A DNA stretch of 64,000 nucleotides, from positions 1 through 64,000 of the forward strand of contig NZ_UCNJ01000004.1 in the NCBI RefSeq assembly GCF_900473965.1, in the 5' to 3' direction. How positions within the stretch are numbered: the first letter of the stretch is position 1; every line of letters starts with the position of its first letter. This document shows positions 1-64,000 of this stretch, in pieces. This DNA is from Synechococcus sp. UW179A. Its GTDB lineage: Bacteria; Cyanobacteriota; Cyanobacteriia; PCC-6307; Cyanobiaceae. Below the pieces are notes generated by a model. The model was given only the letters and a program-made list of their open reading frames with translations, was not told where the DNA came from and searched no databases. A program made the translations under genes and the position numbers.

Positions 1-528
1 GGGCAGATCAAGCATTACCGCAGAGACAGGCTGCAAATCTTGCGAATCCCCTGGCGACTAGGTGATCTGCATGCACGCGGGATGAAAGTGCAGGAGCGAC
101 GACTGCATGTGGGGCTGCCACAGCTCATCAATGAGGACCTCGCAAAACAACTCGGAGTCACCACGGAGCGCTGGCAAGAGGCCTGTATGGCACACCAGGA
201 TCGTCGGATCCAGTCACTGCATTATCGGCGCAGCAACAGCGATGGGTCTTCTGAACCAGTGGAGCGAATCGATTGTCTTCAAGATCACGGACGCCAGCAG
301 GCTGATCCACAACGCGAATGGCTGATCCAAACGCTGGCGAACATGGAGCCGAACCATTGCCGTTGGCTCTGTGCCTTCTGGATCGATGGACTATCCCTCA
401 CGGAGATTGCACGACGCGAAAGCATCGACCGGCAGATCCTGCGTACAGCACTGCAAGGGATCTTCAACACTCTGCGTGCCGAAGCGGTTCGGAATTTCAG
501 CTCGACAAACCCAGAAGCCAAGCAGTAA
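1..528 (+). CDS. sigma-70 family RNA polymerase sigma factor, C-terminal part (5' end outside window)
   Basis: The reading frame is open from the first base to a TAA at 526-528, so the gene starts upstream of the window. The visible N-terminal stretch (GQIKHYRRDR..RIPWRL) resembles the region 2/3 junction of cyanobacterial group 3 (SigF-like) sigma factors. The C-terminal part (WLCAFWIDGLSLTEIARRE and following) fits a region 4 helix-turn-helix that would contact the -35 element. The protein would direct RNA polymerase to a promoter subset; which subset cannot be told. The gene converges on and overlaps the DUF92 gene by 32 bases. Assignment to the sigma family is fairly safe; the subgroup is a guess. 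Confidence 0.75.
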   Translation, partial: GQIKHYRRDRLQILRIPWRLGDLHARGMKVQERRLHVGLPQLINEDLAKQLGVTTERWQEACMAHQDRRIQSLHYRRSNSDGSSEPVERIDCLQDHGRQQADPQREWLIQTLANMEPNHCRWLCAFWIDGLSLTEIARRESIDRQILRTALQGIFNTLRAEAVRNFSSTNPEAKQ

Positions 529-1264
529 CGATGGCCAGGCCTGCTGCCCAGGCGGTCTGGAGGCCATTGACCAGCTCATTGGTCAGCCAGGGCCAACGGT
601 CCTGGCCCAGAGCTCCAAGCAGACTTTCGAGCAGTGTGGCGATGAAGCCGACCACCAGCACAACGGTAAAAGCAGCCTCGGATTGAACCAATCCAAGGAC
701 AGCCATTACGACAGTCATCAACAAACTGCCAATAGCACTGGCCAGGGTTCCTTCCACACTCACCGCACCCTCCGTGCCAGCAGGCACGGGCCGGAGAGTG
801 GTGATCAACAGAGTGGTTCGGCCCCAGCGCTTACCGATCTCACTGCCAAAGGTATCGGCCAGCTTTGCCGCGAAACTCGTGGCAAAGCCGATCAGCAACA
901 ACGGCGGCGATCCGATGCGAGCAGCAATCAACAAGGCCAGCACGAGTCCGGTGAAGGCTGATCCCCAGACATTTTCCGGACCGCGACGACCGCCACGTCC
1001 TTCGGCAAGACCCAGCTCCTGCTTTCTGGCAAAACCCAGCTTGGTCACAAGGGAGCCGAGCACCAGGTAGGCCACAACGGCCAACCAACCGCGCCAGGCC
1101 AGCGAGCCCCAAAGCACCGTGCCAAGGATGCCTGCATGACACCAACCGGCCCGAGTCAGCAGCGGAAAACGCTGAGCCAGACTGATCAAGAGCGAATTGA
1201 GCACTAGCGCAGTGAGCCACAGCGCAGCGGTTTGAGACGGGAGCTCAAAAGGCGTGGAAAACAT
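497..1264 (-). CDS. DUF92 / TIGR00297 family integral membrane protein
   Basis: A very hydrophobic protein of about 255 residues with several membrane segments and the motifs LAEGRGGRRGPENVWGSA and FAAKLADTFGSEIGK that I associate with DUF92. The family includes the plant phytyl-phosphate kinase VTE6, so a role in recycling phytol from chlorophyll into prenyl-lipids is possible but not shown. I chose the ATG at 1264 because it begins just before the first membrane segment; a GTG at 1315 and an ATG at 1291 would give longer forms. The 3' end overlaps the convergent sigma factor gene. Confidence 0.8.
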   Translation of the reverse strand: MFSTPFELPSQTAALWLTALVLNSLLISLAQRFPLLTRAGWCHAGILGTVLWGSLAWRGWLAVVAYLVLGSLVTKLGFARKQELGLAEGRGGRRGPENVWGSAFTGLVLALLIAARIGSPPLLLIGFATSFAAKLADTFGSEIGKRWGRTTLLITTLRPVPAGTEGAVSVEGTLASAIGSLLMTVVMAVLGLVQSEAAFTVVLVVGFIATLLESLLGALGQDRWPWLTNELVNGLQTAWAAGLAIVTAWLLGLSS

Positions 1265-1348
1265 CAGGCTGTGTTGCACTGCCCTAAGCATCAACGCTGA
1301 AGGGAGCTCCGACACGGATAATCACCTAGACGATTTCCCCGCTGAGGC

Positions 1349-1795
1349 ATGGTGCTGAACAGAAAGGGTTTCTTCCTTGAGCTGGGAGACCATAAGGAGA
1401 AAGCGGCAGAGCCCAAGCCTCAAACCAAGCAGATCCAGGTCGAGAGTGCGCCTGAGTCATCTCAGCCCGCAGCTGTTCCAGTTCCAGTCGAAAAGATCGC
1501 GCCTGCTCCTGTTGAACAGATCGCTCCTGCTCCTATTGCCGTTGCTGCTGAAAGCAAAACCGACACAACAGCAGAGAGCACTGAGGTCGAGACCAAGGCG
1601 AAGCCATCCCTGACCATTGCTGAAACCATCGCAGCTGAACTAGCTGCAGCAGATTCCGCAAGACCAGAGGTTGAACTCGTCACCTTTGCCCCAGAGGCAC
1701 TTCAACCTGGCAACTCCATTCGTCCCGGCAAGCGTCGTCCTGGCAACAACCTGGCTGGATTCCGCAGCATGGCAACTGACCTGTTCAAAGGCTGA
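1349..1795 (+). CDS. hypothetical low-complexity protein, Pro/Ala/Glu-rich
   Basis: A 148-residue protein with no domain I recognise. A short N-terminal block (MVLNRKGFFLELGD) is followed by about 80 residues rich in Pro, Ala, Glu and Val with repeats of the type VEKIAPAPVEQIAPAP, then a more conserved-looking tail ending GFRSMATDLFKG. There is no signal peptide or membrane segment, so it is probably a cytoplasmic, partly disordered protein. It is transcribed away from the DUF92 gene. Confidence 0.65.
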   Translation: MVLNRKGFFLELGDHKEKAAEPKPQTKQIQVESAPESSQPAAVPVPVEKIAPAPVEQIAPAPIAVAAESKTDTTAESTEVETKAKPSLTIAETIAAELAAADSARPEVELVTFAPEALQPGNSIRPGKRRPGNNLAGFRSMATDLFKG

Positions 1796-1849
1796 ACTGG
1801 CTTTGGCATCACTGTCAGGCACAATCCAGATCTGACCGATTGATGCGTC

Positions 1850-2131
1850 ATGCCGTTGCTTCCTCAAGTGAACGAGCAAAGGCAAGCCGCAGCTCCTGCC
1901 CCGACCGACATGAACCGGCCACTATCAGCTCTTCAGTTCTTCACGAACCGTCTCGGTCAGCTGTTCAGGCAGGGTGGATTAGGACAAGCCCAGAGTTCCA
2001 AACAATCAGAACCTGATGTGAACCGCGCAGTCCAGGGACCATCCTCCGTTCAGATCGCTCTGATGCAGCGCATGGGAGTGAAAGGGCGCCCCTTCATGGA
2101 TGCCTGTAAACGTCGGAGCCTCAGCACCTGA
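1850..2131 (+). CDS. small hypothetical protein
   Basis: A 93-residue open frame downstream of the Pro-rich protein, overlapping the 3' end of the convergent rsmE gene by 11 bases. Its C-terminal half (VQIALMQRMGVKGRPFMDACKRR) has normal protein-like composition, which is the main reason to keep it. No family recognised and no membrane segment. Confidence 0.4.
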   Translation: MPLLPQVNEQRQAAAPAPTDMNRPLSALQFFTNRLGQLFRQGGLGQAQSSKQSEPDVNRAVQGPSSVQIALMQRMGVKGRPFMDACKRRSLST

Positions 2132-2882
2132 AGGTCCGCCAGTTGCTCAGACTGCTGACCCCAGCCACAGCGGCTGTGGAGCTGCGCAGGATGGTGTCAC
2201 CCAAAGAAACAGAGATCCAGCCTGCCGCTTGTGCTGCTGCAATCTCCTGATCGCTCCATCCCCCCTCGGGTCCAATCGACAGCCAGATGGATCGATCCAC
2301 AGAAGCCTGAGCCGCAAGTAGTTCAGACAGTGGTGGGCTCTCGATCTCACGAGTGACCGCAATCAGGCGCAGGTCTTGCTGGCCCGGTGTTCCCCACCAC
2401 GCTGCAGCGGAACACACGGCGGGAAGCTCAGGAGCCCAGAGCCGCTCGCACTGTTCAACGGCTTCCTGGAGGATCGAGCTCCAACGCTCCGGACGATGCT
2501 CAGCCTGAGGAACGGAGCGTTGGCAATCAAGCGGCTGCAGCCGATCCACACCCAGTTCACAGGCCATCCGCACGACCTCATCCATGCCTCGACGAATCAA
2601 AGCAATGGCAAGGCCCAATTTCGGCTGTGGGGACATCACGCTCTGACTGGGCGCCTCGATCTCTGTGCACAACTCGAGTTGGTGTCCGTCGAGAAGACGA
2701 GAAGTCCAGAGATGGCCACAACCATCAATGACATCCACCTGAGCACCCTGCTTCAGACGCAGAACCTTGCGGAGATAGCGCGATTCATGCTCCTCCAGCA
2801 CAAAACGACGATGATCATCGGCACACTGCAACCTGCGGGAGTCGATCAGCAGGCGTCGTCGTTCCGCCACAACAACGATCAA
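2121..2882 (-). CDS. rsmE: 16S rRNA (uracil-1498-N3)-methyltransferase RsmE
   Basis: A 253-residue SPOUT-class methyltransferase that methylates U1498 of 16S rRNA using S-adenosylmethionine. The N-terminal PUA-like part carries ERRRLLI and YLRKVLRLKQG; the C-terminal knot carries the signature SIGPEGGWSDQE (about residues 202-213) followed by SLGDTILRSSTAA. Length is normal for the family. The start overlaps the stop of the upstream DUF3531 gene by four bases (ATGA), which supports the chosen start and indicates translational coupling. Confidence 0.93.
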   Translation of the reverse strand: MIVVVAERRRLLIDSRRLQCADDHRRFVLEEHESRYLRKVLRLKQGAQVDVIDGCGHLWTSRLLDGHQLELCTEIEAPSQSVMSPQPKLGLAIALIRRGMDEVVRMACELGVDRLQPLDCQRSVPQAEHRPERWSSILQEAVEQCERLWAPELPAVCSAAAWWGTPGQQDLRLIAVTREIESPPLSELLAAQASVDRSIWLSIGPEGGWSDQEIAAAQAAGWISVSLGDTILRSSTAAVAGVSSLSNWRTFRC

Positions 2883-3328
2883 CCCATGCCCGGAAAAACG
2901 CTGTCGGGATGGTCCTCCACCGGCCAGTCGTCATTCACACCACCGATCAGCAGTTCCTCGAGCTGCACTACATCAGAATCAAGCTGACGCAGGGCATTGA
3001 TCAGAACATCAAGGGCAATCCCATCGCTAGTGCCCAGATCAATCCAGCAACGGGCCCAGTCCTGCTGATACTCCATCTGGCCCATGTTGTGCATCAAGGC
3101 CGGCATCACACCGGTGGCTTCCTCAGTTTCGTAGCTCATCCAGCTGAGCTCATCCCCTTCTTCATGCACCTGAAGGCTCTCGGCATTGAAACCTCCGAGA
3201 CGCCCCAGGACGTACCAACTGTCAAAGATGCCATCCACATAATTCCGTTCTCCCTGACTAGGAATCTCGCTGAATCGCAACCAGACCCAGCAATTGAAAG
3301 GATCAACTTCTCGGAAGCGAACGCGCAT
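2879..3328 (-). CDS. DUF3531 family protein
   Basis: A 149-residue acidic, soluble protein. The N-terminal MRVRFREVDPFNCWVWLRF and the Trp-rich middle match the cyanobacterial/plastid DUF3531 family as I remember it; function unknown. It is the first gene of a two-gene unit with rsmE, sharing an ATGA overlap. The 96 bases between it and the divergent ABC ATPase gene should hold both promoters. Confidence 0.82.
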   Translation of the reverse strand: MRVRFREVDPFNCWVWLRFSEIPSQGERNYVDGIFDSWYVLGRLGGFNAESLQVHEEGDELSWMSYETEEATGVMPALMHNMGQMEYQQDWARCWIDLGTSDGIALDVLINALRQLDSDVVQLEELLIGGVNDDWPVEDHPDSVFPGMG

Positions 3329-3424
3329 GACCCACCGCTGACACGGTCATCATCGCCGCTGAGGCAACCATCGACCATGCTGGAGAGCCAAAGAAAGCAG
3401 CCCGGAACGGGGCATTCGAGCGGA

Positions 3425-4057
3425 ATGCTGGAACTCACGGATATCAATTACAGACCTGCAACAGCAGAGCAGTTGGTCTTGAACAGCATCCAGCTGAAGG
3501 CCGATCCGGGGCGACCCCTTCTAATTTCCGGCGACAGCGGCAGTGGCAAGACCAGCCTTTTAGAGGTGATCAGCGGGATGGCAGGTGCTAACAACGGCAG
3601 CATCAGCTGGAAAGGACAGCCGCTGAATCAGCGTCAACGACGCTGGCTTTGCGGAGTGGTGTTTCAGTTTCCAGAACGACACTTTCTGGGCTTGAGCGTC
3701 AACCAGGAACTGAAGCTGGGCCACCGGCGGCTGAACAGTGAGGAGATGATGTCCGCACTTCGCAAGGTCGGACTTAGTGGAGTGGATGGACGTCAGGCTC
3801 CGGAGCGACTCAGCGGCGGACAGCAGCGGCGACTGGCCCTGGCGGTGCAGCTGCTACGCAAGCCGGATGTGCTGCTGCTGGATGAGCCCACCGCAGGACT
3901 CGACTGGTCAGTGCGTGGCGAAGTGCTCGACCTGCTTGACCGGTTAAGCCAGGAGCGCTTGTTGATCGTGGTGACCCACGAGCCGGAATTGTTCCAGGAC
4001 TGGAGCTGCGAGCATCTGCGCCTGCGCAATGGTCGACTGCATGCTCTGTCACCATGA
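3425..4057 (+). CDS. ABC transporter ATP-binding protein
   Basis: A single ATPase domain of about 210 residues. Walker A is GDSGSGKT (residues 36-43), the Q-loop is VVFQFPE, the signature is LSGGQQRR (129-136), and Walker B is VLLLDEP (149-155) with the switch histidine in VVTHE. The VVFQFPE..F pattern is typical of the energy-coupling (CbiO/EcfA) branch, so the substrate could be a vitamin or metal ion, but no membrane partner is nearby. The frame stays open far upstream, over the DUF3531 gene on the other strand; the ATG at 3425 gives the natural domain start and an ATG at 3377 is the alternative. The hslO gene follows after 21 bases. Confidence 0.88.
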   Translation: MLELTDINYRPATAEQLVLNSIQLKADPGRPLLISGDSGSGKTSLLEVISGMAGANNGSISWKGQPLNQRQRRWLCGVVFQFPERHFLGLSVNQELKLGHRRLNSEEMMSALRKVGLSGVDGRQAPERLSGGQQRRLALAVQLLRKPDVLLLDEPTAGLDWSVRGEVLDLLDRLSQERLLIVVTHEPELFQDWSCEHLRLRNGRLHALSP

Positions 4058-4078
4058 CGCCTGGATTCTTGAAGTGCC

Positions 4079-5020
4079 ATGGCTGATCGGCTGGTCCGCG
4101 CCACCGCAGCAGGTGGGGGAATCAGGCTTGTGGCGGTAACCACTGGCGAAACCTCTCGTGCCGCCCAATCACGTCACGGGCTCTCCTACCTCACCACCGT
4201 GATGCTCAGCAGAGCCATGGGTGCGGGTCTGCTGCTGGCCAGTTCCATGAAGGTGCGGCATGGTCGCGTCAACCTGCGACTGGGCTCAGACGGACCTCTA
4301 AGAGGACTAACAGTGGATGCCGGTCGAGACGGAAGCGTTCGGGGCTTTGTTGGCAACCCTTCGCTGGAACTCGACCCGATACGTGATGCCGAAGGCCAAG
4401 CCAGTTTCGACTTTGGTTCGGCGGCAGGAACGGGTTATCTACATGTGGTGCGGGATGACGGCAAAGGCGAACCCTTCAGCAGCACGGTGGAACTGGTCAG
4501 CGGAGGCATCGGAGACGATGTTGCCTCCTATCTGCTCCACTCCGAACAAACACCCTCAGCGGTGTTCGTGGGCGAAACGATCAATAGTGATGGATTGCAG
4601 AGCAGCGGAGGGTTGCTGGTTCAGGTGCTGCCCAAGGCAGCAGAAGAGCCCGCTTTGGTGGCTCTGCTCGAGGAGAGGTGCCGCGAGATTGAACACTTCA
4701 GCAAGAAGCTGCACAGCTGCGGCGACCATCCGGAACAGTTGCTTCGGGATGTGTTCCCAGATCTCGATCCTCAGCCCATACCAAGCAGCGAACCAACTCA
4801 GCCAGTGCAATTCCACTGTCCTTGCAGCCGTGAAAGGAGCCTGGGAGCACTCACGTTGCTGGGCACCGAAGAATTGCACTTAATGCTGAAGGAAGACAAA
4901 GGAGCGGAGCTCACCTGTCATTTCTGCAGTGAGGTTTATCGATTCAGTGAATCAGAGCTGCAAAGCCTGATTGACGAGATGAGCCAATCAGGCGAGCAGA
5001 AGAGCTCCGGCAAGCAATAA
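4079..5020 (+). CDS. hslO: Hsp33 redox-regulated chaperone
   Basis: A 313-residue cytoplasmic holdase activated by oxidation. The four zinc-binding cysteines are at 247 and 249 (CPC) and 280 and 283 (CHFC), in the expected C-terminal switch domain. The N-terminal domain shows the conserved DRLVRATA and [13 protein letters not shown] stretches. Oxidative unfolding protects other proteins from aggregation, a plausible need in a phototroph. The gene lies 21 bases after the ABC ATPase and its end overlaps the convergent CPP1-like gene by 33 bases. Confidence 0.95.
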
Positions 5021-5677
5021 AAGCAAGGTAGGCAGCGCCTGCCATTGCTCCACACCAAGTGGCAGACCAGTCTGAGCGGTGAAAGCACTGAGCAATGCAC
5101 CCAAAGCCAAGCCCACAATTAGAAGCAAAAGGGTCCAGCCAAGAGAGCCCAGGGGTCGCCGGCCTCGTTTGACTTGACTGACGAATACAGCAATCGTTGA
5201 CAAGGCCAGAAGCAGATCAACGGTTTGCGGAGCCAGCAGCAGCAGCAGCAAGGCCAATGCCCCCGCGATGGAGCGCACAACAAGTCCCTGACCCTGCACC
5301 AATTGCAGATCAGGCACAAAACCAGCACCACTGAGCGATGGCGCTGGCAACGACATGCCGCGCAGACGCGTCAACAAAGCTGCAGGTCCATTGCCACTGC
5401 TAGGAACTCCTGCAGAAACTTGTTGGCGCTCTACCTGTGAAGCGGAGGCTGCTGCCGAACTCAGACGACCTGACTGACGATCACGAAGACGCGCCATCAG
5501 CACAGCGTCGTACGCAGCCTCCACTCGGGCGCGCGCGACTGCGTCATCACCGCAGGATGCGACGACCCGATCTCTGGCTTTCTGAACGTCGTCGAACCCA
5601 GCGCCAGGACTGACGCCGAGCAAGGAATAGGGATCCTTAGGATCCGAATCCGAACTTGGATCCAGCCCTGCAGCCAT
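4988..5677 (-). CDS. CPP1-like (DUF3353) J-like membrane protein
   Basis: A 229-residue protein with an N-terminal J-like domain lacking HPD ([21 protein letters not shown], ending in EAAYDAVLM), a disordered Ser/Ala-rich linker, and three to four hydrophobic segments in the C-terminal half. This is the layout of cyanobacterial relatives of plant CPP1/CDF1, which protects protochlorophyllide oxidoreductase. A membrane-bound chaperone role is inferred from the family only. It converges on hslO. Confidence 0.85.
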
Positions 5678-5752
5678 TGATATAGAGCAACCTGCCTAGA
5701 GATTATCGAGATACACGCCCAAGCGAGTACAAACGATGGATTCAGAAGCGAC

Positions 5753-5995
5753 TCAGAACAGAGGCGGACCGTGACGGAATCCATGCTGACGCTCAAAACG
5801 GTGCCGAAAACTGGGCACCTCGGCAGTGAGCAAAACCTGACGGTGCTTGATCAAAGGCATTTGGGGGGGCTGATGGTAACCCTCCAAAACCTCTACGTGA
5901 TCCCGATGATCACGAAAACAAACGTAATCGGTACCGCCGTCGTCACAGGGACGGAGCAGCCACAGGGTTTCCACAGCAGACCGCTTCAGAGGCAA
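5753..5995 (-). CDS. small hypothetical protein
   Basis: An 80-residue open frame. The N-terminal half (MPLKRSAVETLWLLRPCDD, then GTDYVCFRDHRDHVEVLEGYH) reads like a compact soluble protein; the C-terminal part is His/Arg-rich. An opposite-strand frame (5771-6025) covers the same bases and reads less naturally. No family recognised. Confidence 0.45.
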   Translation of the reverse strand: MPLKRSAVETLWLLRPCDDGGTDYVCFRDHRDHVEVLEGYHQPPQMPLIKHRQVLLTAEVPSFRHRFERQHGFRHGPPLF

Positions 5996-6219
5996 TATTC
6001 TGGCGATGGAATTGCTTCCCCGTGACTGAAAAGCGGTCGTGGATGAATCTCAACATTTCAACAAGGATTGGGATTCAAGCCAACAATGATTCGAACCAGA
6101 TCTCGCCATAGCCGCCAAACCAAAGAGCACGCAGCATCCTGCCAGCAAGCTCATAACCCCTTTAGAGCGCTGATGAAGAGCCTGCGGTTTAAAGCAAACC
6201 CAGCCAAAAATGCAATTTT

Positions 6220-6750
6220 TTAATATTGATCAAGATCCTTCTGAGTGGCATCTTTGCAATTTTCATCTAGCAGAGAAACAATCGACTTCGGAGGCGCATC
6301 TTCAAAGTAATAGGCCTCCCACTCAGACTCATATTGATCTGAGCCAGGCTGATGCCCCAGACTCTTTAAGGCCAAATCCGCATGCTTGTAAGTCAAACCC
6401 TTTTTCATTGCATTAGCCCTTAAGTCTTTGCTGCTGTAAAGGGAGGCTGTCCCCCAACACCACTGGGCCATGTGCACAGCTTCATGATGGAGTGCACGTT
6501 CAATCAAAGCCAGTGACTGTGCCGATTTTGGACAGATAATCAGGTATGGATTCGGACCATAGTTAACGAACATTGCATAGTTGTCTGCTTTGCATTGATC
6601 TTTGATGACAACCTTGCCACGGTACTTTCGAACCGAAGCAACCACTGGATGGGAATCGAGAACGCCTCGAACCGCCGAAACCTCAAGCGCTGATGCAGCA
6701 GAGGGGAACAAGACCACAACTGCAAAAACAAGTAAACGCCCGACGGACAA
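6220..6750 (-). CDS. secreted protein with HEAVH zincin-like motif
   Basis: A 176-residue protein with a clear signal peptide (hydrophobic core VFAVVVLFPSAASA, likely cleavage after ASA). Around residue 87 it has HHEAVHMAQWC, an HExxH pattern as in zinc metallopeptidases, preceded by several cysteines that could form periplasmic disulfides. The acidic C-terminus with SEWEAYYFED could supply a third ligand, but this is inference. The motif occurs in many inactive proteins, so peptidase activity is only a suggestion. No operon partner. Confidence 0.72.
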   Translation of the reverse strand: MSVGRLLVFAVVVLFPSAASALEVSAVRGVLDSHPVVASVRKYRGKVVIKDQCKADNYAMFVNYGPNPYLIICPKSAQSLALIERALHHEAVHMAQWCWGTASLYSSKDLRANAMKKGLTYKHADLALKSLGHQPGSDQYESEWEAYYFEDAPPKSIVSLLDENCKDATQKDLDQY

Positions 6751-7483
6751 CTCAAAACGCTCCTAAGAGGTATTCCAGGCCAAACTAATCAATCCAAGAC
6801 TCAGTTAAACCAACGGCTGCGACCATCCAGCCGAATCCATGGACTAAAGAAGATTTTGCGTGTCAACAATCAAGTCGGGTGAGCAGCACGAAAAGGAAGT
6901 GCCTGTCCCCAGAACTTGCGTTTGCTCAGAACGGCACCAACTGGAGATGTGAAAGGCGGCAGACGTCAGGCATTGCCGTCATCGACTTCAAGCCGACCCT
7001 TTGTCGAGGTTCACATGCTTTCCGTTCATGAGCTCACAGCACCTGGACCACAGCTTCTCACCAAGGCTTCAGTCGACGGTTGCGACTCTGAGAAGCAACC
7101 GCATCGAGAAGAGGCGGGCTCATGGACCACTTCACTCGTGGAGTCGATCAAGCGAAAACACATACTTTTCAGAGAAGCGAGCTCGCTTTGCGCTGAGACA
7201 GGCTTGCCAAGAGGTGTTCACACTCAAACCCAAACACCAGGGCTGGCAATGAAAGTGGGCTTTTGGCGAATTCAGGCTCCCATAAAATCTGCATCGCAGT
7301 CTGAAAGCACTCAGCTCAATCAGAAACAACAGATGCATCCGATCCGTTGACAACGTTCTGCAGCGCGATTCAAACGAGCAGCAGCACAGACACCCATTTA
7401 AACAACACTACCTACAGGACCGGATTGAATAGTTGACGAACTGATGCATGTAATGCATAAATGAATATAGATAAGGTTTATCG
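6751..7483. other. intergenic region, no gene supported
   Basis: About 730 bases. A 144-codon frame at 6916-7350 is present but has biased, non-protein-like composition and a competing shadow frame. The last 60 bases upstream of the AbrB gene hold TTGACG at 7433 and the self-complementary ATGCAT twice (7444-7457), a possible promoter/operator. Confidence 0.5.
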
Positions 7484-7855
7484 ATGCTTACTGGATCTGA
7501 TCTTCTGGCGAAGGTGAAAGAGCTTGGTGATGTTTCCAAAACTGACCTGGCCACTGCCTGCGGTTACGTCACCGACAAAAAAGATGGAGGCCAGCGAGTC
7601 AACTTCACGGCTTTTTATGAAGCACTTCTGAGCGCCAAAGGTGTCGAGCTGGGAACTGGTACCGCCGGAATTGGCAAAGGTGGCCGCAAACTCAGCTACA
7701 CCGCAAAAGTTCAAGGAAACGGCAATCTGCTTGTGGGCAAGGCCTACACCGCCATGCTTGACCTCAACCCAGGTGACGAATTTGAAATCAAGCTTGGTCG
7801 CAAAGCAATTCGCTTGATCCCTGTAGGCGCAACTGACGAAGAAGGCGAAGAGTGA
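7484..7855 (+). CDS. cyanobacterial AbrB-type (cyAbrB) transcriptional regulator
   Basis: A 123-residue protein whose second half (KLSYTAKVQGNGNLLVGKAYT..LNPGDEFEIKLGRKAIRL) is the swapped-hairpin AbrB-like DNA-binding domain typical of cyanobacterial cyAbrB. Members act as global regulators of carbon/nitrogen balance, and most cyanobacteria keep two types. A second gene for a nearly identical protein lies at 62787-63155. The ATG follows a GGTTTATCG spacer after AAGG. A strong hairpin terminator follows. Confidence 0.9.
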   Translation: MLTGSDLLAKVKELGDVSKTDLATACGYVTDKKDGGQRVNFTAFYEALLSAKGVELGTGTAGIGKGGRKLSYTAKVQGNGNLLVGKAYTAMLDLNPGDEFEIKLGRKAIRLIPVGATDEEGEE

Positions 7856-7889
7856 TGAGCTGATTACCGTTCAATTTCATTACCAAACC

Positions 7890-7918
7890 AAAAGCCCTCC
7901 CCATCACGGAGGGCTTTT
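7890..7918. terminator. bidirectional rho-independent terminator between cyAbrB and prfC
   Basis: AAAGCCCTCC and GGAGGGCTTT form a perfect 10-bp stem with loop CCATCAC. The A-run on one side and T-run on the other allow use by both convergent genes. Confidence 0.9.
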
Positions 7919-7948
7919 AATTGCCTGAACATTCAGCGACTGCTGCGC

Positions 7949-9586
7949 TTAAAGGCTGATCGGCTCGACCCCACTCACAACAGGAGCCACAGCGTTGAGC
8001 TCAAGATCGGGATGCTCTTCATGAAGCTGATTGAGATTCCAATCGTTTTTGAATAACAGAACTGGTCGATTCCATGCATCCCTCACGGTTTTGCAATTGA
8101 AGATCCGACCGACTTTCTCCAATGACGGCCAGCCACCAGTAACCCAACGAGCCACTTGATAGCCCAGTGGCTCTAAACGTGTTTCAACGCCATATTCGTT
8201 CTGAAGACGATGCTGCACGACCTCGAGTTGCAGCTGACCAACTGCAGCGAGAATCGGATCCCTTTTACTCTCGTCATTGTCATAGAGGATCTGAACGGCT
8301 CCCTCTTCACGCAATTCATTGACCCCCTTACGGAAATTCTTAAATGCTGATGGGTTGGGATTTCGCAGCCAGCTAAAAATCTCTGGGCTGAAACAGGGAA
8401 TCCCCTCGTATTCCACCTTGGTTCCGGTGTAAAGAGTGTCGCCAATCGAGAACATCCCGGGATTGTTCAGTCCAATCACATCCCCTGGAAACGCATCCTC
8501 CACAACCTCACGGTCCTGCCCAAACAGTTTCTGCGGACGTGACAAACGAATGGCCTTTCCCGTGCGGGCATGACGGACTGTCATGTCTTTTTCAAAACGT
8601 CCGCTGCAAACACGTACAAAAGCGACCCGGTCTCTGTGACGAGGATCCATGTTGGCCTGCAGCTTGAACACGAAACCACTGAAGTCAGGCCGCAATGGGT
8701 CGACAGGACCGTCTTGTCCTTGACGTGCCACAGGCTTCTGAGCCATCTCCAGAAACGCATTCAGGAAGGGACGCACACCGAAATTGGTCATCGCCGAACC
8801 AAAAAACACAGGTGTCAGCTCGCCGGCATGCACCAGTTCCAGATCAAGTTCAGCGCCGGCTGCGTCCAACAGCTCCATCTCCTCAACCGCCTGCTCGAGC
8901 AGCTCAGGTTCCACAAGCTCTTTGAGCTCAGGATCATCCAGAGAGAGATGACGTTCCTCCGATTGTCGCCCGCGTTCAGCACGACTAAACAGAATCACCT
9001 CGTGGGACCGACGATCAATCACCCCACGAAACTGTTCGCCACTACCGATCGGCCAGTTCACGGCCCAGGGGGTCAGTTCCAGTTCCGATTCAATTTCATC
9101 GAGCAGAGCGAGAGGTTCCCGACCCGGTCGGTCCATCTTGTTGATGAACGTGAAGATGGGAATTTCCCGCATGCGGCAAACCTCAAACAGTTTGCGGGTC
9201 TGCGGCTCAAGCCCCTTGGCCGCGTCTTCCAGCATCACGGCGTTATCCGCTGCGGCCAGAGTCCGGTAAGTGTCCTCGGAGAAATCCTGGTGGCCGGGAG
9301 TATCCAGCAGATTGATGGTGTTTCCCGTGTAATCGAACTGAAGCACGGTGGAGGTGATCGAAATACCCCGTTGTTTCTCAAGCTCCATCCAATCGGACGT
9401 GACCTTGCGCTGCTCACCGCGAGCTTTCACGGCACCAGCCTGCTGAATAGCCCCCCCGTACAGCAGTAATTTCTCGGTGAGCGTGGTTTTACCCGCGTCA
9501 GGGTGCGAAATAATCGCAAAATTACGCCGTCTCGCTACCGCATCCAGCAGCTCACGTCCGTCCTGAAGTGCTGAATCCGTGCTCAT
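7949..9586 (-). CDS. prfC: peptide chain release factor 3
   Basis: A translational GTPase of about 545 residues that recycles RF1/RF2 after termination. G1 is [11 protein letters not shown]3 is DTPGHQDF and G4 is NKMD, followed by the domain II motif [19 protein letters not shown] typical of RF3 rather than EF-G. I placed the start at the ATG at 9586 because it overlaps the stop of the upstream methyltransferase gene as ATGA; an ATG at 9595 would add three residues. It is the last gene of a three-gene unit with the methyltransferase and the MscS channel. Confidence 0.95.
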
Positions 9587-10296
9587 GGCCTGCATTGATC
9601 AGAACCAGCCTGACAGCCCGTGATCCAGCCACTCACCTCCAGGTAGCGGTCTTCAACGGCAACCACCCGCAGATGCCCCAGACCGGCATGCAGCAGCTGC
9701 GCTTTGACCTCCTCCAACGTGAAGGAAGCATGCAGTGATGCCCGGTAATCACGTTGAAGCACCGCTGGTGCATCGGCGACATGGCACTGACAGAGTCGAT
9801 CAATGCTTGCCTGGCTGTTAGGACGCCGTAGGTCGCGATGCAGCACCAGACAGTGAGGGGATGCAAGTGGAATAAGCGAGGACCAAAGCTGCTGAGGATC
9901 GTGAAGATGATGCAACAAGCTATTGCTGACAATCAGATCCGCCTGTTGATCTGTCTGATGGATCGGCAACAGAGTCTGTTTGTATTGGAGACGCTCGTGG
10001 GACAACCCTGCGTCACGTCGACGATCATCCGCAACAGCAATCATCCGATCAGCGGCATCGAGTCCAAGCACTGAACAGTGCGGCCATCGCTGGGCAAGTC
10101 GAGCCGTGATGTTTCCTGGTCCACAACCAAGATCAAGCAAACGCGCTTGTGCACCGAAAGACGCCCCGGATGACTGCAGCAACGTAGAGATCCGTTCAAC
10201 CATGGCCTGATCAGTTCCACTGAAATCGGCTGCTGCATAGGCATCCACCTGCAGCGGGTCGTTCATAACTTCCGGTTCAGGAATGCGCTGAATCAT
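9583..10296 (-). CDS. class I SAM-dependent methyltransferase
   Basis: A 237-residue methyltransferase. Motif I is [10 protein letters not shown] (residues 53-62), the acidic residue after strand 2 is in [10 protein letters not shown], and motif IV-like [18 protein letters not shown] follows, as in small-molecule methyltransferases of the UbiE/TAM type. Substrate unknown. It is tied to both neighbours by 4-base overlaps, so it is co-translated with the MscS-like protein and RF3, which gives no clear hint about substrate. Confidence 0.85.
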
Positions 10297-12509
10297 TGAC
10301 TTGATTCAGTGGAATGCAACTCCAAAGTCTGCGTGGGGAAAGGAATCTCGATCCGATGCTGCGAGAGCACCTCAAGGATCCTGCGATTGAGTCGGTGCAC
10401 ACTGTTTTCAAAGGCGTCATGCGTGGCATGGCATGAACGGATTTCCAACTCATGGTCATAGCTGAAGGCAGAAATACGCACGAGCCGACAAGCCTCGAAA
10501 TCAAGCTGAGCATCCTCCGCCACCACTGATCGCATGAGCTCTGGAATGCTCTCCAGCTGTTCAGGCGTTGTGCTGTAGGCAACACCCACAACAACCTCAC
10601 TGAGTGAGACGCGTTCCAGCAATTCTTCCAGGGCCACCAGCAGGGTTTCACGCACTTTCAAGAATGCTGTCCAGCCATGCAGTTGCACCATCACAAACAC
10701 AATCAGCTGATTCGTGCCGTCCTCGAGTGATTCGAGACTCACCACAGGTTCATGCAGTTCCAACTCCAACCGAAGCGTTTCAGGCATGGCCACCATCCGT
10801 CTGGCCTGGCGCATCAACTCCTCCAGCTGAAACGGGGAGAGAGGGTCACGAATCGGCAAGCGCAACTCAAGCCCCTGCACCGGCTGACGCTCCCAGCTGA
10901 CGCCTCGTCTTGAAAAGTTGACGATTGTGGCTTCATCCGCAACGGAATTAGGGATCGTGACGCGACTTTCCAGCGTTTGCAGTTCCATCGAACGCAGGCC
11001 GATCTTGGTCACGAAGCCGAGATTGCCTCCGACTTCACAGAATTCGCCCACCCGAAGCGGACGATCGGTCTGGATCGACAATCCAGCAAACAGATTGCCG
11101 AGCAGCTTGGAGGCGCCAAGGCCGATAGCGAGGCCCGGTACGGCTGAAAAGGCAAGCACAGTGCTGGAAGGAAGGCCCAGCAACAGCAACAGCCGATAGA
11201 TCAGAACGACTGAAACCAAGGCGCCGACTGCTCGGCTGATCGGCATCACCAGACTGGTGATCCTGCGCAATTGAATCGGAGATTCCCCACCACGAACCCG
11301 TGCAAGAACCTCAGAGCTGCTACGACCAACCGCCTCAAAGAGAAAGAAGACAAGAACACTGGCTGAGAAATACCAAATCACATAAAACGAATAAATGGCC
11401 ACTACCAGTGGCAAGCCTGTGAAGTTGAGGATGTTATCGATCAGCTGTTCAGTGATATAGGTGAGAGGCAGCGAAGGCAGCACAATCAGCACCCGCTTCC
11501 AGGCCAATGAATCCAGTTGAAAGATGGCCTGATCATTTTCAAGTCGTTGAAACCCTGCTTTGTAAGTGCTGAATAGCATCCGCAGCAGGCGGAATGAGAT
11601 CAATCCATAAACACCAATCAACAGTGCGGCACAAAGCACTTGAAAAAGTGTTTGATCTCCGATCGGCCACTCGAACAAGCCACGCCAGCTCTCTGGAAAA
11701 GCCAAATACCAGTCTGGGGGAATGAGATAACCAGGCGTGTAAATGAAGTCGGAGTAAAAATGAGGCGTGGCGAATGGTTGTTCGATCACGGGAATGGCCC
11801 TGATCTCGTCATACATCGAGCGGATCGATGACACCGTTGACGCTGAAAAATAAAAGCTTTCGTTCTCTGGATCTCCATCAAGATCAGATGTAAGGGTGAC
11901 CGCTGTTCCAGGAATCCGCCATGAGTTGGTTGGCGTTGAACGGCGATCATTCAGCTGTTTCATCCCTTCCACATCGGGGACGTCAATCACCTGCCGGCTG
12001 TGGGTCAGCACGTAATCGAGCACATGCTTGAGCTGAATCGCTGCCTCATCTGCCATGTCATCGCGGACGCTCTTGGGAATTGAGCTGACATCCAGTGCCT
12101 TGACCGCCAGACCAAACAACAGATTCGTGTCGTCAATCTGCTCCCGACGTGACTGATCTTGGTCGCTGGATCTCCGGCCAAGACGATCAGCACGATGGCC
12201 AACATCAGCCATCACGGCATAAAAGTTCAGCAGAGTGGCCCGAGGGCTGTCTCCGACCACCTGATCGAGCACCACATCACTCCAGGTCTCGGAAGACTTC
12301 ACCAGCTGTGGAAAGAACGGCTGATTTTCAATCGGAATCAGCCCCTTGGAGTTCTGGGGTTGAGGCTGAGAAGTCTGAGTCGCAGTTACAGGTAGCAGCG
12401 CCGGCCCAATGCACAAGGCCAGTGCCAGCAAAGCAACCAACTGAAATCGCAACGTTCGTGTGAACAATCGCGTGAACAGTCGCCTCACCGGGCGTTGAGA
12501 ACAAACCAT
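10293..12509 (-). CDS. large MscS-family mechanosensitive ion channel
   Basis: About 738 residues: a signal peptide or first membrane segment (RFQLVALLALALCIGPALL), a roughly 270-residue extracytoplasmic domain, several membrane helices, then the MscS pore and beta domain (SAVPGLAIGLGASKLLGNLFAG, RPLRVGEFCEVGG, GFVTKIGLRSMELQTLE, VTIPNS). Such channels release solutes under hypo-osmotic shock. The frame is open further up to 12662, but that would overlap nrdJ; the ATG at 12509 precedes the signal sequence. Its end overlaps the methyltransferase gene by four bases. Confidence 0.87.
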   Translation of the reverse strand: MVCSQRPVRRLFTRLFTRTLRFQLVALLALALCIGPALLPVTATQTSQPQPQNSKGLIPIENQPFFPQLVKSSETWSDVVLDQVVGDSPRATLLNFYAVMADVGHRADRLGRRSSDQDQSRREQIDDTNLLFGLAVKALDVSSIPKSVRDDMADEAAIQLKHVLDYVLTHSRQVIDVPDVEGMKQLNDRRSTPTNSWRIPGTAVTLTSDLDGDPENESFYFSASTVSSIRSMYDEIRAIPVIEQPFATPHFYSDFIYTPGYLIPPDWYLAFPESWRGLFEWPIGDQTLFQVLCAALLIGVYGLISFRLLRMLFSTYKAGFQRLENDQAIFQLDSLAWKRVLIVLPSLPLTYITEQLIDNILNFTGLPLVVAIYSFYVIWYFSASVLVFFLFEAVGRSSSEVLARVRGGESPIQLRRITSLVMPISRAVGALVSVVLIYRLLLLLGLPSSTVLAFSAVPGLAIGLGASKLLGNLFAGLSIQTDRPLRVGEFCEVGGNLGFVTKIGLRSMELQTLESRVTIPNSVADEATIVNFSRRGVSWERQPVQGLELRLPIRDPLSPFQLEELMRQARRMVAMPETLRLELELHEPVVSLESLEDGTNQLIVFVMVQLHGWTAFLKVRETLLVALEELLERVSLSEVVVGVAYSTTPEQLESIPELMRSVVAEDAQLDFEACRLVRISAFSYDHELEIRSCHATHDAFENSVHRLNRRILEVLSQHRIEIPFPTQTLELHSTESSQ

Positions 12510-12646
12510 CTGCCTGCTCACGATGACTGGCCGAAATGGTGGCAGCCCCTCACCCCTCTTGACCAGCGACACTGCTGATAGTGCCACCAACCACTTGCTA
12601 CCCCCATTGCTGGCGTTAGGGTGCCGGCACTGACCCGCCTGACAAC

Positions 12647-14983
12647 GTGACCCTGTCTCCAAGCCGCAGTGATACCCAGGACATCACCGAAACCCTGTCC
12701 AGCAATGGGGACTTCCCCGCAACAGCACCCGCAGCCAATCCCGTTTTCTATCGGACTTACAGCCGACGCAGCACTGCTGGACGAGAAAGTTGGAGTGAAG
12801 TTGGGGCCCGAAATCTCGGCGGTTTGCAAAAGCTCGGCCAGCTGACCGACGCAGAGGTTGCGCTGATGGCACGGATGCAGGCCGAAAAGAAAGCTTTGCC
12901 GTCAGGACGTTGGCTCTGGATCGGCGGCACCCCCTGGATCGAACGCCAAGAGAATTTCTCCGGCTCCTACAACTGCACTTCCACCAATCTTGTGGACTGG
13001 GAAGCCTTCGGTCTGATGATGGACCTGGCGATGATGGGCTGCGGGACAGGCGCCATCATCGAGCCGCACCTGATCGATCGACTACCGGTGGTCACCAATC
13101 CGATTGAGGTGATCAACGTCACCGACATCGGCGCAACGCCTGCGAGTGAGCGTCAAGAGTGCACGAGCCACACCATTGCTGGCGACACGGTTTCGATTCG
13201 GGTTGGCGACACCCGCCGTGGCTGGGTTGATAGCTATCAGTTGCTGCTCAACCTCAGCAGTGATCAGCGTTTTGCAGGACGGACGGTGAAGGTTGAAGTT
13301 GACCTCTCCGACGTACGACCTGTTGGCGAAACCCTCAAGGGCTTCGGCGGCATGGCCAATCCGGTCAAGCTGAAGGATCTCTACGCACGTGTCGCCCGTC
13401 TTCTGGGCAAAGCCGTCGGACGCAAGCTCACATCGATTGAATGCTGCCTGCTGATTGATGAAGCTGCCGTCACCATCGTGGCCGGCAACATCCGTCGCAG
13501 CGCAGGCATGCGTCAGTTTTCATCCAACGACACCAGCGCAGCAGGAGCTAAAGACAACCTCTGGCAGCAGGATTCCGACGGCAATTGGCGGATTGATCCC
13601 GAGCGTGATGCCCTGCGAATGGCCAACCACACCCGGGTCTATCACACCCGCCCCAGCCGCGAGGTGGTGTTAGAGGCGGTCACCCGTCAGTTCCACAGCG
13701 GTGAGGGAGCGATCCAGTTTGCACCTGAAGCGATTGCTCGCTCCAATGCCGACCTTCTCTCCACCCCTGAACTGCGTCGGGAATTCATCGACATTTATTG
13801 CGATCAAGGCAAGGAAGAAGCAGGTCGCTGGCTGAATCTGAATCACGGCCCGATTGCTGATGACGAACTCGAGCATCGACTCGGCCGCTATGGGCTCAAT
13901 CCCTGTGGAGAAATCCTTGGTGCGGATTTCCACTGCAACCTTGCGGAAGTTCATCTCAATCAGATTGACCCAAGCGACGACGAGGGACAGCGTGACGCCT
14001 TCAGGGCTGGTGCCTTATCGGTGGCTTGTCTGCTGAACCATCAATTCGAAGTGGAGCGCTATCGCCAAAGCCGTGCCTGGGATCCGATCGTTGGCGTGAG
14101 TTTTACGGGCTTATTCGATTTCTTTGTTCACGCCTTCGGAACCCCCTGGCTGAAATGGTGGGAAGCCGGTCGCCCAGACACGGAGGAAGGCCGTGAATTC
14201 AAGCGTCAGGAAGCCGATTACCTCAGTCGCTGGAAGGCAACGGTCAATGAAGCCGTTTGGGAGTACTGCGACCGTCACGGACTGCGTCGCCCAAACCGCT
14301 GCACCACTGTTCAACCCGCCGGTACGAAAAGCCTGCTCACTGGTGCTGCTCCTGGCTGGCACCCCCCCAAAGCGCAGCGTTTCATCCGACGCATCACGTT
14401 TGGCAAGAACGATCCCGTTGCGATGGCCTGCATGGACTATGGCTACACAGTGGTGCCCTCTCAGTCCGACAAGGACGAGCAAGGTCGCTTGCTCGATGAC
14501 CCATTTGACAGCCGCTGCACCGAGTGGCTGGTTGAGATTCCAACTGAAGTGAGCTGGGCCAACCTGCCTGGCGCAGATGCGGTGGACATCAACTCCTTCT
14601 CGGCCATGGCCCAATTTGATTTCTACATGCAGGTGCAGACCCACTACACCGCTCACAACACATCGGCAACGATCGAATTCCGTGAGCATGAAATCGATGC
14701 GCTCGTCGACGCACTTCACGGCAGCATCGACCGAGGAGATGGCTACATCTCAGCTGCCTTGCTGGCCCGTTTCGATGCCAACGCCACCTTCCCCAGGCTG
14801 CCATTCGAGCCAATCGATGCCGCAACCTACGAGCGGATGCAATCCGACGTGATCAAACGTCGCGTGAGTACTGATTTCTTCGAAGCTCTGCAGCGCTACG
14901 ACATGGGTGAAATCAGCGAAGCGGGACCCGCAGGTTGCGATTCAGACAAGTGCCTCCTACCTCTGGCCAAGCCCAACAGTTGA
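12647..14983 (+). CDS. nrdJ: class II (adenosylcobalamin-dependent) ribonucleoside-triphosphate reductase
   Basis: A 778-residue monomeric-type ribonucleotide reductase making dNTPs from NTPs. Key residues: C110 in SYNCTS, N418/C420/E422 in NPCGEI, C430 in FHCNLAEV, and the C-terminal shuttle pair C764/C769 (CDSDKC). Thiyl radical formation by B12 makes it oxygen-independent. The start is GTG. It diverges from the MscS unit across 137 bases and is followed by a hairpin terminator. Confidence 0.95.
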   Translation: MTLSPSRSDTQDITETLSSNGDFPATAPAANPVFYRTYSRRSTAGRESWSEVGARNLGGLQKLGQLTDAEVALMARMQAEKKALPSGRWLWIGGTPWIERQENFSGSYNCTSTNLVDWEAFGLMMDLAMMGCGTGAIIEPHLIDRLPVVTNPIEVINVTDIGATPASERQECTSHTIAGDTVSIRVGDTRRGWVDSYQLLLNLSSDQRFAGRTVKVEVDLSDVRPVGETLKGFGGMANPVKLKDLYARVARLLGKAVGRKLTSIECCLLIDEAAVTIVAGNIRRSAGMRQFSSNDTSAAGAKDNLWQQDSDGNWRIDPERDALRMANHTRVYHTRPSREVVLEAVTRQFHSGEGAIQFAPEAIARSNADLLSTPELRREFIDIYCDQGKEEAGRWLNLNHGPIADDELEHRLGRYGLNPCGEILGADFHCNLAEVHLNQIDPSDDEGQRDAFRAGALSVACLLNHQFEVERYRQSRAWDPIVGVSFTGLFDFFVHAFGTPWLKWWEAGRPDTEEGREFKRQEADYLSRWKATVNEAVWEYCDRHGLRRPNRCTTVQPAGTKSLLTGAAPGWHPPKAQRFIRRITFGKNDPVAMACMDYGYTVVPSQSDKDEQGRLLDDPFDSRCTEWLVEIPTEVSWANLPGADAVDINSFSAMAQFDFYMQVQTHYTAHNTSATIEFREHEIDALVDALHGSIDRGDGYISAALLARFDANATFPRLPFEPIDAATYERMQSDVIKRRVSTDFFEALQRYDMGEISEAGPAGCDSDKCLLPLAKPNS

Positions 14984-14989
14984 ACGCGA

Positions 14990-15020
14990 GAAAGGAGTCA
15001 TCCTGTGGTGACTCCTTTAA
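14990..15020 (+). terminator. terminator of nrdJ
   Basis: AAAGGAGTCA (14991-15000) pairs with TGACTCCTTT (15009-15018) around TCCTGTGG; the tail is TTTAAAAT rather than a long T run. Confidence 0.75.
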
Positions 15021-15056
15021 AATGATCATGCGGACGTCACCGATGTCACGCAGGCT

Positions 15057-15143
15057 GGAGAGGTGGTCGAGTGGTTTATGGCTCTGGTCTTGAAAACCAG
15101 CGTGGGCGCAAGTTCACCGTCGGTTCGAATCCGACCCTCTCCG
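15057..15143 (+). tRNA. tRNA-Ser (anticodon TGA)
   Basis: Acceptor GGAGAGG pairs with CCTCTCC, with discriminator G at 15143. The anticodon stem CTGGT/ACCAG encloses CTTGAAA, giving TGA, and a long serine variable arm (GTGGGCGCAAGTTCAC) precedes the T arm CGGTTCGAATCCG. CCA is not encoded. A degenerate second copy lies at 18745-18827. Confidence 0.97.
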
Positions 15144-15147
15144 TTCC

Positions 15148-15176
15148 AAAAACCCAGTCAATGACTGGGTTTTTTT
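15148..15176 (+). terminator. terminator of tRNA-Ser
   Basis: AACCCAGTCA/TGACTGGGTT with a one- to two-base turn, then seven T. The same hairpin with one-sided decay follows the tRNA remnant at 18832-18859. Confidence 0.9.
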
Positions 15177-15365
15177 AGTGTCTAAAAGGGTTCTCAGCGG
15201 GGCTACAGCAGAGTTCCTACGAGCAGCCCCAAGGCTTGGAATCGGGGCAAATAAGGGCAGAACGTGCCAAAAAAGTGTCCAAAAAAGGCCCGTCGATCTG
15301 AGTGCCACTGCAGCCAGCCTTAAAGCTCGATGGGTTGGCCGTGGAGATGGCCACGCCTGAACGAA

Positions 15366-15813
15366 GAGAAAGGCCGCCCTCCCCGGTGGAAAGACGGCCT
15401 AGCTCGCTCGTTTGTGCATTGTTCAACCCATCACTTGTTGGGAAAGGAAGAGGTCGAAGCTTCTGCCTGGAGGCGCCCTGGGGCCATTTGCTCTAGGTGT
15501 CGGGTTGTTTTCTCCTAGGGCACCTAGGGCGGTGCAAATGGAGCCGCGATTGGCGTGACGTATCTGATGTGTACCTAACCAAACGACCAACCCAGGTCAT
15601 TGTTGAGACTGTTGGAGCAGGAGCCAGAAGTCAGTCTGCTTCTGCGATCTGCGCTGGTGGAGTATCGGCTGTCATCAGCTCCTCCGATCTCGATGAACTT
15701 ACTTTCCACCCGCATTGGGGCTATTGCCATCGGTTGAATCGCTCATTGCTCTTACAGGCAAAAAATCCAATAGTGGTAAAAGCATGCCCAAGCTCAGATG
15801 AGGGGCAGAAGTG
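15366..15813. repeat. long conserved intergenic block, copy 1 of 2
   Basis: About 450 bases closely similar to 27168-27630. In both copies it ends just before the thermonuclease gene or its remnant. CTAGGTG (15493-15499) and CACCTAG (15521-15527) can pair and are conserved in both copies while the loop differs. The frame at 15497-15814 is not conserved in the second copy because of an indel after GAGAR, so I do not call it a gene. It could be an RNA gene, a long leader or a decayed gene. Confidence 0.65.
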
Positions 15814-16206
15814 ATGAAACTTCGATCCGCTGCGATCGGCTCTTTTGCCCTGCTATTGCAGCTTGGGATTCCTGCTGCGGCCCTGGAGACCGTGACCATT
15901 CGCAGCTGCTACGACGGCGACACCTGCCGAACCTCTGACGGCGAACGAATCAGGCTGGCCTGCATCGACACTTCTGAGCTGAGAGGGAAGCGGGCTCGAC
16001 CAGAGCGAGCTAGGGCTGCCCGTGATCACCTTCGCGGCATGGTGGTGGGGAAGTCCGTCGGCCTTCGCCGGATCACTACCGACCGTTATGGCCGGACCGT
16101 CGGTGAGCTGTTCGTCGACGGGATGAACGTGCAGCAGGCCATGGTCGCCAGCCGCCATGCCGAGATCTTTTGGCGTTACGCCAGCCAGTGCCCCTGGACG
16201 CGCTGA
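15814..16206 (+). CDS. secreted thermonuclease family (SNase-like) protein
   Basis: A 130-residue protein with a signal peptide (IGSFALLLQLGIPAAALE). The SNase fold motifs are CYDGDTC, IRLACIDTSEL, GLRRITTDRYGRTVGELFVDG and NVQQAMVA, containing the expected acidic and arginine residues of the calcium-dependent nuclease site. It likely cuts nucleic acid outside the cytoplasm, perhaps for nutrient recovery. GTG at 15811 is directly followed by the ATG I use. Decayed relatives are at 18942-19214 and 27655-27815. The His-rich gene follows. Confidence 0.88.
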   Translation: MKLRSAAIGSFALLLQLGIPAAALETVTIRSCYDGDTCRTSDGERIRLACIDTSELRGKRARPERARAARDHLRGMVVGKSVGLRRITTDRYGRTVGELFVDGMNVQQAMVASRHAEIFWRYASQCPWTR

Positions 16207-16324
16207 AGACCTGAATGGGGGAGACAGAGGGCCTTAAGAGACCCTTTCGGGTGATGTGGGTTTCGCTCAGTTCAGCGATGGTGAAGACATCGGAGGGATG
16301 ACCTCCTACCCTCACACCAAACAA

Positions 16325-16633
16325 ATGAAACTCGTCTCTTCCATTGCTGCCGCATCTGTTATCGGCGCTTCAATGTTTATTGCTGCACCGGTTGCTGACG
16401 CAAAAGAGCATCACCACCATCATCATCACCACAGACATCATGAGCTAAGAAGAATTCATCGTGAATTCCGCCATGATGTTCGCGAATTTAATCATTACCA
16501 GAGAGCATATAATCATGATTGGCGGCATGCTCGCAGGGTTTACAACCGCGAGGTGTATGGCTACCCGAGAGTGATTCCTGCTTACGGATATAACCATCGC
16601 CATCCTGGATTCGGAATCCAGATCAGCTTCTGA
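16325..16633 (+). CDS. secreted histidine-rich protein, copy A
   Basis: A 102-residue protein: signal peptide with cleavage after VADA, a run of eight His plus RHH, then a basic helical stretch (ELRRIHREFRHDVREFNHYQ) and an aromatic tail (YGYPRVIP..GFGIQISF). The His run suggests binding of Zn, Ni, Cu or Co in the periplasm; this is inference. The ATG is chosen because the signal peptide starts there; upstream sequence is conserved among copies. Paralogs: 19393-19776, 28185-28514 and, without the His run, 54387-54656. Confidence 0.8.
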   Translation: MKLVSSIAAASVIGASMFIAAPVADAKEHHHHHHHHRHHELRRIHREFRHDVREFNHYQRAYNHDWRHARRVYNREVYGYPRVIPAYGYNHRHPGFGIQISF

Positions 16634-16645
16634 TTTGAAGTTTCT

Positions 16646-16743
16646 TTCGGGAAGCCTGAAGCTGTGAAAGCGAGGCAGAGAGCCATACAAGATCCGAAAG
16701 AGGAAAGAAATGGGCGTTGAGTAATCGCTATCGATCTCCTGAC
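16646..16743 (+). ncRNA. candidate structured RNA element, copy A
   Basis: A 98-base element 12 bases after the His-rich gene, repeated at 19789-19886 and 28527-28624. Its ends pair (TTCGGGA with TCCTGAC, using a G-U where the other copies have G-C). Inside are GCCT/AGGC and GCG/CGC helices. It is followed at once by a terminator. I do not recognise the family. Confidence 0.55.
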
Positions 16744-16763
16744 AAACACCTCACACCAACCAC

Positions 16764-16791
16764 GCCCCGCCAAGTGCGGGGTTCTTTTTTT
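16764..16791 (+). terminator. terminator after RNA element A
   Basis: CCCCGC/GCGGGG stem with loop CAAGT, then TTC and seven T. Confidence 0.85.
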
Positions 16792-16847
16792 CATTGCCTA
16801 CTGCCGACCGTTGATATAAATACTGAACTGACCAATCACAATCACCC

Positions 16848-17120
16848 TTGTCCTCAGAACAACTTAAAGCCTTCCTGGAAAAAGTCAAAGCTGACACCAG
16901 CCTTCAGGTGAAGCTCAATGGAGCTGCAGATGTAGATGCTGTTGCGGAGATTGCGAAAGAAGCAGGATTTGCAATTACCGCAGAAGATATTCAATCAATG
17001 CAATCGGCAACGGTAGAATTGTCATACGAGGATCTGGAAGGTGTAGCTGGTGGGTCTGATCTGGAAGGAGCCTTTCGTCACCTTTCACTTGCGCCCATTC
17101 TGTATGGCTGCCCCAGCTAG
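16848..17120 (+). CDS. Nif11/prochlorosin-type leader peptide precursor 1
   Basis: 90 residues, starting at TTG (aligned with the ATG of its paralogs). The leader (SSEQLKAFLEKVKADTSLQ..) is of the Nif11 type used by class II lanthipeptide synthetases of the ProcM kind, and ends LEGVAGG. The 21-residue core after GG contains three Ser and one Cys (four residues from the end), so one thioether ring is possible. First of four tandem cassettes. Confidence 0.85.
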   Translation: MSSEQLKAFLEKVKADTSLQVKLNGAADVDAVAEIAKEAGFAITAEDIQSMQSATVELSYEDLEGVAGGSDLEGAFRHLSLAPILYGCPS

Positions 17121-17153
17121 CTCGCGTTCTTATCGTTGCCCAGCCTACGCCCT

Positions 17154-17186
17154 CAAAGCCCTTGCATTAGCAGGGGCTTTTTATTG
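17154..17186 (+). terminator. terminator of peptide cassette 1
   Basis: AAAGCCC..GGGCTTT stem with inner TGC/GCA around ATTA, followed by TTATT. The same design recurs after the next three cassettes with different stem bases. Confidence 0.8.
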
Positions 17187-17322
17187 CATCAATAGTCTGA
17201 CTAACCCCATAAATCAGCCTTCAATACCTGGCACCATCGCCCTCACTTAGCGGGCTTTTTTATTGCTTGTAGTCACCGCAGCCGACCACTGCTATGACCA
17301 GGCAGTAGCTCCGCGCCCTCCA

Positions 17323-17568
17323 ATGTCAGAAGAACAACTTAAAGCCTTTCTAGAAAAAGTCAAAGCGGATACCAGTCTGAAAGAGAAGCTCAAAGCAGAA
17401 GGTGCTGACCTTGTTGCGATTGCTAAAGACGCTGGTTTTATGATTTCCGTTGACGACTTGAAGAAGGCTAAATCAGAACTTTCAAAAGTGGAATTGGAAG
17501 GTATCGCTGGAGGCTTCTATGATCCTCCGGGTGGGTGCAGAATGGGTCAAACCATTGACAGAATATAG
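17323..17568 (+). CDS. Nif11/prochlorosin-type precursor 2
   Basis: 81 residues from the ATG beginning MSEEQLKAFLEKVKADTSL. The leader ends LEGIAGG; the core is FYDPPGGCRMGQTIDRI with one Cys and one Thr, enough for a single methyllanthionine ring. The frame is open upstream to 17263 but the paralogs all start at MSEEQ. Confidence 0.88.
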   Translation: MSEEQLKAFLEKVKADTSLKEKLKAEGADLVAIAKDAGFMISVDDLKKAKSELSKVELEGIAGGFYDPPGGCRMGQTIDRI

Positions 17569-17603
17569 CTAGCAAGACGGGTGCTCTGCTTGCGATCTCA
17601 AAA

Positions 17604-17627
17604 ATCCCTGCATTAGCAGGAGTTTTT
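17604..17627 (+). terminator. terminator of peptide cassette 2
   Basis: CCTGC ATTA GCAGG stem followed by AGTTTTTT. Confidence 0.8.
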
Positions 17628-17755
17628 TATTTCTTCAATCACCCCTAAAAGCTCATAAGTTGGCATTCAGTACCTGGCACGATTGAGCGCTATAAGTATT
17701 GGCCAAAGACGCTGCAGCAGACCGTTGCTATGACTGCTGAAAAGACCTGCTACTC

Positions 17756-18016
17756 ATGTCAGAAGAGCAACTCAAAGCGTTCCTTGAAAAAGTAAAAGGC
17801 GACACCACGCTTCAGGAACAGCTCAAAGCTGCAGCTGATACTGATGCAGTTCTTGCGATTGCGAAAGAAGCTGGCTTCAGCATCTCTGCTGATGACTTGA
17901 AGAACGCTCAATCAGAGATCACAGATGAGGAGCTGGAAGACGCAGCCGGCGGTACTTCACCTATGATTATCACTATCACTCCTTTAAGCCTATTAAAGGC
18001 ACGGATCTGCGAGTGA
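17756..18016 (+). CDS. Nif11/prochlorosin-type precursor 3
   Basis: 86 residues; leader MSEEQLKAFLEKVKGDTTLQ.. ending LEDAAGG. The core is TSPMIITITPLSLLKARICE, hydrophobic, with three Thr, two Ser and one Cys next to the end. A large ring closed by the terminal Cys is possible if a ProcM-like enzyme acts on it. Confidence 0.88.
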   Translation: MSEEQLKAFLEKVKGDTTLQEQLKAAADTDAVLAIAKEAGFSISADDLKNAQSEITDEELEDAAGGTSPMIITITPLSLLKARICE

Positions 18017-18027
18017 GCCTACGCCCT

Positions 18028-18057
18028 CAAAGCCTCTGTATTGACAGGGGCTTTTTA
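18028..18057 (+). terminator. terminator of peptide cassette 3
   Basis: AAAGCCTCTGT ATTG ACAGGGGCTTT with a small mismatch, then TTATT. Confidence 0.8.
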
Positions 18058-18183
18058 TTGCTTTAATCACGCCAATAATCCCACAAATCAGCCTTCAATA
18101 CCTGGCACGATTGAGCGCAGTAATTGTTAGCCAAAGACGCTGCAGCAGACCGTTGCTATAACCACTAAAGACTACCGATACCA

Positions 18184-18420
18184 ATGTCAGAAGAACAACT
18201 GAAGGCATTCATCGCCAAAGTTCAAGCCGATACCGAATTGCAAGAAAAATGCAAGGCGGCAGCCTCCTCTGAGGAAGCAATGGTCATCGCAAAAGCAGCG
18301 GGATTCTCAATCACTGAAGATGACATTCACTCGCAATCTGTATCTGACGATGAGCTGGAAGGAGCCTCTGGCGGAGGGTATTCAGTGCTGTGGGCACTGC
18401 TGGGGAGGCGGTGTAATTAA
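18184..18420 (+). CDS. Nif11/prochlorosin-type precursor 4
   Basis: 78 residues; leader MSEEQLKAFIAKVQADTELQ.. ending LEGASGG, core GYSVLWALLGRRCN with one Ser and one Cys nine residues apart. The leader carries an extra Cys (EKCKAA). Last of the four tightly packed cassettes. Confidence 0.87.
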   Translation: MSEEQLKAFIAKVQADTELQEKCKAAASSEEAMVIAKAAGFSITEDDIHSQSVSDDELEGASGGGYSVLWALLGRRCN

Positions 18421-18444
18421 GAATATTGAGCCTACTAACCATCA

Positions 18445-18472
18445 AAGCCCCTTGTATAGAAAGGGGTTTTTA
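18445..18472 (+). terminator. terminator of peptide cassette 4
   Basis: CCCCTT GTATAGA AAGGGG followed by TTTTT. Confidence 0.8.
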
Positions 18473-18744
18473 TTGCTTCAATTACACCCATAAGCCCAAC
18501 AATCAGCCTTCAATACCTGGCACGATTGGGCGCAATTGAGAAGCAATAGTCAGCGCTTAATTAGTAATCAAGCCTTCAACCAACTAGCAACTCCTAGCAA
18601 CACGCGTTCAGCGGCAGCAATCAACTAAGACTCCCTAGGGTTGGTGCCGTAGTGATGCATCAACGCGATACACCACTGGTCTGAAGACCAGCGGTGGAAT
18701 TGATGTCATGAATGATGCCATGCCATCGCTTTAGGAATCAAAAC

Positions 18745-18827
18745 CCGAGCTGCAACTGGTTTCACCTTTGGACTTGGAAACCAGCATGTCAGCAATGGCA
18801 CCGTTGGTTCGAATCCGAGCCTCTCCG
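18745..18827 (+). pseudogene. degenerate second copy of tRNA-Ser
   Basis: Aligns with the anticodon arm, variable arm, T arm and acceptor end of the tRNA at 15057-15143 (CTTGGAAACCAGC, then TTGGTTCGAATCCGAGCC and CTCTCCGTTCCA), with the anticodon stem and variable arm decayed and the 5' acceptor half unrecognisable. Downstream identity continues through the terminator and into the next bases (GTGTCT-AAAGG-TTCTCAG). It marks a duplication of the tRNA together with the nuclease/His-rich module. Confidence 0.8.
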
Positions 18828-18831
18828 TTCC

Positions 18832-18859
18832 AAAAGCCCAGTCAATGACTGGTTTTTCG
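18832..18859 (+). terminator. duplicated tRNA terminator
   Basis: CCCAGTCAATGACTGG hairpin then TTTTT, the same as after the intact tRNA-Ser. Confidence 0.75.
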
Positions 18860-18941
18860 TGTCTTAAAGGATTCTCAGAGTCGCTTCAGATGAGAGATGC
18901 GATTCCGTACTGCCATCATCAGACCAGTTGAACTGTAATCA

Positions 18942-19214
18942 GTGGTGGGCCTGGCGCAGCCCGTTGCGGTCCTCGAAACCGTCACCATCCGCAACTGCTA
19001 CGACAGTGAAACCTGCCGGACCAGAGGCGGTGAGCAGATCAGGTTGGCTTGCATCAACACCATCGAACTGAATGGTCAGCGAGCTCAGCCGGAAGGCCTT
19101 CGCCGCATCACCACCGATCGCTACTGCCGGACTGTAGGAGAGCTGTTCGTGGACGGAATGAACGTGCACCAGGCAATGGTCGCCAGCAGCCATGCCGAGA
19201 TCTATTGGACATAG
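18942..19214 (+). pseudogene. decayed thermonuclease gene, copy B
   Basis: Similar to 15814-16206 over VLETVTIRNCYDSETC, IRLACINTIELNG and GLRRITTDRYCRTVGELFVDG. Compared with the intact copy it lacks the signal peptide, has lost about 17 residues between ELNGQRA and LRRIT, has D-to-S and D-to-N changes in the first two acidic motifs, and stops early after HAEIYWT. It is very unlikely to be an active nuclease. Confidence 0.75.
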
Positions 19215-19392
19215 GCCAGCCCGTTCCCCTGGACGCGCTGCATACCTGAACGGGGGATAGCTAGGGCAGGGAAGTTCACCCTTCCGGGGGACATGGGATG
19301 ACAGCAATTCAGCGACTATCACTACATCGGAGGGAAGACCACAGCTATCCACATCAATTTCTCAGCGTAGTCTCACCCTTCGTATCGGTCTC

Positions 19393-19776
19393 ATGAATGA
19401 GCCTAAATACAACCGAAGTAAAGCTATGGTCACCCAATCGATCACTGCCACTGACAGATTCAAAAGGCTAATTGCTACTGCAGCTCTTTGTGCAGGAGCG
19501 CTGGGAGTTTCAACATTGGCTATCACCCCTGAAGCAGAAGCTAATCAGCATCACCATAGTCACCATCGTCATCATGAGCTGAGAAGAATTCGCCGTGACT
19601 TCCGTCACGATATTCGTGACTTTAATCATTATCAGAGGGCATACAATCGAGATTGGCGTCATTCTCAGAGAATTTACAACCGCGAGGTGTATGGCTACCC
19701 ACGTATCATTACCCCCTATGGATACGGCTATCCCCAACGAGTTCAACCTGGATTTGGAATCCAGATCAGACTCTGA
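19393..19776 (+). CDS. secreted histidine-rich protein, copy B
   Basis: 127 residues with a longer N-terminus than copies A and C, a signal segment (ATAALCAGALGVSTLAI), a shorter His cluster (QHHHSHHRHHE), then the same ELRRIRRDFRHDIRDFNHYQ helix and PGFGIQIRL tail. The nuclease partner upstream is broken while this gene is intact, so the two do not need each other. The start could instead be the ATG at 19426. Confidence 0.78.
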   Translation: MNEPKYNRSKAMVTQSITATDRFKRLIATAALCAGALGVSTLAITPEAEANQHHHSHHRHHELRRIRRDFRHDIRDFNHYQRAYNRDWRHSQRIYNREVYGYPRIITPYGYGYPQRVQPGFGIQIRL

Positions 19777-19788
19777 GATTCATTTGTT

Positions 19789-19886
19789 GTCGGGAAGCCT
19801 GATGCCATGAAAGCGAGGCTGAGAGCTATACAAAACCCGGAAGGGAAAAGCAGGGGGCGTTAAGTAATCGCTATCGATCTCCCGAC
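19789..19886 (+). ncRNA. candidate structured RNA element, copy B
   Basis: Same 98-base element as 16646-16743 and 28527-28624. Ends GTCGGGA and TCCCGAC pair perfectly; the inner CCCGGAAGGG keeps a GNRA-type loop (GGAA here, GAAA in copy C). It begins 12 bases after the His-rich gene. Confidence 0.6.
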
Positions 19887-19908
19887 AAAACAACTCTCAC
19901 TAATGTCT

Positions 19909-19932
19909 GCCCTGCCAAATGCGGGGTTTTTT
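19909..19932 (+). terminator. terminator after RNA element B
   Basis: CCCTGC CAAAT GCGGGG (one G-U pair) followed by six T. Confidence 0.8.
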
Positions 19933-20211
19933 ATTTCCCTGGGTCGCACGGCAGAATATGCGTCACTAAATCAACGTTGCCCCATCTGATCTTGCTGGAG
20001 TCCACATAAGCGATCTTAAAGAAGTCGTGGGCTTTCGGGTCAAGGGCTACTCCTCCGCGGTGAATGACCTGACCCATCCAGCAATCCTTGTCGTGCTTCT
20101 CCCCTTCAAACGGTCGTGTTTCACGATCACCGTCATACCGGGAGCCGCATCGAGAACGATCGGGCGTTCCGAAGGGTCGAACTGGTTGTGGATCCAATGG
20201 TCATCTGACAT
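19931..20211 (-). pseudogene. DUF3104 family gene with frameshift
   Basis: Reading from an ATG at 20211 gives MSDDHWIHNQFD, then RPIVLDAAPGMTVIVKHDRL, the family N-terminus; after a GGGG run near 20101-20104 the frame shifts and continues as EKHDKDCWMGQVIHRGG..DPKAHDFFKIAYVD to the stop. The intact relative is at 32716-32988. The family is small, found in marine Synechococcus/Prochlorococcus and of unknown function. Confidence 0.75.
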
Positions 20212-20374
20212 ACCTGCAAAAACAGAACGCCCGTACTATCCGCAAATCAGAAGGACTGCTCAAGTTCGCCTGGCAGGACGAGTCCAGATGGTGCCTGGGT
20301 ACGGCAACGCTGCTGGTGAACCAAATCTTCCGGAGCTGCCTGTTGCTGCCACTGAGCCCAAGCAGACAACTCCA

Positions 20375-20440
20375 ATGACTGAAGAGCAACCAAAGAAGAA
20401 GAAGGGCCCCAAAGTCAAGCTTACTGATGTTATTCAGTAA
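20375..20440 (+). CDS. possible 21-residue peptide in the DUF3104-linked module
   Basis: ATG-initiated MTEEQPKKKKGPKVKLTDVI plus one residue. It starts with TEEQ like the Nif11 leaders and sits after the element that also precedes Nif11 genes or remnants at about 26.1 and 30.2 kb. A 39-residue Trp-rich frame (20440-20559) starts in a TAATG overlap with its stop. Both are too short to be sure. Confidence 0.3.
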   Translation: MTEEQPKKKKGPKVKLTDVIQ

Positions 20441-20670
20441 TGCGCACTGCCCTATTAGCTAAATTCGGCGAGCTCATTCGCAACAAAACAGTGGAAATCT
20501 CTCGCTGGAATCTTTGGAACTTTGAACGCAATCGACCTTGGAACGGTATCGAGAATTAGCATGTAAAAAATGAATTTGCTCGGGTAAGCAAAGTAATCCC
20601 CTTTTGGCTTGAATTTCACCTGAAGGAGTCGGGTTTATAGTTATACAGTTGTTTTATGCTTTAATTTCTG

Positions 20671-20952
20671 ATGTCTAATGATCAACTCGATGCCTTCATG
20701 GAGAGGGCTTCGGCTGACGAAGGTCTACGGTCAAGGCTTAAAGCTGCAACAAGTCCACAGGCTGTCGCTGAAATAGCCAAGGAACTCGGTTACACAGTTC
20801 CTGTGGATGATTTGTATGCGGGAGATTCCATTTCGGATCAGGAGCTTGAGGCGATTACCGGAGGTGGAGGTGGCCAGGCCGGGAAAAGCTGTTCTGTTGG
20901 ATGTGTTTGCAAACAGTCCTTACCTATTGAAGTCGGTTACCCTAAAGAATGA
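20671..20952 (+). CDS. Nif11-type precursor 5 (divergent leader)
   Basis: 93 residues. The leader (MSNDQLDAFMERASADEGLR..) is more divergent than the others but keeps the layout and ends LEAITGG. The core of about 27 residues contains CSVGCVC, three Cys within seven residues, plus nearby Ser. An AT-rich promoter-like stretch (TTATACAG..TATGCTTTAAT) lies just upstream rather than the shared cassette block. A perfect terminator follows. Confidence 0.85.
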   Translation: MSNDQLDAFMERASADEGLRSRLKAATSPQAVAEIAKELGYTVPVDDLYAGDSISDQELEAITGGGGGQAGKSCSVGCVCKQSLPIEVGYPKE

Positions 20953-20971
20953 GGTCATAGATATTGGCAAA

Positions 20972-20991
20972 TTGCCCTCTTTTGAGGGCAA
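20972..20991 (+). terminator. terminator of precursor 5
   Basis: TTGCCCTC TTTT GAGGGCAA, perfect 8-bp stem, followed by TTATTGTTT. Confidence 0.8.
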
Positions 20992-21149
20992 TTATTGTTT
21001 CGGGAGAAGAAACACCTATCTCTTCAACGCTCAGTCTTGTCATTGAAGTGCAGTGATAACATCAGTCTAGGCATCTTTATGACAATCATAGTTGGTTATA
21101 ATTTGTCCATTAAAGTATTTCTTGCCGTGATGCTTTCATGGCTCTAATT

Positions 21150-21355
21150 CACTTAACAGAACTTAATTCAAAGCATTTATTGAAGACATCAAGGCTAATA
21201 CTAAGCCCCATAAGAAGCACGCAACAACTTTGGACACAGATGCTGTGATTGAGATTATTCCGGAATCAGGAACTGGCATTACTTTCGAAGATGAAAAGAA
21301 CGGTCAATCCCGCTTTCTGAAGAGGACCTATGAAGGCGCGACTCGGCGCCAAGGA
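21150..21355 (+). pseudogene. decayed Nif11-type precursor
   Basis: Reads (S)LNRT-stop-FKAFIEDIKANTKP..DTDAVIEIIPESGTGITFEDEKNGQS with no initiation codon, an in-frame TAA where Leu belongs in QLKAF, and a ruined GG motif (YEGATRRQG). A cassette-type terminator follows at 21473-21501. Confidence 0.75.
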
Positions 21356-21472
21356 TTCTTTCAGCCAGGCCAAGCATATTTGGCTTAATACTCAAACAAA
21401 AACCTGCTCAAACTAAAAAGTGGCAGTGGGAATGAACAAACAATAAAAGTCAGTGGGATGGACTACGCAGCC

Positions 21473-21501
21473 AAAGCCCCTATATTGACTAAGGGTTTTT
21501 T
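21473..21501 (+). terminator. cassette-type terminator after the decayed precursor
   Basis: AAAGCCCCTATATTGACTAAGGGTTTTTT resembles the terminators of cassettes 1-4 with a weakened stem. Confidence 0.6.
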
Positions 21502-21625
21502 GTGACAATTACACTCAAAAACTCATGAATTCTCCTTCAATACCCGGCACGATTGAGCACACTAATAATTAGCCAATAAAACTGTGGAACACTTTTGCTA
21601 TAGTCGTTATAGATTGCCGATAGTC

Positions 21626-21907
21626 ATGTCAGAAGAACAGCTCAAAGCCTTCTTAGAAAAGGTCAAAGGTGACACCGAGCTTCAGGAGAAGCTGAAAGCA
21701 GAAGGTGCTGATCCTATTGCTATTGCGAAGGCTGCTGGGTTCTTAATAGATACAAAAGATCTGCTTCTCTTTAAAAAACAAAGAAATAAGCTTACGGATG
21801 CAGATCTTGAAACTGCTGCTGGTGGGGGTCTCACACAAAGTGAAACTTGTGATCTTCCATACTTCCCTTGTACTATTTTGCAATCCTGTTTAGGTGATTT
21901 ATGTTGA
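21626..21907 (+). CDS. Nif11/prochlorosin-type precursor 6
   Basis: 93 residues from the MSEEQ start. Leader ends LETAAGG. The 26-residue core has four Cys (ETCDLPYFPCTILQSCLGDLC) and several Thr/Ser, the best lanthipeptide candidate in the window. The shared upstream block precedes it. Confidence 0.9.
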   Translation: MSEEQLKAFLEKVKGDTELQEKLKAEGADPIAIAKAAGFLIDTKDLLLFKKQRNKLTDADLETAAGGGLTQSETCDLPYFPCTILQSCLGDLC

Positions 21908-22056
21908 TAAGATTTGGCTATCAGGCTCGTTACGATTAGCACTACTGAGCTACTATGTTTGAATTGGATTTACAGTTTTTTCAATCTCAAGATTATGCCA
22001 TAAGCTATCAATAGCCTAAACCTTAGGCTTACAACCAACAGCCAGTATCAGAATCA

Positions 22057-22305
22057 ATGTCAGAACAACAACTCAAGGCATTCATTGCTAAAATTCAATC
22101 AGATGATTTACTGCAAAAACAACTAAAGGCGGAAGGTGCAGACGTTTTAGCGATTGCAAAAGCTGCTGGATTCTCTTTGTCGAAAGATGACTTGGCCTTG
22201 TGCCAGCAAAATATTTCTGATGCTGAGCTGGAAACTTCTGCAGGTGGAGGTAGAACGGATGTTTTCTCTTGTTCAAACGAATGCTGCACTTATTTTAACT
22301 GCTGA
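22057..22305 (+). CDS. Nif11/prochlorosin-type precursor 7
   Basis: 82 residues; leader MSEQQLKAFIAKIQSDDLLQ.. ending LETSAGG, core GRTDVFSCSNECCTYFNC with four Cys, two Ser and two Thr. The leader also has a Cys (LALCQQ). A second degenerate copy of the core-coding bases follows the stop codon. Confidence 0.9.
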   Translation: MSEQQLKAFIAKIQSDDLLQKQLKAEGADVLAIAKAAGFSLSKDDLALCQQNISDAELETSAGGGRTDVFSCSNECCTYFNC

Positions 22306-22337
22306 ACTGAAAGCTTCGGAAAAATGAGGCAGGTCTG

Positions 22338-22384
22338 ATGTTTACTCTCGTTCTAACGAATGCTGAACTTACTTTGAACCAGAT
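22338..22384 (+). pseudogene. duplicate of the precursor 7 core-coding segment
   Basis: GATGTTTACTCTCGTTCTAA and following matches 22258-22304 (GATGTTTTCTCTTGTTCAAA) over about 47 bases, 80 bases further on, with no leader in frame. It would read DVYSRSNEC, with a stop replacing the next Cys. Confidence 0.65.
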
Positions 22385-22528
22385 TGTCCATAGATAGTAT
22401 GGCCTCTATTGTGCTGGCAAAACTTGCGCAAAATAAAAGTCTCGCCTTTCTATAAATTCGCGATAACATTTAAATATCGCTTGATACTTCGCGTCTTAAC
22501 CCTATAAGCACATCAAGTATTTAAGTTA

Positions 22529-22580
22529 ACATCTGAGGAACAGCTCAAGGCCCTTTTCAGAGAAGCTCAATGCTTTAAAC
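22529..22580 (+). pseudogene. N-terminal fragment of a Nif11-type precursor
   Basis: TCTGAGGAACAGCTCAAGGC continues as SEEQLKALFREAQ and then loses similarity. No ATG in place. Confidence 0.6.
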
Positions 22581-22771
22581 CCACACCCCCCCTTAATTCA
22601 CCTTCAAGACCTGGCACAATTGAACGCATTTGGGAAGAAGTAAATAGTGCAAGATCGCTAAAAGTCTGTCATTGAAGCCCAGCAAAGTTCGGGGGAATTA
22701 ATTCCCTACTGAAGAGCAACAAAGCTGAAACTGACTACTGCAACATGCAATGTCGATAAAAGCTAGTCATC

Positions 22772-23386
22772 ATGGGCGGAGAGCTAGCTGAATCAATGCA
22801 GCATTCACCGAGATTAACGTTTTCCCTAAGTGGTGTTGCTGCACTGACACTCGCCAACGGAGTTTTGCTGTCTACTGCTGCTCAGGACGTTATTAAAGTA
22901 ACCCCAAGCAATAACTTAACTGTAGTGATAATCCGACATGGAGAGAAACCATTAAATAACCACAATCTGTCATGCAAAGGCTTGAACCGAGCTCTGCAGC
23001 TTCCGGAAGTACTTAATAAAAAATTTCTAAATTTTGATCATACTTTTGTCCCTTCGTTAAAGAACGGAGAACACACGCGTCATGCAAGAATGTTTCAGAC
23101 AGTCACTCCATTAGCGATCAAGAATAAATTAGAAGTCAACAGCAGCTTTGGCGGAAAAGATTATGATGGCATAGCTAAACATCTACTTTCTAAAGCAGGC
23201 ACTATCCTTCTAGTATGGAAACACAGCAAAATTCAAAATATCGCTCAAAACCTCGGGGTAAAGAATCCACCTCAATGGAGAAAAGAAGATTTTGACAGTA
23301 TCTGGGTCATCTCATTCAAAAATGGCAAAGCATCATTAGAAATCGACAAGCTAGGAATAAATCCATCTATCCACTGCAATTATTAG
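22772..23386 (+). CDS. secreted histidine phosphatase family protein
   Basis: 204 residues with an N-terminal hydrophobic segment (LTFSLSGVAALTLANGVLL) that looks like a signal peptide. The catalytic motif RHGEKP is at residues 55-60 and EHTRHARMFQTV supplies a second conserved region; the C-terminal catalytic His is probably in LVWKHSKIQ. It is in the phosphoglycerate mutase-like superfamily, perhaps an exported phosphatase. It ends the first peptide cluster and has no clear operon partner. Confidence 0.8.
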   Translation: MGGELAESMQHSPRLTFSLSGVAALTLANGVLLSTAAQDVIKVTPSNNLTVVIIRHGEKPLNNHNLSCKGLNRALQLPEVLNKKFLNFDHTFVPSLKNGEHTRHARMFQTVTPLAIKNKLEVNSSFGGKDYDGIAKHLLSKAGTILLVWKHSKIQNIAQNLGVKNPPQWRKEDFDSIWVISFKNGKASLEIDKLGINPSIHCNY

Positions 23387-23590
23387 TCATCACCACTCGT
23401 GGACTAGTTAACACTCAGCGCTCTCAACCCTTGGATTAACAAGCGGGTCCAATTAATACTCGTTCAGCGGCTGCTCAATCCAGCGGAACGCCCGACAACC
23501 GGTCGATCGTCATAGCTAGCAGGGAGACCTAAACACATCCTATGGGCCGTCCGCAGCCATGCCGGGAACTCCCAGTGGTATTTCGAGCTT

Positions 23591-23872
23591 TTGTCAGCTG
23601 AGACGGCCGCATATGGAATGATTGATGTTGACATCTCTTGCTGTTCCAACTTATTGGACCTCCGTAACAAAAGAGAAAAGGATCGGCTTTTTGATCAGAT
23701 GGCGAAGAGTGGAAAAGATGAAATTGCAGCTCTGAAGGTCGAACCCTTAGAAGCGCAGATCCAACGCATCCAGCAGCGCTTGCCCTGGAGAATGCGGCCG
23801 CCAAAGAGCGAGGTCACTGGCATTCGGCTTCTGACTGAGCGAACATCAACACAACTACAGCCAGGACAATGA
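23591..23872 (+). CDS. possible small hypothetical protein upstream of a membrane peptide
   Basis: 93 codons; the middle is charged and helical (KREKDRLFDQMAKSGKDE..EPLEAQIQRIQQRL), as in a short coiled coil, with an alternative ATG at 23618. Its stop overlaps the start of the next small gene as ATGA, which is the best argument that it is translated. No family recognised. Confidence 0.4.
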   Translation: MSAETAAYGMIDVDISCCSNLLDLRNKREKDRLFDQMAKSGKDEIAALKVEPLEAQIQRIQQRLPWRMRPPKSEVTGIRLLTERTSTQLQPGQ

Positions 23873-24036
23873 CTAAAGGCCCCTTAAAAACATTCGTTGA
23901 TGCCGATAGAGATGCCTATTTTTGGATCAAAAAAAAGCTCGGCCTGAGTGAGCACCAAATGGGTGTTCTTATCTGGTTTTCGGGTCTAATCACAGGAATC
24001 GTGATTGGAGTGTTGATTGGAATATTGATCGGCTGA
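23869..24036 (+). CDS. 55-residue single-pass membrane protein
   Basis: MTKGPLKTFVDADRDAYFWI begins a short soluble part, followed by one strong membrane helix (LIWFSGLITGIVIGVLIGI) at the C-terminus containing GxxxG-like spacing. It overlaps the upstream frame by ATGA. The composition is that of a real small membrane protein; function unknown. Confidence 0.55.
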   Translation: MTKGPLKTFVDADRDAYFWIKKKLGLSEHQMGVLIWFSGLITGIVIGVLIGILIG

Positions 24037-24423
24037 GCCGTCTTAGCCCTTACGGGCATAATCAAGCAGGCTCGTTGTCGTACCCAGACTGATACCAACC
24101 AGTACTCCGTCATCTCTCCATTGGGCTTCTGGTTTCTGCAGCTACCATCTCCGCACTGAGGTTGAAAGCGCACAACGGCAGTACTGAGAATCTAGGTGAT
24201 GTAATGCGCATCAACCTCAAGGACGTGATCAACCCACGGTCGTTTCTAAAGGTGTTGCAATCTGCTGCAAGAGTAAATCAGACAGTCGTCTGACCTTCTT
24301 CCCCCTGTTGGTTGGCGACAACAGCCGCGGATTCACTGATGAATACGCAAACTCAAGTTTGAAAAGCCTGAGGGCTCCTACAAACGCAGCAACACCGATA
24401 TGGCGGGCGCAACCAACACAACT
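24037..24423. other. intergenic region, no gene supported
   Basis: A 29-codon frame starting MRINLKDVINPRSF lies at 24203-24292. Nothing else recognisable. Confidence 0.4.
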
Positions 24424-24636
24424 TCAACGCACATTGGTTTCCACTAGCTGAATGGCGAACTCATTCATACTTTTCCACAACGGTGGATATAACAGCCGAC
24501 CGCTGAAGATCATTTTGATCAGATTATCACTGAGATAGAAGTCAGCAGCTGGTTTAATGTCTACTTGGGCTATAGCCATAAACCATTCTGCCAAGGTCAT
24601 TACGCCACTTGCCCCCATCAAGTAGTTGCAGCCCAA
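24424..24636 (-). CDS. possible small hypothetical protein
   Basis: 70 codons; the stretch MTLAEWFMAIAQVDIKPAAD is protein-like, and an internal ATG at 24600 may be the true start. No family recognised. It lies just downstream of the lipoprotein gene on the same strand. Confidence 0.35.
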   Translation of the reverse strand: MGCNYLMGASGVMTLAEWFMAIAQVDIKPAADFYLSDNLIKMIFSGRLLYPPLWKSMNEFAIQLVETNVR

Positions 24637-24649
24637 GCATAACTTTTAA

Positions 24650-24967
24650 TCAGATGCCATCTTCAACATCCCCCCGATCTTTTGATGCCGAAGGATCACA
24701 GATGTCATAGATCAGTTCGTCTGTATCAATAGAACCGTCAACAGTATTAGCCTGCACTTCATCCTTTAACCCCAAGCGAACAAGTGCCTCATCTTTAGTG
24801 ATTTGGTCTGTTTTGTATTGAGAGCAAATTTCTTTAATCTTTTTATCCGAGTCACCTGGAACATCTGCAGTCATTTGACAGGAAACAACAAACAGAGACA
24901 ACGGAAGAAGAATTAAAACTTTGATTGTTTTCACTTTCAGAAAAACACTGGAATAGTACATAGACAA
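24650..24967 (-). CDS. small putative lipoprotein
   Basis: 105 residues. The N-terminus has a type II signal peptide (KTIKVLILLPLSLFVVSC) with the lipobox Cys at about residue 30, so the mature protein would be a lipid-anchored acidic domain of about 75 residues with two further Cys. Other possible starts (GTG at VKTIKV) give a more typical signal length. No family recognised. Confidence 0.65.
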   Translation of the reverse strand: MSMYYSSVFLKVKTIKVLILLPLSLFVVSCQMTADVPGDSDKKIKEICSQYKTDQITKDEALVRLGLKDEVQANTVDGSIDTDELIYDICDPSASKDRGDVEDGI

Positions 24968-25694
24968 AATAACTAGTTTCCCGCCAAAATCCAGATAGGC
25001 ATCAAAAGCTACCTACTACTTCTAACCATGAGATAAACATCGCCTTAGCGCTGCACCTTAATCGTGGTCACTGAGGAAATGACACAGGAAGATCGTCCAT
25101 TGATTACCCAACCCGGCCGTCGAGTGGAGCGCAAAGCACACATGGAACTGCCAGTTAATCAGCCTGGATCAGCCTATGAAGAAAATTGCGGTCCCTTCTG
25201 CCGTAGCACTGGGGACGACCCGCATCCACGGGAAAGGGAATTGACATCGAGCCATGAAACAACAGAGATGAGATTGTCTGCATGTCGTATTGGCAGGACT
25301 GGAACAATTCCGAGAGGAATTACGTTCGTTTCGGACGAGCTGGGAATGCCTGCAGGGCAAAACAAGAAGGGCGGTCTCAGGCCAATAACCGATGTTCACG
25401 GATAGACCTGAAATACGTTTCAGACAGGGAGTAACTCCCAAGAGCCAGGGGATCACTGGCATGCGGACAAGCCGAAAACGTCGCTCGTAGCAGGAATACC
25501 TGTTGATTCATCGAGTTCGGGTTGGCTCAGCAGAGAATCAGAGTCTTTTCAAAGGAGAAACAAAAAGAGAATGATCCAAGTGGTCCCAATCAGGAAAAAC
25601 TTGTCTGCGCCTTTGTCAATATCGAAAAGTTCATAGGGTTCTGGAATCATTGCCTGGGTTGTAGGGAGGAAGAATCTAGTCGTTCAGACCGCAG
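24968..25694. other. region without a supported gene
   Basis: Two overlapping opposite frames (25064-25405 plus, 25169-25462 minus) are present but neither reads like a protein. The region looks like decayed sequence. Confidence 0.4.
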
Positions 25695-25925
25695 AGAGGA
25701 TGTAATACGGGAGATCGAGGTTGACTCAGCTCCCCCCATTGCCCCCAACAGCGATCTGAAAGAGGTTGTGGAGCTTCGGATCTCGAGCAGAACCACTGCA
25801 GAGGATTACCTGGCCCATCCACCAATCCTTGTTAACCGATTCGCCGGTCAGGCAGGGAGGCCAACGATCACCGTCGTACCTGGAGGCACATCCAGTAAAA
25901 CCTGCCTCTCTGACTCAGGCGAGCT
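25695..25925 (-). pseudogene. decayed DUF3104 gene
   Basis: On the minus strand: LLDVPPGTTVIVG, a frameshift/stop, then KDWWMGQVILCSGSARDPKL and HNLFQIA, then loss of the rest with stops. It clearly derives from the family whose intact member is at 32716-32988. Confidence 0.75.
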
Positions 25926-26098
25926 GTAGTCCCCCTGATCAACCAACAGCTCCTCAAAACTAAGACACCAGCATTAGCCCAGATCAGGGAAGACCGATCG
26001 GCTTTACCTGGGAGAACCAGACCCAATGGTGCAAGGAAACCAGGCGAAGCTGCTGCTGGCTTTGGCTAAGTCTTCTCTACTGGCCAATCATCCATAGT

Positions 26099-26193
26099 GC
26101 TGGAGCAACTCAAAGCCTTCCTTGAGAAGGTCAAAGGTGACAAGTTTAGGAGTGAAGTTTGCACAACAAAACGCACGCAAATTATCCTCTAAT
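26099..26193 (+). pseudogene. Nif11-type precursor fragment in the DUF3104-linked module
   Basis: LEQLKAFLEKVKGDK followed by unrelated residues to a stop. The bases before it (CTGCTGGCTTTGGCTAA, TACTGGCCAATCATCC) match those before precursor 9 at 30.1 kb, so this is a decayed copy of that module. Confidence 0.65.
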
Positions 26194-26355
26194 ATCTGGC
26201 GCGATTAAGCGCTATTGAACAGAAGTAGATAACGCAAAATAACTAATCATTTGAAATTGAGACTCTACCAAGTACGGAGTTTTCACTGTCGCAGTGCAGT
26301 GTCCTTATCAGCTGCCGCATGCGCTGATCAGTCAGGCAAATAGTTCTGAGCTATT

Positions 26356-26458
26356 CACCAGAAGCTCACCAGAACATCGCAAGGTCTCCACCAGAGCTGT
26401 GTAGTGGTGGTCACCAGAAAGGCTGTGATCTTCAAGGAGTCGAGGGGGCAACACCCCC
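26356..26458 (+). promoter_or_regulatory. four-box CACCAGA operator and 5'-UTR hairpin, copy 1
   Basis: CACCAGA boxes begin at 26356, 26367, 26389 and 26412 (offsets 0, 11, 33, 56). GGGGG CAACA CCCCC follows at 26444-26458, 22 bases before the ATG of precursor 8. The same arrangement precedes the genes at 54656 and 60542 on the minus strand. Confidence 0.7.
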
Positions 26459-26479
26459 AAATATTCATCTCTTAAAATC

Positions 26480-26761
26480 ATGACGGAAGAACAACTTCAA
26501 GTTTTTCTGGCTGACGCCAAAGACAATACGGAGCTTCAGGACAAGCTTAAAGCGGCTTCTAATGCTAATACTGTTGCTGCCATTACCAAAGAAGCTGGAT
26601 TTAATATCTCCGCAGGCGATTTGAAGAAAGCGCAATCAGAGATATCAGATGATGAATTGGAAAGAGCGGTAGGAGGCAAAAGACTGAATCCCGCTTTTTG
26701 CACTTTAGGGGCATCGCCTGCCATTAATAGTTGTTTAGACGGCGCAATGAAAATGTGGTAA
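26480..26761 (+). CDS. Nif11/prochlorosin-type precursor 8
   Basis: 93 residues; leader MTEEQLQVFLADAKDNTELQ.. ending LERAVGG (Val in place of Ala/Ser before GG). The core of about 27 residues contains two Cys (AFCTLGASPAINSC), one Thr and two Ser. Unlike the others it lacks the shared cassette block and instead has the four-box CACCAGA operator, so its regulation probably differs. Confidence 0.87.
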   Translation: MTEEQLQVFLADAKDNTELQDKLKAASNANTVAAITKEAGFNISAGDLKKAQSEISDDELERAVGGKRLNPAFCTLGASPAINSCLDGAMKMW

Positions 26762-26920
26762 TTAATGTCGACTCAACCGAAATCTCCGAAGAGCTTTGTA
26801 TTGGATAAGCCACATCCAATCACTTATAGTCGTTTCCAAATTCTATTATGATTGAGTGCAGGAATCATTCGTCAGAGAAGCCGCTGCACAACATTGCAAC
26901 AAACGCAAAAAGACCTAATA

Positions 26921-26985
26921 CTCATATCCGAAGAACAGCTCAAAACATTCACACTGATGCGGAAAGAAGCTAGAGAAAAGAATCA
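26921..26985 (+). pseudogene. N-terminal fragment of a Nif11-type precursor
   Basis: ISEEQLKTFTLMRKEAREK without start codon or GG motif. Confidence 0.5.
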
Positions 26986-27167
26986 CAATTAAAAACACCT
27001 AAACATCACAAAACAACTTCTGAGATGAGGCTTGAAGTAGTGGCCACGCTTCAAAGGCCGCGGACTGAACAGTGCAAAAGCTGCCCAGCAAGCACATGCA
27101 AAACCATATGAGGTTCACTTTGATGCACAAGAAGGATCAAACCAGTCTCTGCTGTTGGCTTAAAAAA

Positions 27168-27635
27168 GGAAGGCCGCCCTTCCCGGTGGAAAGACGGCCT
27201 AACTCGCTCGTTTGTGCATTGTTCAACCCGTTACTTGTGGCAAAAGGAAGGGGTCGAAGCTTCTGGCTAGAGGCACCCTGGGGCCATTGGCTCTAGGTGT
27301 CGGGTTGTGACCTCCTAGGGCACCTAGGGCGGTGCAAGCGGAGTGTCGATTGGCGTGGCGCACAAGGTCTGCCTACCAAAGGACCAACCCAGGTCATTGT
27401 TGAGACTGTTGGAGCAGGGGCCAGAAAGTCAGTCTGCTTCTGCAATCTGCTCAGGTGGAGTATCGGCCGTCATGGGCTCCTCCGATGTCGTGGCCTTACT
27501 CTCCACCCGCAGTGGGCCTTTTGACATCGGTTGAATCGCGCATTGCCTTCCAAGGCAAAACCTCCAATAGTGGAAATGGCATGCCCAGGATCAGACGAAA
27601 GGCTGAAGTGATAGCACTTCGATCAAGTCAATTGT
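27168..27635. repeat. long conserved intergenic block, copy 2 of 2
   Basis: Closely similar to 15366-15835, including the AGGCCGCCC..GACGGCCT inverted repeat at the start, CTAGGTG (27293-27299) with CACCTAG (27321-27327), and the last bases TGAAGTGAT..ACTTCGATC that in copy 1 form the start of the nuclease gene. Here the nuclease ATG is lost (GTGATAGC). Confidence 0.65.
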
Positions 27636-27654
27636 CCTGATCTAGTTGGTGGGA

Positions 27655-27815
27655 CTGAAGCAGCAGGTTGTGGCCCTAGAGACCGTAAGCATGAGGGCTC
27701 CAACGACGGCGACAGCCGCTGAACGTCATATGAGGAGCGCTTTATGAATGCAAGACATGCGCAACAGCTAATGGTCGCCGAGCGCCATCCCGAAATTGAT
27801 TGGGAAGCAACACCT
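27655..27815 (+). pseudogene. thermonuclease remnant, copy C
   Basis: Recognisable only as short islands: GTGGCCCTAGAGACCGTAAG (LETV), CGACGGCGACA (DGD), then GCAACAGCTAATGGTCGCCG and GAGCGCCATCCCGAAATTGA (QQ.MVA..HAEI). The rest is deleted. Confidence 0.65.
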
Positions 27816-27829
27816 CCCCCCTTGACCTC

Positions 27830-28024
27830 ATGAACCCAAGATCTGCGCCGATCAACTCGATAGCAGTAGCTCTCTTGGCAATTGCTGTGATTGTGCTCGC
27901 GATCAAGGAACCGCATTGCGACTGCGAGAACACGATGCCATCAGCACAAACGCCGACCAGTGAAGGGGCTTCTCCACCTCGACCTTCCAGAGCTGAGCGG
28001 CAGCGTGAGCTCCACAAGTTTTGA
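27830..28024 (+). CDS. 64-residue single-pass membrane protein
   Basis: MNPRSAPINSIAVALLAIAV starts a membrane helix that runs to VLAIKEP; then HCDCEN and a Pro/Ser-rich, basic tail. The helix with a short positive N-terminus and polar tail looks real. It sits between the nuclease remnant and the His-rich gene, a position that is empty in copies A and B. No family recognised. Confidence 0.55.
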   Translation: MNPRSAPINSIAVALLAIAVIVLAIKEPHCDCENTMPSAQTPTSEGASPPRPSRAERQRELHKF

Positions 28025-28095
28025 CCAAGCTAAATTGCTGAAACCGGTTCTCTGGAATACGCGGATCACACCATTGGGGGATAGCTGAAAACAAA

Positions 28096-28122
28096 ACATC
28101 ACCCTCATGGGTGATGTGAGTT
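28096..28122 (+). terminator. hairpin upstream of His-rich gene C
   Basis: CATCACCC TCAT GGGTGATG perfect 8-bp stem followed by TGAGTTTT. Weaker equivalents (ACCCTTTCGGGT, TCACCCTTCCGGGGGA) lie at the same place before copies A and B, so it may be a conserved leader structure rather than only a terminator. Confidence 0.6.
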
Positions 28123-28184
28123 TTCTGCTGATCAGGGATGGTGAATGCATCGGAGAGACGACCTCCTTCAGGCACACCAATCAA

Positions 28185-28514
28185 ATGAAACCTTTCACAT
28201 CCATAGCTGCAACTGCTGTAATCGGCACTTCAATGTTTATTCTGCCACCTGCTGCAAATGCGAATGAACATCATCACCACCGTCATCATCACCATCATCA
28301 ACATAGAAATCATGAGCTAAGAAGAATTCATCGAGAATTCCGCCATGATGTTCGCGAGTTTAATCATTATCAGAGGGCTTACAATCGTGATTGGCGCCAT
28401 GAGCGCAGGATTTATAACCATGAAGAGTTTGGCTACCCACGTGTGATTCCTGTTTATGGAAATGGCTATCACCAGAGAATTCAGCCTGGATTCGGAATCC
28501 AAATCAGACTCTGA
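28185..28514 (+). CDS. secreted histidine-rich protein, copy C
   Basis: 109 residues: signal peptide (TSIAATAVIGTSMFILPPAANA), the longest His cluster of the three (HHHHRHHHHHQHRNH), the same ELRRIHREFRHDVREFNHYQ helix and an RIQPGFGIQIRL tail. Metal binding in the periplasm is inferred from the His run. Upstream bases from about 28110 are shared with copy A, and the RNA-like element follows. Confidence 0.8.
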   Translation: MKPFTSIAATAVIGTSMFILPPAANANEHHHHRHHHHHQHRNHELRRIHREFRHDVREFNHYQRAYNRDWRHERRIYNHEEFGYPRVIPVYGNGYHQRIQPGFGIQIRL

Positions 28515-28526
28515 TCGATATTTGTT

Positions 28527-28624
28527 GTCGGGAAGCCTGAAGCCATGAAAGCGAGGCTGAGAGCTATACAAAACCCGAAAGGGAAAAGCAGGGGGCGTTG
28601 AGTAGTCGCTATCGATCTCCCGAC
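28527..28624 (+). ncRNA. candidate structured RNA element, copy C
   Basis: 98 bases, the cleanest of three copies. Closing stem GTCGGGA/TCCCGAC; AGCCT/AGGCT; CCC GAAA GGG with a GNRA loop; GCG/CGC. It is followed by a spacer with CCTCACACC and a strong terminator. It could be the 3' UTR of the His-rich mRNA or an independent small RNA. Confidence 0.6.
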
Positions 28625-28645
28625 AAAACAACCTCACACCAACCA

Positions 28646-28670
28646 CGCCCCGCCAAGCGCGGGGCTTTTC
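28646..28670 (+). terminator. terminator after RNA element C
   Basis: GCCCCGC CAAGC GCGGGGC, perfect 7-bp stem, then TTTT. Confidence 0.88.
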
Positions 28671-28775
28671 ATTGCTCTGGAGTGAAAAGAAGTATTTGGA
28701 TCAACAGATCTAAGTCGTCACTCAGTGAAAGCGTCTCTTGCCAAGCTGTGATCAATCAGTCAGTCGTTTGAGGCC

Positions 28776-29489
28776 ATGACAGCACAACTGGTTGTGATTA
28801 CAGGTGCAGGCGCAGGGATCGGAAAGGCATTAGCACATGCTTTTTCTGCAGCCGGCCATCCCTGTTTGTTGATCTCAAGAAACCAGGAGATGGATCCCAC
28901 ATTGGCCAATAAGCCAGTGCTGTATCGCCAACTCGATGTCTCCGATGCCCAAGCGCTGGGGGATGCCATCACATCAGCAGAGAGTCAGTACGGGCCCACA
29001 GGCTGCCTGATTAACAACGCAGGGATGATCCACATCGGCGGACTAGACAGTCTCAGCCTCGAGCAGGTCAACGAGGAAGTCGACACCATGATCAAAGGGG
29101 TGACAAATGGCATTCACCATGTTTTGTCAGGCATGCGAGAACGCAAATGCGGAACAATCATCAATATCAGCTCCATTGGTGATCGCAAGCCTGCGCCAGG
29201 AGCACCTGTGTATCACGCTTGCAAACACGCCGTGCGCTCATTGGGCGAGAGCCTGAACATGTCAGAGGCAGAGCACAACGTCCGTGTGATCAACCTTGCT
29301 CCCGGACTCATCCGAACAGCGATTCATCAGAAGATGGGGATCAGCTTTGAGGAATACTGCGAAATGCTCGGCAACCCGACATTCATTGAGCCGATTGAAC
29401 TCGCAAAAATTGTCCTCTTCTGTTGGCAGCAGCCACAACACATCTGCATTCGAGATGTCGCAGTTATGCCAACTGACTGCGGATTCTGA
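28776..29489 (+). CDS. short-chain dehydrogenase/reductase
   Basis: 237 residues of the classical SDR fold: cofactor motif TGAGAGIG near the start, NNAG, and catalytic Ser (NISSIG) with YHACK. It should reduce or oxidise a small carbonyl/alcohol with NAD(P)H; substrate unknown. It stands alone after the terminator of module C and has the base composition of the core genome. Confidence 0.9.
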   Translation: MTAQLVVITGAGAGIGKALAHAFSAAGHPCLLISRNQEMDPTLANKPVLYRQLDVSDAQALGDAITSAESQYGPTGCLINNAGMIHIGGLDSLSLEQVNEEVDTMIKGVTNGIHHVLSGMRERKCGTIINISSIGDRKPAPGAPVYHACKHAVRSLGESLNMSEAEHNVRVINLAPGLIRTAIHQKMGISFEEYCEMLGNPTFIEPIELAKIVLFCWQQPQHICIRDVAVMPTDCGF

Positions 29490-29504
29490 TGCTTGCCCTA
29501 ACCC

Positions 29505-29695
29505 CTCGGCAGGATGGGCGTCACCAGATCAGCTGGGTCACGGGCAGCACCGCCGCAGTGGATGACCTTGCCCCTGGCCCATCCACCAATCCTTGTCGGC
29601 TTTCTCTGCTGTCAGGTGGTCATGCCGAATGACCACCATCCACATTGGAACTACGCCCAACAAGACCGGCCCCTCTGATTCCTGCGAGCTCTATG
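29505..29695 (-). pseudogene. decayed DUF3104 gene
   Basis: On the minus strand the bases encode, across frameshifts, pieces like VIRHDHLTAEKADKDWWMGQ and KVIHCGGAARDP, then end. Same family as 32716-32988. Confidence 0.65.
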
Positions 29696-29699
29696 CCCC

Positions 29700-30005
29700 G
29701 TGACCAATCGACAGGCCAACAAATACAGGACATCAGTACTAGGCAGATTGGTTAAGGCTGCTCAACTCCACCTGGCTAGCAATGAAGTAGCTCATTACAT
29801 CGCCATGTACGAAGTTCTGATCGTCGCTCAGCTTCTGGCTCAGGATTCCTCGTTCCAGCAGTGGGTTGATAGCCGTCCCCCTGCAGAGCTCTGTGAGCTT
29901 TACTCAGACAAAATGATTCCCGACACCATGCTTCCCGGCGGGCGTGATTCGAGCCCATGCGGCACCGAAACCTTCGACAACCCGATGAATTACGTCATCA
30001 AATAG
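29700..30005 (+). CDS. small hypothetical protein
   Basis: 101 residues from a GTG; the middle (HYIAMYEVLIVAQLLAQDSS, FQQWVDSRPPAELCELYSD) reads like a helical soluble protein. An ATG at 29802 may be the true start. It lies inside a DUF3104-linked module, before precursor 9. No family recognised. Confidence 0.5.
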   Translation: MTNRQANKYRTSVLGRLVKAAQLHLASNEVAHYIAMYEVLIVAQLLAQDSSFQQWVDSRPPAELCELYSDKMIPDTMLPGGRDSSPCGTETFDNPMNYVIK

Positions 30006-30162
30006 CGGAATACATCCATCCGCCTGGCGGGTCAAAGCCAGAACCCTCTCTACCGCTGCGGTTCACTCTGAAACCCCGGCAAGACCAGGCCAGATGGTGC
30101 TCGGAATACGGCTGACGCTGCTGCTGGCTATGGCTAATTCTTCTGTACTGGCCAATCACCCA

Positions 30163-30402
30163 ATGTCAGAAGAGCAACTCAAGGCATTCCTTGAAAAAGT
30201 TAAAGGCGACACCAGTCTTCAAGAGAAACTTAAAGCAACTAAGTCACCCGAAGATGTCGTGACTATCGCCAAAGAACATGGTCATGAATTCACTGCTGAT
30301 AAGATCAGCCTGCTCAGTGAAGAGGAGCTGGAAGGTGTTGCTGGTGGTGGTGCTGTTGGCACGCCTAGTCTTAAGCCTCTAAATTTTATGTGCAACCCTT
30401 AG
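30163..30402 (+). CDS. Nif11/prochlorosin-type precursor 9
   Basis: 79 residues from MSEEQLKAFLEKVKGDTSLQ; leader ends LEGVAGG, core GAVGTPSLKPLNFMCNP with one Thr, one Ser and one Cys. The leader differs from the array members in its second half (HGHEFTADKISLLSEEE), and is closest to precursor 10 at 56663. It lies in a DUF3104-linked module. Confidence 0.87.
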   Translation: MSEEQLKAFLEKVKGDTSLQEKLKATKSPEDVVTIAKEHGHEFTADKISLLSEEELEGVAGGGAVGTPSLKPLNFMCNP

Positions 30403-30602
30403 CTGATGCTATATGACTCTTTTCACAAACCATGTTACATCTTGCCAACAAAAACCTATGCAACCGCAGAGCTATTGTTCTCTAATTAACCCAAAAAGCC
30501 CATTAATGTCGTTCTAATACCTGGCACGATTAAGGGCAGAAATCATTAACCAAAGCCTCAGCTGAGCACCCTCGCGAATACTTCTCAAGAGAACTGTTCC
30601 AC

Positions 30603-30760
30603 GTGTCCCTTGGCCAATTCAAAGCTTTCCTTGCCAAAGCCAAAGGCGACACCACTCTTCAGGACAACTTCTAAACAGCAGTTGATGCCGATGCAGGAAT
30701 TGCTGTAACCAAAGACCACGGTCACGTCCGCAGTTCTAACCTGATCAATAAAATGAATAA
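30603..30760 (+). pseudogene. decayed Nif11-type precursor with in-frame stop
   Basis: GTG-initiated SLGQFKAFLAKAKGDTTLQ, then a TAA after DNF where K/L should be, then AVDADAGIAVTKDHGHV. No GG motif remains. The shared upstream block precedes it at 30511. Confidence 0.75.
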
Positions 30761-31223
30761 AAAGTAATTAGAACAATTCAAAAGAGGCTTTTAGATTTTA
30801 TCCAGTTGTAGCTGAGCCTGGACCAACAAGGTTTCTGTACAAACAAGGATGGCATAAGAAAACCACACAACTATTGCAGCTCAAGGTGATACGAAACACA
30901 CTCCCATGATGAAAAGCGCGTTCTAATCAATCCAAATGAATTGTTTGCAAACAATCGAACATGCATAAGTTTTTAAGATGGTATTTGGTCAATATCCATT
31001 CCCTGAGGTATTTGCAGTAATCCTCGCAGTTGTGTGATCAACGTTGTTTCGAGCCAGCAGCAGGCTGATCGACCAGGACGCCCAAGAACCGGTCAGATCG
31101 TTCTGCTTGCAGACCAACGATGCACTGCTAACAGGCCAGCCTGCACAGACATTCCATTTTCAGCAAAGAAAAGCCCCACCGCATGGCAGGGCTTGTTGCT
31201 GGGCTTAGAGACTGATCAATCGA
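30761..31223. other. intergenic region, no gene supported
   Basis: No protein-like frame. Near 31155-31185 AAAGCCCC..CAGGGCTT is a possible weak terminator for the ferritin gene. Confidence 0.4.
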
Positions 31224-31805
31224 TCAGCCTTCGAGCTTGGCGGGTTCGGCTTCGCCTTCCCTGAGTTCAGCGTCGATGATCATCACCGCAGCAGGGTTGC
31301 CGGCAGCGAACTTGACGCGGCCCAGCAGATAGGCGGCCTCGTGCTCAGAGAGACGCTGAGCATCAACGATTGCGTCGAGGAACACGGTGGTGCGGCGGTC
31401 AATGTCCTGTTCAGCAGTGCCGTAAAGCTGCAGCACCGAGGCAGTCACGTCAGCTTCCATGCGGAAAACATTGGCGATCACCTGCTCCACATCAGTCCAC
31501 TGCTGACGCGGTGGTTCAACGGTGTCGAGCACCGGGCGCTGGCCTCTGGAGATCAGATAGTCAGCAAACTTGGCAGCATGCTCCTGCTCCTGCTTGGCTT
31601 CATCACGCAGATGCTCGGCAAAGCCGACCAGTTCACGTTCAGCAAACCAGATGGCAGCAGCGAAATAGTCGGCTGAGGACTGACGCTCAAGGTTGAGATG
31701 AGCCTGCATGAGATCAAGCAGTTCGCCTGACATGGGCTCGGCCATGGCCCGGCCTGCAGGACCGACGGGAATGGTGATGGTGGCTTGGGTGGCGGAATTT
31801 GTCAT
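31224..31805 (-). CDS. ferritin
   Basis: 193 residues of the non-haem ferritin fold. Ferroxidase-type ligands are seen in LNLERQSSADYF, EHLRDEAKQEQEHAAKFADY (E..ExxH) and MEADVTASVLQLY; the C-terminal helix contains FLDAIVDAQRLSEHEAAYLLGRVKFA. It resembles the ferritin described from marine Synechococcus CC9311 (SynFtn). It would store iron as ferrihydrite in the cytosol. Three tandem imperfect 33-34-base repeats lie upstream and may control it. Confidence 0.92.
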   Translation of the reverse strand: MTNSATQATITIPVGPAGRAMAEPMSGELLDLMQAHLNLERQSSADYFAAAIWFAERELVGFAEHLRDEAKQEQEHAAKFADYLISRGQRPVLDTVEPPRQQWTDVEQVIANVFRMEADVTASVLQLYGTAEQDIDRRTTVFLDAIVDAQRLSEHEAAYLLGRVKFAAGNPAAVMIIDAELREGEAEPAKLEG

Positions 31806-31889
31806 TGCCTTGTCCTCTTGGGGGGATGCATCAGTTCTACATCACAAAACAGCGAAAGATATGCGTAAAAACCGAACATTAGTGGATCA

Positions 31890-31992
31890 AAATATGCTCT
31901 TGAGAATCACATTCAAGTGCTGCAAATATGCTCTTGAGAATCACAATCAGAAGCGCAAATCTGCTGATGAGAATCAGTTTCGTTTGTGCGCC
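31890..31992. promoter_or_regulatory. three tandem 33-34-base repeats upstream of ferritin
   Basis: Repeats begin at 31890, 31924 and 31957: AAATATGCTCTTGAGAATCA, AAATATGCTCTTGAGAATCA, AAATCTGCTGATGAGAATCA. Each carries TGAGAATCA, resembling half of a Fur/Zur-type site, spaced about three helical turns, 85 bases or more before the ferritin start. Confidence 0.55.
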
Positions 31993-32479
31993 AAATCAAA
32001 TAACGCCACGCAGCACTAGACGCAATGCATACAAGGCACATCAGAAGACGCCCAAAGCCATGGACTGGTTAGCCTGAGCGAAAGAGATTTCCAGGGATTG
32101 CCTATTCATACAAGCCAATCAATGACATGGCATCTTTTTCAATCAATACGGTTGCTGGACACTCAAAAATCTACATAGACACGATTATGCAGCTGGTGAT
32201 TAATTGGGCAAACAATGGCAGGAAACAAACGACTACCGAGCCGCACACTTAACTCGACAGAACAATGACTAATCCGAGTTAGATTGGATTCTCACGAAGA
32301 GCCTTACAACTTAACACTAACAATTGTTACTCAAATCATGCATAATGACATCGAATAGCCAAAATCTAAGAATTTATTATCGACAGCTGGATGGTGGCAA
32401 AATGATCAACAAAGCACCATCAAGAAAGCAATAATTAGAATTGACTTTTTATCGCAATGAGCAGGTTAAAGTCGTCCAT
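31993..32479. other. intergenic region, no gene supported
   Basis: AT-rich, no protein-like frame or strong hairpin seen. Confidence 0.4.
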
Positions 32480-32686
32480 TTAATTCACATACCAGTTATT
32501 GGCTGTGTTTGGCAGCCTTTTTGCTGCTTTAGCTTTTTCGGCAGCAGTCATTTCAGACCAAAGCTTGTAGGTGCAATCAAGGGCGCCACGGTCCTTCAGC
32601 GCTTCTTGATAGCAAGCTGATAGCTCTGCAAACTCTTTGACACGCAGAACGGGAACTGTCATGCGATTTGCCCAGTGGTTACTCAT
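32480..32686 (-). CDS. small hypothetical protein
   Basis: 68 residues from MSNHWANRMTVPVLRVKEFA; the rest is charged and helical (LWSEMTAAEKAKAAKRLPNT) ending NNWYVN. The frame is open upstream but would run into the DUF3104 gene. No family recognised; its position just after an intact DUF3104 gene on the same strand suggests co-transcription. Confidence 0.55.
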   Translation of the reverse strand: MSNHWANRMTVPVLRVKEFAELSACYQEALKDRGALDCTYKLWSEMTAAEKAKAAKRLPNTANNWYVN

Positions 32687-32715
32687 GCTCTTTGAAGCAA
32701 TGCCTATCAGCGGTT

Positions 32716-32988
32716 CTAGCAACCAGGAAGGATTTGGGTCACCAGATCGGCATTGACCCACTTGACCTCACCGGAGTCCACATCAGCGATCTGAAACAGG
32801 TTGTGGATCTTCGGATCACGAGCGGCACCACCGCAGTGAATCACGTGACCCATCCACCAGTCTTTGTCGCGCTTTTCCCCAGTTAGATAGTCGTGGCGAA
32901 CGATCACCGTCATCCCTGGAGCAACGTCCAGGAACACTGGCCGTTCCACAGAGTCCTGCCGACTAGAGAGACCATGATCAACAGACAT
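32716..32988 (-). CDS. DUF3104 family protein (intact copy)
   Basis: About 90 residues: FLDVAPGMTVIVRHDYLTGE, KDWWMGHVIHCGGAARDPKI and HNLFQIADVDSGEVKWVNAD, ending TQILPGC. This is the reference for four decayed relatives at 19931, 25695, 29505 and about 51430. The small beta-rich pattern with WW and GG motifs suggests an SH3-like barrel, but function is unknown. Start taken at ATG 32988 (MSVDHGLS), matching the MSDDHW start of the copy at 20211. Confidence 0.8.
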   Translation of the reverse strand: MSVDHGLSSRQDSVERPVFLDVAPGMTVIVRHDYLTGEKRDKDWWMGHVIHCGGAARDPKIHNLFQIADVDSGEVKWVNADLVTQILPGC

Positions 32989-33078
32989 AACAACAAGCAT
33001 AGTACGCACGTATTAGCCATGGATGGGGTAGGCATGGGCGGGGATGTTTCCCAGCAATGACTCAAGCGACGTCAATCC

Positions 33079-33846
33079 ATGGCCATTGAGCTGCTTCTGC
33101 AGCTGGCACTCGGCGCGATTGCTGTTGTAGCCAACGCCCTTTCAGCCTTTGCAGGTGGCGGTGCTGGCCTAGTGCAGCTACCGGCGCTGATCCTGCTGGG
33201 GCTCCCCTTCGCCTCAGCTCTGGCCACCCACAAACTGGCCAGCGTGGCCCTAGGTGTTGGTGCGGCTGGTCGCCATTGGCGAGCCAGTAGCCTCGACCCC
33301 CACATATGCCTGATGATCCTGTGCGCGGGTCTACCGGGAGTGTGGATCGGAGCAAGCAGCGTGCTGGCTTTGCCGCATCGCATCGCCACAGCAGCCCTGG
33401 GGTTGCTGACGCTATCTCTCGGGCTGTACTCAGCCCGTCGCCCCAAACTCGGACAAACCGAACGGGTGGTGAACATCAACAGGCAGCAACAGCTGATCGG
33501 GATTGGCGTGCTCTTCGCGATCGGGGTGCTCAACGGTTCCCTTTCATCAGGCTCAGGCCTTTTCGTCACGCTGTGGCTGGTGCGCTGGTTCGGATTGAGT
33601 TATCCAAGAGCTGTTGCCCACACGTTGATCATGGTGGGCCTGATCTGGAACGGCACCGGCGCTTTGGTCCTCGGGTTCAGCGGCGAAATCCACTGGAGCT
33701 GGCTGCCAGCCCTGATCGTGGGATCGCTGATCGGGGGATATCTCGGTGCTCACCTTTCACTCAAACAAGGAAATCGACTGGTAAAAAAAGCTTTCGAATG
33801 TCTCGCTCTGCTGATGGGCCTTTCACTGCTGATTCGCAGCCTTTGA
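33079..33846 (+). CDS. TSUP (TauE/SafE-like) membrane transporter
   Basis: 255 residues with about eight membrane segments arranged as two repeats. The first repeat shows GGGAGLVQLPAL and ATHKLASVALG, the second GSLSSGSGLFVTLWL and AVAHTLIMVG, the pattern of the sulfite exporter/TauE/SafE family. Substrates are usually sulfur- or carbon-containing organic anions; direction and substrate are unknown here. Confidence 0.88.
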   Translation: MAIELLLQLALGAIAVVANALSAFAGGGAGLVQLPALILLGLPFASALATHKLASVALGVGAAGRHWRASSLDPHICLMILCAGLPGVWIGASSVLALPHRIATAALGLLTLSLGLYSARRPKLGQTERVVNINRQQQLIGIGVLFAIGVLNGSLSSGSGLFVTLWLVRWFGLSYPRAVAHTLIMVGLIWNGTGALVLGFSGEIHWSWLPALIVGSLIGGYLGAHLSLKQGNRLVKKAFECLALLMGLSLLIRSL

Positions 33847-33953
33847 GCCGGTCTTCCAGCTCACACGGTCAACCAGTAAATCAATGCAACATCGTTCAAC
33901 AGCGGCGATCAATTTCGAATGCCTTAGAGAAACTTGCACACATCCACATCAAC

Positions 33954-34691
33954 TTATTTTGTTAGAAATAGTTTGATAATGCACAATCCAAACAAAACAC
34001 CAGACAATGGTCCAGCCACCGGAACCCATGAATACCTCCAACAAGACGAACCTTTACCATCAATAGGAAGAACAGCATGCGCCAATCGTGGACCCAAATC
34101 TCTTGCTGGATTGATGGCGTATCCCGTTGGTCCTCCAAGGGATAAACCAATTCCCCAAACGACAAAGCCAAAGATATAAGGCAACGAACCGTCTGAAAAA
34201 TTATAAGTATTGCCGTATTCGGCAAGCGCACCAGCGATAATCACAAGCGCTGTTGTCGCTAAGCATTCAGAAAGATAATTTGCGAAACCATTTTTGATCG
34301 CAGGTGCTGTTGCAAAAACCGACAGCTTATCGCTCCTACTTTCCGTTTGCTTCCAATGAGGCAAATAAACAAGCCATACAAACACTGCTCCCAAGAATGC
34401 TCCAATGCATTGAGCAAGGATGATTGCCATAACCATCCATCCAGAGGAATACTTGCCAAGGCCATATTTCATCAAAGTAATGACAGGGTTAATATCTCCG
34501 CCTCTGGACCCAGATGCCATAGAGATAAATATACCTATCATTACGGCGAAGCCCCAACCTGCTGAAATAGCCATCCAACCCGAGCTATACGATTTCGAAG
34601 ATTTCAATAAGGCTCCACCGCATACACCGCATCCAAACAGTACCAAAAAAAGTGTGCCCAATAGTTCGCCAATGAAGTAATTCTGATACAT
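33954..34691 (-). CDS. aquaporin / glycerol facilitator family channel
   Basis: 245 residues with six membrane helices. The second half-helix has the canonical NPARDLGPR with the Asp that marks glyceroporins; the first has NPVIT instead of NPA. Other family marks are GELLGTLFLVLFGCG and GPLSGVLFG. It may pass glycerol or other small polyols. It converges on the TSUP transporter. Confidence 0.87.
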   Translation of the reverse strand: MYQNYFIGELLGTLFLVLFGCGVCGGALLKSSKSYSSGWMAISAGWGFAVMIGIFISMASGSRGGDINPVITLMKYGLGKYSSGWMVMAIILAQCIGAFLGAVFVWLVYLPHWKQTESRSDKLSVFATAPAIKNGFANYLSECLATTALVIIAGALAEYGNTYNFSDGSLPYIFGFVVWGIGLSLGGPTGYAINPARDLGPRLAHAVLPIDGKGSSCWRYSWVPVAGPLSGVLFGLCIIKLFLTK

Positions 34692-35337
34692 AGGATTGAT
34701 TCTTTATAAAATCATTGTAATTCGGCTTTTTCATGCTAACAATCAAAAACAAAAGCAACCGTTAGGCGGAGCAACAAGGCACACTAGTTAACATATAAAA
34801 CCAGGCTTTTGTGAACTTAATTGCATCTATATTGACGGCAATTATCCATTTAAATAACAGACCACGCTCCCTGGCGTTGGCAAACGCCAACAGACTATTG
34901 CAAGACACCTCCAAAAACTGGCAAGAACGCCTATGCATTACGCCAAAGGTTAATAGGGAATTCACATCATCACGACGGCTCTATTGGACCGCTCTCCGAT
35001 CTAATCGATGAAACTGGAAATCATGGTTCCTCATCGTCGAGCAGCTGGGTCACTCAAGCATCACAACCTCTCCAAAGCTCACAGAATCGTTTTCCAAACT
35101 CTTGATGGGAGCCAGAGGCAGCTGCATATAGGCCCGAGAAACATACCTGAGGATGCTCAGCAGCGGAGCGCACTGAAGCCAAACCACTGACAGAAACAGC
35201 GCATCCATGCTGTTGCTGCGAGAGTGATGACCAGTAACGCAATCGCCAGTCAATCCCAATCAAAGTTAGCAGAGTTCTGTTGTTGCCAATTACCTAGCGA
35301 ACCACAATGAATAATCAAATCCTGAAAATCAATGATT
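34692..35337. other. region without a supported gene
   Basis: Short frames at 34811-35011 (+), 35008-35190 (+) and 35050-35259 (-) compete with each other and none looks convincing. Confidence 0.4.
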
Positions 35338-36237
35338 TCACGACTGCAAGAAAACTGAGGCAGGCATACCAGAAACATCAACCTCAGCCATAAAAATGCC
35401 ACCAGCAGAAGGCATCAAAGCCAGGCTCTCCTGATCAAGATCATATTTAGCGGTTGTGATATAGAGCTTATCAAATGCAGACCCCCCAAAACAGCAAGAG
35501 GTTACTTGCGAGCAAGGAATTTCTACTGTTGCCAAATGCTTACCATTTCTTGGATCCCAACAAGTCACAGCACTTCCGTTCCAAAGAGCAATCCAAAGCA
35601 TGCCATTACAATCAATAGTCATGCCGTCGGGCGAACAATTCCAATCAGGAGGTATTTGAATGCAGACCTCTCCAGCACCCGCCAAATCACCACTTTCGGT
35701 CAGGGGGAACCGCTTCACATGAAGAGTTGGGGTGTCAACATAATAAAAAGTTTTTCTATCCAACGACCAGGCAAGTCCGTTTGAGATGGTAACCCCATCA
35801 ATCATCTGACTGGACTTAAAAAATTTATTTAACCTCCATAGAGATCCAGCATTAGGCAAAAAATCATAATGAAGGTTGCCAGCCCATAATCGTCCCCAAG
35901 GGTCGCACTTTCCATCATTAAATCGGTGGTTAGACAGATGTTCAATTGGATTATGCAACGGTATTATTTCTCCACTATCAGGATTGATTAATTTAAATCC
36001 ATCAGACGTCGCAGCTAACAAGCGACCCTTGCTTGTTGGCACAACACAACCCACATGGCTAGCTGTATCAATAAAACGATTGGTCTGATGGCAAGGGTCG
36101 AATAAGCCAATGCGTGAGGCTTCGATATCGACCCAAATCAAAAGCCCACGCTCCTCCCACCAGTGAGGACCTTCTGCGAGACGAGCTCCGACATCAAGTA
36201 CGCATTCCGATGCATAGACCCTGATCTGTTGATGCAT
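35338..36237 (-). CDS. SMP-30/gluconolactonase family lactonase
   Basis: 299 residues of a six-bladed beta-propeller. Metal ligands expected for the family are in LAEGPHWW (Glu), ISNGLAW (Asn) and CSPDGMTID (Asp), with HRFNDGKCDPWGRLWAGN as the substrate-side loop. Likely hydrolyses a sugar lactone. The nearby aquaporin and downstream SDR fit a small sugar/polyol oxidation theme, but they are on different strands. Confidence 0.9.
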   Translation of the reverse strand: MHQQIRVYASECVLDVGARLAEGPHWWEERGLLIWVDIEASRIGLFDPCHQTNRFIDTASHVGCVVPTSKGRLLAATSDGFKLINPDSGEIIPLHNPIEHLSNHRFNDGKCDPWGRLWAGNLHYDFLPNAGSLWRLNKFFKSSQMIDGVTISNGLAWSLDRKTFYYVDTPTLHVKRFPLTESGDLAGAGEVCIQIPPDWNCSPDGMTIDCNGMLWIALWNGSAVTCWDPRNGKHLATVEIPCSQVTSCCFGGSAFDKLYITTAKYDLDQESLALMPSAGGIFMAEVDVSGMPASVFLQS

Positions 36238-36634
36238 GAAGAATTTCTGCTAAGAGTTTTGAAATCATTGTGACAACTCCTGCGAAGAATGTCATAGAAG
36301 CAAAGACTTTCAAAATGTCTTATCTTCACAGACAAGATTCATAATTGGTTCTCATTACATCTGCACATCAGATTAAAAGCTGCGTTCTGCACACGAAACC
36401 GAGCAACGGATAGCTAGAAGGCGTTGTGATTATTCCGCGCATCCCTCGAGCGATCCAACAGTGCCGACTCATTTATGAGGCGTGATTCAACATCTGGGAC
36501 CATCCATCAGCGATGTCACTTGAGCCACGTCGACCAGCGACCCCAGTTGCAGCGATGCAGTCCAGGTAAGTGCTGATGACGAAAACTTTAATGTCCTCCA
36601 CTCTTAGGGAATCAAGTCGTCGACTCATCGCAGA
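36238..36634. other. intergenic region, no gene supported
   Basis: Divergent promoter space for the lactonase and the SDR gene; no repeat or hairpin stands out. Confidence 0.4.
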
Positions 36635-37405
36635 ATGACAAGGATTGATCTAAGCGGTGGCCTGGTTGTAGTAACCGGCGGAGCAGGCTCGATCGGCAGC
36701 GCTATTGCCCTTCATGCTGCTCAAGCAGGAGCCAGCGTTGCCGTCTGCGACACCAATATCGAAGCTGCTGGACGCATCGCTGCACAGATTCGCTCAAACG
36801 GGGGCGTTTCCGAAGGCTTCCAACTCGATGTCACCGATGCGGCCGCAGTGAGACAGATCATGCAGAGGTCAGTCGAAAAACTTGGTGAAATGCGCGGCCT
36901 GGTGACCGCCGCCGGGCTTTTACGCACAGGACCACTCGCGACCCAGACCCATCGAGACTGGCAACAAATGATGGCCGTCAACGTTGATGGAACATTCCAT
37001 GCAGTGCAGGCCGCCATTCCCTATCTGAAATCGACAGGAGGCTCGATTGTGACCATGGGAAGTGTTTCGGCGTTCATCGGCTCAGCGGATGGAGGGGGCT
37101 ACACCACCTCCAAGGGAGCCGTGCTCAGCTTGAGCTACGCCGCAGCTGGGGAATTAGCGCCGCAAGGTATCCGCGTGAACAACGTTGCACCTGGTTGGGT
37201 CGACGGAGGGTTTACCCACCAAGCCTTGGAAGCAAGCGATGACCCGGACGCCCTCAGGAGACGAGCTCGCGCACTTCACCCCCTGGGACGCATGGCTAAA
37301 CCAGATGATGTTGCCAACGCTGTGGTGTGGCTTCTCTCTGATCAAGCAGCGTTCATCACAGGCTCAATGCTTTTGGTGGATGGTGGTTTCATGATTCAGC
37401 ATTGA
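36635..37405 (+). CDS. short-chain dehydrogenase/reductase
   Basis: 256 residues. Cofactor motif TGGAGSIG, catalytic SVSAFIGSADGGGYTTSKGA (Ser and YxxxK), and the C-terminal GRMAKPDDVANAVVWLLSDQ, FITGSMLLVDGG typical of classical SDRs such as sugar or 3-oxoacyl reductases. NNAG is replaced by TAAG. Substrate unknown; possibly linked with the divergent lactonase gene. Confidence 0.92.
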   Translation: MTRIDLSGGLVVVTGGAGSIGSAIALHAAQAGASVAVCDTNIEAAGRIAAQIRSNGGVSEGFQLDVTDAAAVRQIMQRSVEKLGEMRGLVTAAGLLRTGPLATQTHRDWQQMMAVNVDGTFHAVQAAIPYLKSTGGSIVTMGSVSAFIGSADGGGYTTSKGAVLSLSYAAAGELAPQGIRVNNVAPGWVDGGFTHQALEASDDPDALRRRARALHPLGRMAKPDDVANAVVWLLSDQAAFITGSMLLVDGGFMIQH

Positions 37406-37585
37406 CAGCAAATCCAGGTTTTAAGTGACCTAAGCATTCCAACCAATGCAATCATGTTGAAACCGCTTTTTGAGATGATTTACTCTCAAGACAATTAACT
37501 TTAAGAGTCTTATCTACAATTACGTTTTGGCCAAGAGATTGAAAGAACAGGGATAAAATTGATATGTAATGAAAACGTTCTGCGA

Positions 37586-38290
37586 ATGGCCCTGTCTCTT
37601 GATCTAAAAACCATAAAAAGGTCTTTCTATGCATCGATTGGAGAAATCGTGTTTGGCATGGAAGATGGAACCGTTACCATCTTTGGACTTGTTGCTGGGG
37701 TTGCAATTACAGCTAATAACAGCACACAAGTTCTTTTAGCAGGAGCTACAGGTGGAATTTCCTCAGCCATATCAATGATGTGCGGCGTTTTTCTTGATCT
37801 TCAATCCGACCACGATCAAGAAAAAATCAAGAATAAGAAACGCTTTATAAAAATCCAAAATGAACCCGGAAAAGCAGCCGATCATTTTCTATTGAAACTA
37901 TCGGACGCTGGAATAAGTGAACAAACCATTTATACAATTCGATCCGAGATCACGGATGACACCAAGAAACTGATCGCTTTGGACTCAGCATTTGATTCGC
38001 AAGAGTCAGACACACCTGATAGTCCATTCATCCATGCTTGCTGGATGTTCATCTCAAATGCACTATCTGCATTGACTCCAGTGGTCGCTTTTGCGTTTTG
38101 GCCACTAGCCACAGCGCGTTGGATATCACTACTGATGACGCTTACACTCCTATTCCTGCTTGGATTTGGGAGGGCAAAAATAGGCCAACGCGCCATCTAC
38201 CCCACCGTGATACAAACCGTTGGCATTGCAAGCTTCGCAGCAGCAGGCGGAGTCATCATTGGACAGATAATCAGCCGAAGCTTTTCATAA
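37586..38290 (+). CDS. VIT1/CCC1 family iron/manganese transporter
   Basis: About 234 residues: a membrane pair at the N-terminus (EDGTVTIFGLVAGVAI, GATGGISSAISMMCGVFLDL), a cytosolic charged helical insert of about 80 residues, and three C-terminal membrane segments. This is the layout of VIT-type Fe2+/Mn2+ transporters, which move metal out of the cytosol. With a ferritin gene 6 kb away a role in iron handling is plausible. TTG at 37559 is an alternative start. Confidence 0.82.
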   Translation: MALSLDLKTIKRSFYASIGEIVFGMEDGTVTIFGLVAGVAITANNSTQVLLAGATGGISSAISMMCGVFLDLQSDHDQEKIKNKKRFIKIQNEPGKAADHFLLKLSDAGISEQTIYTIRSEITDDTKKLIALDSAFDSQESDTPDSPFIHACWMFISNALSALTPVVAFAFWPLATARWISLLMTLTLLFLLGFGRAKIGQRAIYPTVIQTVGIASFAAAGGVIIGQIISRSFS

Positions 38291-38867
38291 AAATTGCTAG
38301 CAAGACTCCGCCAACAACCTCAGCATGCAATCACTGAAACTCTCTACTAATACTGAAGCATCTTCTACTAGTGATCATTAGACTTAAGTCAAAAAAGATG
38401 AAAAATACTTCCCAAATTGCCTCAATAGTCCGCAATTTTTCTGATACTAGAGACCACATGCAATCATTGCTGGATGCAAGTGGGGCTAGGTTCGATATAA
38501 GTTAAGCCTGATCAACAAGCAAAGAAACTGACTTCAACCGAGTTTCCCCCGTATCAAAAAACAGCCTATTGATGACGTGAGAAATGAGATTGTCAACACT
38601 AGGGCGCTCACCAGCGATTGTGGTGGCGCTGAAATCAAGACAATTTATCATTAAAAAGGGTCCATATTTAGACATTTACCCTCTCCGGCTAGAAGAACAT
38701 TCCGACGATTCATCATTCGGATTAACTTAATAATGCCTTTCAACCGACTAAGTCTGAAAAACTGGGGTTAGTTCAGTCCAGTAAGCACAAAGAACACAAC
38801 ACAGATTGTTAATGGGCATGGTCACGCAGCCGCCTTAGAGAACTTGCTGTGCTTTGACAGTGGAAGC
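38291..38867. other. region with at most one very short frame
   Basis: A 35-codon frame at 38398-38505 (MKNTSQIASIVRNFSDTRDH..) has protein-like composition but no other support. The rest holds nothing I can name. Confidence 0.35.
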
Positions 38868-39137
38868 TCAGCTCTCTGTCACCTCAATCAATACAGCAGG
38901 ATTTCCATCGTCGTCTTTGTGGTCTGAGTAACGAAATTCGTCGTCACCGCCAAGCTGGAACCTCGAATCGCTGCAATCTTTACTGCTCCCTTGCAGGATG
39001 ATGCCGTAGTCCTCAACAAGACGTGTACAGGCGCTGATGATTTGCTCAGTACTGGCCTTCCAGGGATGGATGCCTTGAAGATCCTCGGCTCCAAGCAGGA
39101 CTCCATCCAAAACTGCGGAGATTGGATCGGTCGTCAT
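38868..39137 (-). CDS. small hypothetical acidic protein
   Basis: 89 residues from MTTDPISAVLDGVLLGAEDL; the C-terminal half is acidic (GGDDEFRYSDHKDDDGNPAV). The upstream extension of the frame overlaps the DUF1651 gene and is unlikely. No family recognised. It follows the DUF1651 gene on the same strand after 28 bases, so the two may be one transcript. Confidence 0.6.
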   Translation of the reverse strand: MTTDPISAVLDGVLLGAEDLQGIHPWKASTEQIISACTRLVEDYGIILQGSSKDCSDSRFQLGGDDEFRYSDHKDDDGNPAVLIEVTES

Positions 39138-39165
39138 TGTTTGACAGGCTTTCCGTCCAAGAGGC

Positions 39166-39396
39166 TCACCAGAAAGCGGGACAGTGCATCCAGCCAATCT
39201 GCTGCAGTTCCTTGTAGAGAGACACAGCATCCTCATAGGCCATATGAATGCGTGACTTGATCAGAGCTGGCTGGCTGTGAGGCATGGGCCTGCCGTTTTC
39301 GACAACAACCTGGACATCTCCATCAAGAGTTTTGGATTGCTGGTGGAACCGCATTGCCCAATGAGTCTTGGGGTCTTCCAGCCAGGCGTCTGACAT
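39166..39396 (-). CDS. DUF1651 family protein
   Basis: 76 residues: WLEDPKTHWAMRFHQQSKT, GRPMPHSQPALIKSRIHMAY, ELQQIGWMHCPAFW. This W..P..RF..S / RP-P--P-L-K-R / GW order is the DUF1651 pattern known from marine Synechococcus; function unknown. The ATG at 39396 gives the family start. A second member is at 43846-44118. Confidence 0.78.
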   Translation of the reverse strand: MSDAWLEDPKTHWAMRFHQQSKTLDGDVQVVVENGRPMPHSQPALIKSRIHMAYEDAVSLYKELQQIGWMHCPAFW

Positions 39397-39754
39397 AGTC
39401 ACTTGCTGAGGTCTTGCTCTTATCGATAGAGGCCCGTACCCCCTGATGCCCAGCCAAGTACAAATAACTACAAGGAGCGAGCAACTGCACAACTGGGGGT
39501 GAGCGAGTCGGCCTGTGGCATCAGCGACTGCGGCCCCAGCAGACTGTTATGGGGATCAGGCATGACCACGTCAGAGTCGAAGCCGCGATGCTGACTCAGG
39601 ACAAAAGATAACGATCTGCCAGAAATCGCTCATTAAGCCCCAATAAAGTTGCGCTTCACCAGGACTCAAACAACGATGGTTAACGGCGGAGTGAATACCT
39701 GCAGTGAAAAACAAACATTGTCGATCGATGGGACAACAAGATTCAGAACAGAAC

Positions 39755-39767
39755 GAGAATCATTCTC
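39755..39767 (+). promoter_or_regulatory. perfect palindrome GAGAATCATTCTC upstream of metallothionein
   Basis: A 6-1-6 inverted repeat centred 86 bases before the metallothionein ATG. Its sequence resembles sites of the Fur/Zur family. A zinc-responsive regulator would fit the gene it precedes, but no binding is shown. Confidence 0.6.
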
Positions 39768-39846
39768 ACTTTCCTGATGCTGATCATCATGTTGACAGCA
39801 AAGCTGGACGGGGATAAATATGGAGTATCAATCAAGAGCCACTGAA

Positions 39847-40008
39847 ATGACAGTGAACGATCAATCTTGCGATTGCCAACCGTGTGACAACAAAGTTGCC
39901 TCCCACTTGGCTGTGGAGAAAGATGGCAGCACTTACTGCTCTGAAGATTGCGCAAACGGCCGAGCGTCTGTCAATCATCAAGACGAATTAGAATGCTGCA
40001 ACAAGTAA
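39847..40008 (+). CDS. bacterial metallothionein (SmtA/BmtA-like)
   Basis: 53 residues with eight Cys: CDCQPC near the start, YCSEDCANG in the middle and ECCNK at the end, plus His residues, which is the bacterial zinc/cadmium metallothionein pattern. It would buffer zinc in the cytosol. The ATG at 39847 matches the usual start; an in-frame ATG at 39820 would add nine residues. The palindrome at 39755 suggests zinc control. Confidence 0.88.
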   Translation: MTVNDQSCDCQPCDNKVASHLAVEKDGSTYCSEDCANGRASVNHQDELECCNK

Positions 40009-40730
40009 CAGCCCTTATATTTTTACGTATAAGATCCGCAAAGTAATCATATTAAAAGTCTACAGGTTTCAAGACATTATTTGGAAATTGGACATAGTTA
40101 TCCCTTTTAAAGTTATCGGTATCGAGCCTACGGCAAATTCCGTCAGGGAAGTTTAATCTGGTTCCTCTAGGCACAAATCGTCCATCGCAGCAAAGTTGTT
40201 GAAGCGCTTTACGTTGTCTGTGACCAGCGGTTGAGATGATTGACAGAAAAGGTTTTAATCGAGAACCTACTCAAGCAGCCGAATTTGAGCCAAGTCGCCT
40301 CATCACTTAGATCGATAGCCTAAATGTGGTCGTTCTGATGAAACGGGTAACGAAAAAGAGCCAGGCAGGACGATCCAGCCTGGTACTGGCCAAACCGCCT
40401 GAGCTCAAGTCCAAGTCACCTCTAACAGGGCGAGAGCTCCTGCCTTTGCTGTAACTGAAGCCTGAAAACAAATACCAGTTCATTTGCTACTTCATCAGGT
40501 TCCACAATTCAAAGCGGGCAACAAACTCGATCAAACAGGAATCAGCGCAGTTGCCAAGCGAGTCTTGATCAAAGTCGTCAACGCAGCGCACGTCCATTGC
40601 CAATGAATCCTTAGGAGCCCATCAACAACATGCTCAGATGGGCACAAACTTGTTTCCACGGCAGTGTGGATCGGTAGCGATCACTCCCGTCGAGTGGTGT
40701 CGCCGGGCCTCTAAAGCGCCAACAACAGCT
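40009..40730. other. region with at most one short frame
   Basis: A 38-codon basic frame lies at 40338-40454 (MKRVTKKSQAGRSSLVLAKP..). Nothing else recognised in about 720 bases. Confidence 0.35.
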
Positions 40731-41183
40731 TTATTGCTCAAACTCAGACAAGATTGACTGAAAAGCCTCAGCATCATCTCTCTTTGTCGCGGCTGTACGC
40801 AATGCTCGTAAAACGTCAGGACGCTTCGCGTACGGAGAGAAGTCGAGCAAACAGTCAACGACTTCCTCAGGGCTTCCATTTGTGACCAAAACCTTAAGAG
40901 CCCTGTCCATATCCGCAACAAGCTCGTCAGTGCTCCATAGGCAGTTCTGGCGAATGAAATAACGAAGCTCACCAACAACAACATCAGCAGAAAGGTTGAG
41001 CTGTTCTGCCAGTTCGCCAACCTTGTCGTCATCTCCGTCAAACGGCTGATCAAATCCAACAGTGGCGAGGAGTCCATAGTCGACAAACTTCTCGCGCCAG
41101 CTGGAGTTGGATTCAAGTCCAGACTCGATGAGGGCCCACACCCTCTGGTGGGCCTCTCTGAAATCGGTGGGTGCGACGGTCAT
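40731..41183 (-). CDS. hypothetical acidic protein
   Basis: 150 residues from MTVAPTDFREAHQRVWALIE; all-helical composition with many Asp/Glu and no membrane segment or signal. ELAEQLNLSADVVVGELRYF resembles a helix-turn-helix in spacing, but no family can be named. The frame remains open to a TTG at 41252. Confidence 0.7.
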   Translation of the reverse strand: MTVAPTDFREAHQRVWALIESGLESNSSWREKFVDYGLLATVGFDQPFDGDDDKVGELAEQLNLSADVVVGELRYFIRQNCLWSTDELVADMDRALKVLVTNGSPEEVVDCLLDFSPYAKRPDVLRALRTAATKRDDAEAFQSILSEFEQ

Positions 41184-41809
41184 CCGAACCGACCTGCAAT
41201 CATCTTCTATCCAGAATGGCCATGGTTTTAATTCCTTGCTGTAGGGATTCAAGCCCTCTCACAAAATTCAATCTGGCCAACCAGATCAGCATGCTTCACG
41301 ATTGGAGACGGCTGGAAAGCAGACCGTGATGCTTAGACGTGAACAGCCTCACTTTCCAGAATGAAGGTTCAAGTGGCTTCTTGCACCCACAGACCAATAT
41401 TCCAACCTGAACCAACCATTCGAAAGCATCAATAACAAGGACCGATTAAATGCAATCAAAAACTTTTTCATAGAAAGGTATACAGGTGTCAACTGATCTT
41501 ATAAAGATCGATTTAACCTCACCGTTGACTGCATCATTCCATTAATCGTCCAAGGTATTCGTTTATTCGAGGGTGTCAGCCATGCGGGCAAAGATGGTGC
41601 TAAGGAGAGCTTGTTAGTGCTAACAACTCACTATGCATGTCTCTAGAGAGAGAGTCCGTGCCCAGTCGACTTAACGATTGAACTCAGAAGCAGGGTGATG
41701 ACCCTGATCTGGCAGAGGGGTCATGAAGCTTCGCAGTTGCTGCAGGCCGGATGTTCTCAGCCGAACGGCGGTGACCACGGCATGGATCATGGATCAATCC
41801 GAAAGCTGA
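41184..41809. other. intergenic region, no gene supported
   Basis: About 620 bases with no protein-like frame. TGAGAATTC-like or other regulatory palindromes were not found. Confidence 0.4.
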
Positions 41810-42712
41810 TTGAATCTCAGCTGTCGTCGCGCTGAGTGCTTCTGTTCATCACAATCATGGTTCCCATCGTTGCCTGAGAAGTTGGCCAGCCACACATCAG
41901 CTGAACAACAGCTGCTTCTAATTCATCCAATTGGCGTTGGGTTGTCATCGCGGTTCTGGGACCGATTCGTAGCGCACTGGCAAGACCAAGACAGCACGAC
42001 GGATTTACTCAAGCCCGATCTTCTCGGCTGCGGAAAAGCACCATGCCCGGCACGCCCACTGACACCTGAAGACTGGGCTGAGCCTCTCATCCATCTGCTT
42101 CGAGAAAGAGCCAAAGGACCTGTTGTACTGGTCTGCCAGGGAGCGTCTCTGCCCATCGCCCTAGCCATTGAGGCCAACGCTCCCGAGTTGGTGAGCGCAT
42201 TGGTGGCGATCAGCCCACCGGGCTGGCGGGTTCTAAAGCAGGAGTTCCCTCAGAGCAGAGCACATTGGCTCTGGCGCATCTTGTTTGATGGACTGATCGG
42301 CAACTTGTTTTACCGCTATGCAAGGCGTCGCAGATTTCTCGACGGATTTTCCAGAAAAAATTTATTTGCACGCCCTGAATCGGTTGATGACGAATGGCTG
42401 GAGATGCTCAAGCAAGGCTCACGAGCGATGGATACCCGCTGGGCGGTGTACTCCTTTCTTGCAGGCTTCTGGCGACGTGACTGGGAGCCACAGCTGACCG
42501 GCTTGAACATTCCTATTCAGATCCTCTTCGGCATCAACGCAACTGGGATTGGTTCATCCAGGAGCTGGGATGATCTCGAAGAGCGACTTGGTACATACAG
42601 AGAAAAACTGCCCAACGCTTCGATTAGCACCATCCCTGGAAGGAACGTTCTTCCCTATGAGTCAACAGAGGAATGCGTCAACAGCGTCAGGGAATGGGTC
42701 TCAACGCTCTAA
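41810..42712 (+). CDS. alpha/beta-hydrolase fold protein lacking the usual nucleophile
   Basis: 300 residues from a TTG. The fold is seen in LLLIHPIGVGLSSRFWDRFV (oxyanion region), LLKPDLLGCGKAP and the strand before the nucleophile elbow. There the sequence is VVLVCQGASLPIAL, so the expected Ser of GxSxG is Gly. It may be a non-catalytic or re-purposed member. The last part (FGINATGIGSSRSWDDLEER..) would carry the Asp/His region but the His is not obvious. Confidence 0.78.
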   Translation: MNLSCRRAECFCSSQSWFPSLPEKLASHTSAEQQLLLIHPIGVGLSSRFWDRFVAHWQDQDSTTDLLKPDLLGCGKAPCPARPLTPEDWAEPLIHLLRERAKGPVVLVCQGASLPIALAIEANAPELVSALVAISPPGWRVLKQEFPQSRAHWLWRILFDGLIGNLFYRYARRRRFLDGFSRKNLFARPESVDDEWLEMLKQGSRAMDTRWAVYSFLAGFWRRDWEPQLTGLNIPIQILFGINATGIGSSRSWDDLEERLGTYREKLPNASISTIPGRNVLPYESTEECVNSVREWVSTL

Positions 42713-42920
42713 CCAGTCAACCCATCATTTCACTGAGTCCAGAGGGCAGAGGCCCTAACCATTGGGACCTCAGTCACGTGCGCTCCGCAAACACCGGCTT
42801 GCATTGGAGTGCTCGGCAGGAGTGGACGCAGCCAGAAGCCAGACGATCGAGAATGAGTCGCCTGTGACTTCAAAAGACGGCGCCATCTGTTAAAAAGCAT
42901 TCCTCACAGCCCCCGTTCAG

Positions 42921-43073
42921 ATGCCCGTTGATGTCACGGCAATTCTGGTTTCATCCACATTCATGGGAGCCGGGCTGGCATTGGCCAAATTCTTTCCCGA
43001 ATCCTCGCTGCTGGCGGCTTTCTTTTTAGGTGGACTGGCCCTTGTCAACATTGCGCTCTCAATCGCTGGCTAA
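42921..43073 (+). CDS. 50-residue membrane protein
   Basis: MPVDVTAILVSSTFMGAGLA then KFFPESSLLAAFFLGGLALV and a short end. Two hydrophobic segments separated by KFFPESS make a small two-helix hairpin. Composition strongly suggests a real small membrane protein; no family recognised. Confidence 0.55.
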   Translation: MPVDVTAILVSSTFMGAGLALAKFFPESSLLAAFFLGGLALVNIALSIAG

Positions 43074-43845
43074 TCCTCTGACTGCATGTTTCGTGAGCCA
43101 ATCACCTATCGCTCGCTTTTCGATCATCAGACACATTGGTCATGGCATCTGGTCATGCGCTGTAACGATCCTTAGAGCCACTGCAAAACAGACCTCCTGA
43201 GTTTCTGGATGCTCTCGCTACTTAACCTTCACGAAGTTCAAGCACTCAGCAACGACTACCCAAGCAAGCTGTCAGTGTTCAAATCAGCGGAGCTGGTGAA
43301 TGCTCTTTGACAGATCCAAGAGAAACGACAAACTGAGGATCGCTTTGGTTCTGAACTGGCGAAGTCATCGTTCGTCCTGGTGCGAGTAGCAATCCGCAAT
43401 CGGGTCTGGATCTGGGCTCTAAAGGAACTATTGATCTCGGAGCTGCCAAGCGTCGAGAACTGATCAAAGGGAGCTGCAGATTGGTTTATCCAAACAAAAA
43501 AGGACCTGAGAGAAACCAGCTGGCTCGGGCACTGTCAGTGGCAGCATGCATGCCTGTTAGCCACGACAGGATCAAAGCTTCACGCAAACAGCAAGGGCTG
43601 CGTTCTTCAGCTGCCAGAGAGGGTTGATCAACGCCATTTGCGACAACTTCATCGTCCCCGATCCCCAAAACCAACAAACCGCTTTGTAACAGGCTGCCTG
43701 AGCAAGCTTTGAACGCCTTTGCACCTGCATCCATGCAGAAACGTGTTCGTTTTGATACGTTGAATAGTGTCATGGGAGGCAAGTCGAGCAGCCGACTCAT
43801 GACCGTTGGGGAGAGGGAGACGTCACACTCCCTCTTTCCGCAATA
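43074..43845. other. region without a supported gene
   Basis: A 104-codon minus-strand frame (43486-43800) and a plus-strand frame (43709-43918) compete; neither is convincing. Confidence 0.35.
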
Positions 43846-44118
43846 TCAGCTCTGCGGCGGTGAGCAGGGAATCCAACCAATTTTTTGCAAATTGGTCCAC
43901 ATCTCAATTCCGAGATGACGCGGCATCCTCTGCTGCCGAACTGGATTGCCCAGCACTGGAGACCAGCGAAAAGTGCTCAGCAGAACGCAGTCAACGTGCT
44001 TTGTCGAAGTGTCTGGCTTGAATTGGATGAACAGACCTTCCTGACGATTGACCAGCCATCCTGACCAGTGGAGCTGCTGCTGAGACCACGCATCATCAAG
44101 ATGATCGTTGAACATCAA
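43846..44118 (-). CDS. DUF1651 family protein, second copy
   Basis: 90 residues: GWLVNRQEGLFIQFKPDTST, then VLGNPVRQQRMPRHLGIEMW and NLQKIGWIPCSPPQS. The order of W, F-P, GNP, R and GW-PC elements matches DUF1651 and the copy at 39166. Function unknown. Confidence 0.65.
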   Translation of the reverse strand: MMFNDHLDDAWSQQQLHWSGWLVNRQEGLFIQFKPDTSTKHVDCVLLSTFRWSPVLGNPVRQQRMPRHLGIEMWTNLQKIGWIPCSPPQS

Positions 44119-44168
44119 TGCAGTCTGACGGAAATCGAAACGACAGCCGCCTTGCTTTGCGGTTGCCG

Positions 44169-44366
44169 TTACTGAGCCTGAGAATTCTCCATCGGAATGG
44201 GTGCTTCCACAGGCACTTGTTGAACCCCCTCTTTGACTGCCTTTGCAGTGATGAAGCCACCGGTGATCACAACCGCCAAACAGCTCAGGCCAGCCACAAC
44301 ACTAGTAGCCATGATCACTCTGGTCTGGAAGTCAACAGTTGTCTGCTGGCCAGGGCTTGACGCCAT
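44169..44366 (-). CDS. 65-residue single-pass membrane protein
   Basis: A soluble N-terminal 17 residues, one membrane helix (VIMATSVVAGLSCLAVVITG) and a polar tail with VEAPIPMENSQAQ. Looks like a genuine small protein of the kind common in picocyanobacteria; no function known. Confidence 0.55.
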   Translation of the reverse strand: MASSPGQQTTVDFQTRVIMATSVVAGLSCLAVVITGGFITAKAVKEGVQQVPVEAPIPMENSQAQ

Positions 44367-44743
44367 GGAGTCCGTTCATCTGTGTCTGTTCTGGCCCTTA
44401 ATGAAAACTGAAGCAAGCAAGCTTGTCGCTTGACTCGCGACAAGGGTGTCAATGCCAGTGCCTAAGAGGCCAACAAAAGCGACGGCCGATTACCAAGCCA
44501 ATGCGAAAAGCACCCTACGTGGAAGCTCAATAAACAGCAAACAGTCCAACTACAGCCTGTGCTAATAAACCATCAATACCTTCATCAAGCCGTGCAGACG
44601 ATGAATCAATCGATCGTTAATCGCAGGTAAATATGGAATTGAAACTAAAAATGCAGGGCTATCGGATAGCACTCGCAACAATAGATTGCGATAACGAAAC
44701 GTGAAAACTCACCAAAACAACCTCGAATTCACAGAAAAAAACG
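44367..44743. other. intergenic region, no gene supported
   Basis: Divergent upstream space of the small membrane protein and the methyltransferase; no distinctive element seen. Confidence 0.4.
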
Positions 44744-45457
44744 ATGACCACACTGAATTTCGAGGGACCATACGGTCACTCCTATCGCACAAGTATCCGA
44801 AATTCAGTACCGGGTTATGACGTCCTTCACGAGATTGCACTCGCAGCAGTTCACACCATGGCCTCTCAAGCCAATCGGGTTCTTGTGGTGGGTCCTGGTC
44901 CAGGACAACAGCTCCCCGACTTACTAGACGCCTGTCCAAACGCTGAACTTACGATCCTGGAGCCGAGCCAGCAGATGCTCTCGTTCTGCCGGGAGGCTAT
45001 CGCCGACCATGCTGGACGAGAACGGTGCAGCTTGATCCAGGGAGAGTTCAATCAAAAGTTGCTGAGATCCATCCATCCAATCGAATGGGATCTTGTGGTG
45101 TGTCACAACGTGCTGCATCTGTATGAACCCGACAACCAAGTGAGCCTGCTGCGATTACTGGCTCAAAGCACAGCCTTCAATGGCTCACTGCTACTAAGCG
45201 GTTATAGCGAGCCCTCTGAGCAAAAGAGCACGCAACAGATGCTGGAAATTGGGCTTCAGCGCCTTCGCGACCGTCGTCTCAGTGACGATCAGGTCGAAGC
45301 GATACGAAGGAGTCGGAATAGGGACGTGTTCTCGATTGACTCCCACAGAGTTTCATCTGTGCTGTCCGCCGAAGAGCTGACACCTGCACTTCAGCTCTAT
45401 CAAGGCCTGTTTTCAAGACTCTGGTTGAGCAGACGACGAGGAACTGAAATGGGTTAG
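44744..45457 (+). CDS. class I SAM-dependent methyltransferase
   Basis: 237 residues. Motif I is VLVVGPGPGQQLPDLL, the acidic residue after strand 2 is in LTILEPSQQM, and strand 4 is WDLVVCHNVLHLYEP. These support a small-molecule methyltransferase fold. Substrate unknown. GPGPG replaces the usual G-G-GxG slightly but the loop remains glycine-rich. Confidence 0.83.
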   Translation: MTTLNFEGPYGHSYRTSIRNSVPGYDVLHEIALAAVHTMASQANRVLVVGPGPGQQLPDLLDACPNAELTILEPSQQMLSFCREAIADHAGRERCSLIQGEFNQKLLRSIHPIEWDLVVCHNVLHLYEPDNQVSLLRLLAQSTAFNGSLLLSGYSEPSEQKSTQQMLEIGLQRLRDRRLSDDQVEAIRRSRNRDVFSIDSHRVSSVLSAEELTPALQLYQGLFSRLWLSRRRGTEMG

Positions 45458-45562
45458 GTGTCTTTATTTTGATTTTCCTATGAAAAATCAAATCATTTAT
45501 AACCAAGCTTTGTGGTAGCAAATGACAGCATCGTGACGGTCTATATCTAGACAGGTGAGCTG

Positions 45563-45841
45563 ATGGAGATCAAGCCCTCAATGAGTTTTTCTAGTCGCAG
45601 CATAAAAACACCTGAAAGCTGGTTTCATGATCATTTGAGCAAAGCCACCAATTTAAATATCACCAAGACGATAACAATCATGCAGGAAGACCCAAGGGAA
45701 GCCGCCCAATATTTACTACTTCCAATCGATGGATTCCGCGCACTAACAGCGCATTGCCTGGTACTCAACGGAGTTGAAGTTCAACTCAGCGACGAACGAC
45801 CCGGACCGAATACACTGATCCCACAACCTAAACCCAATTAA
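45563..45841 (+). CDS. small hypothetical protein
   Basis: 92 residues (start possibly the ATG at 45581). ITIMQEDPREAAQYLLLPID and FRALTAHCLVLNGVEVQLSD read like an ordinary soluble domain, and the Pro-rich end is short. It converges on the desaturase gene with four bases between stops. No family recognised. Confidence 0.55.
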   Translation: MEIKPSMSFSSRSIKTPESWFHDHLSKATNLNITKTITIMQEDPREAAQYLLLPIDGFRALTAHCLVLNGVEVQLSDERPGPNTLIPQPKPN

Positions 45842-45845
45842 TCAT

Positions 45846-46970
45846 TCATATACCAGTTGACACCAATTCAAGGTTGACGTTGTCCCACAAAATCAAAGAA
45901 AAGCACGAAGGGATCTGATGCAAGTAAAGAGGTTTAACATCGTCAAGTAAATGAAGATTGGCATAATGGCAATCGCGAAGCCGATAATTAGGAATTCTCT
46001 CAGAGAGATGATGGATATGATGATATGCAATATCAGCGGTGAACCAATTCAGAATTGGCGGTAGTTGAAGGAAAGACGATCCTTCAATAGCGCCTTTGAA
46101 ATAGCTCCAATCCTTCTCATTACTGGCATAAGACCCAGGAAAGTTATGTTGAACAAAAAACACAGCAATCATCAAAGCAGCGCTGGCACTCATCGCGCAT
46201 ACATAAAGAAGCCAAAAGTGCCAATGTCCAATTGCCCCTCCAATCATCCACCAACACCAAAAAAGAACGGCAGAATTTGCGATGGTGTCGTAAACCTCAC
46301 CTTTGGTATAGAAAAAGCTAGATTGATGACTTCCAATAATTGAAAAAATATTGGGCAAATTTCCCTTAGAAACAGAACTAAAAAACTTTTTGAAACTTAC
46401 AACAAGACATTCAAAAAAACCTAAAAAGAGAGCAATCCTGGGTTTAAGAATAAGGTAATAAAAACCTCCGGGGAAAAGCAGTAATGGGTGACGCAGAATT
46501 TGATAAAAAGCCTTCTCACTTGATCTCTTCGATTCGTATTGTTCGCGCGTCGTCAAAGCTGAAGGTCCTCTGTAGCGGTCCCAATTGCCATTATATTTGT
46601 GATGAAAGGCATGGCCTCGAGACCAAGGGTGATGGGGTATCCCATGAATAAGACTGAGCCCAAAAGCAACAATTCGATTCAAACTTTTCGAGCGGAATAA
46701 GCTGTGATGTCCACAGTCATGCATCAATGAGAAGCTGCGACTCAACAGAAGAACAATGAGAACAAAAAGGATTGGAGCAGTCAATACCGATATGAAATTA
46801 AACGAGTTAGTTACGACAGAAAAAAGAAATGCACACAAAGCTAAAGGCACAACAGTATTAAAAACCTGCCATATGGCAATACGATCATCGCTAGCCATAA
46901 AGGACTTGAGATCAAAATCAACTCTTCGAACAGGTCTTGATTTTTTGGCGCGGGTGACGGAACTATTCAA
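45846..46970 (-). CDS. membrane fatty acid desaturase
   Basis: 374 residues with two pairs of membrane helices and the three histidine boxes: HDCGHH (84-89), HAFHH (120-124) and HHIHH (317-321), which bind the di-iron centre. The spacing fits the delta-12/omega-3 (DesA/DesB-like) branch acting on lipid-bound acyl chains. It would adjust membrane fluidity. AT-richer than the core region, which may indicate transfer. Confidence 0.92.
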   Translation of the reverse strand: MNSSVTRAKKSRPVRRVDFDLKSFMASDDRIAIWQVFNTVVPLALCAFLFSVVTNSFNFISVLTAPILFVLIVLLLSRSFSLMHDCGHHSLFRSKSLNRIVAFGLSLIHGIPHHPWSRGHAFHHKYNGNWDRYRGPSALTTREQYESKRSSEKAFYQILRHPLLLFPGGFYYLILKPRIALFLGFFECLVVSFKKFFSSVSKGNLPNIFSIIGSHQSSFFYTKGEVYDTIANSAVLFWCWWMIGGAIGHWHFWLLYVCAMSASAALMIAVFFVQHNFPGSYASNEKDWSYFKGAIEGSSFLQLPPILNWFTADIAYHHIHHLSERIPNYRLRDCHYANLHLLDDVKPLYLHQIPSCFSLILWDNVNLELVSTGI

Positions 46971-47324
46971 ATGATTGTTGCATTTTGGTCTTTTGTCTTG
47001 GGTGAAGCTCCGATCAATTTATCGAAAATTCCTCAATTACGTTGGATCATTTGGACCAGATAAGGACACTTTGGAGATGAATGGGGTGATTAGTGGACAG
47101 ATTCCAGTGAGGGCAGGCCATCTGCATGATGCCTGCTCGCCTGCAGGCTTGTCTTAGGTCCATACACTGTGCCGGCCACAACACGAGCAGCGACCATAAA
47201 GAGAGATGGGAGATGCCTGGAAAGGCTCCTGGGCACTCAGTCGTGGCAGGTCAACGACCAGTGATGCACGGAAGACGGACCAGCAACCAGACAGCCAACG
47301 AAAATCAGACCATGCTGGGACGAC
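46971..47324. other. intergenic region, no gene supported
   Basis: Competing frames on both strands (47126-47392 plus, 47154-47474 minus) look like shadows; the region holds no strong signal. Confidence 0.35.
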
Positions 47325-47534
47325 ATGCTGCGAACAGCCTTGAAACCCATCAGCGTGATTATCGTCGTTTTCAGCGGCTTCCTCGCCGGTGAGTTGATTA
47401 CGCAAGCTGCTGATAACGAAGGCGAGCAAAGCGAACTGAGCGAAATCAGAGCACAGGAATGCACCAACGAGCAAGCCGAGACCTGGGAGGTTTCCTCAAA
47501 CGAACAGGTTCAAAAACAAAACTGCCAGCAGTGA
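47325..47534 (+). CDS. small exported or membrane-anchored acidic protein
   Basis: 69 residues: a hydrophobic N-terminus (PISVIIVVFSGFLAGELI) that is a signal peptide or anchor, then an acidic Gln/Glu-rich tail with two Cys. No family recognised. Confidence 0.5.
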   Translation: MLRTALKPISVIIVVFSGFLAGELITQAADNEGEQSELSEIRAQECTNEQAETWEVSSNEQVQKQNCQQ

Positions 47535-47678
47535 CTGCGCTCTCCTAAGCAACCATCGTCTCTGTCCTACCAAATCAGGACAGGGGCGGAGACAGTCCGA
47601 ATCTTCCACCTCTCTACCGCTTTGGGCTCTAGATCCAACACTCAACTCCGTTAAATTAATCAGAGAAATCGGGAATCG

Positions 47679-47873
47679 ATGAACAACCTCGATCTTGAAG
47701 TCGTGAACGTGCTTTTTTTTCAACAGATGCTCGAAGCTGTTGAACAGGAAAGGTGGGAAGAAGCAGCGATGACTCTTTACAAGCTTTATGCCATTGAAGA
47801 AGGAGAGCGTTTTGACGATCTCAATAACGAAACCGCTGAACCAACTCCTGCATTAGAAGCAAAAGCTGCCTAG
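47679..47873 (+). CDS. small hypothetical acidic helical protein
   Basis: 64 residues; LFFQQMLEAVEQERWEEAAM and TLYKLYAIEEGERFDDLNN form a helical, Glu-rich domain. Soluble, no family recognised. Confidence 0.55.
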   Translation: MNNLDLEVVNVLFFQQMLEAVEQERWEEAAMTLYKLYAIEEGERFDDLNNETAEPTPALEAKAA

Positions 47874-48507
47874 AAACTGACCAACTCTCTGAACACAGCT
47901 GTAACCAGCGCTTCTACAGCAACACAAGCAAATCTTCAGCACACAAAATCAGCTTGTAGCCACAAAAACTTATCATAAATCAATCAATATTTCGACTCTA
48001 AACATCTACTCAATCCAAAACTCAGCTTTCAAAGCTCTAGCATCCTGAAACAGCTGCCCAACGGCAAGCTCTCGCAGTCGTGAATCAAGCCATCGATGTA
48101 GGCGAACAGTCTTATATGGGATGTTGAGAAGACCGTCGGATGGCAGGTTCTCCTCGTAGAGAATCGTCACTATCTAGACAGTATGGACCAAATTTTAAAA
48201 AAAGTATTCCTCACCGTGTGCCATGGCATCTGATCCAATTATCTCAGCCTATTGCTCCAGAAAACAGGCTAACGCGTGGAAACACGTTGTTCAGCGAACA
48301 GACAGGAGGATGATTTGATCACGAGTTAGATTCAGCAAGCATCTAATTGCTTTCGGCAAACGCCGAAAGCAATAACATCAAGCAAAACAAATAATAAGGA
48401 TGTGTATTAGGCCCATTATGCGACCTTAAATATAATGTTCAGGAAATAAAAGGTGTTGAGCCTTACACAAAAGGAGCAGGCCATCGACCACAGCAGAGCT
48501 TCAACAA
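47874..48507. other. intergenic region, no gene supported
   Basis: The stretch TTGCTTTCGGCAAACGCCGAAAGCAA near 48349-48374 is a strong 10-bp hairpin that could terminate or regulate a transcript; no gene is seen beside it. Confidence 0.4.
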
Positions 48508-48789
48508 CTAAGAATCATGCTGGTGAAGCTTATGGAGCCTTTCAACAATTGTTTTTTGTAGTCGGTCTTTTTTTGAAGAAAGCCAGGTGCTGACATTAGC
48601 TTTCTCCTCGGACGTGAGATTCATTTTTTGAACATAATCTTTTGTAGCATCCCAAACGAGCGCTCCAAACTCCTTGGAATGCTTCAGCCTTTCAGCGACG
48701 CCTCCATGAAGATCATCTTCATCCAAGAGAGGGTGAGTTTCAACAATCGCTGTCACATCAACCGTTTGAGGATCTGAATTCTCCGACAT
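48508..48789 (-). CDS. small hypothetical helical protein
   Basis: 93 residues from MSENSDPQTVDVTAIVETHP; the C-terminal half is charged and helical (KANVSTWLSSKKDRLQKTIV). The frame upstream of this ATG is not protein-like. No family recognised. Confidence 0.6.
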   Translation of the reverse strand: MSENSDPQTVDVTAIVETHPLLDEDDLHGGVAERLKHSKEFGALVWDATKDYVQKMNLTSEEKANVSTWLSSKKDRLQKTIVERLHKLHQHDS

Positions 48790-48930
48790 TGGACTTAATG
48801 ACAACCAACCAATGCATAGCAAGCTCTGCGGCTCAGGGCAGATGGGCACTACACCAAGACGATTAACTTGACAAAACGACAAAGAAACAACGTGACACTA
48901 TAAGCGATGAATCGATTCCATTCATTGTGA

Positions 48931-49140
48931 TCATGCTGCAGGACCATATTCAGAGAGCTCAGCAGCTGTAGGACTCATTGCTTTGGCCAGGATCAGCAGG
49001 TCAGTCGCCAGTCCGTGTTCACCCTCACGCAGGAGCAGTTTCCTCAGACAAATCACGTCACCATAATCAGCGGCGGCTGTACCGTTAATCAGACCGCGGG
49101 CGGTCCCACGGGCAACAGCCAGTTGAAGCGTCATGCTCAT
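48931..49140 (-). CDS. small hypothetical protein
   Basis: 69 residues from MSMTLQLAVARGTARGLING; ends LAKAMSPTAAELSEYGPAA. Protein-like composition but no family. Confidence 0.45.
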   Translation of the reverse strand: MSMTLQLAVARGTARGLINGTAAADYGDVICLRKLLLREGEHGLATDLLILAKAMSPTAAELSEYGPAA

Positions 49141-49592
49141 ACTTCCAGGCTGATCCATGCTCGGGAGTTAGTCGCTGTAACCCCCTACAAAGCTCCTGAA
49201 TTCAGAGTTTTTCCATAAAGCAGCTACCAGCGAAGGCAAAAAAAACCCGAGTCGTAAGCGAAGGTGTGTTACTGGAACTACATAACTCAAGGCAAGTCAA
49301 GGCTTCTCATGGATCCAGGATGGGGTCTTAGGTGAAAAATCAGCCAAACAGCAGGGGCTGAGACAATCAAACAAGAAAGGCATATGATCCCAGACACACA
49401 ATTCTCTACAGGTCATGCGTAGACGCACAAGCTAAGCAAATCGGCGAAAGATGAAGAAATCAGGAAGGATTAGGGCTTATTAAACAAAGCATTAGCAATG
49501 CGTCAACGAAAAAGAAGTCTCAAGACACTTTCTTCCACATCACAACAGCTTTCGAGCCACAACAGCAGTCTTCCATCAGCGAAAATATCAAA
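49141..49592. other. intergenic region, no gene supported
   Basis: No protein-like frame; AT-rich toward the right. Confidence 0.35.
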
Positions 49593-49721
49593 ATGAAAAA
49601 TGAAATCAAAATCATCTCAGGCTTCTTGATTGTGAATTCAATGATCATTTCAAGCGTTGTTCTTCTCTACATGAGAGGTGGTATGAAGTTTGAGAAAGTT
49701 CTTGACCACCTTATTAATTGA
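49593..49721 (+). CDS. 42-residue single-pass membrane protein
   Basis: MKNEIKIISGFLIVNSMIIS starts a membrane helix through VVLLYM, followed by RGGMKFEKVLDHLIN. Good composition for a small membrane protein; no family recognised. Confidence 0.45.
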   Translation: MKNEIKIISGFLIVNSMIISSVVLLYMRGGMKFEKVLDHLIN

Positions 49722-50192
49722 ATTTTGCTTTGAACCATCACCAAAGTTTGAGCAAACTGATTACCTTTTAAGTAAAAATTCTGTCTAAAAAACGAAGTTT
49801 GAAATCCGTAAAATCTCTCTAGGTATAGCCTGTCTAAACACTGATTATCAAGCAATACAAAACATATACTAGTAACTGAAGCTTCGCTTTAGCCACAGCG
49901 GAAGGTTGTTAGACACATTGCTGCAGGCTTATAAATACAGGTGTAACTAAACGCTGATAGTTAGTCTACTCTCAGCCGTGATCAAAAGGGTTAAATTAAT
50001 CGATTTGATCAATATACTGATCCACCAACTAAAGAGCAATGAACCCTTCTGGAAATACTTCATGCCAGTTGTCTTTCAAATATCCAAATCTCTTCCTGGC
50101 TTCCTGCAGAGATGAGTGGTGGCTGTCAAGCTGCTCCTCGTCATTAAGCCAGAAAAGGATAAGACAATTGTCATACGACAAATTCATGTCAT
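49722..50192. other. intergenic region, no gene supported
   Basis: A 62-codon minus-strand frame (49667-49855) overlaps the small membrane gene and is not protein-like. Confidence 0.35.
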
Positions 50193-50561
50193 TTATAAAT
50201 GTCTTTTAAAAAGATAAGTGTTTCCATTGAACACAATCTTATAGAAATCAAGGTGAATTAGGCTCTGCCAAAGCTGTTCTGGATTATGGCGCTTCAACAA
50301 CAGCTTAGGAAGACATCCCCTAGAAAGAGACATCCAGTCTTTGACAAACTGTTCCAACACGTCTCCTTCAGTACCCTTATACTCAGAGAAGAATAAGTCT
50401 AAAAATTGAGCCGAAGTACTGATATTATAGTCTGCCAAAATTAAAAGAAAGCTGTCGACTTCTTTTTGATCATCAATAAATTGGGTACGATCGGAGATTA
50501 AATCGACAAGCCCCTGCTCGATCAAGCTTTTTGATTCATACCAACTTGAAAAGCTAACCAT
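50193..50561 (-). CDS. hypothetical protein, second gene of an overlapping pair
   Basis: 122 residues from MVSFSSWYESKSLIEQGLVD; a helical soluble protein with many aromatic residues (LDLFFSEYKGTEG, LWQSLIHLDFYKIVF). Its start overlaps the end of the upstream gene by eight bases, so the two are co-translated and probably work together. An ATG at 50573 is possible. No family recognised. Confidence 0.6.
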   Translation of the reverse strand: MVSFSSWYESKSLIEQGLVDLISDRTQFIDDQKEVDSFLLILADYNISTSAQFLDLFFSEYKGTEGDVLEQFVKDWMSLSRGCLPKLLLKRHNPEQLWQSLIHLDFYKIVFNGNTYLFKRHL

Positions 50562-51021
50562 GGCACCAGTCAATTATTTTGAGATCCTCGTCGCCTTCCT
50601 TAAACAAGTCAACGGCAATACCATTAAACCAAGCAACAAATTCCAAAGAGTAACATTCTCCGTGAGGTGTTTTTGTATAACTACCGCTTGAAAAATCTAA
50701 TCCATCCTTAGTTATCGAAAAGGCTTCGGCATGATGAATATAAATGGCATAAGCGTAGTTTTTCAAGCATTGTGCACGATCAGCATCATCCAAGCCACAG
50801 TCATTGATCCAGAGTTCAATATTATCACCAACAAACATCCTCAGCTGGTACTTTTCGGCTATCCTGCTCGAAATAAATAACAAGCCTGAATGATGATGAT
50901 CATTCCAATAATATCCACTTTCATATCTCGAATAGTCCTTGGAATCCTCAATTAGATCATCTTTAATGGAATAGAACTTCTCTTCCCATCCTCGGTTGTC
51001 TGGTGGCTGGCTGCTTTGCAT
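50554..51021 (-). CDS. hypothetical acidic protein, first gene of an overlapping pair
   Basis: 155 residues, acidic and aromatic-rich (DYSRYESGYYWNDHHHSGLL, CYSLEFVAWFNGIAVDLFKE). No signal or membrane segment. Together with the overlapping downstream gene it forms a two-gene unit in AT-rich accessory DNA; the arrangement resembles small accessory (for example toxin/immunity-like) pairs, but there is no motif to support a function. Confidence 0.65.
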   Translation of the reverse strand: MQSSQPPDNRGWEEKFYSIKDDLIEDSKDYSRYESGYYWNDHHHSGLLFISSRIAEKYQLRMFVGDNIELWINDCGLDDADRAQCLKNYAYAIYIHHAEAFSITKDGLDFSSGSYTKTPHGECYSLEFVAWFNGIAVDLFKEGDEDLKIIDWCHG

Positions 51022-51427
51022 CTAATCAGAATAGTTCATTGTAAAACACAAAAGCCATAGCACTCGCTCTATCAAGTGAGGTGTATGGAGTCAATGGAAT
51101 AGAAGCAAGCCACATTAAAAATCACGATTTTAGCCTAAAATTCATATGGGCTATTATGCCTGGTATTAACAGCGATTGCACCACGCTGAATCACGCCAGA
51201 GATCATTCTGTAAACCTGTCTTTGTTGCAAACCCATAACCCATCACGCGTGGTCAAAAGCATCAGCCTCATCCGATGAAACAATTTCTACAGAAGACTCG
51301 AGATCAAGCAGTGTGGGAGCAAGCTATATCCAAACAATATCATCGGTCGCGTCCGAGCAGGATATTTAAGTAGAGACGCTGGTGCCCATACAAAGTAAGT
51401 GATCATCATGACGTCAAGCCGAAGCAA
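51022..51427. other. intergenic region, no gene supported
   Basis: A 65-codon frame at 51081-51278 is not convincing. Confidence 0.35.
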
Positions 51428-51580
51428 TTGGAGCGGATGGACATCGCAGTAGCGAGGCTTGGTATGCCTTGCATCATTCGATGCACAACCATGACTGGTG
51501 TTCTCCAGGTCAAGTCCTGGTGGGCAAGTCGGGTGATTGATTGTGATGGGTCTGCTCATGAACCAACTCGCTCATCCGTA
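51428..51580 (+). pseudogene. possible decayed DUF3104 gene
   Basis: LGMPCIIRCTTMTG then SWWASRVIDCDGSAHEP aligns with PGMTVIVRHDYLTG and DWWMGHVIHCGGAARDP of the intact gene at 32716. The rest of the domain is gone and the frame runs antisense into the next gene. Confidence 0.5.
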
Positions 51581-51581
51581 T

Positions 51582-51863
51582 TCACCGGCTCCCTTCATCG
51601 TCGATCTCATCGAAAACGACACATCGATGGGGATTATCCGCTGCAAATAGGATCGACATCTGTTGAATGTTCTGCGTTTCGTCTGGCAGGCCATGGTATG
51701 AAATTCCCTTAGCGATCGACCCCAGTGACAGGGTATCCGGAATCTTCTGAAGCTCTGTACAGTGTTCTGAAAGGTTTTTCACCGCCTCTTCCTCAGAATC
51801 TGCTGCGACTTTCCAGAGGACGTCGACTTCGACGGGAGTTGTAATCAAGTAGGTAGGGCTCAT
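51582..51863 (-). CDS. small hypothetical protein
   Basis: 93 residues: MSPTYLITTPVEVDVLWKVA, ADSEEEAVKNLSEHCTELQK and a C-terminal PHRCVVFDEIDDEG. An alpha/beta soluble domain by appearance; no family recognised. Confidence 0.62.
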   Translation of the reverse strand: MSPTYLITTPVEVDVLWKVAADSEEEAVKNLSEHCTELQKIPDTLSLGSIAKGISYHGLPDETQNIQQMSILFAADNPHRCVVFDEIDDEGSR

Positions 51864-52523
51864 TGAACTTCCACAGACCCATGAATTGTGCGTTGATGCT
51901 GTTGCGTTGTCAGGTTTTTGTTACCACTCCAACATGCAGTCACGCACCATGGTGCAGTTCATTGCTGATGCACAAGTCCAATGATGAGGCCCTTGCGGCC
52001 ACCAAGTAATCAGCCAAACAACATTTGCAGGCTTTGAGTAACTAGAGCGTCAACGCAGTGAATCAACACTGGAATTACGCACCAACTTACAAATAGAGAA
52101 AAACTAAAAAAGAATGGCAAAACATCCAAGACTACTTACTGAACAAAGAAGTGCACCGTACGAAACCTGTAAAAAACATCAGACGCCTCAATGAGTTTGT
52201 TCGTCAGAGCAGGAAACAACCTGAGACAATCATTCAAAAGGTTGAAAAACAGGAGACAAAGTTCGAAGAATATCTAACAAAGAGACTCTGCTGCAGGAGC
52301 TTTGCTATTTTGTGATTAATGCGACGAAACCGTTTCCTTGCCTATGGTGAGATGAATATAGAGAGATCTATAGTCCATGAGCATCAACTGGTTAGGCGTT
52401 GGTACATTAGTCCTCACAATAGCTCTAGCTTCATATATCAGTTTTAGGCAAAAACAATCTTTCTTTAATCACTAACAAAAAAGTAGTTATTAATTAATCA
52501 TATCAACAAAAGACAATAAAGCC
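51864..52523. other. region with at most one very short frame
   Basis: A 32-codon frame at 52377-52475 (MSINWLGVGTLVLTIALASY..) would be a tiny membrane peptide of the size of photosystem or cytochrome subunits; it is not recognised. The rest is AT-rich without features. Confidence 0.35.
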
Positions 52524-52709
52524 TCACTTCGTGAACAAGACAATCAGCAACGAAATGGTGCTCAGAGCTATCACACCATAAAGCCAAACTTTACGACTAT
52601 ATTTGCTGTTAAAATCGTGAACCCAGTTCGGAACACCATCAGACACAAAGAGGATAGTGAGACCAAGAAGAAAGAATATAGGAATACCTAAGGCAATTAA
52701 AAGATCCAT
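52524..52709 (-). CDS. 61-residue two-helix membrane protein
   Basis: MDLLIALGIPIFFLLGLTIL, a loop with WVHDFNSKYSRKVW, then VWLYGVIALSTISLLIVLF. Two clean membrane segments with basic residues in the loop. Likely real; no family recognised. Confidence 0.62.
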   Translation of the reverse strand: MDLLIALGIPIFFLLGLTILFVSDGVPNWVHDFNSKYSRKVWLYGVIALSTISLLIVLFTK

Positions 52710-52724
52710 TGAATACGTAGGAGA

Positions 52725-52976
52725 ATGCTAATCATAACTGACACCTTAAAGGATATTGTTTTAATCCACAAGATCATTACCTACCAACTAATCTCTTTAC
52801 AAAAGAAAAACAAAAAACAAAAAAGTGTTGATAAAGATGAGCCTATACACACCTTAGCCTTGAAAACAAAGCAGCTTTTCAAGGATATTGCCATCAATAA
52901 TGAATTGCAGTTCTTTGAAACTTCTAATTGGATCATCCATCCTCTCTGGCTCGAGAACATAGAATCCGACACGTAG
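52725..52976 (+). CDS. small hypothetical protein
   Basis: 83 residues, basic in the middle (QKKNKKQKSVDKDEP) and aromatic toward the end (FFETSNWIIHPLWLENIE). Divergent from the two-helix protein. No family recognised. Confidence 0.45.
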   Translation: MLIITDTLKDIVLIHKIITYQLISLQKKNKKQKSVDKDEPIHTLALKTKQLFKDIAINNELQFFETSNWIIHPLWLENIESDT

Positions 52977-53469
52977 ATAGAAATAATCCGGCAGCAGGCT
53001 TAGGCCATTAAGCAAATAATCCAAAAACAAGCCATTAGACAGTTAAAAAGTGATAAGAAAAGTGGTATCGTGGCACTAAAAGCATGATACCAACTAAAAA
53101 TATTCCCATAACTATTATTCTCATCACCGATTAGAAGCAAAAAACTTAATGCAAAACCAAGGTAATCATAAGATTGAACTAAGAATAATTCAAAAAACGA
53201 CTTACACGATTAATCTATCAGTCACTATATGCATCCATTCATCTTTCAAGGTAAAGCAAGCCTAAGTTAAAGCAAATAAAAACTTCCTTCGAAAACTAAA
53301 GTGATTCAGAAAGCCTGCTAAGCTAAAAACAACAAAGAGATGAGAAACGCCAACTACGAAAGCATTGCAAAGGCAAAAGGTCTCATTATCCTGAAACAAT
53401 TAGGGAATCGAAAAATCAAATTCTTTCCAAAGTTTTATCCGTTCACACACCTCAATTTAAGACCAGGCT
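52977..53469. other. region with at most one short frame
   Basis: A 48-codon basic frame (53340-53486, MRNANYESIAKAKGLIILKQ..) overlaps the next gene in another frame; low support. Otherwise AT-rich. Confidence 0.3.
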
Positions 53470-53862
53470 ATGCAACTTACTCGTAATTTCGTTGATAATG
53501 CCATACAATTGCTTGAGGCTGGCGCTATTGACGAGTTCCTAGCCAATTACATAGCTGAAGATGTCCAATGGATTATCACGGGTTCAAGTGTACTTAGTGG
53601 CACTTATTCATCAAGAAAGCATTTTATCAATACCGCGATCTTAAGGTTAAAGTCTTCATTAGATGGCAACATTCAATGGAAAGTAAAGAGTGTAATCATT
53701 GATGGTCCCGTTGCTGTACTAGAAATGACTTCAAAGGCGGTTTCCAAGCAGGGAGAACCTTACAATAACCAATACGTTTGGATACTAGAGTTTAATGGCA
53801 AAACATTTAATAACGTACGAGTGTATTTTGACGATGTCTTGGTTGACAAGATTATTAAATAA
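53470..53862 (+). CDS. NTF2-like / SnoaL-like domain protein
   Basis: 130 residues with the order helix, FLANYIAEDVQWIITGSSVL, GTYSSRKHFI, then strands (IQWKVKSVIIDGPVAVLEMT, YVWILEFNGKTFNNVRVYFD). This cone-shaped alpha+beta fold is used by ketosteroid isomerases, small-molecule binders and stress proteins; the exact role is unknown. No operon partner. Confidence 0.8.
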   Translation: MQLTRNFVDNAIQLLEAGAIDEFLANYIAEDVQWIITGSSVLSGTYSSRKHFINTAILRLKSSLDGNIQWKVKSVIIDGPVAVLEMTSKAVSKQGEPYNNQYVWILEFNGKTFNNVRVYFDDVLVDKIIK

Positions 53863-54386
53863 ATAACACTTCAGCAAACGATCTAAGCCGACATCATATA
53901 GGCGGTACATATGTTCGAACTTTACACTAACCAAACATTATCCTTGCGCCTAAGAGTATTAAAAATTATGCATTTTAAAGGAAAGTAAAGTACATGGATT
54001 GAGGAATGCGAACAGAAATTTTGCACTTACGATTATGCCGACTAACAATAGTTCCTAAAATTCACTTCACAAATGAAAACAATAGTGAACATATACCATG
54101 TAATTAAAGATTCACTTGGGCACATTAGAAACTTTAAGAGGCTCTTATAGGATGGTCATAAATTTACTCTTTCCACGATACGGTAAACTTTAGATATCAT
54201 AAATATCAGAATTGTAAACGCGTTTTTAAAATGGTCTTAAAGTTGGCATATTAAAAGATCATTACCCCTCTTATTAAAGGAGAACGGTTGAAGGTGATAG
54301 CTAAAGAAGCTGTCTTTTCCGCCTAAACATAGGGAGGCAATGCTCATGCTTCAGAGACACGACTGAATTCCATAGCCTGCAGATGC
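53863..54386. other. intergenic region, no gene supported
   Basis: AT-rich, no protein-like frame. It lies downstream of two convergent genes. Confidence 0.4.
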
Positions 54387-54656
54387 TTAATAGACATATT
54401 CATACCTTATGCCATAAACAGGAATAACACGTGGATGGCGGTTGACCTCATGTTGATATGCCCGCAGTTCGCTTCGGTGGTTATGAGTGTCACGGCGGAT
54501 GTCCCTGCGTAGCTGCCTCAACCTCAACTCATGCCTTAACTTATTTTTATTGCTTCGCGCTTCAGCTGCAGGAGCTAGAACAAACATTGTGGAACCAACT
54601 AAACCAATACACAGAACAGATGCGGTTACTTTGAAGGCCTTGTTGAAAAATGTCAT
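54387..54656 (-). CDS. secreted basic protein related to the His-rich family, without the His run
   Basis: 89 residues: signal peptide (ASVLCIGLVGSTMFVLAPAA, cleavage near AEA), then RHELRLRQLRRDIRRDTHNH, RSELRAYQHEVNRHPRVIPV and YGIRYEYVY. The ELR.LRRD...PRVIPVYG order matches the His-rich proteins at 16325, 19393 and 28185, but the poly-His insert is absent. It has the four-box CACCAGA operator in place of module context. Confidence 0.72.
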   Translation of the reverse strand: MTFFNKAFKVTASVLCIGLVGSTMFVLAPAAEARSNKNKLRHELRLRQLRRDIRRDTHNHRSELRAYQHEVNRHPRVIPVYGIRYEYVY

Positions 54657-54675
54657 GGATTGAAGAAGTGAATAT

Positions 54676-54779
54676 GGGGGAGTCTCCCGCCCTGGATCAC
54701 TCCAAGATCACAGACAATCTGGTGAACACAGTGCGGGACTCTGGTGCAGACACCTAGAAGTTCTGGTGAACTTCTGGTG
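54676..54779 (-). promoter_or_regulatory. four-box CACCAGA operator and hairpin, copy 2
   Basis: On the minus strand the boxes begin at 54779, 54768, 54746 and 54724 (offsets 0, 11, 33, 55). GGGAGACTCCC follows near 54680, about 20 bases before the ATG at 54656. Box-to-start distance (68 bases) equals that of copy 1. Confidence 0.7.
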
Positions 54780-54790
54780 AAAAGCACAAA

Positions 54791-55118
54791 TCCCTCTTCG
54801 AAGTCTCAAGAGCAACAAACCATCGTAGGAAGAAAGGCGGTAATCAATGTCAGTCATGGCAGCTGATAACTGAAGGGTTGGTGGTCAACCAAGCTCACCG
54901 CTATTTTTGGGATACGCCTACCGACATGTATCGATGACCCCAACCGCCTCAATCAATGACCCGTAAAAGGCCTTCGGCTAATACTGATGCTCCTAATATG
55001 AATGCGATCATATGCAGACTTGGTGAACTTAAGATTAATATAGGTTTCAAACCCAGATTAAAAATAATATTGCAAACCATACACCTGTAAATTAGGTTCC
55101 TGATATGTTTTTTCAAAA
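54791..55118. other. intergenic region, no gene supported
   Basis: AT-rich divergent space before the 360-residue gene; no distinctive signal. Confidence 0.35.
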
Positions 55119-56201
55119 TTGATTTACAGTAGTTTTGAAAACTCAATATCCTGGGTCATTAATGAGATCTTTGATCAAACAGATCAACGCTTATGGGATC
55201 CTGTTCTGAATATGGCAGGTAAAATTAAGCTTGCTGAAACCTGTCAGATACATGAATGTTTGCTTGAATTTCACCATGATATTCACTTAGCCATTGATAT
55301 ATCATTTGGCGTTTTATCATCAGCAGCACTTTTGCCTAAAGAATTCATGCCAACCTGGTGGGACTTATATGTGGATAGATGCGACCAAATTGTACCCAAT
55401 ACAAATCCTCCAGAAGGGATTAATACAAGCAATGCCAGTACCCAATATCGAAAAAAAAATACATCGTTCGATTGTGCATTGCCTGACTTTCATTATCTTG
55501 AGTTTGATGTTTTTGAGAATTCAATTCGTCTGGGAGGTGTATTTCAAAGATTAGACAATCTTGAGACTGAGGTGCCAGCGCAGATGTTAAATGAAATCCT
55601 TGATTATTGCCTAGCTGTTCAGGGGAGGTCAACTCGAACGAACAATTATCAAAAAATGATGAAGGATATCTTTGAATCTCTTGGCTGCCCGTATTGGATT
55701 GGTCTGATGATTGGGCGAGGAGAAATGGTGAAACTAATTTTTAAATCTTCCGTATCGCTTGACAATATTAAACCTAATTTCTGGAAGTGGTTCACATCAG
55801 AATTTAGGATTTCATTTGAAAATACGATGAAATATTTTTCTTCGCTTGAACACACTAGTGTACGCTGCTGTATTGACTTATGCTTATCAAATCCATCAAA
55901 TCATCCAAGACTTTGTTTTGAAATCTTCCCAAGCAGTCGGGTAAAAGAGTCAACGAGCTGGTCTATTTTAAACTGTCTGAAACAGCATTTCAACTTGAGT
56001 GAAAATTTGAGACTCCAGATATGCAATTTATACGCTAACGTGCCACGAGGAGTTAGAAAAACTCCATTTAGTCATATTTTCCCATGTCCGCAATTGCCTT
56101 TTAACAATATTGCAGCTGTCTTTAGTCACTACAAAATTTGTCTTGAGAAAAACAAGCCAGCTGAACTAAAGACTTATGCCCATGTTATTTCGGAATTGTA
56201 G
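55119..56201 (+). CDS. unrecognised 360-residue protein
   Basis: A soluble protein of about 360 residues with no family I can name. Notable blocks are HYLEFDVFENSIRLGGVFQR, GCPYWIGLMIGRGEMVKLIF, RCCIDLCLSNPSNHPRLCFE and, near the end, VFSHYKICLEKNKPAELKTY. The alternation of GRGE..KLIF and later strand-like repeats is faintly like ABBA-type prenyltransferases, where basic residues line a barrel, but this is weak. It is AT-rich and lies about 460 bases from a convergent Nif11 precursor, so a role with that peptide is possible and untested. Confidence 0.7.
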   Translation: MIYSSFENSISWVINEIFDQTDQRLWDPVLNMAGKIKLAETCQIHECLLEFHHDIHLAIDISFGVLSSAALLPKEFMPTWWDLYVDRCDQIVPNTNPPEGINTSNASTQYRKKNTSFDCALPDFHYLEFDVFENSIRLGGVFQRLDNLETEVPAQMLNEILDYCLAVQGRSTRTNNYQKMMKDIFESLGCPYWIGLMIGRGEMVKLIFKSSVSLDNIKPNFWKWFTSEFRISFENTMKYFSSLEHTSVRCCIDLCLSNPSNHPRLCFEIFPSSRVKESTSWSILNCLKQHFNLSENLRLQICNLYANVPRGVRKTPFSHIFPCPQLPFNNIAAVFSHYKICLEKNKPAELKTYAHVISEL

Positions 56202-56662
56202 GATCGGTTGTAATTGAGTCCTTTGTTTTGCACTCACACATTTTATTTCCGAGCAATATCCCATCTGAATACATAAATCTTTTATTGCCTTGAATAGTCT
56301 TGTCTGAGACGGCAACTTGATCTATTCCTGCACTGGTCGACCAAACCAAGGTTATTAAAATCAAAATGTGCTCTAGAAAAACCTAAGCAGTCGTAGTTAA
56401 TGGAAAATGTTAATAATCAGCATAAAGGGTACTAAAGAGTGGCCAAAAGCTCTGACATACATTCAATTCTTCGAGGTTTACTTACATATCAAGAAATTAA
56501 TTGCGTTGCAGATTTATAACTATGATTTTTAACAATGCCACTCCACTCATCAGCTATTTGAGCTGCAGTAATTTTTACTACAGATTAATATGGCAATAGA
56601 GAGGTTTTCAAGAATACGTTGAGATGTTGCAGGGACGTGTGAAACGTCAATGACATTGACAA
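56202..56662. other. intergenic region between convergent genes
   Basis: No frame or hairpin I can support. Confidence 0.4.
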
Positions 56663-56911
56663 TTAGTTCCAATCTGGAGCCGCTGCAGTTCCTTGGCCAT
56701 AACCCCAGCAGGTGTTCATCCAACATCCACCTGCTACGTGTTCTAACTCCTCTTTACTAATCTCACTGAGCTTATCAGAAGTTATTTCACAGCCATATGC
56801 TTTGGCAAGACTCACAACTTCTTCAAAAGACTTAGCTGCTTTGAGCTTTTCCTGAAGGTGGGTATCACCTTTAGCATTGGCAAGGAAGACCTTGAGTTGT
56901 TCCTCAGACAT
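56663..56911 (-). CDS. Nif11/prochlorosin-type precursor 10
   Basis: 82 residues; leader MSEEQLKVFLANAKGDTHLQ.. ending LEHVAGG, core CWMNTCWGYGQGTAAAPDWN with two Cys and two Thr and three Trp. It is the only intact precursor on the minus strand and lies 26 kb from the others. Leader second half resembles precursor 9. Confidence 0.9.
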   Translation of the reverse strand: MSEEQLKVFLANAKGDTHLQEKLKAAKSFEEVVSLAKAYGCEITSDKLSEISKEELEHVAGGCWMNTCWGYGQGTAAAPDWN

Positions 56912-57300
56912 TGGTGTCTTGCGAGTTCTCTGAAAGTACCCGTAAAGACAAGAGATGCCAATCCTTCGATTGAGGGATATTTCGCCGTGGCTGTCTGGCC
57001 CTCAATACTGCATCTGAAGGATTGAAACTGAACCATGTGTTTAATAGCTTAGACAAAAACCAAGCTTGACCAATGACTGATAAAACATCCAAGAAGAACG
57101 CCAATGCAAATCAGAAAAGCCTCGGCAACAATGAGATCAGATGATGATTCGCCAGGCTCAAGTCGAACTGATAACAGAAGTATTAAAATGTTCATGAATG
57201 TGTTGAATGAAGCACATCACATCACATTCGCTCAAAAGAAATAGCCCTTTATTGGAATCGTAGCTAGCAGTGAAAGCAAAGAAGATCATGAGCTACCAAC
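56912..57300. other. intergenic region, no gene supported
   Basis: Upstream space of precursor 10 and of the decarboxylase gene. Neither the cassette block nor the CACCAGA operator is present. Confidence 0.45.
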
Positions 57301-58695
57301 ATGGAGAACTCAAAGCCAAAACTGGACCTAGAGACAAATCTTGGACATCGACTCGATCAACGGAAGATGAAAGGGCTCGAATTACCGCGATATGAGCTAT
57401 CAAAAGCCGGAATTCAAGGGGATCTGGCCTATCGGCTGATACACGACCATCTAATGCTTGACGGCAATGCAATGCTCAACCTTGCCACATTTGTAGGCAC
57501 GTGGATGGAGCCTGAAGCTCTGAATCTAATGCGCGAGTGTGTTGATAAAAACATGATTGATAAAGACGAATATCCACAAACCGCCGAACTGGAGAATCGT
57601 TGCATACGCATGCTTGCAAGGCTCTGGCATGCTCCTGATCCTGATCAGGCAATCGGCACATCAACCACGGGATCAAGTGAAGCCTGCATGCTTGGCGGAA
57701 TGGTGCTGCGGTGGCATTGGCGACAACGTCGTAAAAAACAGGGATTGGACGACACTCAGCCCAATCTTGTGATGGGAACCAATACCCAGATCTGTTGGGA
57801 TAAGTTCTGCGCCTATTTCGATGTCGAGCCTCGAATGGTGCCAATTTCCAAGAATCATCTGCAAATGACAGCTGAGGGGGCAATTGCTGCATGCGATGAA
57901 AATACAATTGGCGTCGTAGGCGTGCTTGGTAGCACCTTTGACGGCAGCTACGAACCGATTAAGGCAATCCAGGAAGGGCTTGACCTTGTACAGCAAGAAA
58001 AAGGGCTTGATATTCCCATTCATGTCGATGGCGCATCTGGCGCTTTTGTCGCACCATTCAACAGTCCAAGTCTACTCTGGGATTTTCAACTTCCTCGAGT
58101 CAAGTCAATAAATACGAGTGGGCATAAATATGGTGGGGTCGTACCAGGAGTTGGCTGGGTACTCTGGCGTGAACAAGCTGATTTGCCGGAAGAACTTCGC
58201 TTTAACGTTAATTATCTGGGGGGGCAAATGCCTACGATCGGGATGAATTTCTCACGACCGGGAGCACAAATTGTTGGTCAGTACTTTAACTTTATCCATC
58301 TTGGTCACGAGGGATACTGCCAGCGGATGGCTTCGCTTGAAAGTACAGCTTCTTACATTGCTGACTCGATTGAAGCCATGGGAACGATGAAACTTTTAAG
58401 CCATCCAAAAGGCCAGCTTCCCGTTTTCGCTGTTGCAGTCTCTGAAACAGTCACCAAGTGGACCGTATTCCAGATGTCAGATCGATTACGAATGCGTGGA
58501 TGGCAAGTACCTGCATACACAATGCCAGCCAATTGCGAAGATCTAGCCGTTCTACGTTTTGTGATTCGAGCCGGTTTCACAAGAGACATGGCTGACCTAT
58601 TACTTCAAGATATTCGAAATGCAATCGAATGGTTCGAGAAACTGAATCTTCCTATGCCTGACCCAAATCCAGAGCATAAACCATTCCATCATTGA
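57301..58695 (+). CDS. gad: glutamate decarboxylase
   Basis: 464 residues, the usual length for PLP-dependent Gad. The PLP lysine is K276 in NTSGHKYG, the ring-binding Asp is D243 in HVDGASGAF, and STTGSSEACM holds the phosphate. It converts glutamate to GABA, consuming a proton. The MarC-family membrane protein follows after 41 bases, probably in one operon. Confidence 0.94.
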   Translation: MENSKPKLDLETNLGHRLDQRKMKGLELPRYELSKAGIQGDLAYRLIHDHLMLDGNAMLNLATFVGTWMEPEALNLMRECVDKNMIDKDEYPQTAELENRCIRMLARLWHAPDPDQAIGTSTTGSSEACMLGGMVLRWHWRQRRKKQGLDDTQPNLVMGTNTQICWDKFCAYFDVEPRMVPISKNHLQMTAEGAIAACDENTIGVVGVLGSTFDGSYEPIKAIQEGLDLVQQEKGLDIPIHVDGASGAFVAPFNSPSLLWDFQLPRVKSINTSGHKYGGVVPGVGWVLWREQADLPEELRFNVNYLGGQMPTIGMNFSRPGAQIVGQYFNFIHLGHEGYCQRMASLESTASYIADSIEAMGTMKLLSHPKGQLPVFAVAVSETVTKWTVFQMSDRLRMRGWQVPAYTMPANCEDLAVLRFVIRAGFTRDMADLLLQDIRNAIEWFEKLNLPMPDPNPEHKPFHH

Positions 58696-58736
58696 AAACC
58701 GATGACTTATAAAAAAATCTGCATATCAAATCAACA

Positions 58737-59417
58737 ATGATGGATCCAAATTCGTTCCAACATTATGCGACGCGTTTACTTGCCATTGGCAATAGCGTCT
58801 CAGCCCTGGGTGCATTTTTAATGCTAACTCAGGGGATTCCTCGTAAAAAAGTTAATCATCTAATCTTGATCAGTAGCATTGCATGTTTAGTCACACTTAT
58901 TCTCTTCTTACTTGTTGGAACACGAATTCTTGATTTTTTCGGGATCTCCGTCGGTGCATTTCAGATCACAGGTGGATTAATCCTAGGTCGTATTGGACTT
59001 GGGATGCTGGACTCTAAATCTGATAGTACATCTGATCAAAATGATAATGATGTCAAAAATCAAAAACAAGATCTGAGCGACACAGAATTTTATTCAGCTG
59101 CTGTAGTTCCACTCGCAATCCCACTGACAGTGGGAGGTGCGACACTTTCAGCCGTTGTTCTCTTTGCGGATACTGCCGCCCGCACAGGCACATTTTTTGA
59201 TTTACTTGCAGCGATTATTGTCTTAGTAGTTGTTAACTATCTAATATTTAGATTCAGCAGCAAAATCATGACCCTACTCGGCTCAATGGGTATGGAAATT
59301 TTCATCAAAGTCATGGGGCTATTTATGCTATCAATAGGCATTCAGTTCCTAGCCCAAGGAATTGGATATTTTTACTTGAAATATCGAGACGTATCAGTTG
59401 CCGTGCTTGGATGGTAA
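58737..59417 (+). CDS. MarC family integral membrane protein
   Basis: 226 residues with six membrane segments: ISVGAFQITGGLILGRIGLG and AAVVPLAIPLTVGGATLSAV are the MarC/UPF0056 repeat motifs. Function of the family is unknown. Its linkage with a decarboxylase is unusual; many gad genes travel with a glutamate/GABA antiporter, so this protein could have a supporting transport role. Confidence 0.88.
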   Translation: MMDPNSFQHYATRLLAIGNSVSALGAFLMLTQGIPRKKVNHLILISSIACLVTLILFLLVGTRILDFFGISVGAFQITGGLILGRIGLGMLDSKSDSTSDQNDNDVKNQKQDLSDTEFYSAAVVPLAIPLTVGGATLSAVVLFADTAARTGTFFDLLAAIIVLVVVNYLIFRFSSKIMTLLGSMGMEIFIKVMGLFMLSIGIQFLAQGIGYFYLKYRDVSVAVLGW

Positions 59418-59655
59418 TCATTGCCAGTGCCAAGGTATACCTAATTAGTAGTTCAGCAATTGACGATAGTCGCTTATTACACCCTATCAAGAACAAATGA
59501 GTTCGAATGGTGAACGAATTCGTTTCATAGCCCTTTATAAATCAGAGCAGCAATCAATACAGAAGCACAAAATGTATTAAAGTTGCAACTATCGGTCAAT
59601 CCCTTGCTAGCTTCAAAGAGTAGCTAGTCATGTCATCGAAGACACATCAAGTCAA

Positions 59656-60195
59656 ATGACAAACAAAAGTTTTTTCAATAAAATCCAACGGTACGCGCCA
59701 CTGGCCCTAAGTACCATTCTTTCAATGGCCGTACTAGAAGCAAAAACAAACCCGAGTTTTGCCGACGATAAGTATGATCCATGCTGGATACACACAGATT
59801 GCGAGAAACCAGTTGGCTACAGCAATGATCCCAACTCATCAATGGGAATCGGCTGGTATTGCACCGACGGAAAGCTAGTTACATCATCAACCGAGCTTGA
59901 TAGCTGTGAAATATTGAAGGGTTGTACAGCTGAGTCAGGAAGGTCGCCCCAATATGTCCCCAAAATGTCCGAGGGAGGTCAAGCAGCCTGGCGCTGTGCT
60001 GACAATGCATTTATACACACAAATTGCTCTGCAGCTGGTTGGTCCAAAGATGGAGGAACAATGGGTATTGGATGGTACTGCGATGATGGCAAATATGTAG
60101 ACAAAAATACTGAATTTGACAAGGCATATATTCACCCCGGATGCCCAGCCGTTGAATACAATAAAACATTCCAGGCATGGATCTGCAAAAACTAA
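59656..60195 (+). CDS. secreted cysteine-rich protein with repeated domain
   Basis: 179 residues. A signal peptide-like start (LALSTILSMAVLEAKTNPSFA) is followed by two copies of a unit containing MGIGWYCxDGKxV and a following ExDxxxIxxGC, plus a shorter third piece ending AWICKN. About ten Cys are regularly placed and probably paired. No family recognised; could bind sugar or surface ligands. Confidence 0.72.
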   Translation: MTNKSFFNKIQRYAPLALSTILSMAVLEAKTNPSFADDKYDPCWIHTDCEKPVGYSNDPNSSMGIGWYCTDGKLVTSSTELDSCEILKGCTAESGRSPQYVPKMSEGGQAAWRCADNAFIHTNCSAAGWSKDGGTMGIGWYCDDGKYVDKNTEFDKAYIHPGCPAVEYNKTFQAWICKN

Positions 60196-60425
60196 ACCAT
60201 AGCGTTTGTAGAATTCAGCACTAACGGTGACGCAATTATTAGATTTATCGTTCAGCAGATTCGCAAAGTCTAAAATTTCACTAGTGTTAATTATTTTTGC
60301 TCACGCAAAAGTCCTGAGACAATAGAGCAAGTGTGAAATACAAGTCCCACGCTATGCAGGCGGGGACTTGTATGCACAAAAGGCGATATTGATTAAGAAT
60401 GGATAGGAAGCGAACCCATTCTTTT

Positions 60426-60542
60426 TTACCACCAGCTCGTGTCCAAATAGTGGTCATCATCTATATCACGACCTCCTGAAATTGTTTCAAGAAGCTCATC
60501 CGTTAGCTCAATGGTTTCATTTTGAGTGTTTTGTTCAGTCAT
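60426..60542 (-). CDS. 38-residue peptide with SGG leader end
   Basis: From the ATG at 60542: MTEQNTQNETIELTDELLET then ISGG and an acidic/aromatic end RDIDDDHYLDTSWW. ELTDELLETISGG is a double-glycine-type leader end; the remaining 14 residues would be the core, with no Cys and one Ser and one Thr. It may be a non-lanthipeptide RiPP precursor. The four-box CACCAGA operator precedes it. Confidence 0.65.
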   Translation of the reverse strand: MTEQNTQNETIELTDELLETISGGRDIDDDHYLDTSWW

Positions 60543-60576
60543 GGTTTCAGAATGAGTTGAGTGTGTAATTTGTGTT

Positions 60577-60679
60577 GGGGCTGTTACCCGCTCGACTCCT
60601 TCGAGTTCACATCTGTTCTGGTGTAGCCCAGTGCATAGATCTGGTGCAGGCCCTGCGAAGTTCTGGTGAGCCTCTAGTG
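60577..60679 (-). promoter_or_regulatory. four-box CACCAGA operator and hairpin, copy 3
   Basis: Minus-strand boxes begin at 60679 (CACTAGA), 60668, 60656 and 60623 (offsets 0, 11, 23, 56). GGAGTCGAG and GGG TAACAG CCCC follow as in copy 1 (GGAGTCGAGGGGGCAACACC). The start codon is 81 bases from the last box. Confidence 0.65.
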
Positions 60680-60833
60680 AATAACTCAGAACACAGTGCC
60701 TAACGAAGCTCAGCGCGTCAGGAAACAGGTCAGTGTTGATCCTCAGGGTCAATGCCGAGCTCGTGACCTACAGCATCCATCGCAGTTAAAACTCGGGAGC
60801 AGGAAGCTCATAAAATTAATTGCTGTGGGGTAA

Positions 60834-62672
<1,839 letters not shown>

Positions 62673-62786
62673 TCAAAGAACACACCGTTCAATAGGCGGG
62701 GTTTATTTTTGGGATGTAATGCCAGGAACTCTTGTCAAAGCTGGAATTTATTGGCACATTGAATGTATCCACTTCACATCAAAACA

Positions 62787-63155
62787 ATGCTAACTGGTGC
62801 AGATCTCCTTGCAAAAGTCAAGGACTTAGGAGATGTCTCCAAGACTGACTTGGCTACAGCCTGTGGTTATGTCTCCCAAAAGAAGGATGGTTCTGACCGT
62901 GTGAACTTTACGGCCTTCTACGAGGCACTGCTGAACGCAAAGGGCATCGAACTGGGTGGTGGGTCAGCAGGTATTGGCAAGGGTGGAAGGAAGCTTTCCT
63001 ATACAGCGAAAGTTCAGGGAAACGGTAACTTGCTCGTCGGTAAGGCCTACACAGCAATGTTGGATCTGAACCCAGGTGATGAATTCGAAATCAAATTGGG
63101 TCGTAAAGCGATTCGTCTGATCCCTGTGGGTAGCGAGGAAGAAGGCGAGGAGTGA
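62787..63155 (+). CDS. cyanobacterial AbrB-type regulator, second copy
   Basis: 122 residues, nearly identical in protein to the gene at 7484 (differences mainly SDLLAKVKE/ADLLAKVKD, the VTDKKDGGQ segment and the end) yet with many synonymous base changes. I take the ATG at 62787 to match that copy; the frame is open to 62763. It probably forms mixed or rival dimers with the first copy. Confidence 0.88.
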   Translation: MLTGADLLAKVKDLGDVSKTDLATACGYVSQKKDGSDRVNFTAFYEALLNAKGIELGGGSAGIGKGGRKLSYTAKVQGNGNLLVGKAYTAMLDLNPGDEFEIKLGRKAIRLIPVGSEEEGEE

Positions 63156-63176
63156 GCTAACTCCAGAACTTTGCAT

Positions 63177-63221
63177 CAAAAGACAAGGCAGGTTTGCTCG
63201 TCAGCACTGCCTTGTCTTTGC
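63177..63221 (+). terminator. terminator of second AbrB gene
   Basis: AAAGACAAGGCAG pairs with CTGCCTTGTCTTT around a 15-base loop. Confidence 0.85.
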
Positions 63222-63343
63222 CGCAAAAACAACAAAGTGGTTGCAAGCCAGGAGGGATCTCTCTACAGACCAACCTTCCGATCTATGAAGCCCCCCCCTG
63301 TGGAAGTTAAGCAATCCACAACTCAAGCCAACGCCGCTGCTCG

Positions 63344-63562
63344 GTGTTGATCCGTGGAGAATTGAACGAAGGCTCTTACTGGGCGAGTGGTCGATACAGA
63401 GCGACATCAACATTTGGCGGCATCAGTATCGAGAGGGGGGATTTCGTTCCTTGCAGAGTGGCTGATTGGAGAGTGATGTTCTCAAAACCAGTAGACAAGC
63501 AGGTTGGTCTTGAGATTCCAGAGGTTGCTCAGTGGAAGCTTGTACCTAGTGACCCGAGATGA
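63344..63562 (+). CDS. possible small protein upstream of the GG-repeat peptide
   Basis: 72 codons from a TTG; GRYRATSTFGGISIERGDFV and PCRVADWRVMFS look protein-like. Its stop overlaps the next ATG as ATGA, suggesting coupled translation. Start uncertain. Confidence 0.4.
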   Translation: MLIRGELNEGSYWASGRYRATSTFGGISIERGDFVPCRVADWRVMFSKPVDKQVGLEIPEVAQWKLVPSDPR

Positions 63563-63867
63563 CTGCTATTACAGAGAAGACCCTGGAAAGGCTGATGACT
63601 GAAGAGCAAGCCAAGCAGAAGGACAGGAAGAAAGAGATGTCGAAGATGGAGCTTGAAGGCATATCCGGCTCTGGGGCTCCCGCACGTGATCGAGCTTCGG
63701 GAATAGCCAATCCAATCATTGGTGAAGTCCCTGCTCCCAATTATTCTCTAACGGTGGAAGATTTAAAGGGTGTATCTGGAGGTGGAGCAGCGAACCAAAC
63801 GGTCTCGTCTAGAGCAACTAACCCTGTATCTCAGGATGTGCTTGACCACCTGGACCCGGACATTTAA
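63559..63867 (+). CDS. 102-residue peptide precursor with two internal GG-like units
   Basis: Two similar units are seen: MELEGISGSGA + PARDRASGIANPI and VEDLKGVSGGGA + ANQTVSSRATNPV, i.e. a leader-end-like motif followed by about 13 residues, twice. The N-terminal part is a charged helix (TEEQAKQKDRKKEMS). There are no Cys. It resembles a multi-core RiPP precursor, but no modification enzyme is nearby in the window. Confidence 0.6.
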   Translation: MTAITEKTLERLMTEEQAKQKDRKKEMSKMELEGISGSGAPARDRASGIANPIIGEVPAPNYSLTVEDLKGVSGGGAANQTVSSRATNPVSQDVLDHLDPDI

Positions 63868-63887
63868 ATAGTTATTCATCTATCACT

Positions 63888-64000
63888 ATGGAAGAGCCCA
63901 AGGGAAGCAAATCACCTGAACTCAGCGAGAAGGAATTAAAGAGGATCGAAGGTGCTGGTTGCGGGTGTGAAGATGTGCCAGAACTCAGCGAGAAGGTGTT
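63888..64000 (+). CDS. repeat-containing peptide precursor, cut by window end
   Basis: MEEPKGSKSPELSEKELKRI then EGAGCGCEDV and again PELSEKV at the last bases. PELSEKELKRIEGAG is a leader-end-like unit that seems to repeat, with GCGCEDV as the intervening core. It follows the previous peptide gene by 20 bases. Confidence 0.6.
   Translation, partial: MEEPKGSKSPELSEKELKRIEGAGCGCEDVPELSEKV

Follow-up and report, generated by a model that had tools for sequence, protein, structure and literature searches.

Prochlorosin-type cyclic peptides form a very large natural library that is ascribed to one promiscuous enzyme and whose function is unknown, and precursor sets have already been reported for Synechococcus UW179A (79) and BIOS-E4-1 (143) (PMC10783134). 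The prochlorosins of Prochlorococcus MIT9313 (ProcA/ProcM) and the synechococsins of Synechococcus MITS9509 (SyncA/SyncM) both combine a Nif11 leader and a GG with a hypervariable core containing Cys, Ser and Thr, as do the precursors described here, and a full LanM, a C39 exporter and precursors scattered over the genome are common to both systems and to the present genome. What differs is the present genome's own core sequences and the size of its leader set, in which 108 Nif11 leaders reach or exceed the family cut-off; the analysed DNA covered 123 of the genome's 125 leader matches. The system is the known prochlorosin/synechococsin system.

The window, the whole 64-kb stretch of DNA that was analysed, contains ten Nif11-type precursor ORFs, nine from 16848 to 30163 and a tenth at 56663, which are intact and have a leader ending in GG, as the preliminary description had proposed; they score 57.0-93.1 bits against TIGR03798 (cut-off 32.3; Table 1). 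The cores are short and, as described, have one to four Cys each, and five of the ten (16848, 17323, 17756, 18184 and 30163) have a single Cys; every core contains Cys together with Ser/Thr and could form a thioether ring. That the cores are completely different is true of eight of the ten, for which no relative reaches 50% identity among 337 units from five genomes; the exceptions are the 18184 core, which is identical in the related genome G008, and the 20671 core, which has relatives in G008 and G017. The ten genes almost certainly encode precursors of prochlorosins (synechococsins) in a cyanobacterium of the marine Synechococcus type; their products would be modified by LanM and exported by a C39 exporter. 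The local array lies at a tRNA-Ser gene.

Table 1. Precursor genes, remnants and neighbouring features of the window.
Feature	Coordinates	Strand	Remarks
tRNA-Ser (TGA), likely integration target	15056..15144	+	
SNase-family nuclease gene	15811..16206	+	Pfam SNase E=3.3e-9; copies in G008 and G026 stretches
His-rich small protein, copy 1 of 3	16256..16633	+	no Pfam family
Precursor	16848..17120	+	core SDLEGAFRHLSLAPILYGCPS; TTG start needed; TIGR03798 76.2 bits
Precursor	17323..17568	+	core FYDPPGGCRMGQTIDRI; sole Ser/Thr positioned after Cys; TIGR03798 82.1 bits
Precursor	17756..18016	+	core TSPMIITITPLSLLKARICE; TIGR03798 93.1 bits
Terminator and conserved upstream block between two precursors	18016..18183	+	terminator-like stem 18029-18054
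Precursor	18184..18420	+	core GYSVLWALLGRRCN, identical in G008; TIGR03798 82.7 bits
Terminator/upstream block, no leader gene after	18427..18536	+	stem 18444-18470
Partial tRNA-Ser copy, 3' part	18766..18828	+	tRNA positions 27-89; 81% identity; similarity runs to 18889
Second SNase copy, broken	18897..19238	+	
His-rich gene, copy 2 of 3	19393..19776	+	
Precursor, divergent leader	20671..20952	+	core relatives in G008 and G017; TIGR03798 57.0 bits
Leader remnant (21150), clear	21167..21388	+	no start, no GG; 20.7 bits; tblastn 8.7e-11
Precursor	21626..21907	+	core GLTQSETCDLPYFPCTILQSCLGDLC; TIGR03798 76.4 bits
Precursor	22057..22305	+	core GRTDVFSCSNECCTYFNC; TIGR03798 72.0 bits
Leader remnant (22529), weak	22532..22570	+	13 residues, tblastn E 0.06; faint flank-like DNA match 22594-22628
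Remnant (26099)	26016..26142	+	upstream block and first 15 residues of leader
Precursor	26480..26761	+	core KRLNPAFCTLGASPAINSCLDGAMKMW; TIGR03798 64.1 bits
Remnant (26921), weak	26850..26950	+	upstream block and leader start; 9 residues, E 0.49; flank-like DNA match
His-rich gene, copy 3 of 3	28107..28514	+	
Precursor	30163..30402	+	core GAVGTPSLKPLNFMCNP; TIGR03798 88.6 bits
Leader remnant (30603), clear	30606..30746	+	one internal TAA; 28.7 bits; tblastn 1.2e-12
Precursor (tenth)	56663..56911	-	core CWMNTCWGYGQGTAAAPDWN; TIGR03798 62.1 bits

No synthetase had been seen beside these genes, which is correct for the window but not for the genome. A search of the genome for lanM and a C39-peptidase ABC exporter found both, adjoining each other on another contig (L056), and a system without a synthetase was rejected. 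The one complete LanM (L056:5731-9114) is 1127 aa long with DUF4135 and LANC_like domains, scores 700.5 bits against TIGR03897 (cut-off 304), and is 50% identical (best segment) to the LanM of Prochlorococcus MIT 0701 and 92% identical to that of Synechococcus AG-679-A04. A stretch with the CCG zinc motif, a described LanM feature (PMC10783134), is seen by eye in its translation. The adjoining exporter (730 aa) scores 698.7 bits against TIGR03796, under the strict cut-off of 853.3, and a second ABC permease is also adjacent. The proposal of a prochlorosin-type system is therefore supported at the level of sequence, and a plausible pathway can be drawn: the Nif11 leader of each peptide would be bound by the single promiscuous LanM, which would dehydrate Ser/Thr and then join them to the core Cys, and the exporter would cleave after the GG and export the product. 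A conserved motif common with the lanM operon was also sought and rejected, there being no copy in L056, though the first listed ORF has just 105 nt upstream.

A second LanM-like protein of 832 aa is encoded on contig C12 together with YcaO, a nitroreductase-family (SagB-like) protein and a weak P450 match. Because it has no LANC_like match and lies within a YcaO/NHLP cluster, which has NHLP-type precursors of its own, it is probably not the prochlorosin enzyme and was rejected as a candidate. This cluster, and three C39 matches in the genome besides the exporter next to lanM, nevertheless raise the question of whether the leaders also feed other enzymes, with some of the window cores becoming azole-containing instead of lanthionine peptides. 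We consider this very improbable, since a YcaO/NHLP/LanM-like dehydratase cluster with its own NHLP-type precursors has been published for UW179A and BIOS-E4-1 (PMC10783134), and since leader expansion is tied to LanM across the genus. Among 31 genomes, 12 have LanM and 11 of these carry from 9 to at least 135 leaders (E<=1e-12); the exception, G006, has LanM and two leaders. The 19 genomes lacking LanM, six of which are less than 90% complete, have zero to three leaders each at the same threshold.

The composition of the cores bears on whether the genes are maintained. Cys accounts for 10.1% of core residues compared to 3.8% +/- 0.45 in shuffles, and for 2.1% and 4.4% in the two other frames and 0.09% in the leaders. 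Genome-wide, 81 of 85 intact cores contain Cys and four do not, whereas about 42 of 85 would lack it after shuffling of the core DNA, and the pattern is thus not due to chance. It argues against most of the window genes being decaying copies that yield no product, as does the preservation of some cores at 97-100% DNA identity between genomes, and we regard such general decay as improbable. Decay does occur: across the genome 98 leaders score 50 bits or more, and 13 of these fall short of being intact with a GG, and the window has five named remnants. Those at 21150 and 30603 are clear and that at 26099 is a leader start with an upstream block, but those at 22529 and 26921 are weak when taken alone. 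The suggestion of gene birth and death is borne out by these remnants and by the different precursor sets found at the same tRNA in relatives.

The array lies at a tRNA-Ser (TGA) gene that follows the same upstream gene (window 12647-14983), which we take to be a ribonucleotide reductase, in all seven relatives in which the stretch was analysed. Partial tRNA copies are present at this site in the window, G008 and G013, and G026 has a tRNA fragment and a displaced full tRNA. Recombinase-like genes lie beside the same tRNA in G008, G026, G017 and G005, a call made from a weak PHROG match (E 7e-4) and the positions of catalytic residues, with no match to Pfam, NCBIfam or PDB sequences. SNase genes and leaders also recur there, and the analysed stretches of G024 and G019, two genomes with neither a partial tRNA copy nor a recombinase, are free of leaders. 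A tblastn search of the window with the G008 protein gave no recombinase at E<=0.01, and insertion here is thus deduced from the partial tRNA copy and the relatives. Most likely, integrative elements carrying precursors would have inserted repeatedly at the tRNA-Ser and then decayed, and recombination among the copies would have set core-bearing 3' modules behind other leaders.

An array grown by local tandem duplication only, with the tRNA as a bystander, would account for the first four leader genes, which are head to tail at a spacing of 428-475 nt, and for the alignment of 17155-18119 to 17602-18534 at 66%. It is nonetheless unlikely, since in relatives leaders at this tRNA recur together with SNase genes, partial copies of the tRNA and genes resembling recombinases, and since the stretches of G024 and G019, where copy and recombinase are missing, have none. 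The precursors are also accompanied by a terminator/upstream block, its upstream consensus built from 93 upstream regions; all 40 copies scored, from 107 candidates, lie no more than 271 bp from a match to the leader. A consensus promoter scan found eight matches compared to 15.4 expected in shuffles.

Comparison of the 337 units (including 161 from G008, 35 from G013, 33 from G026 and 23 from G017) suggests that the variable ends of precursor genes are exchanged as modules. At E<=1e-8 the leader matches number at least 150 in G008 (150 of 276 candidates scored), 43 in G013, 36 in G026 and 34 in G017. Because 264 of the 297 core families are singletons, exchange is directly visible in few: of 29 core-sharing pairs, nine qualify as mosaic and 20 do not. 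The nine mosaic pairs give 18 directions, and the recombination test covered 11 of these; its 5' partner was the best-matching of some 300, so that the match is inflated. Pairs in these comparisons share members and are not independent. Some identical cores do lie behind differing leader 5' parts, with breakpoints within the leader. Among 14 pairs whose leader DNA is 95% or more identical, the following 110 nt are at least 85% identical in nine and at the level of unrelated pairs in five, with none intermediate; among 26 pairs at 92-95%, the sequence after the leader is below 0.65 in 15, at 0.65-0.75 in three and at 0.80 or above in eight.

Small insertions, deletions and frameshifts within the core are an alternative main source of change, and insertion-deletion events are named in the discussion of PMC10783134, citing a 2017 paper among others. 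Consistent with this, the core at C4:85115 is frameshifted relative to its relatives, another pair differs by a stop, a Pro/Gly core has a changed repeat length, and intermediates (0.65-0.85 after the leader) exist among less similar leaders (8 of 139 pairs at 88-92% and 19 of 507 at 85-88%). However, the two-peaked outcome favours module exchange over stepwise indels, and exchange is needed to explain cores that are identical although the 5' parts of their leaders differ, so that we find the indel account rather doubtful. The idea that new cores arise mainly by frameshifting was rejected: 44 of 1820 pairs were scored as frame-shifted at a call level of 0.62, but 99% of random pairs already fall below 0.61, and many of the 44 are probably noise. 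Diversity may come mainly from exchange between dispersed copies, a reading to which we give about even credence, with a module comprising the last part of the leader, the core and about 60 nt to the terminator. On this reading the homology arms would be the conserved leader on one side and the terminator/upstream block on the other, and elements at the tRNA site would supply new copies. Literature searches turned up no title or opening part of an abstract on leader-core module exchange, which is weak evidence. The five-genome comparison offers a testable explanation for the renewal of the library, in which leaders exchange core modules and arrays accumulate at a tRNA integration site, and cores kept between genomes, such as that of 18184, are better candidates for conserved function than singletons.

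Tycheposons are tRNA-targeted integrative elements of picocyanobacteria, and the site described here resembles them in its tRNA target, its partial tRNA copy and, in relatives, a tyrosine-recombinase-like gene next to the tRNA. It differs in that the window yielded no recombinase and the protein encoded next to the tRNA in relatives has no Pfam match; the element here is a putative one. Cyanobactin precursor cassettes have conserved flanks and exchangeable core sequences; conserved flanks with apparently exchangeable cores are found here too, but with one gene per core and dispersed over the chromosome. The sets reported for UW179A and BIOS-E4-1, which were counted under different cut-offs and are likened to ours by number and description, agree in scale and in the make-up of the YcaO/NHLP/LanM-like dehydratase cluster (PMC10783134); the present genome is probably UW179A or a close relative of it, and G008 is probably BIOS-E4-1.

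The window covers bases 1-64000 of contig C4. The ten precursor genes named in the preliminary description are intact; all score above the TIGR03798 cut-off and have leaders ending in GG. They are members of a genome-wide set, with 125 leader matches at E≤0.1 in the 35 contigs (3.06 Mb), of which 108 are at or above 32.3 bits on their own score. At 50 bits or more there are 98 matches, 94 of them free of internal stops and ending within the DNA read, and 85 of these have leaders ending in GG, SG or AG; these 85 intact units provide the core statistics below. No synthetase had been seen near the array, and a search of the genome for lanM and for a C39-peptidase ABC exporter was proposed. One full LanM is present (1127 aa, DUF4135 and LANC_like domains, TIGR03897 700.5 bits), and its gene row includes the C39-peptidase ABC exporter, a second ABC permease and, by eye, an HlyD-like protein. 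The window array is a correctly observed and correctly interpreted case of a known system. Near the lanM genes, an open frame of about 2338 aa (L056:11988-19001, contig C25) extends past the stretch read and contains short Ala/Ser-rich repeats that by eye resemble trimeric autotransporter heads.

Among 31 genomes surveyed across the genus, including this one, and with leaders counted at E≤1e-12, a DUF4135 match is found in 12, and these have 98, 21, 2, at least 135, 16, 39, 9, 29, 27, 19, 15 and 32 leaders. The 19 genomes with no DUF4135 match, six of which are under 90% complete, have between 0 and 3. Leader expansion follows LanM; the sole exception is G006, a relative whose DUF4135 match is full-size (open frame of 1101 aa) yet which has only two leaders.

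The consensus of 93 aligned upstream regions from this genome contains a terminator-like stem, which by eye belongs to the preceding gene, and, close to the start codon, a conserved block. Of 107 candidate copies in the genome of a 168-bp stretch taken from between two of the window genes, 40 were scored, and every one of the 40 lies no more than 271 bp from a leader match. A 13-base motif of the block, allowing up to three mismatches within 120 nt upstream, is present in 46 of the 85 units versus 23 of 1060 control stretches, and in 101/161, 19/35, 22/33 and 7/21 units of relatives G008, G013, G026 and G017. The precursor unit therefore looks self-contained in many cases; a sigma-70 promoter scan found no excess. 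On the minus strand, 54651-54788 and 60575-60692 resemble precursor upstream or leader-unit DNA lacking an intact leader, and 60533-60471 reads like a leader tail with a GG end (E 0.016).

Cysteine is present in 81 of the 85 intact cores and absent from four, with a single Cys in 22. It makes up 10.1% of core residues versus 3.8% (sd 0.45) in shuffled core DNA, 2.1% and 4.4% when the other two frames are read, and 0.09% of leader residues, an enrichment that we read as selection for Cys-bearing peptides. Ser or Thr lies ahead of a Cys in 65/85 cores and solely after Cys in 16/85.

The cores are highly diverse, 337 units from five genomes falling into 297 core families, 264 of them singletons. 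The window core at 18184 is identical in G008, and cores related to the one at 20671 occur in G008 and G017. Both of the G008 cores lie away from the tRNA-Ser site, and the G017 one is on a contig other than that of the tRNA; the remaining eight window cores are unique within this set. Taking the last 66 nt of the leader, the core and the next 60 nt as a 3' module, 29 pairs share it at 90% identity or more. For nine of these, which represent seven core families, the partner comes lower than tenth in 5' module similarity whichever member is the query; the remaining 20 are not mosaic by this measure, several being plain orthologs or duplicates. In eight of the nine mosaic pairs, identity is 75-88% in the first 60 nt of the leader, 94-100% in the last 66 nt, 89-100% in the core, 82-100% in the next 60 nt and 67-99% beyond. 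The similarity switch lies 59-161 nt past the start codon, within the leader (11 triplets; permutation p 0.001, the floor); two control triplets gave p 0.018 and 0.012 with no partner change (4/162 and 7/34 left-hand sites matching the other parent).

Gradual change is the alternative, and frameshift, stop and repeat-length changes in cores do occur. We compared the 110 nt following matched leaders, for which unrelated pairs have a mean identity of 0.575 and a 99th percentile of 0.645. For the 14 pairs whose leaders are 95% identical or more, these 110 nt are at least 85% alike in nine and at chance level in five, and no pair takes an intermediate value. The 26 pairs with leaders 92-95% identical comprise 15 below 0.65, three at 0.65-0.75 and eight reaching 0.80 or higher. 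Chance level predominates among leaders 88-92% identical (139 pairs; 8 lie between 0.65 and 0.85, 8 higher) and 85-88% identical (507 pairs; 19 in that interval, 6 higher). This two-way split behind similar leaders makes replacement of the core as a block look commoner than gradual change in this set.

The array begins downstream of a tRNA-Ser(TGA) gene, and several features beside it are duplicated or broken (see table). A His-rich gene is also present in G008; a Pfam search with two of the three window copies gave no family. Further along, at 61628-62672, two ORFs resemble by eye pieces of the DnaK chaperone, suggesting a broken copy.

Coordinates of features at the tRNA-Ser site and of the second LanM-like cluster
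Feature	Location	Remarks
Partial tRNA-Ser copy	18766-18828	tRNA positions 27-89, 81%; after first four precursors
SNase gene	15811; 18897	second copy broken
His-rich small protein genes	16256-16633; 19393-19776; 28107-28514	three diverged copies beside precursors
Dispersed repeat	19950-20241; 25743-25901; 29535-29685; 32726-33018	about 150-290 bp; among/after precursors
Tyrosine-recombinase-like family, tRNA-Ser site of relatives	L106:1603-2706; L102:2294-3433 (-); L101:5364-6500	
YcaO/NHLP/LanM-like cluster	L043:605-7903 and L167:9921-14615	own genome, contig C12

Relatives G008 (100% over 60 nt) and G013 also carry a partial copy downstream of this tRNA. In G026 the upstream gene is accompanied by a tRNA fragment (positions 2-59), and the full tRNA comes 28 kb later. 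Near the tRNA, G005, G017 and G026 each have an intact tyrosine-recombinase-like gene (367-379 residues); G008 has two copies there, both interrupted. In the three intact proteins, R, R-H, G-H and Y stand at the positions expected of the tyrosine recombinase family; the one tested (L106) has a PHROG integrase match (E 7e-4) and none in Pfam, NCBIfam or PDB sequence searches. The 19 kb between tRNA and partial copy in G008 contain a Pfam phage-integrase match (E 1.4e-19), a DUF3987/helicase match, SNase and one precursor. Eight genomes were compared, with leaders counted within the stretch read. Leaders occur in five (the window, G008, G026, G013 and G005), and each of these also has at least one of a recombinase-like gene, a partial tRNA copy and a tRNA fragment. 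None of these features, nor any leader, is seen in G024 and G019; the G017 stretch, 11 kb long and bounded by a contig end, carries the recombinase-like gene and is free of leaders. The local array is probably best explained by serial insertion at tRNA-Ser with decay.

Another LanM-like protein, of 832 aa, matches DUF4135 only, and its neighbours are four NHLP-like precursors (the one examined scoring 32.4 bits for TIGR03793, below the family cut-off), YcaO, a nitroreductase-family protein and a weak P450 match. G008, a 3.31-Mb genome in one contig with three DUF4135 matches, also has a match of this type. The contig C12 cluster resembles in gene make-up a YcaO/NHLP/LanM-like cluster described for Synechococcus UW179A and BIOS-E4-1 in PMC10783134, which reports 79 and 143 precursors, respectively. 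On this basis the present genome is probably that of UW179A or of a close relation, and G008 probably that of BIOS-E4-1. The prochlorosin-type system is itself known; any novelty would lie in the evidence that modules are exchanged and that the array accretes at the tRNA site.
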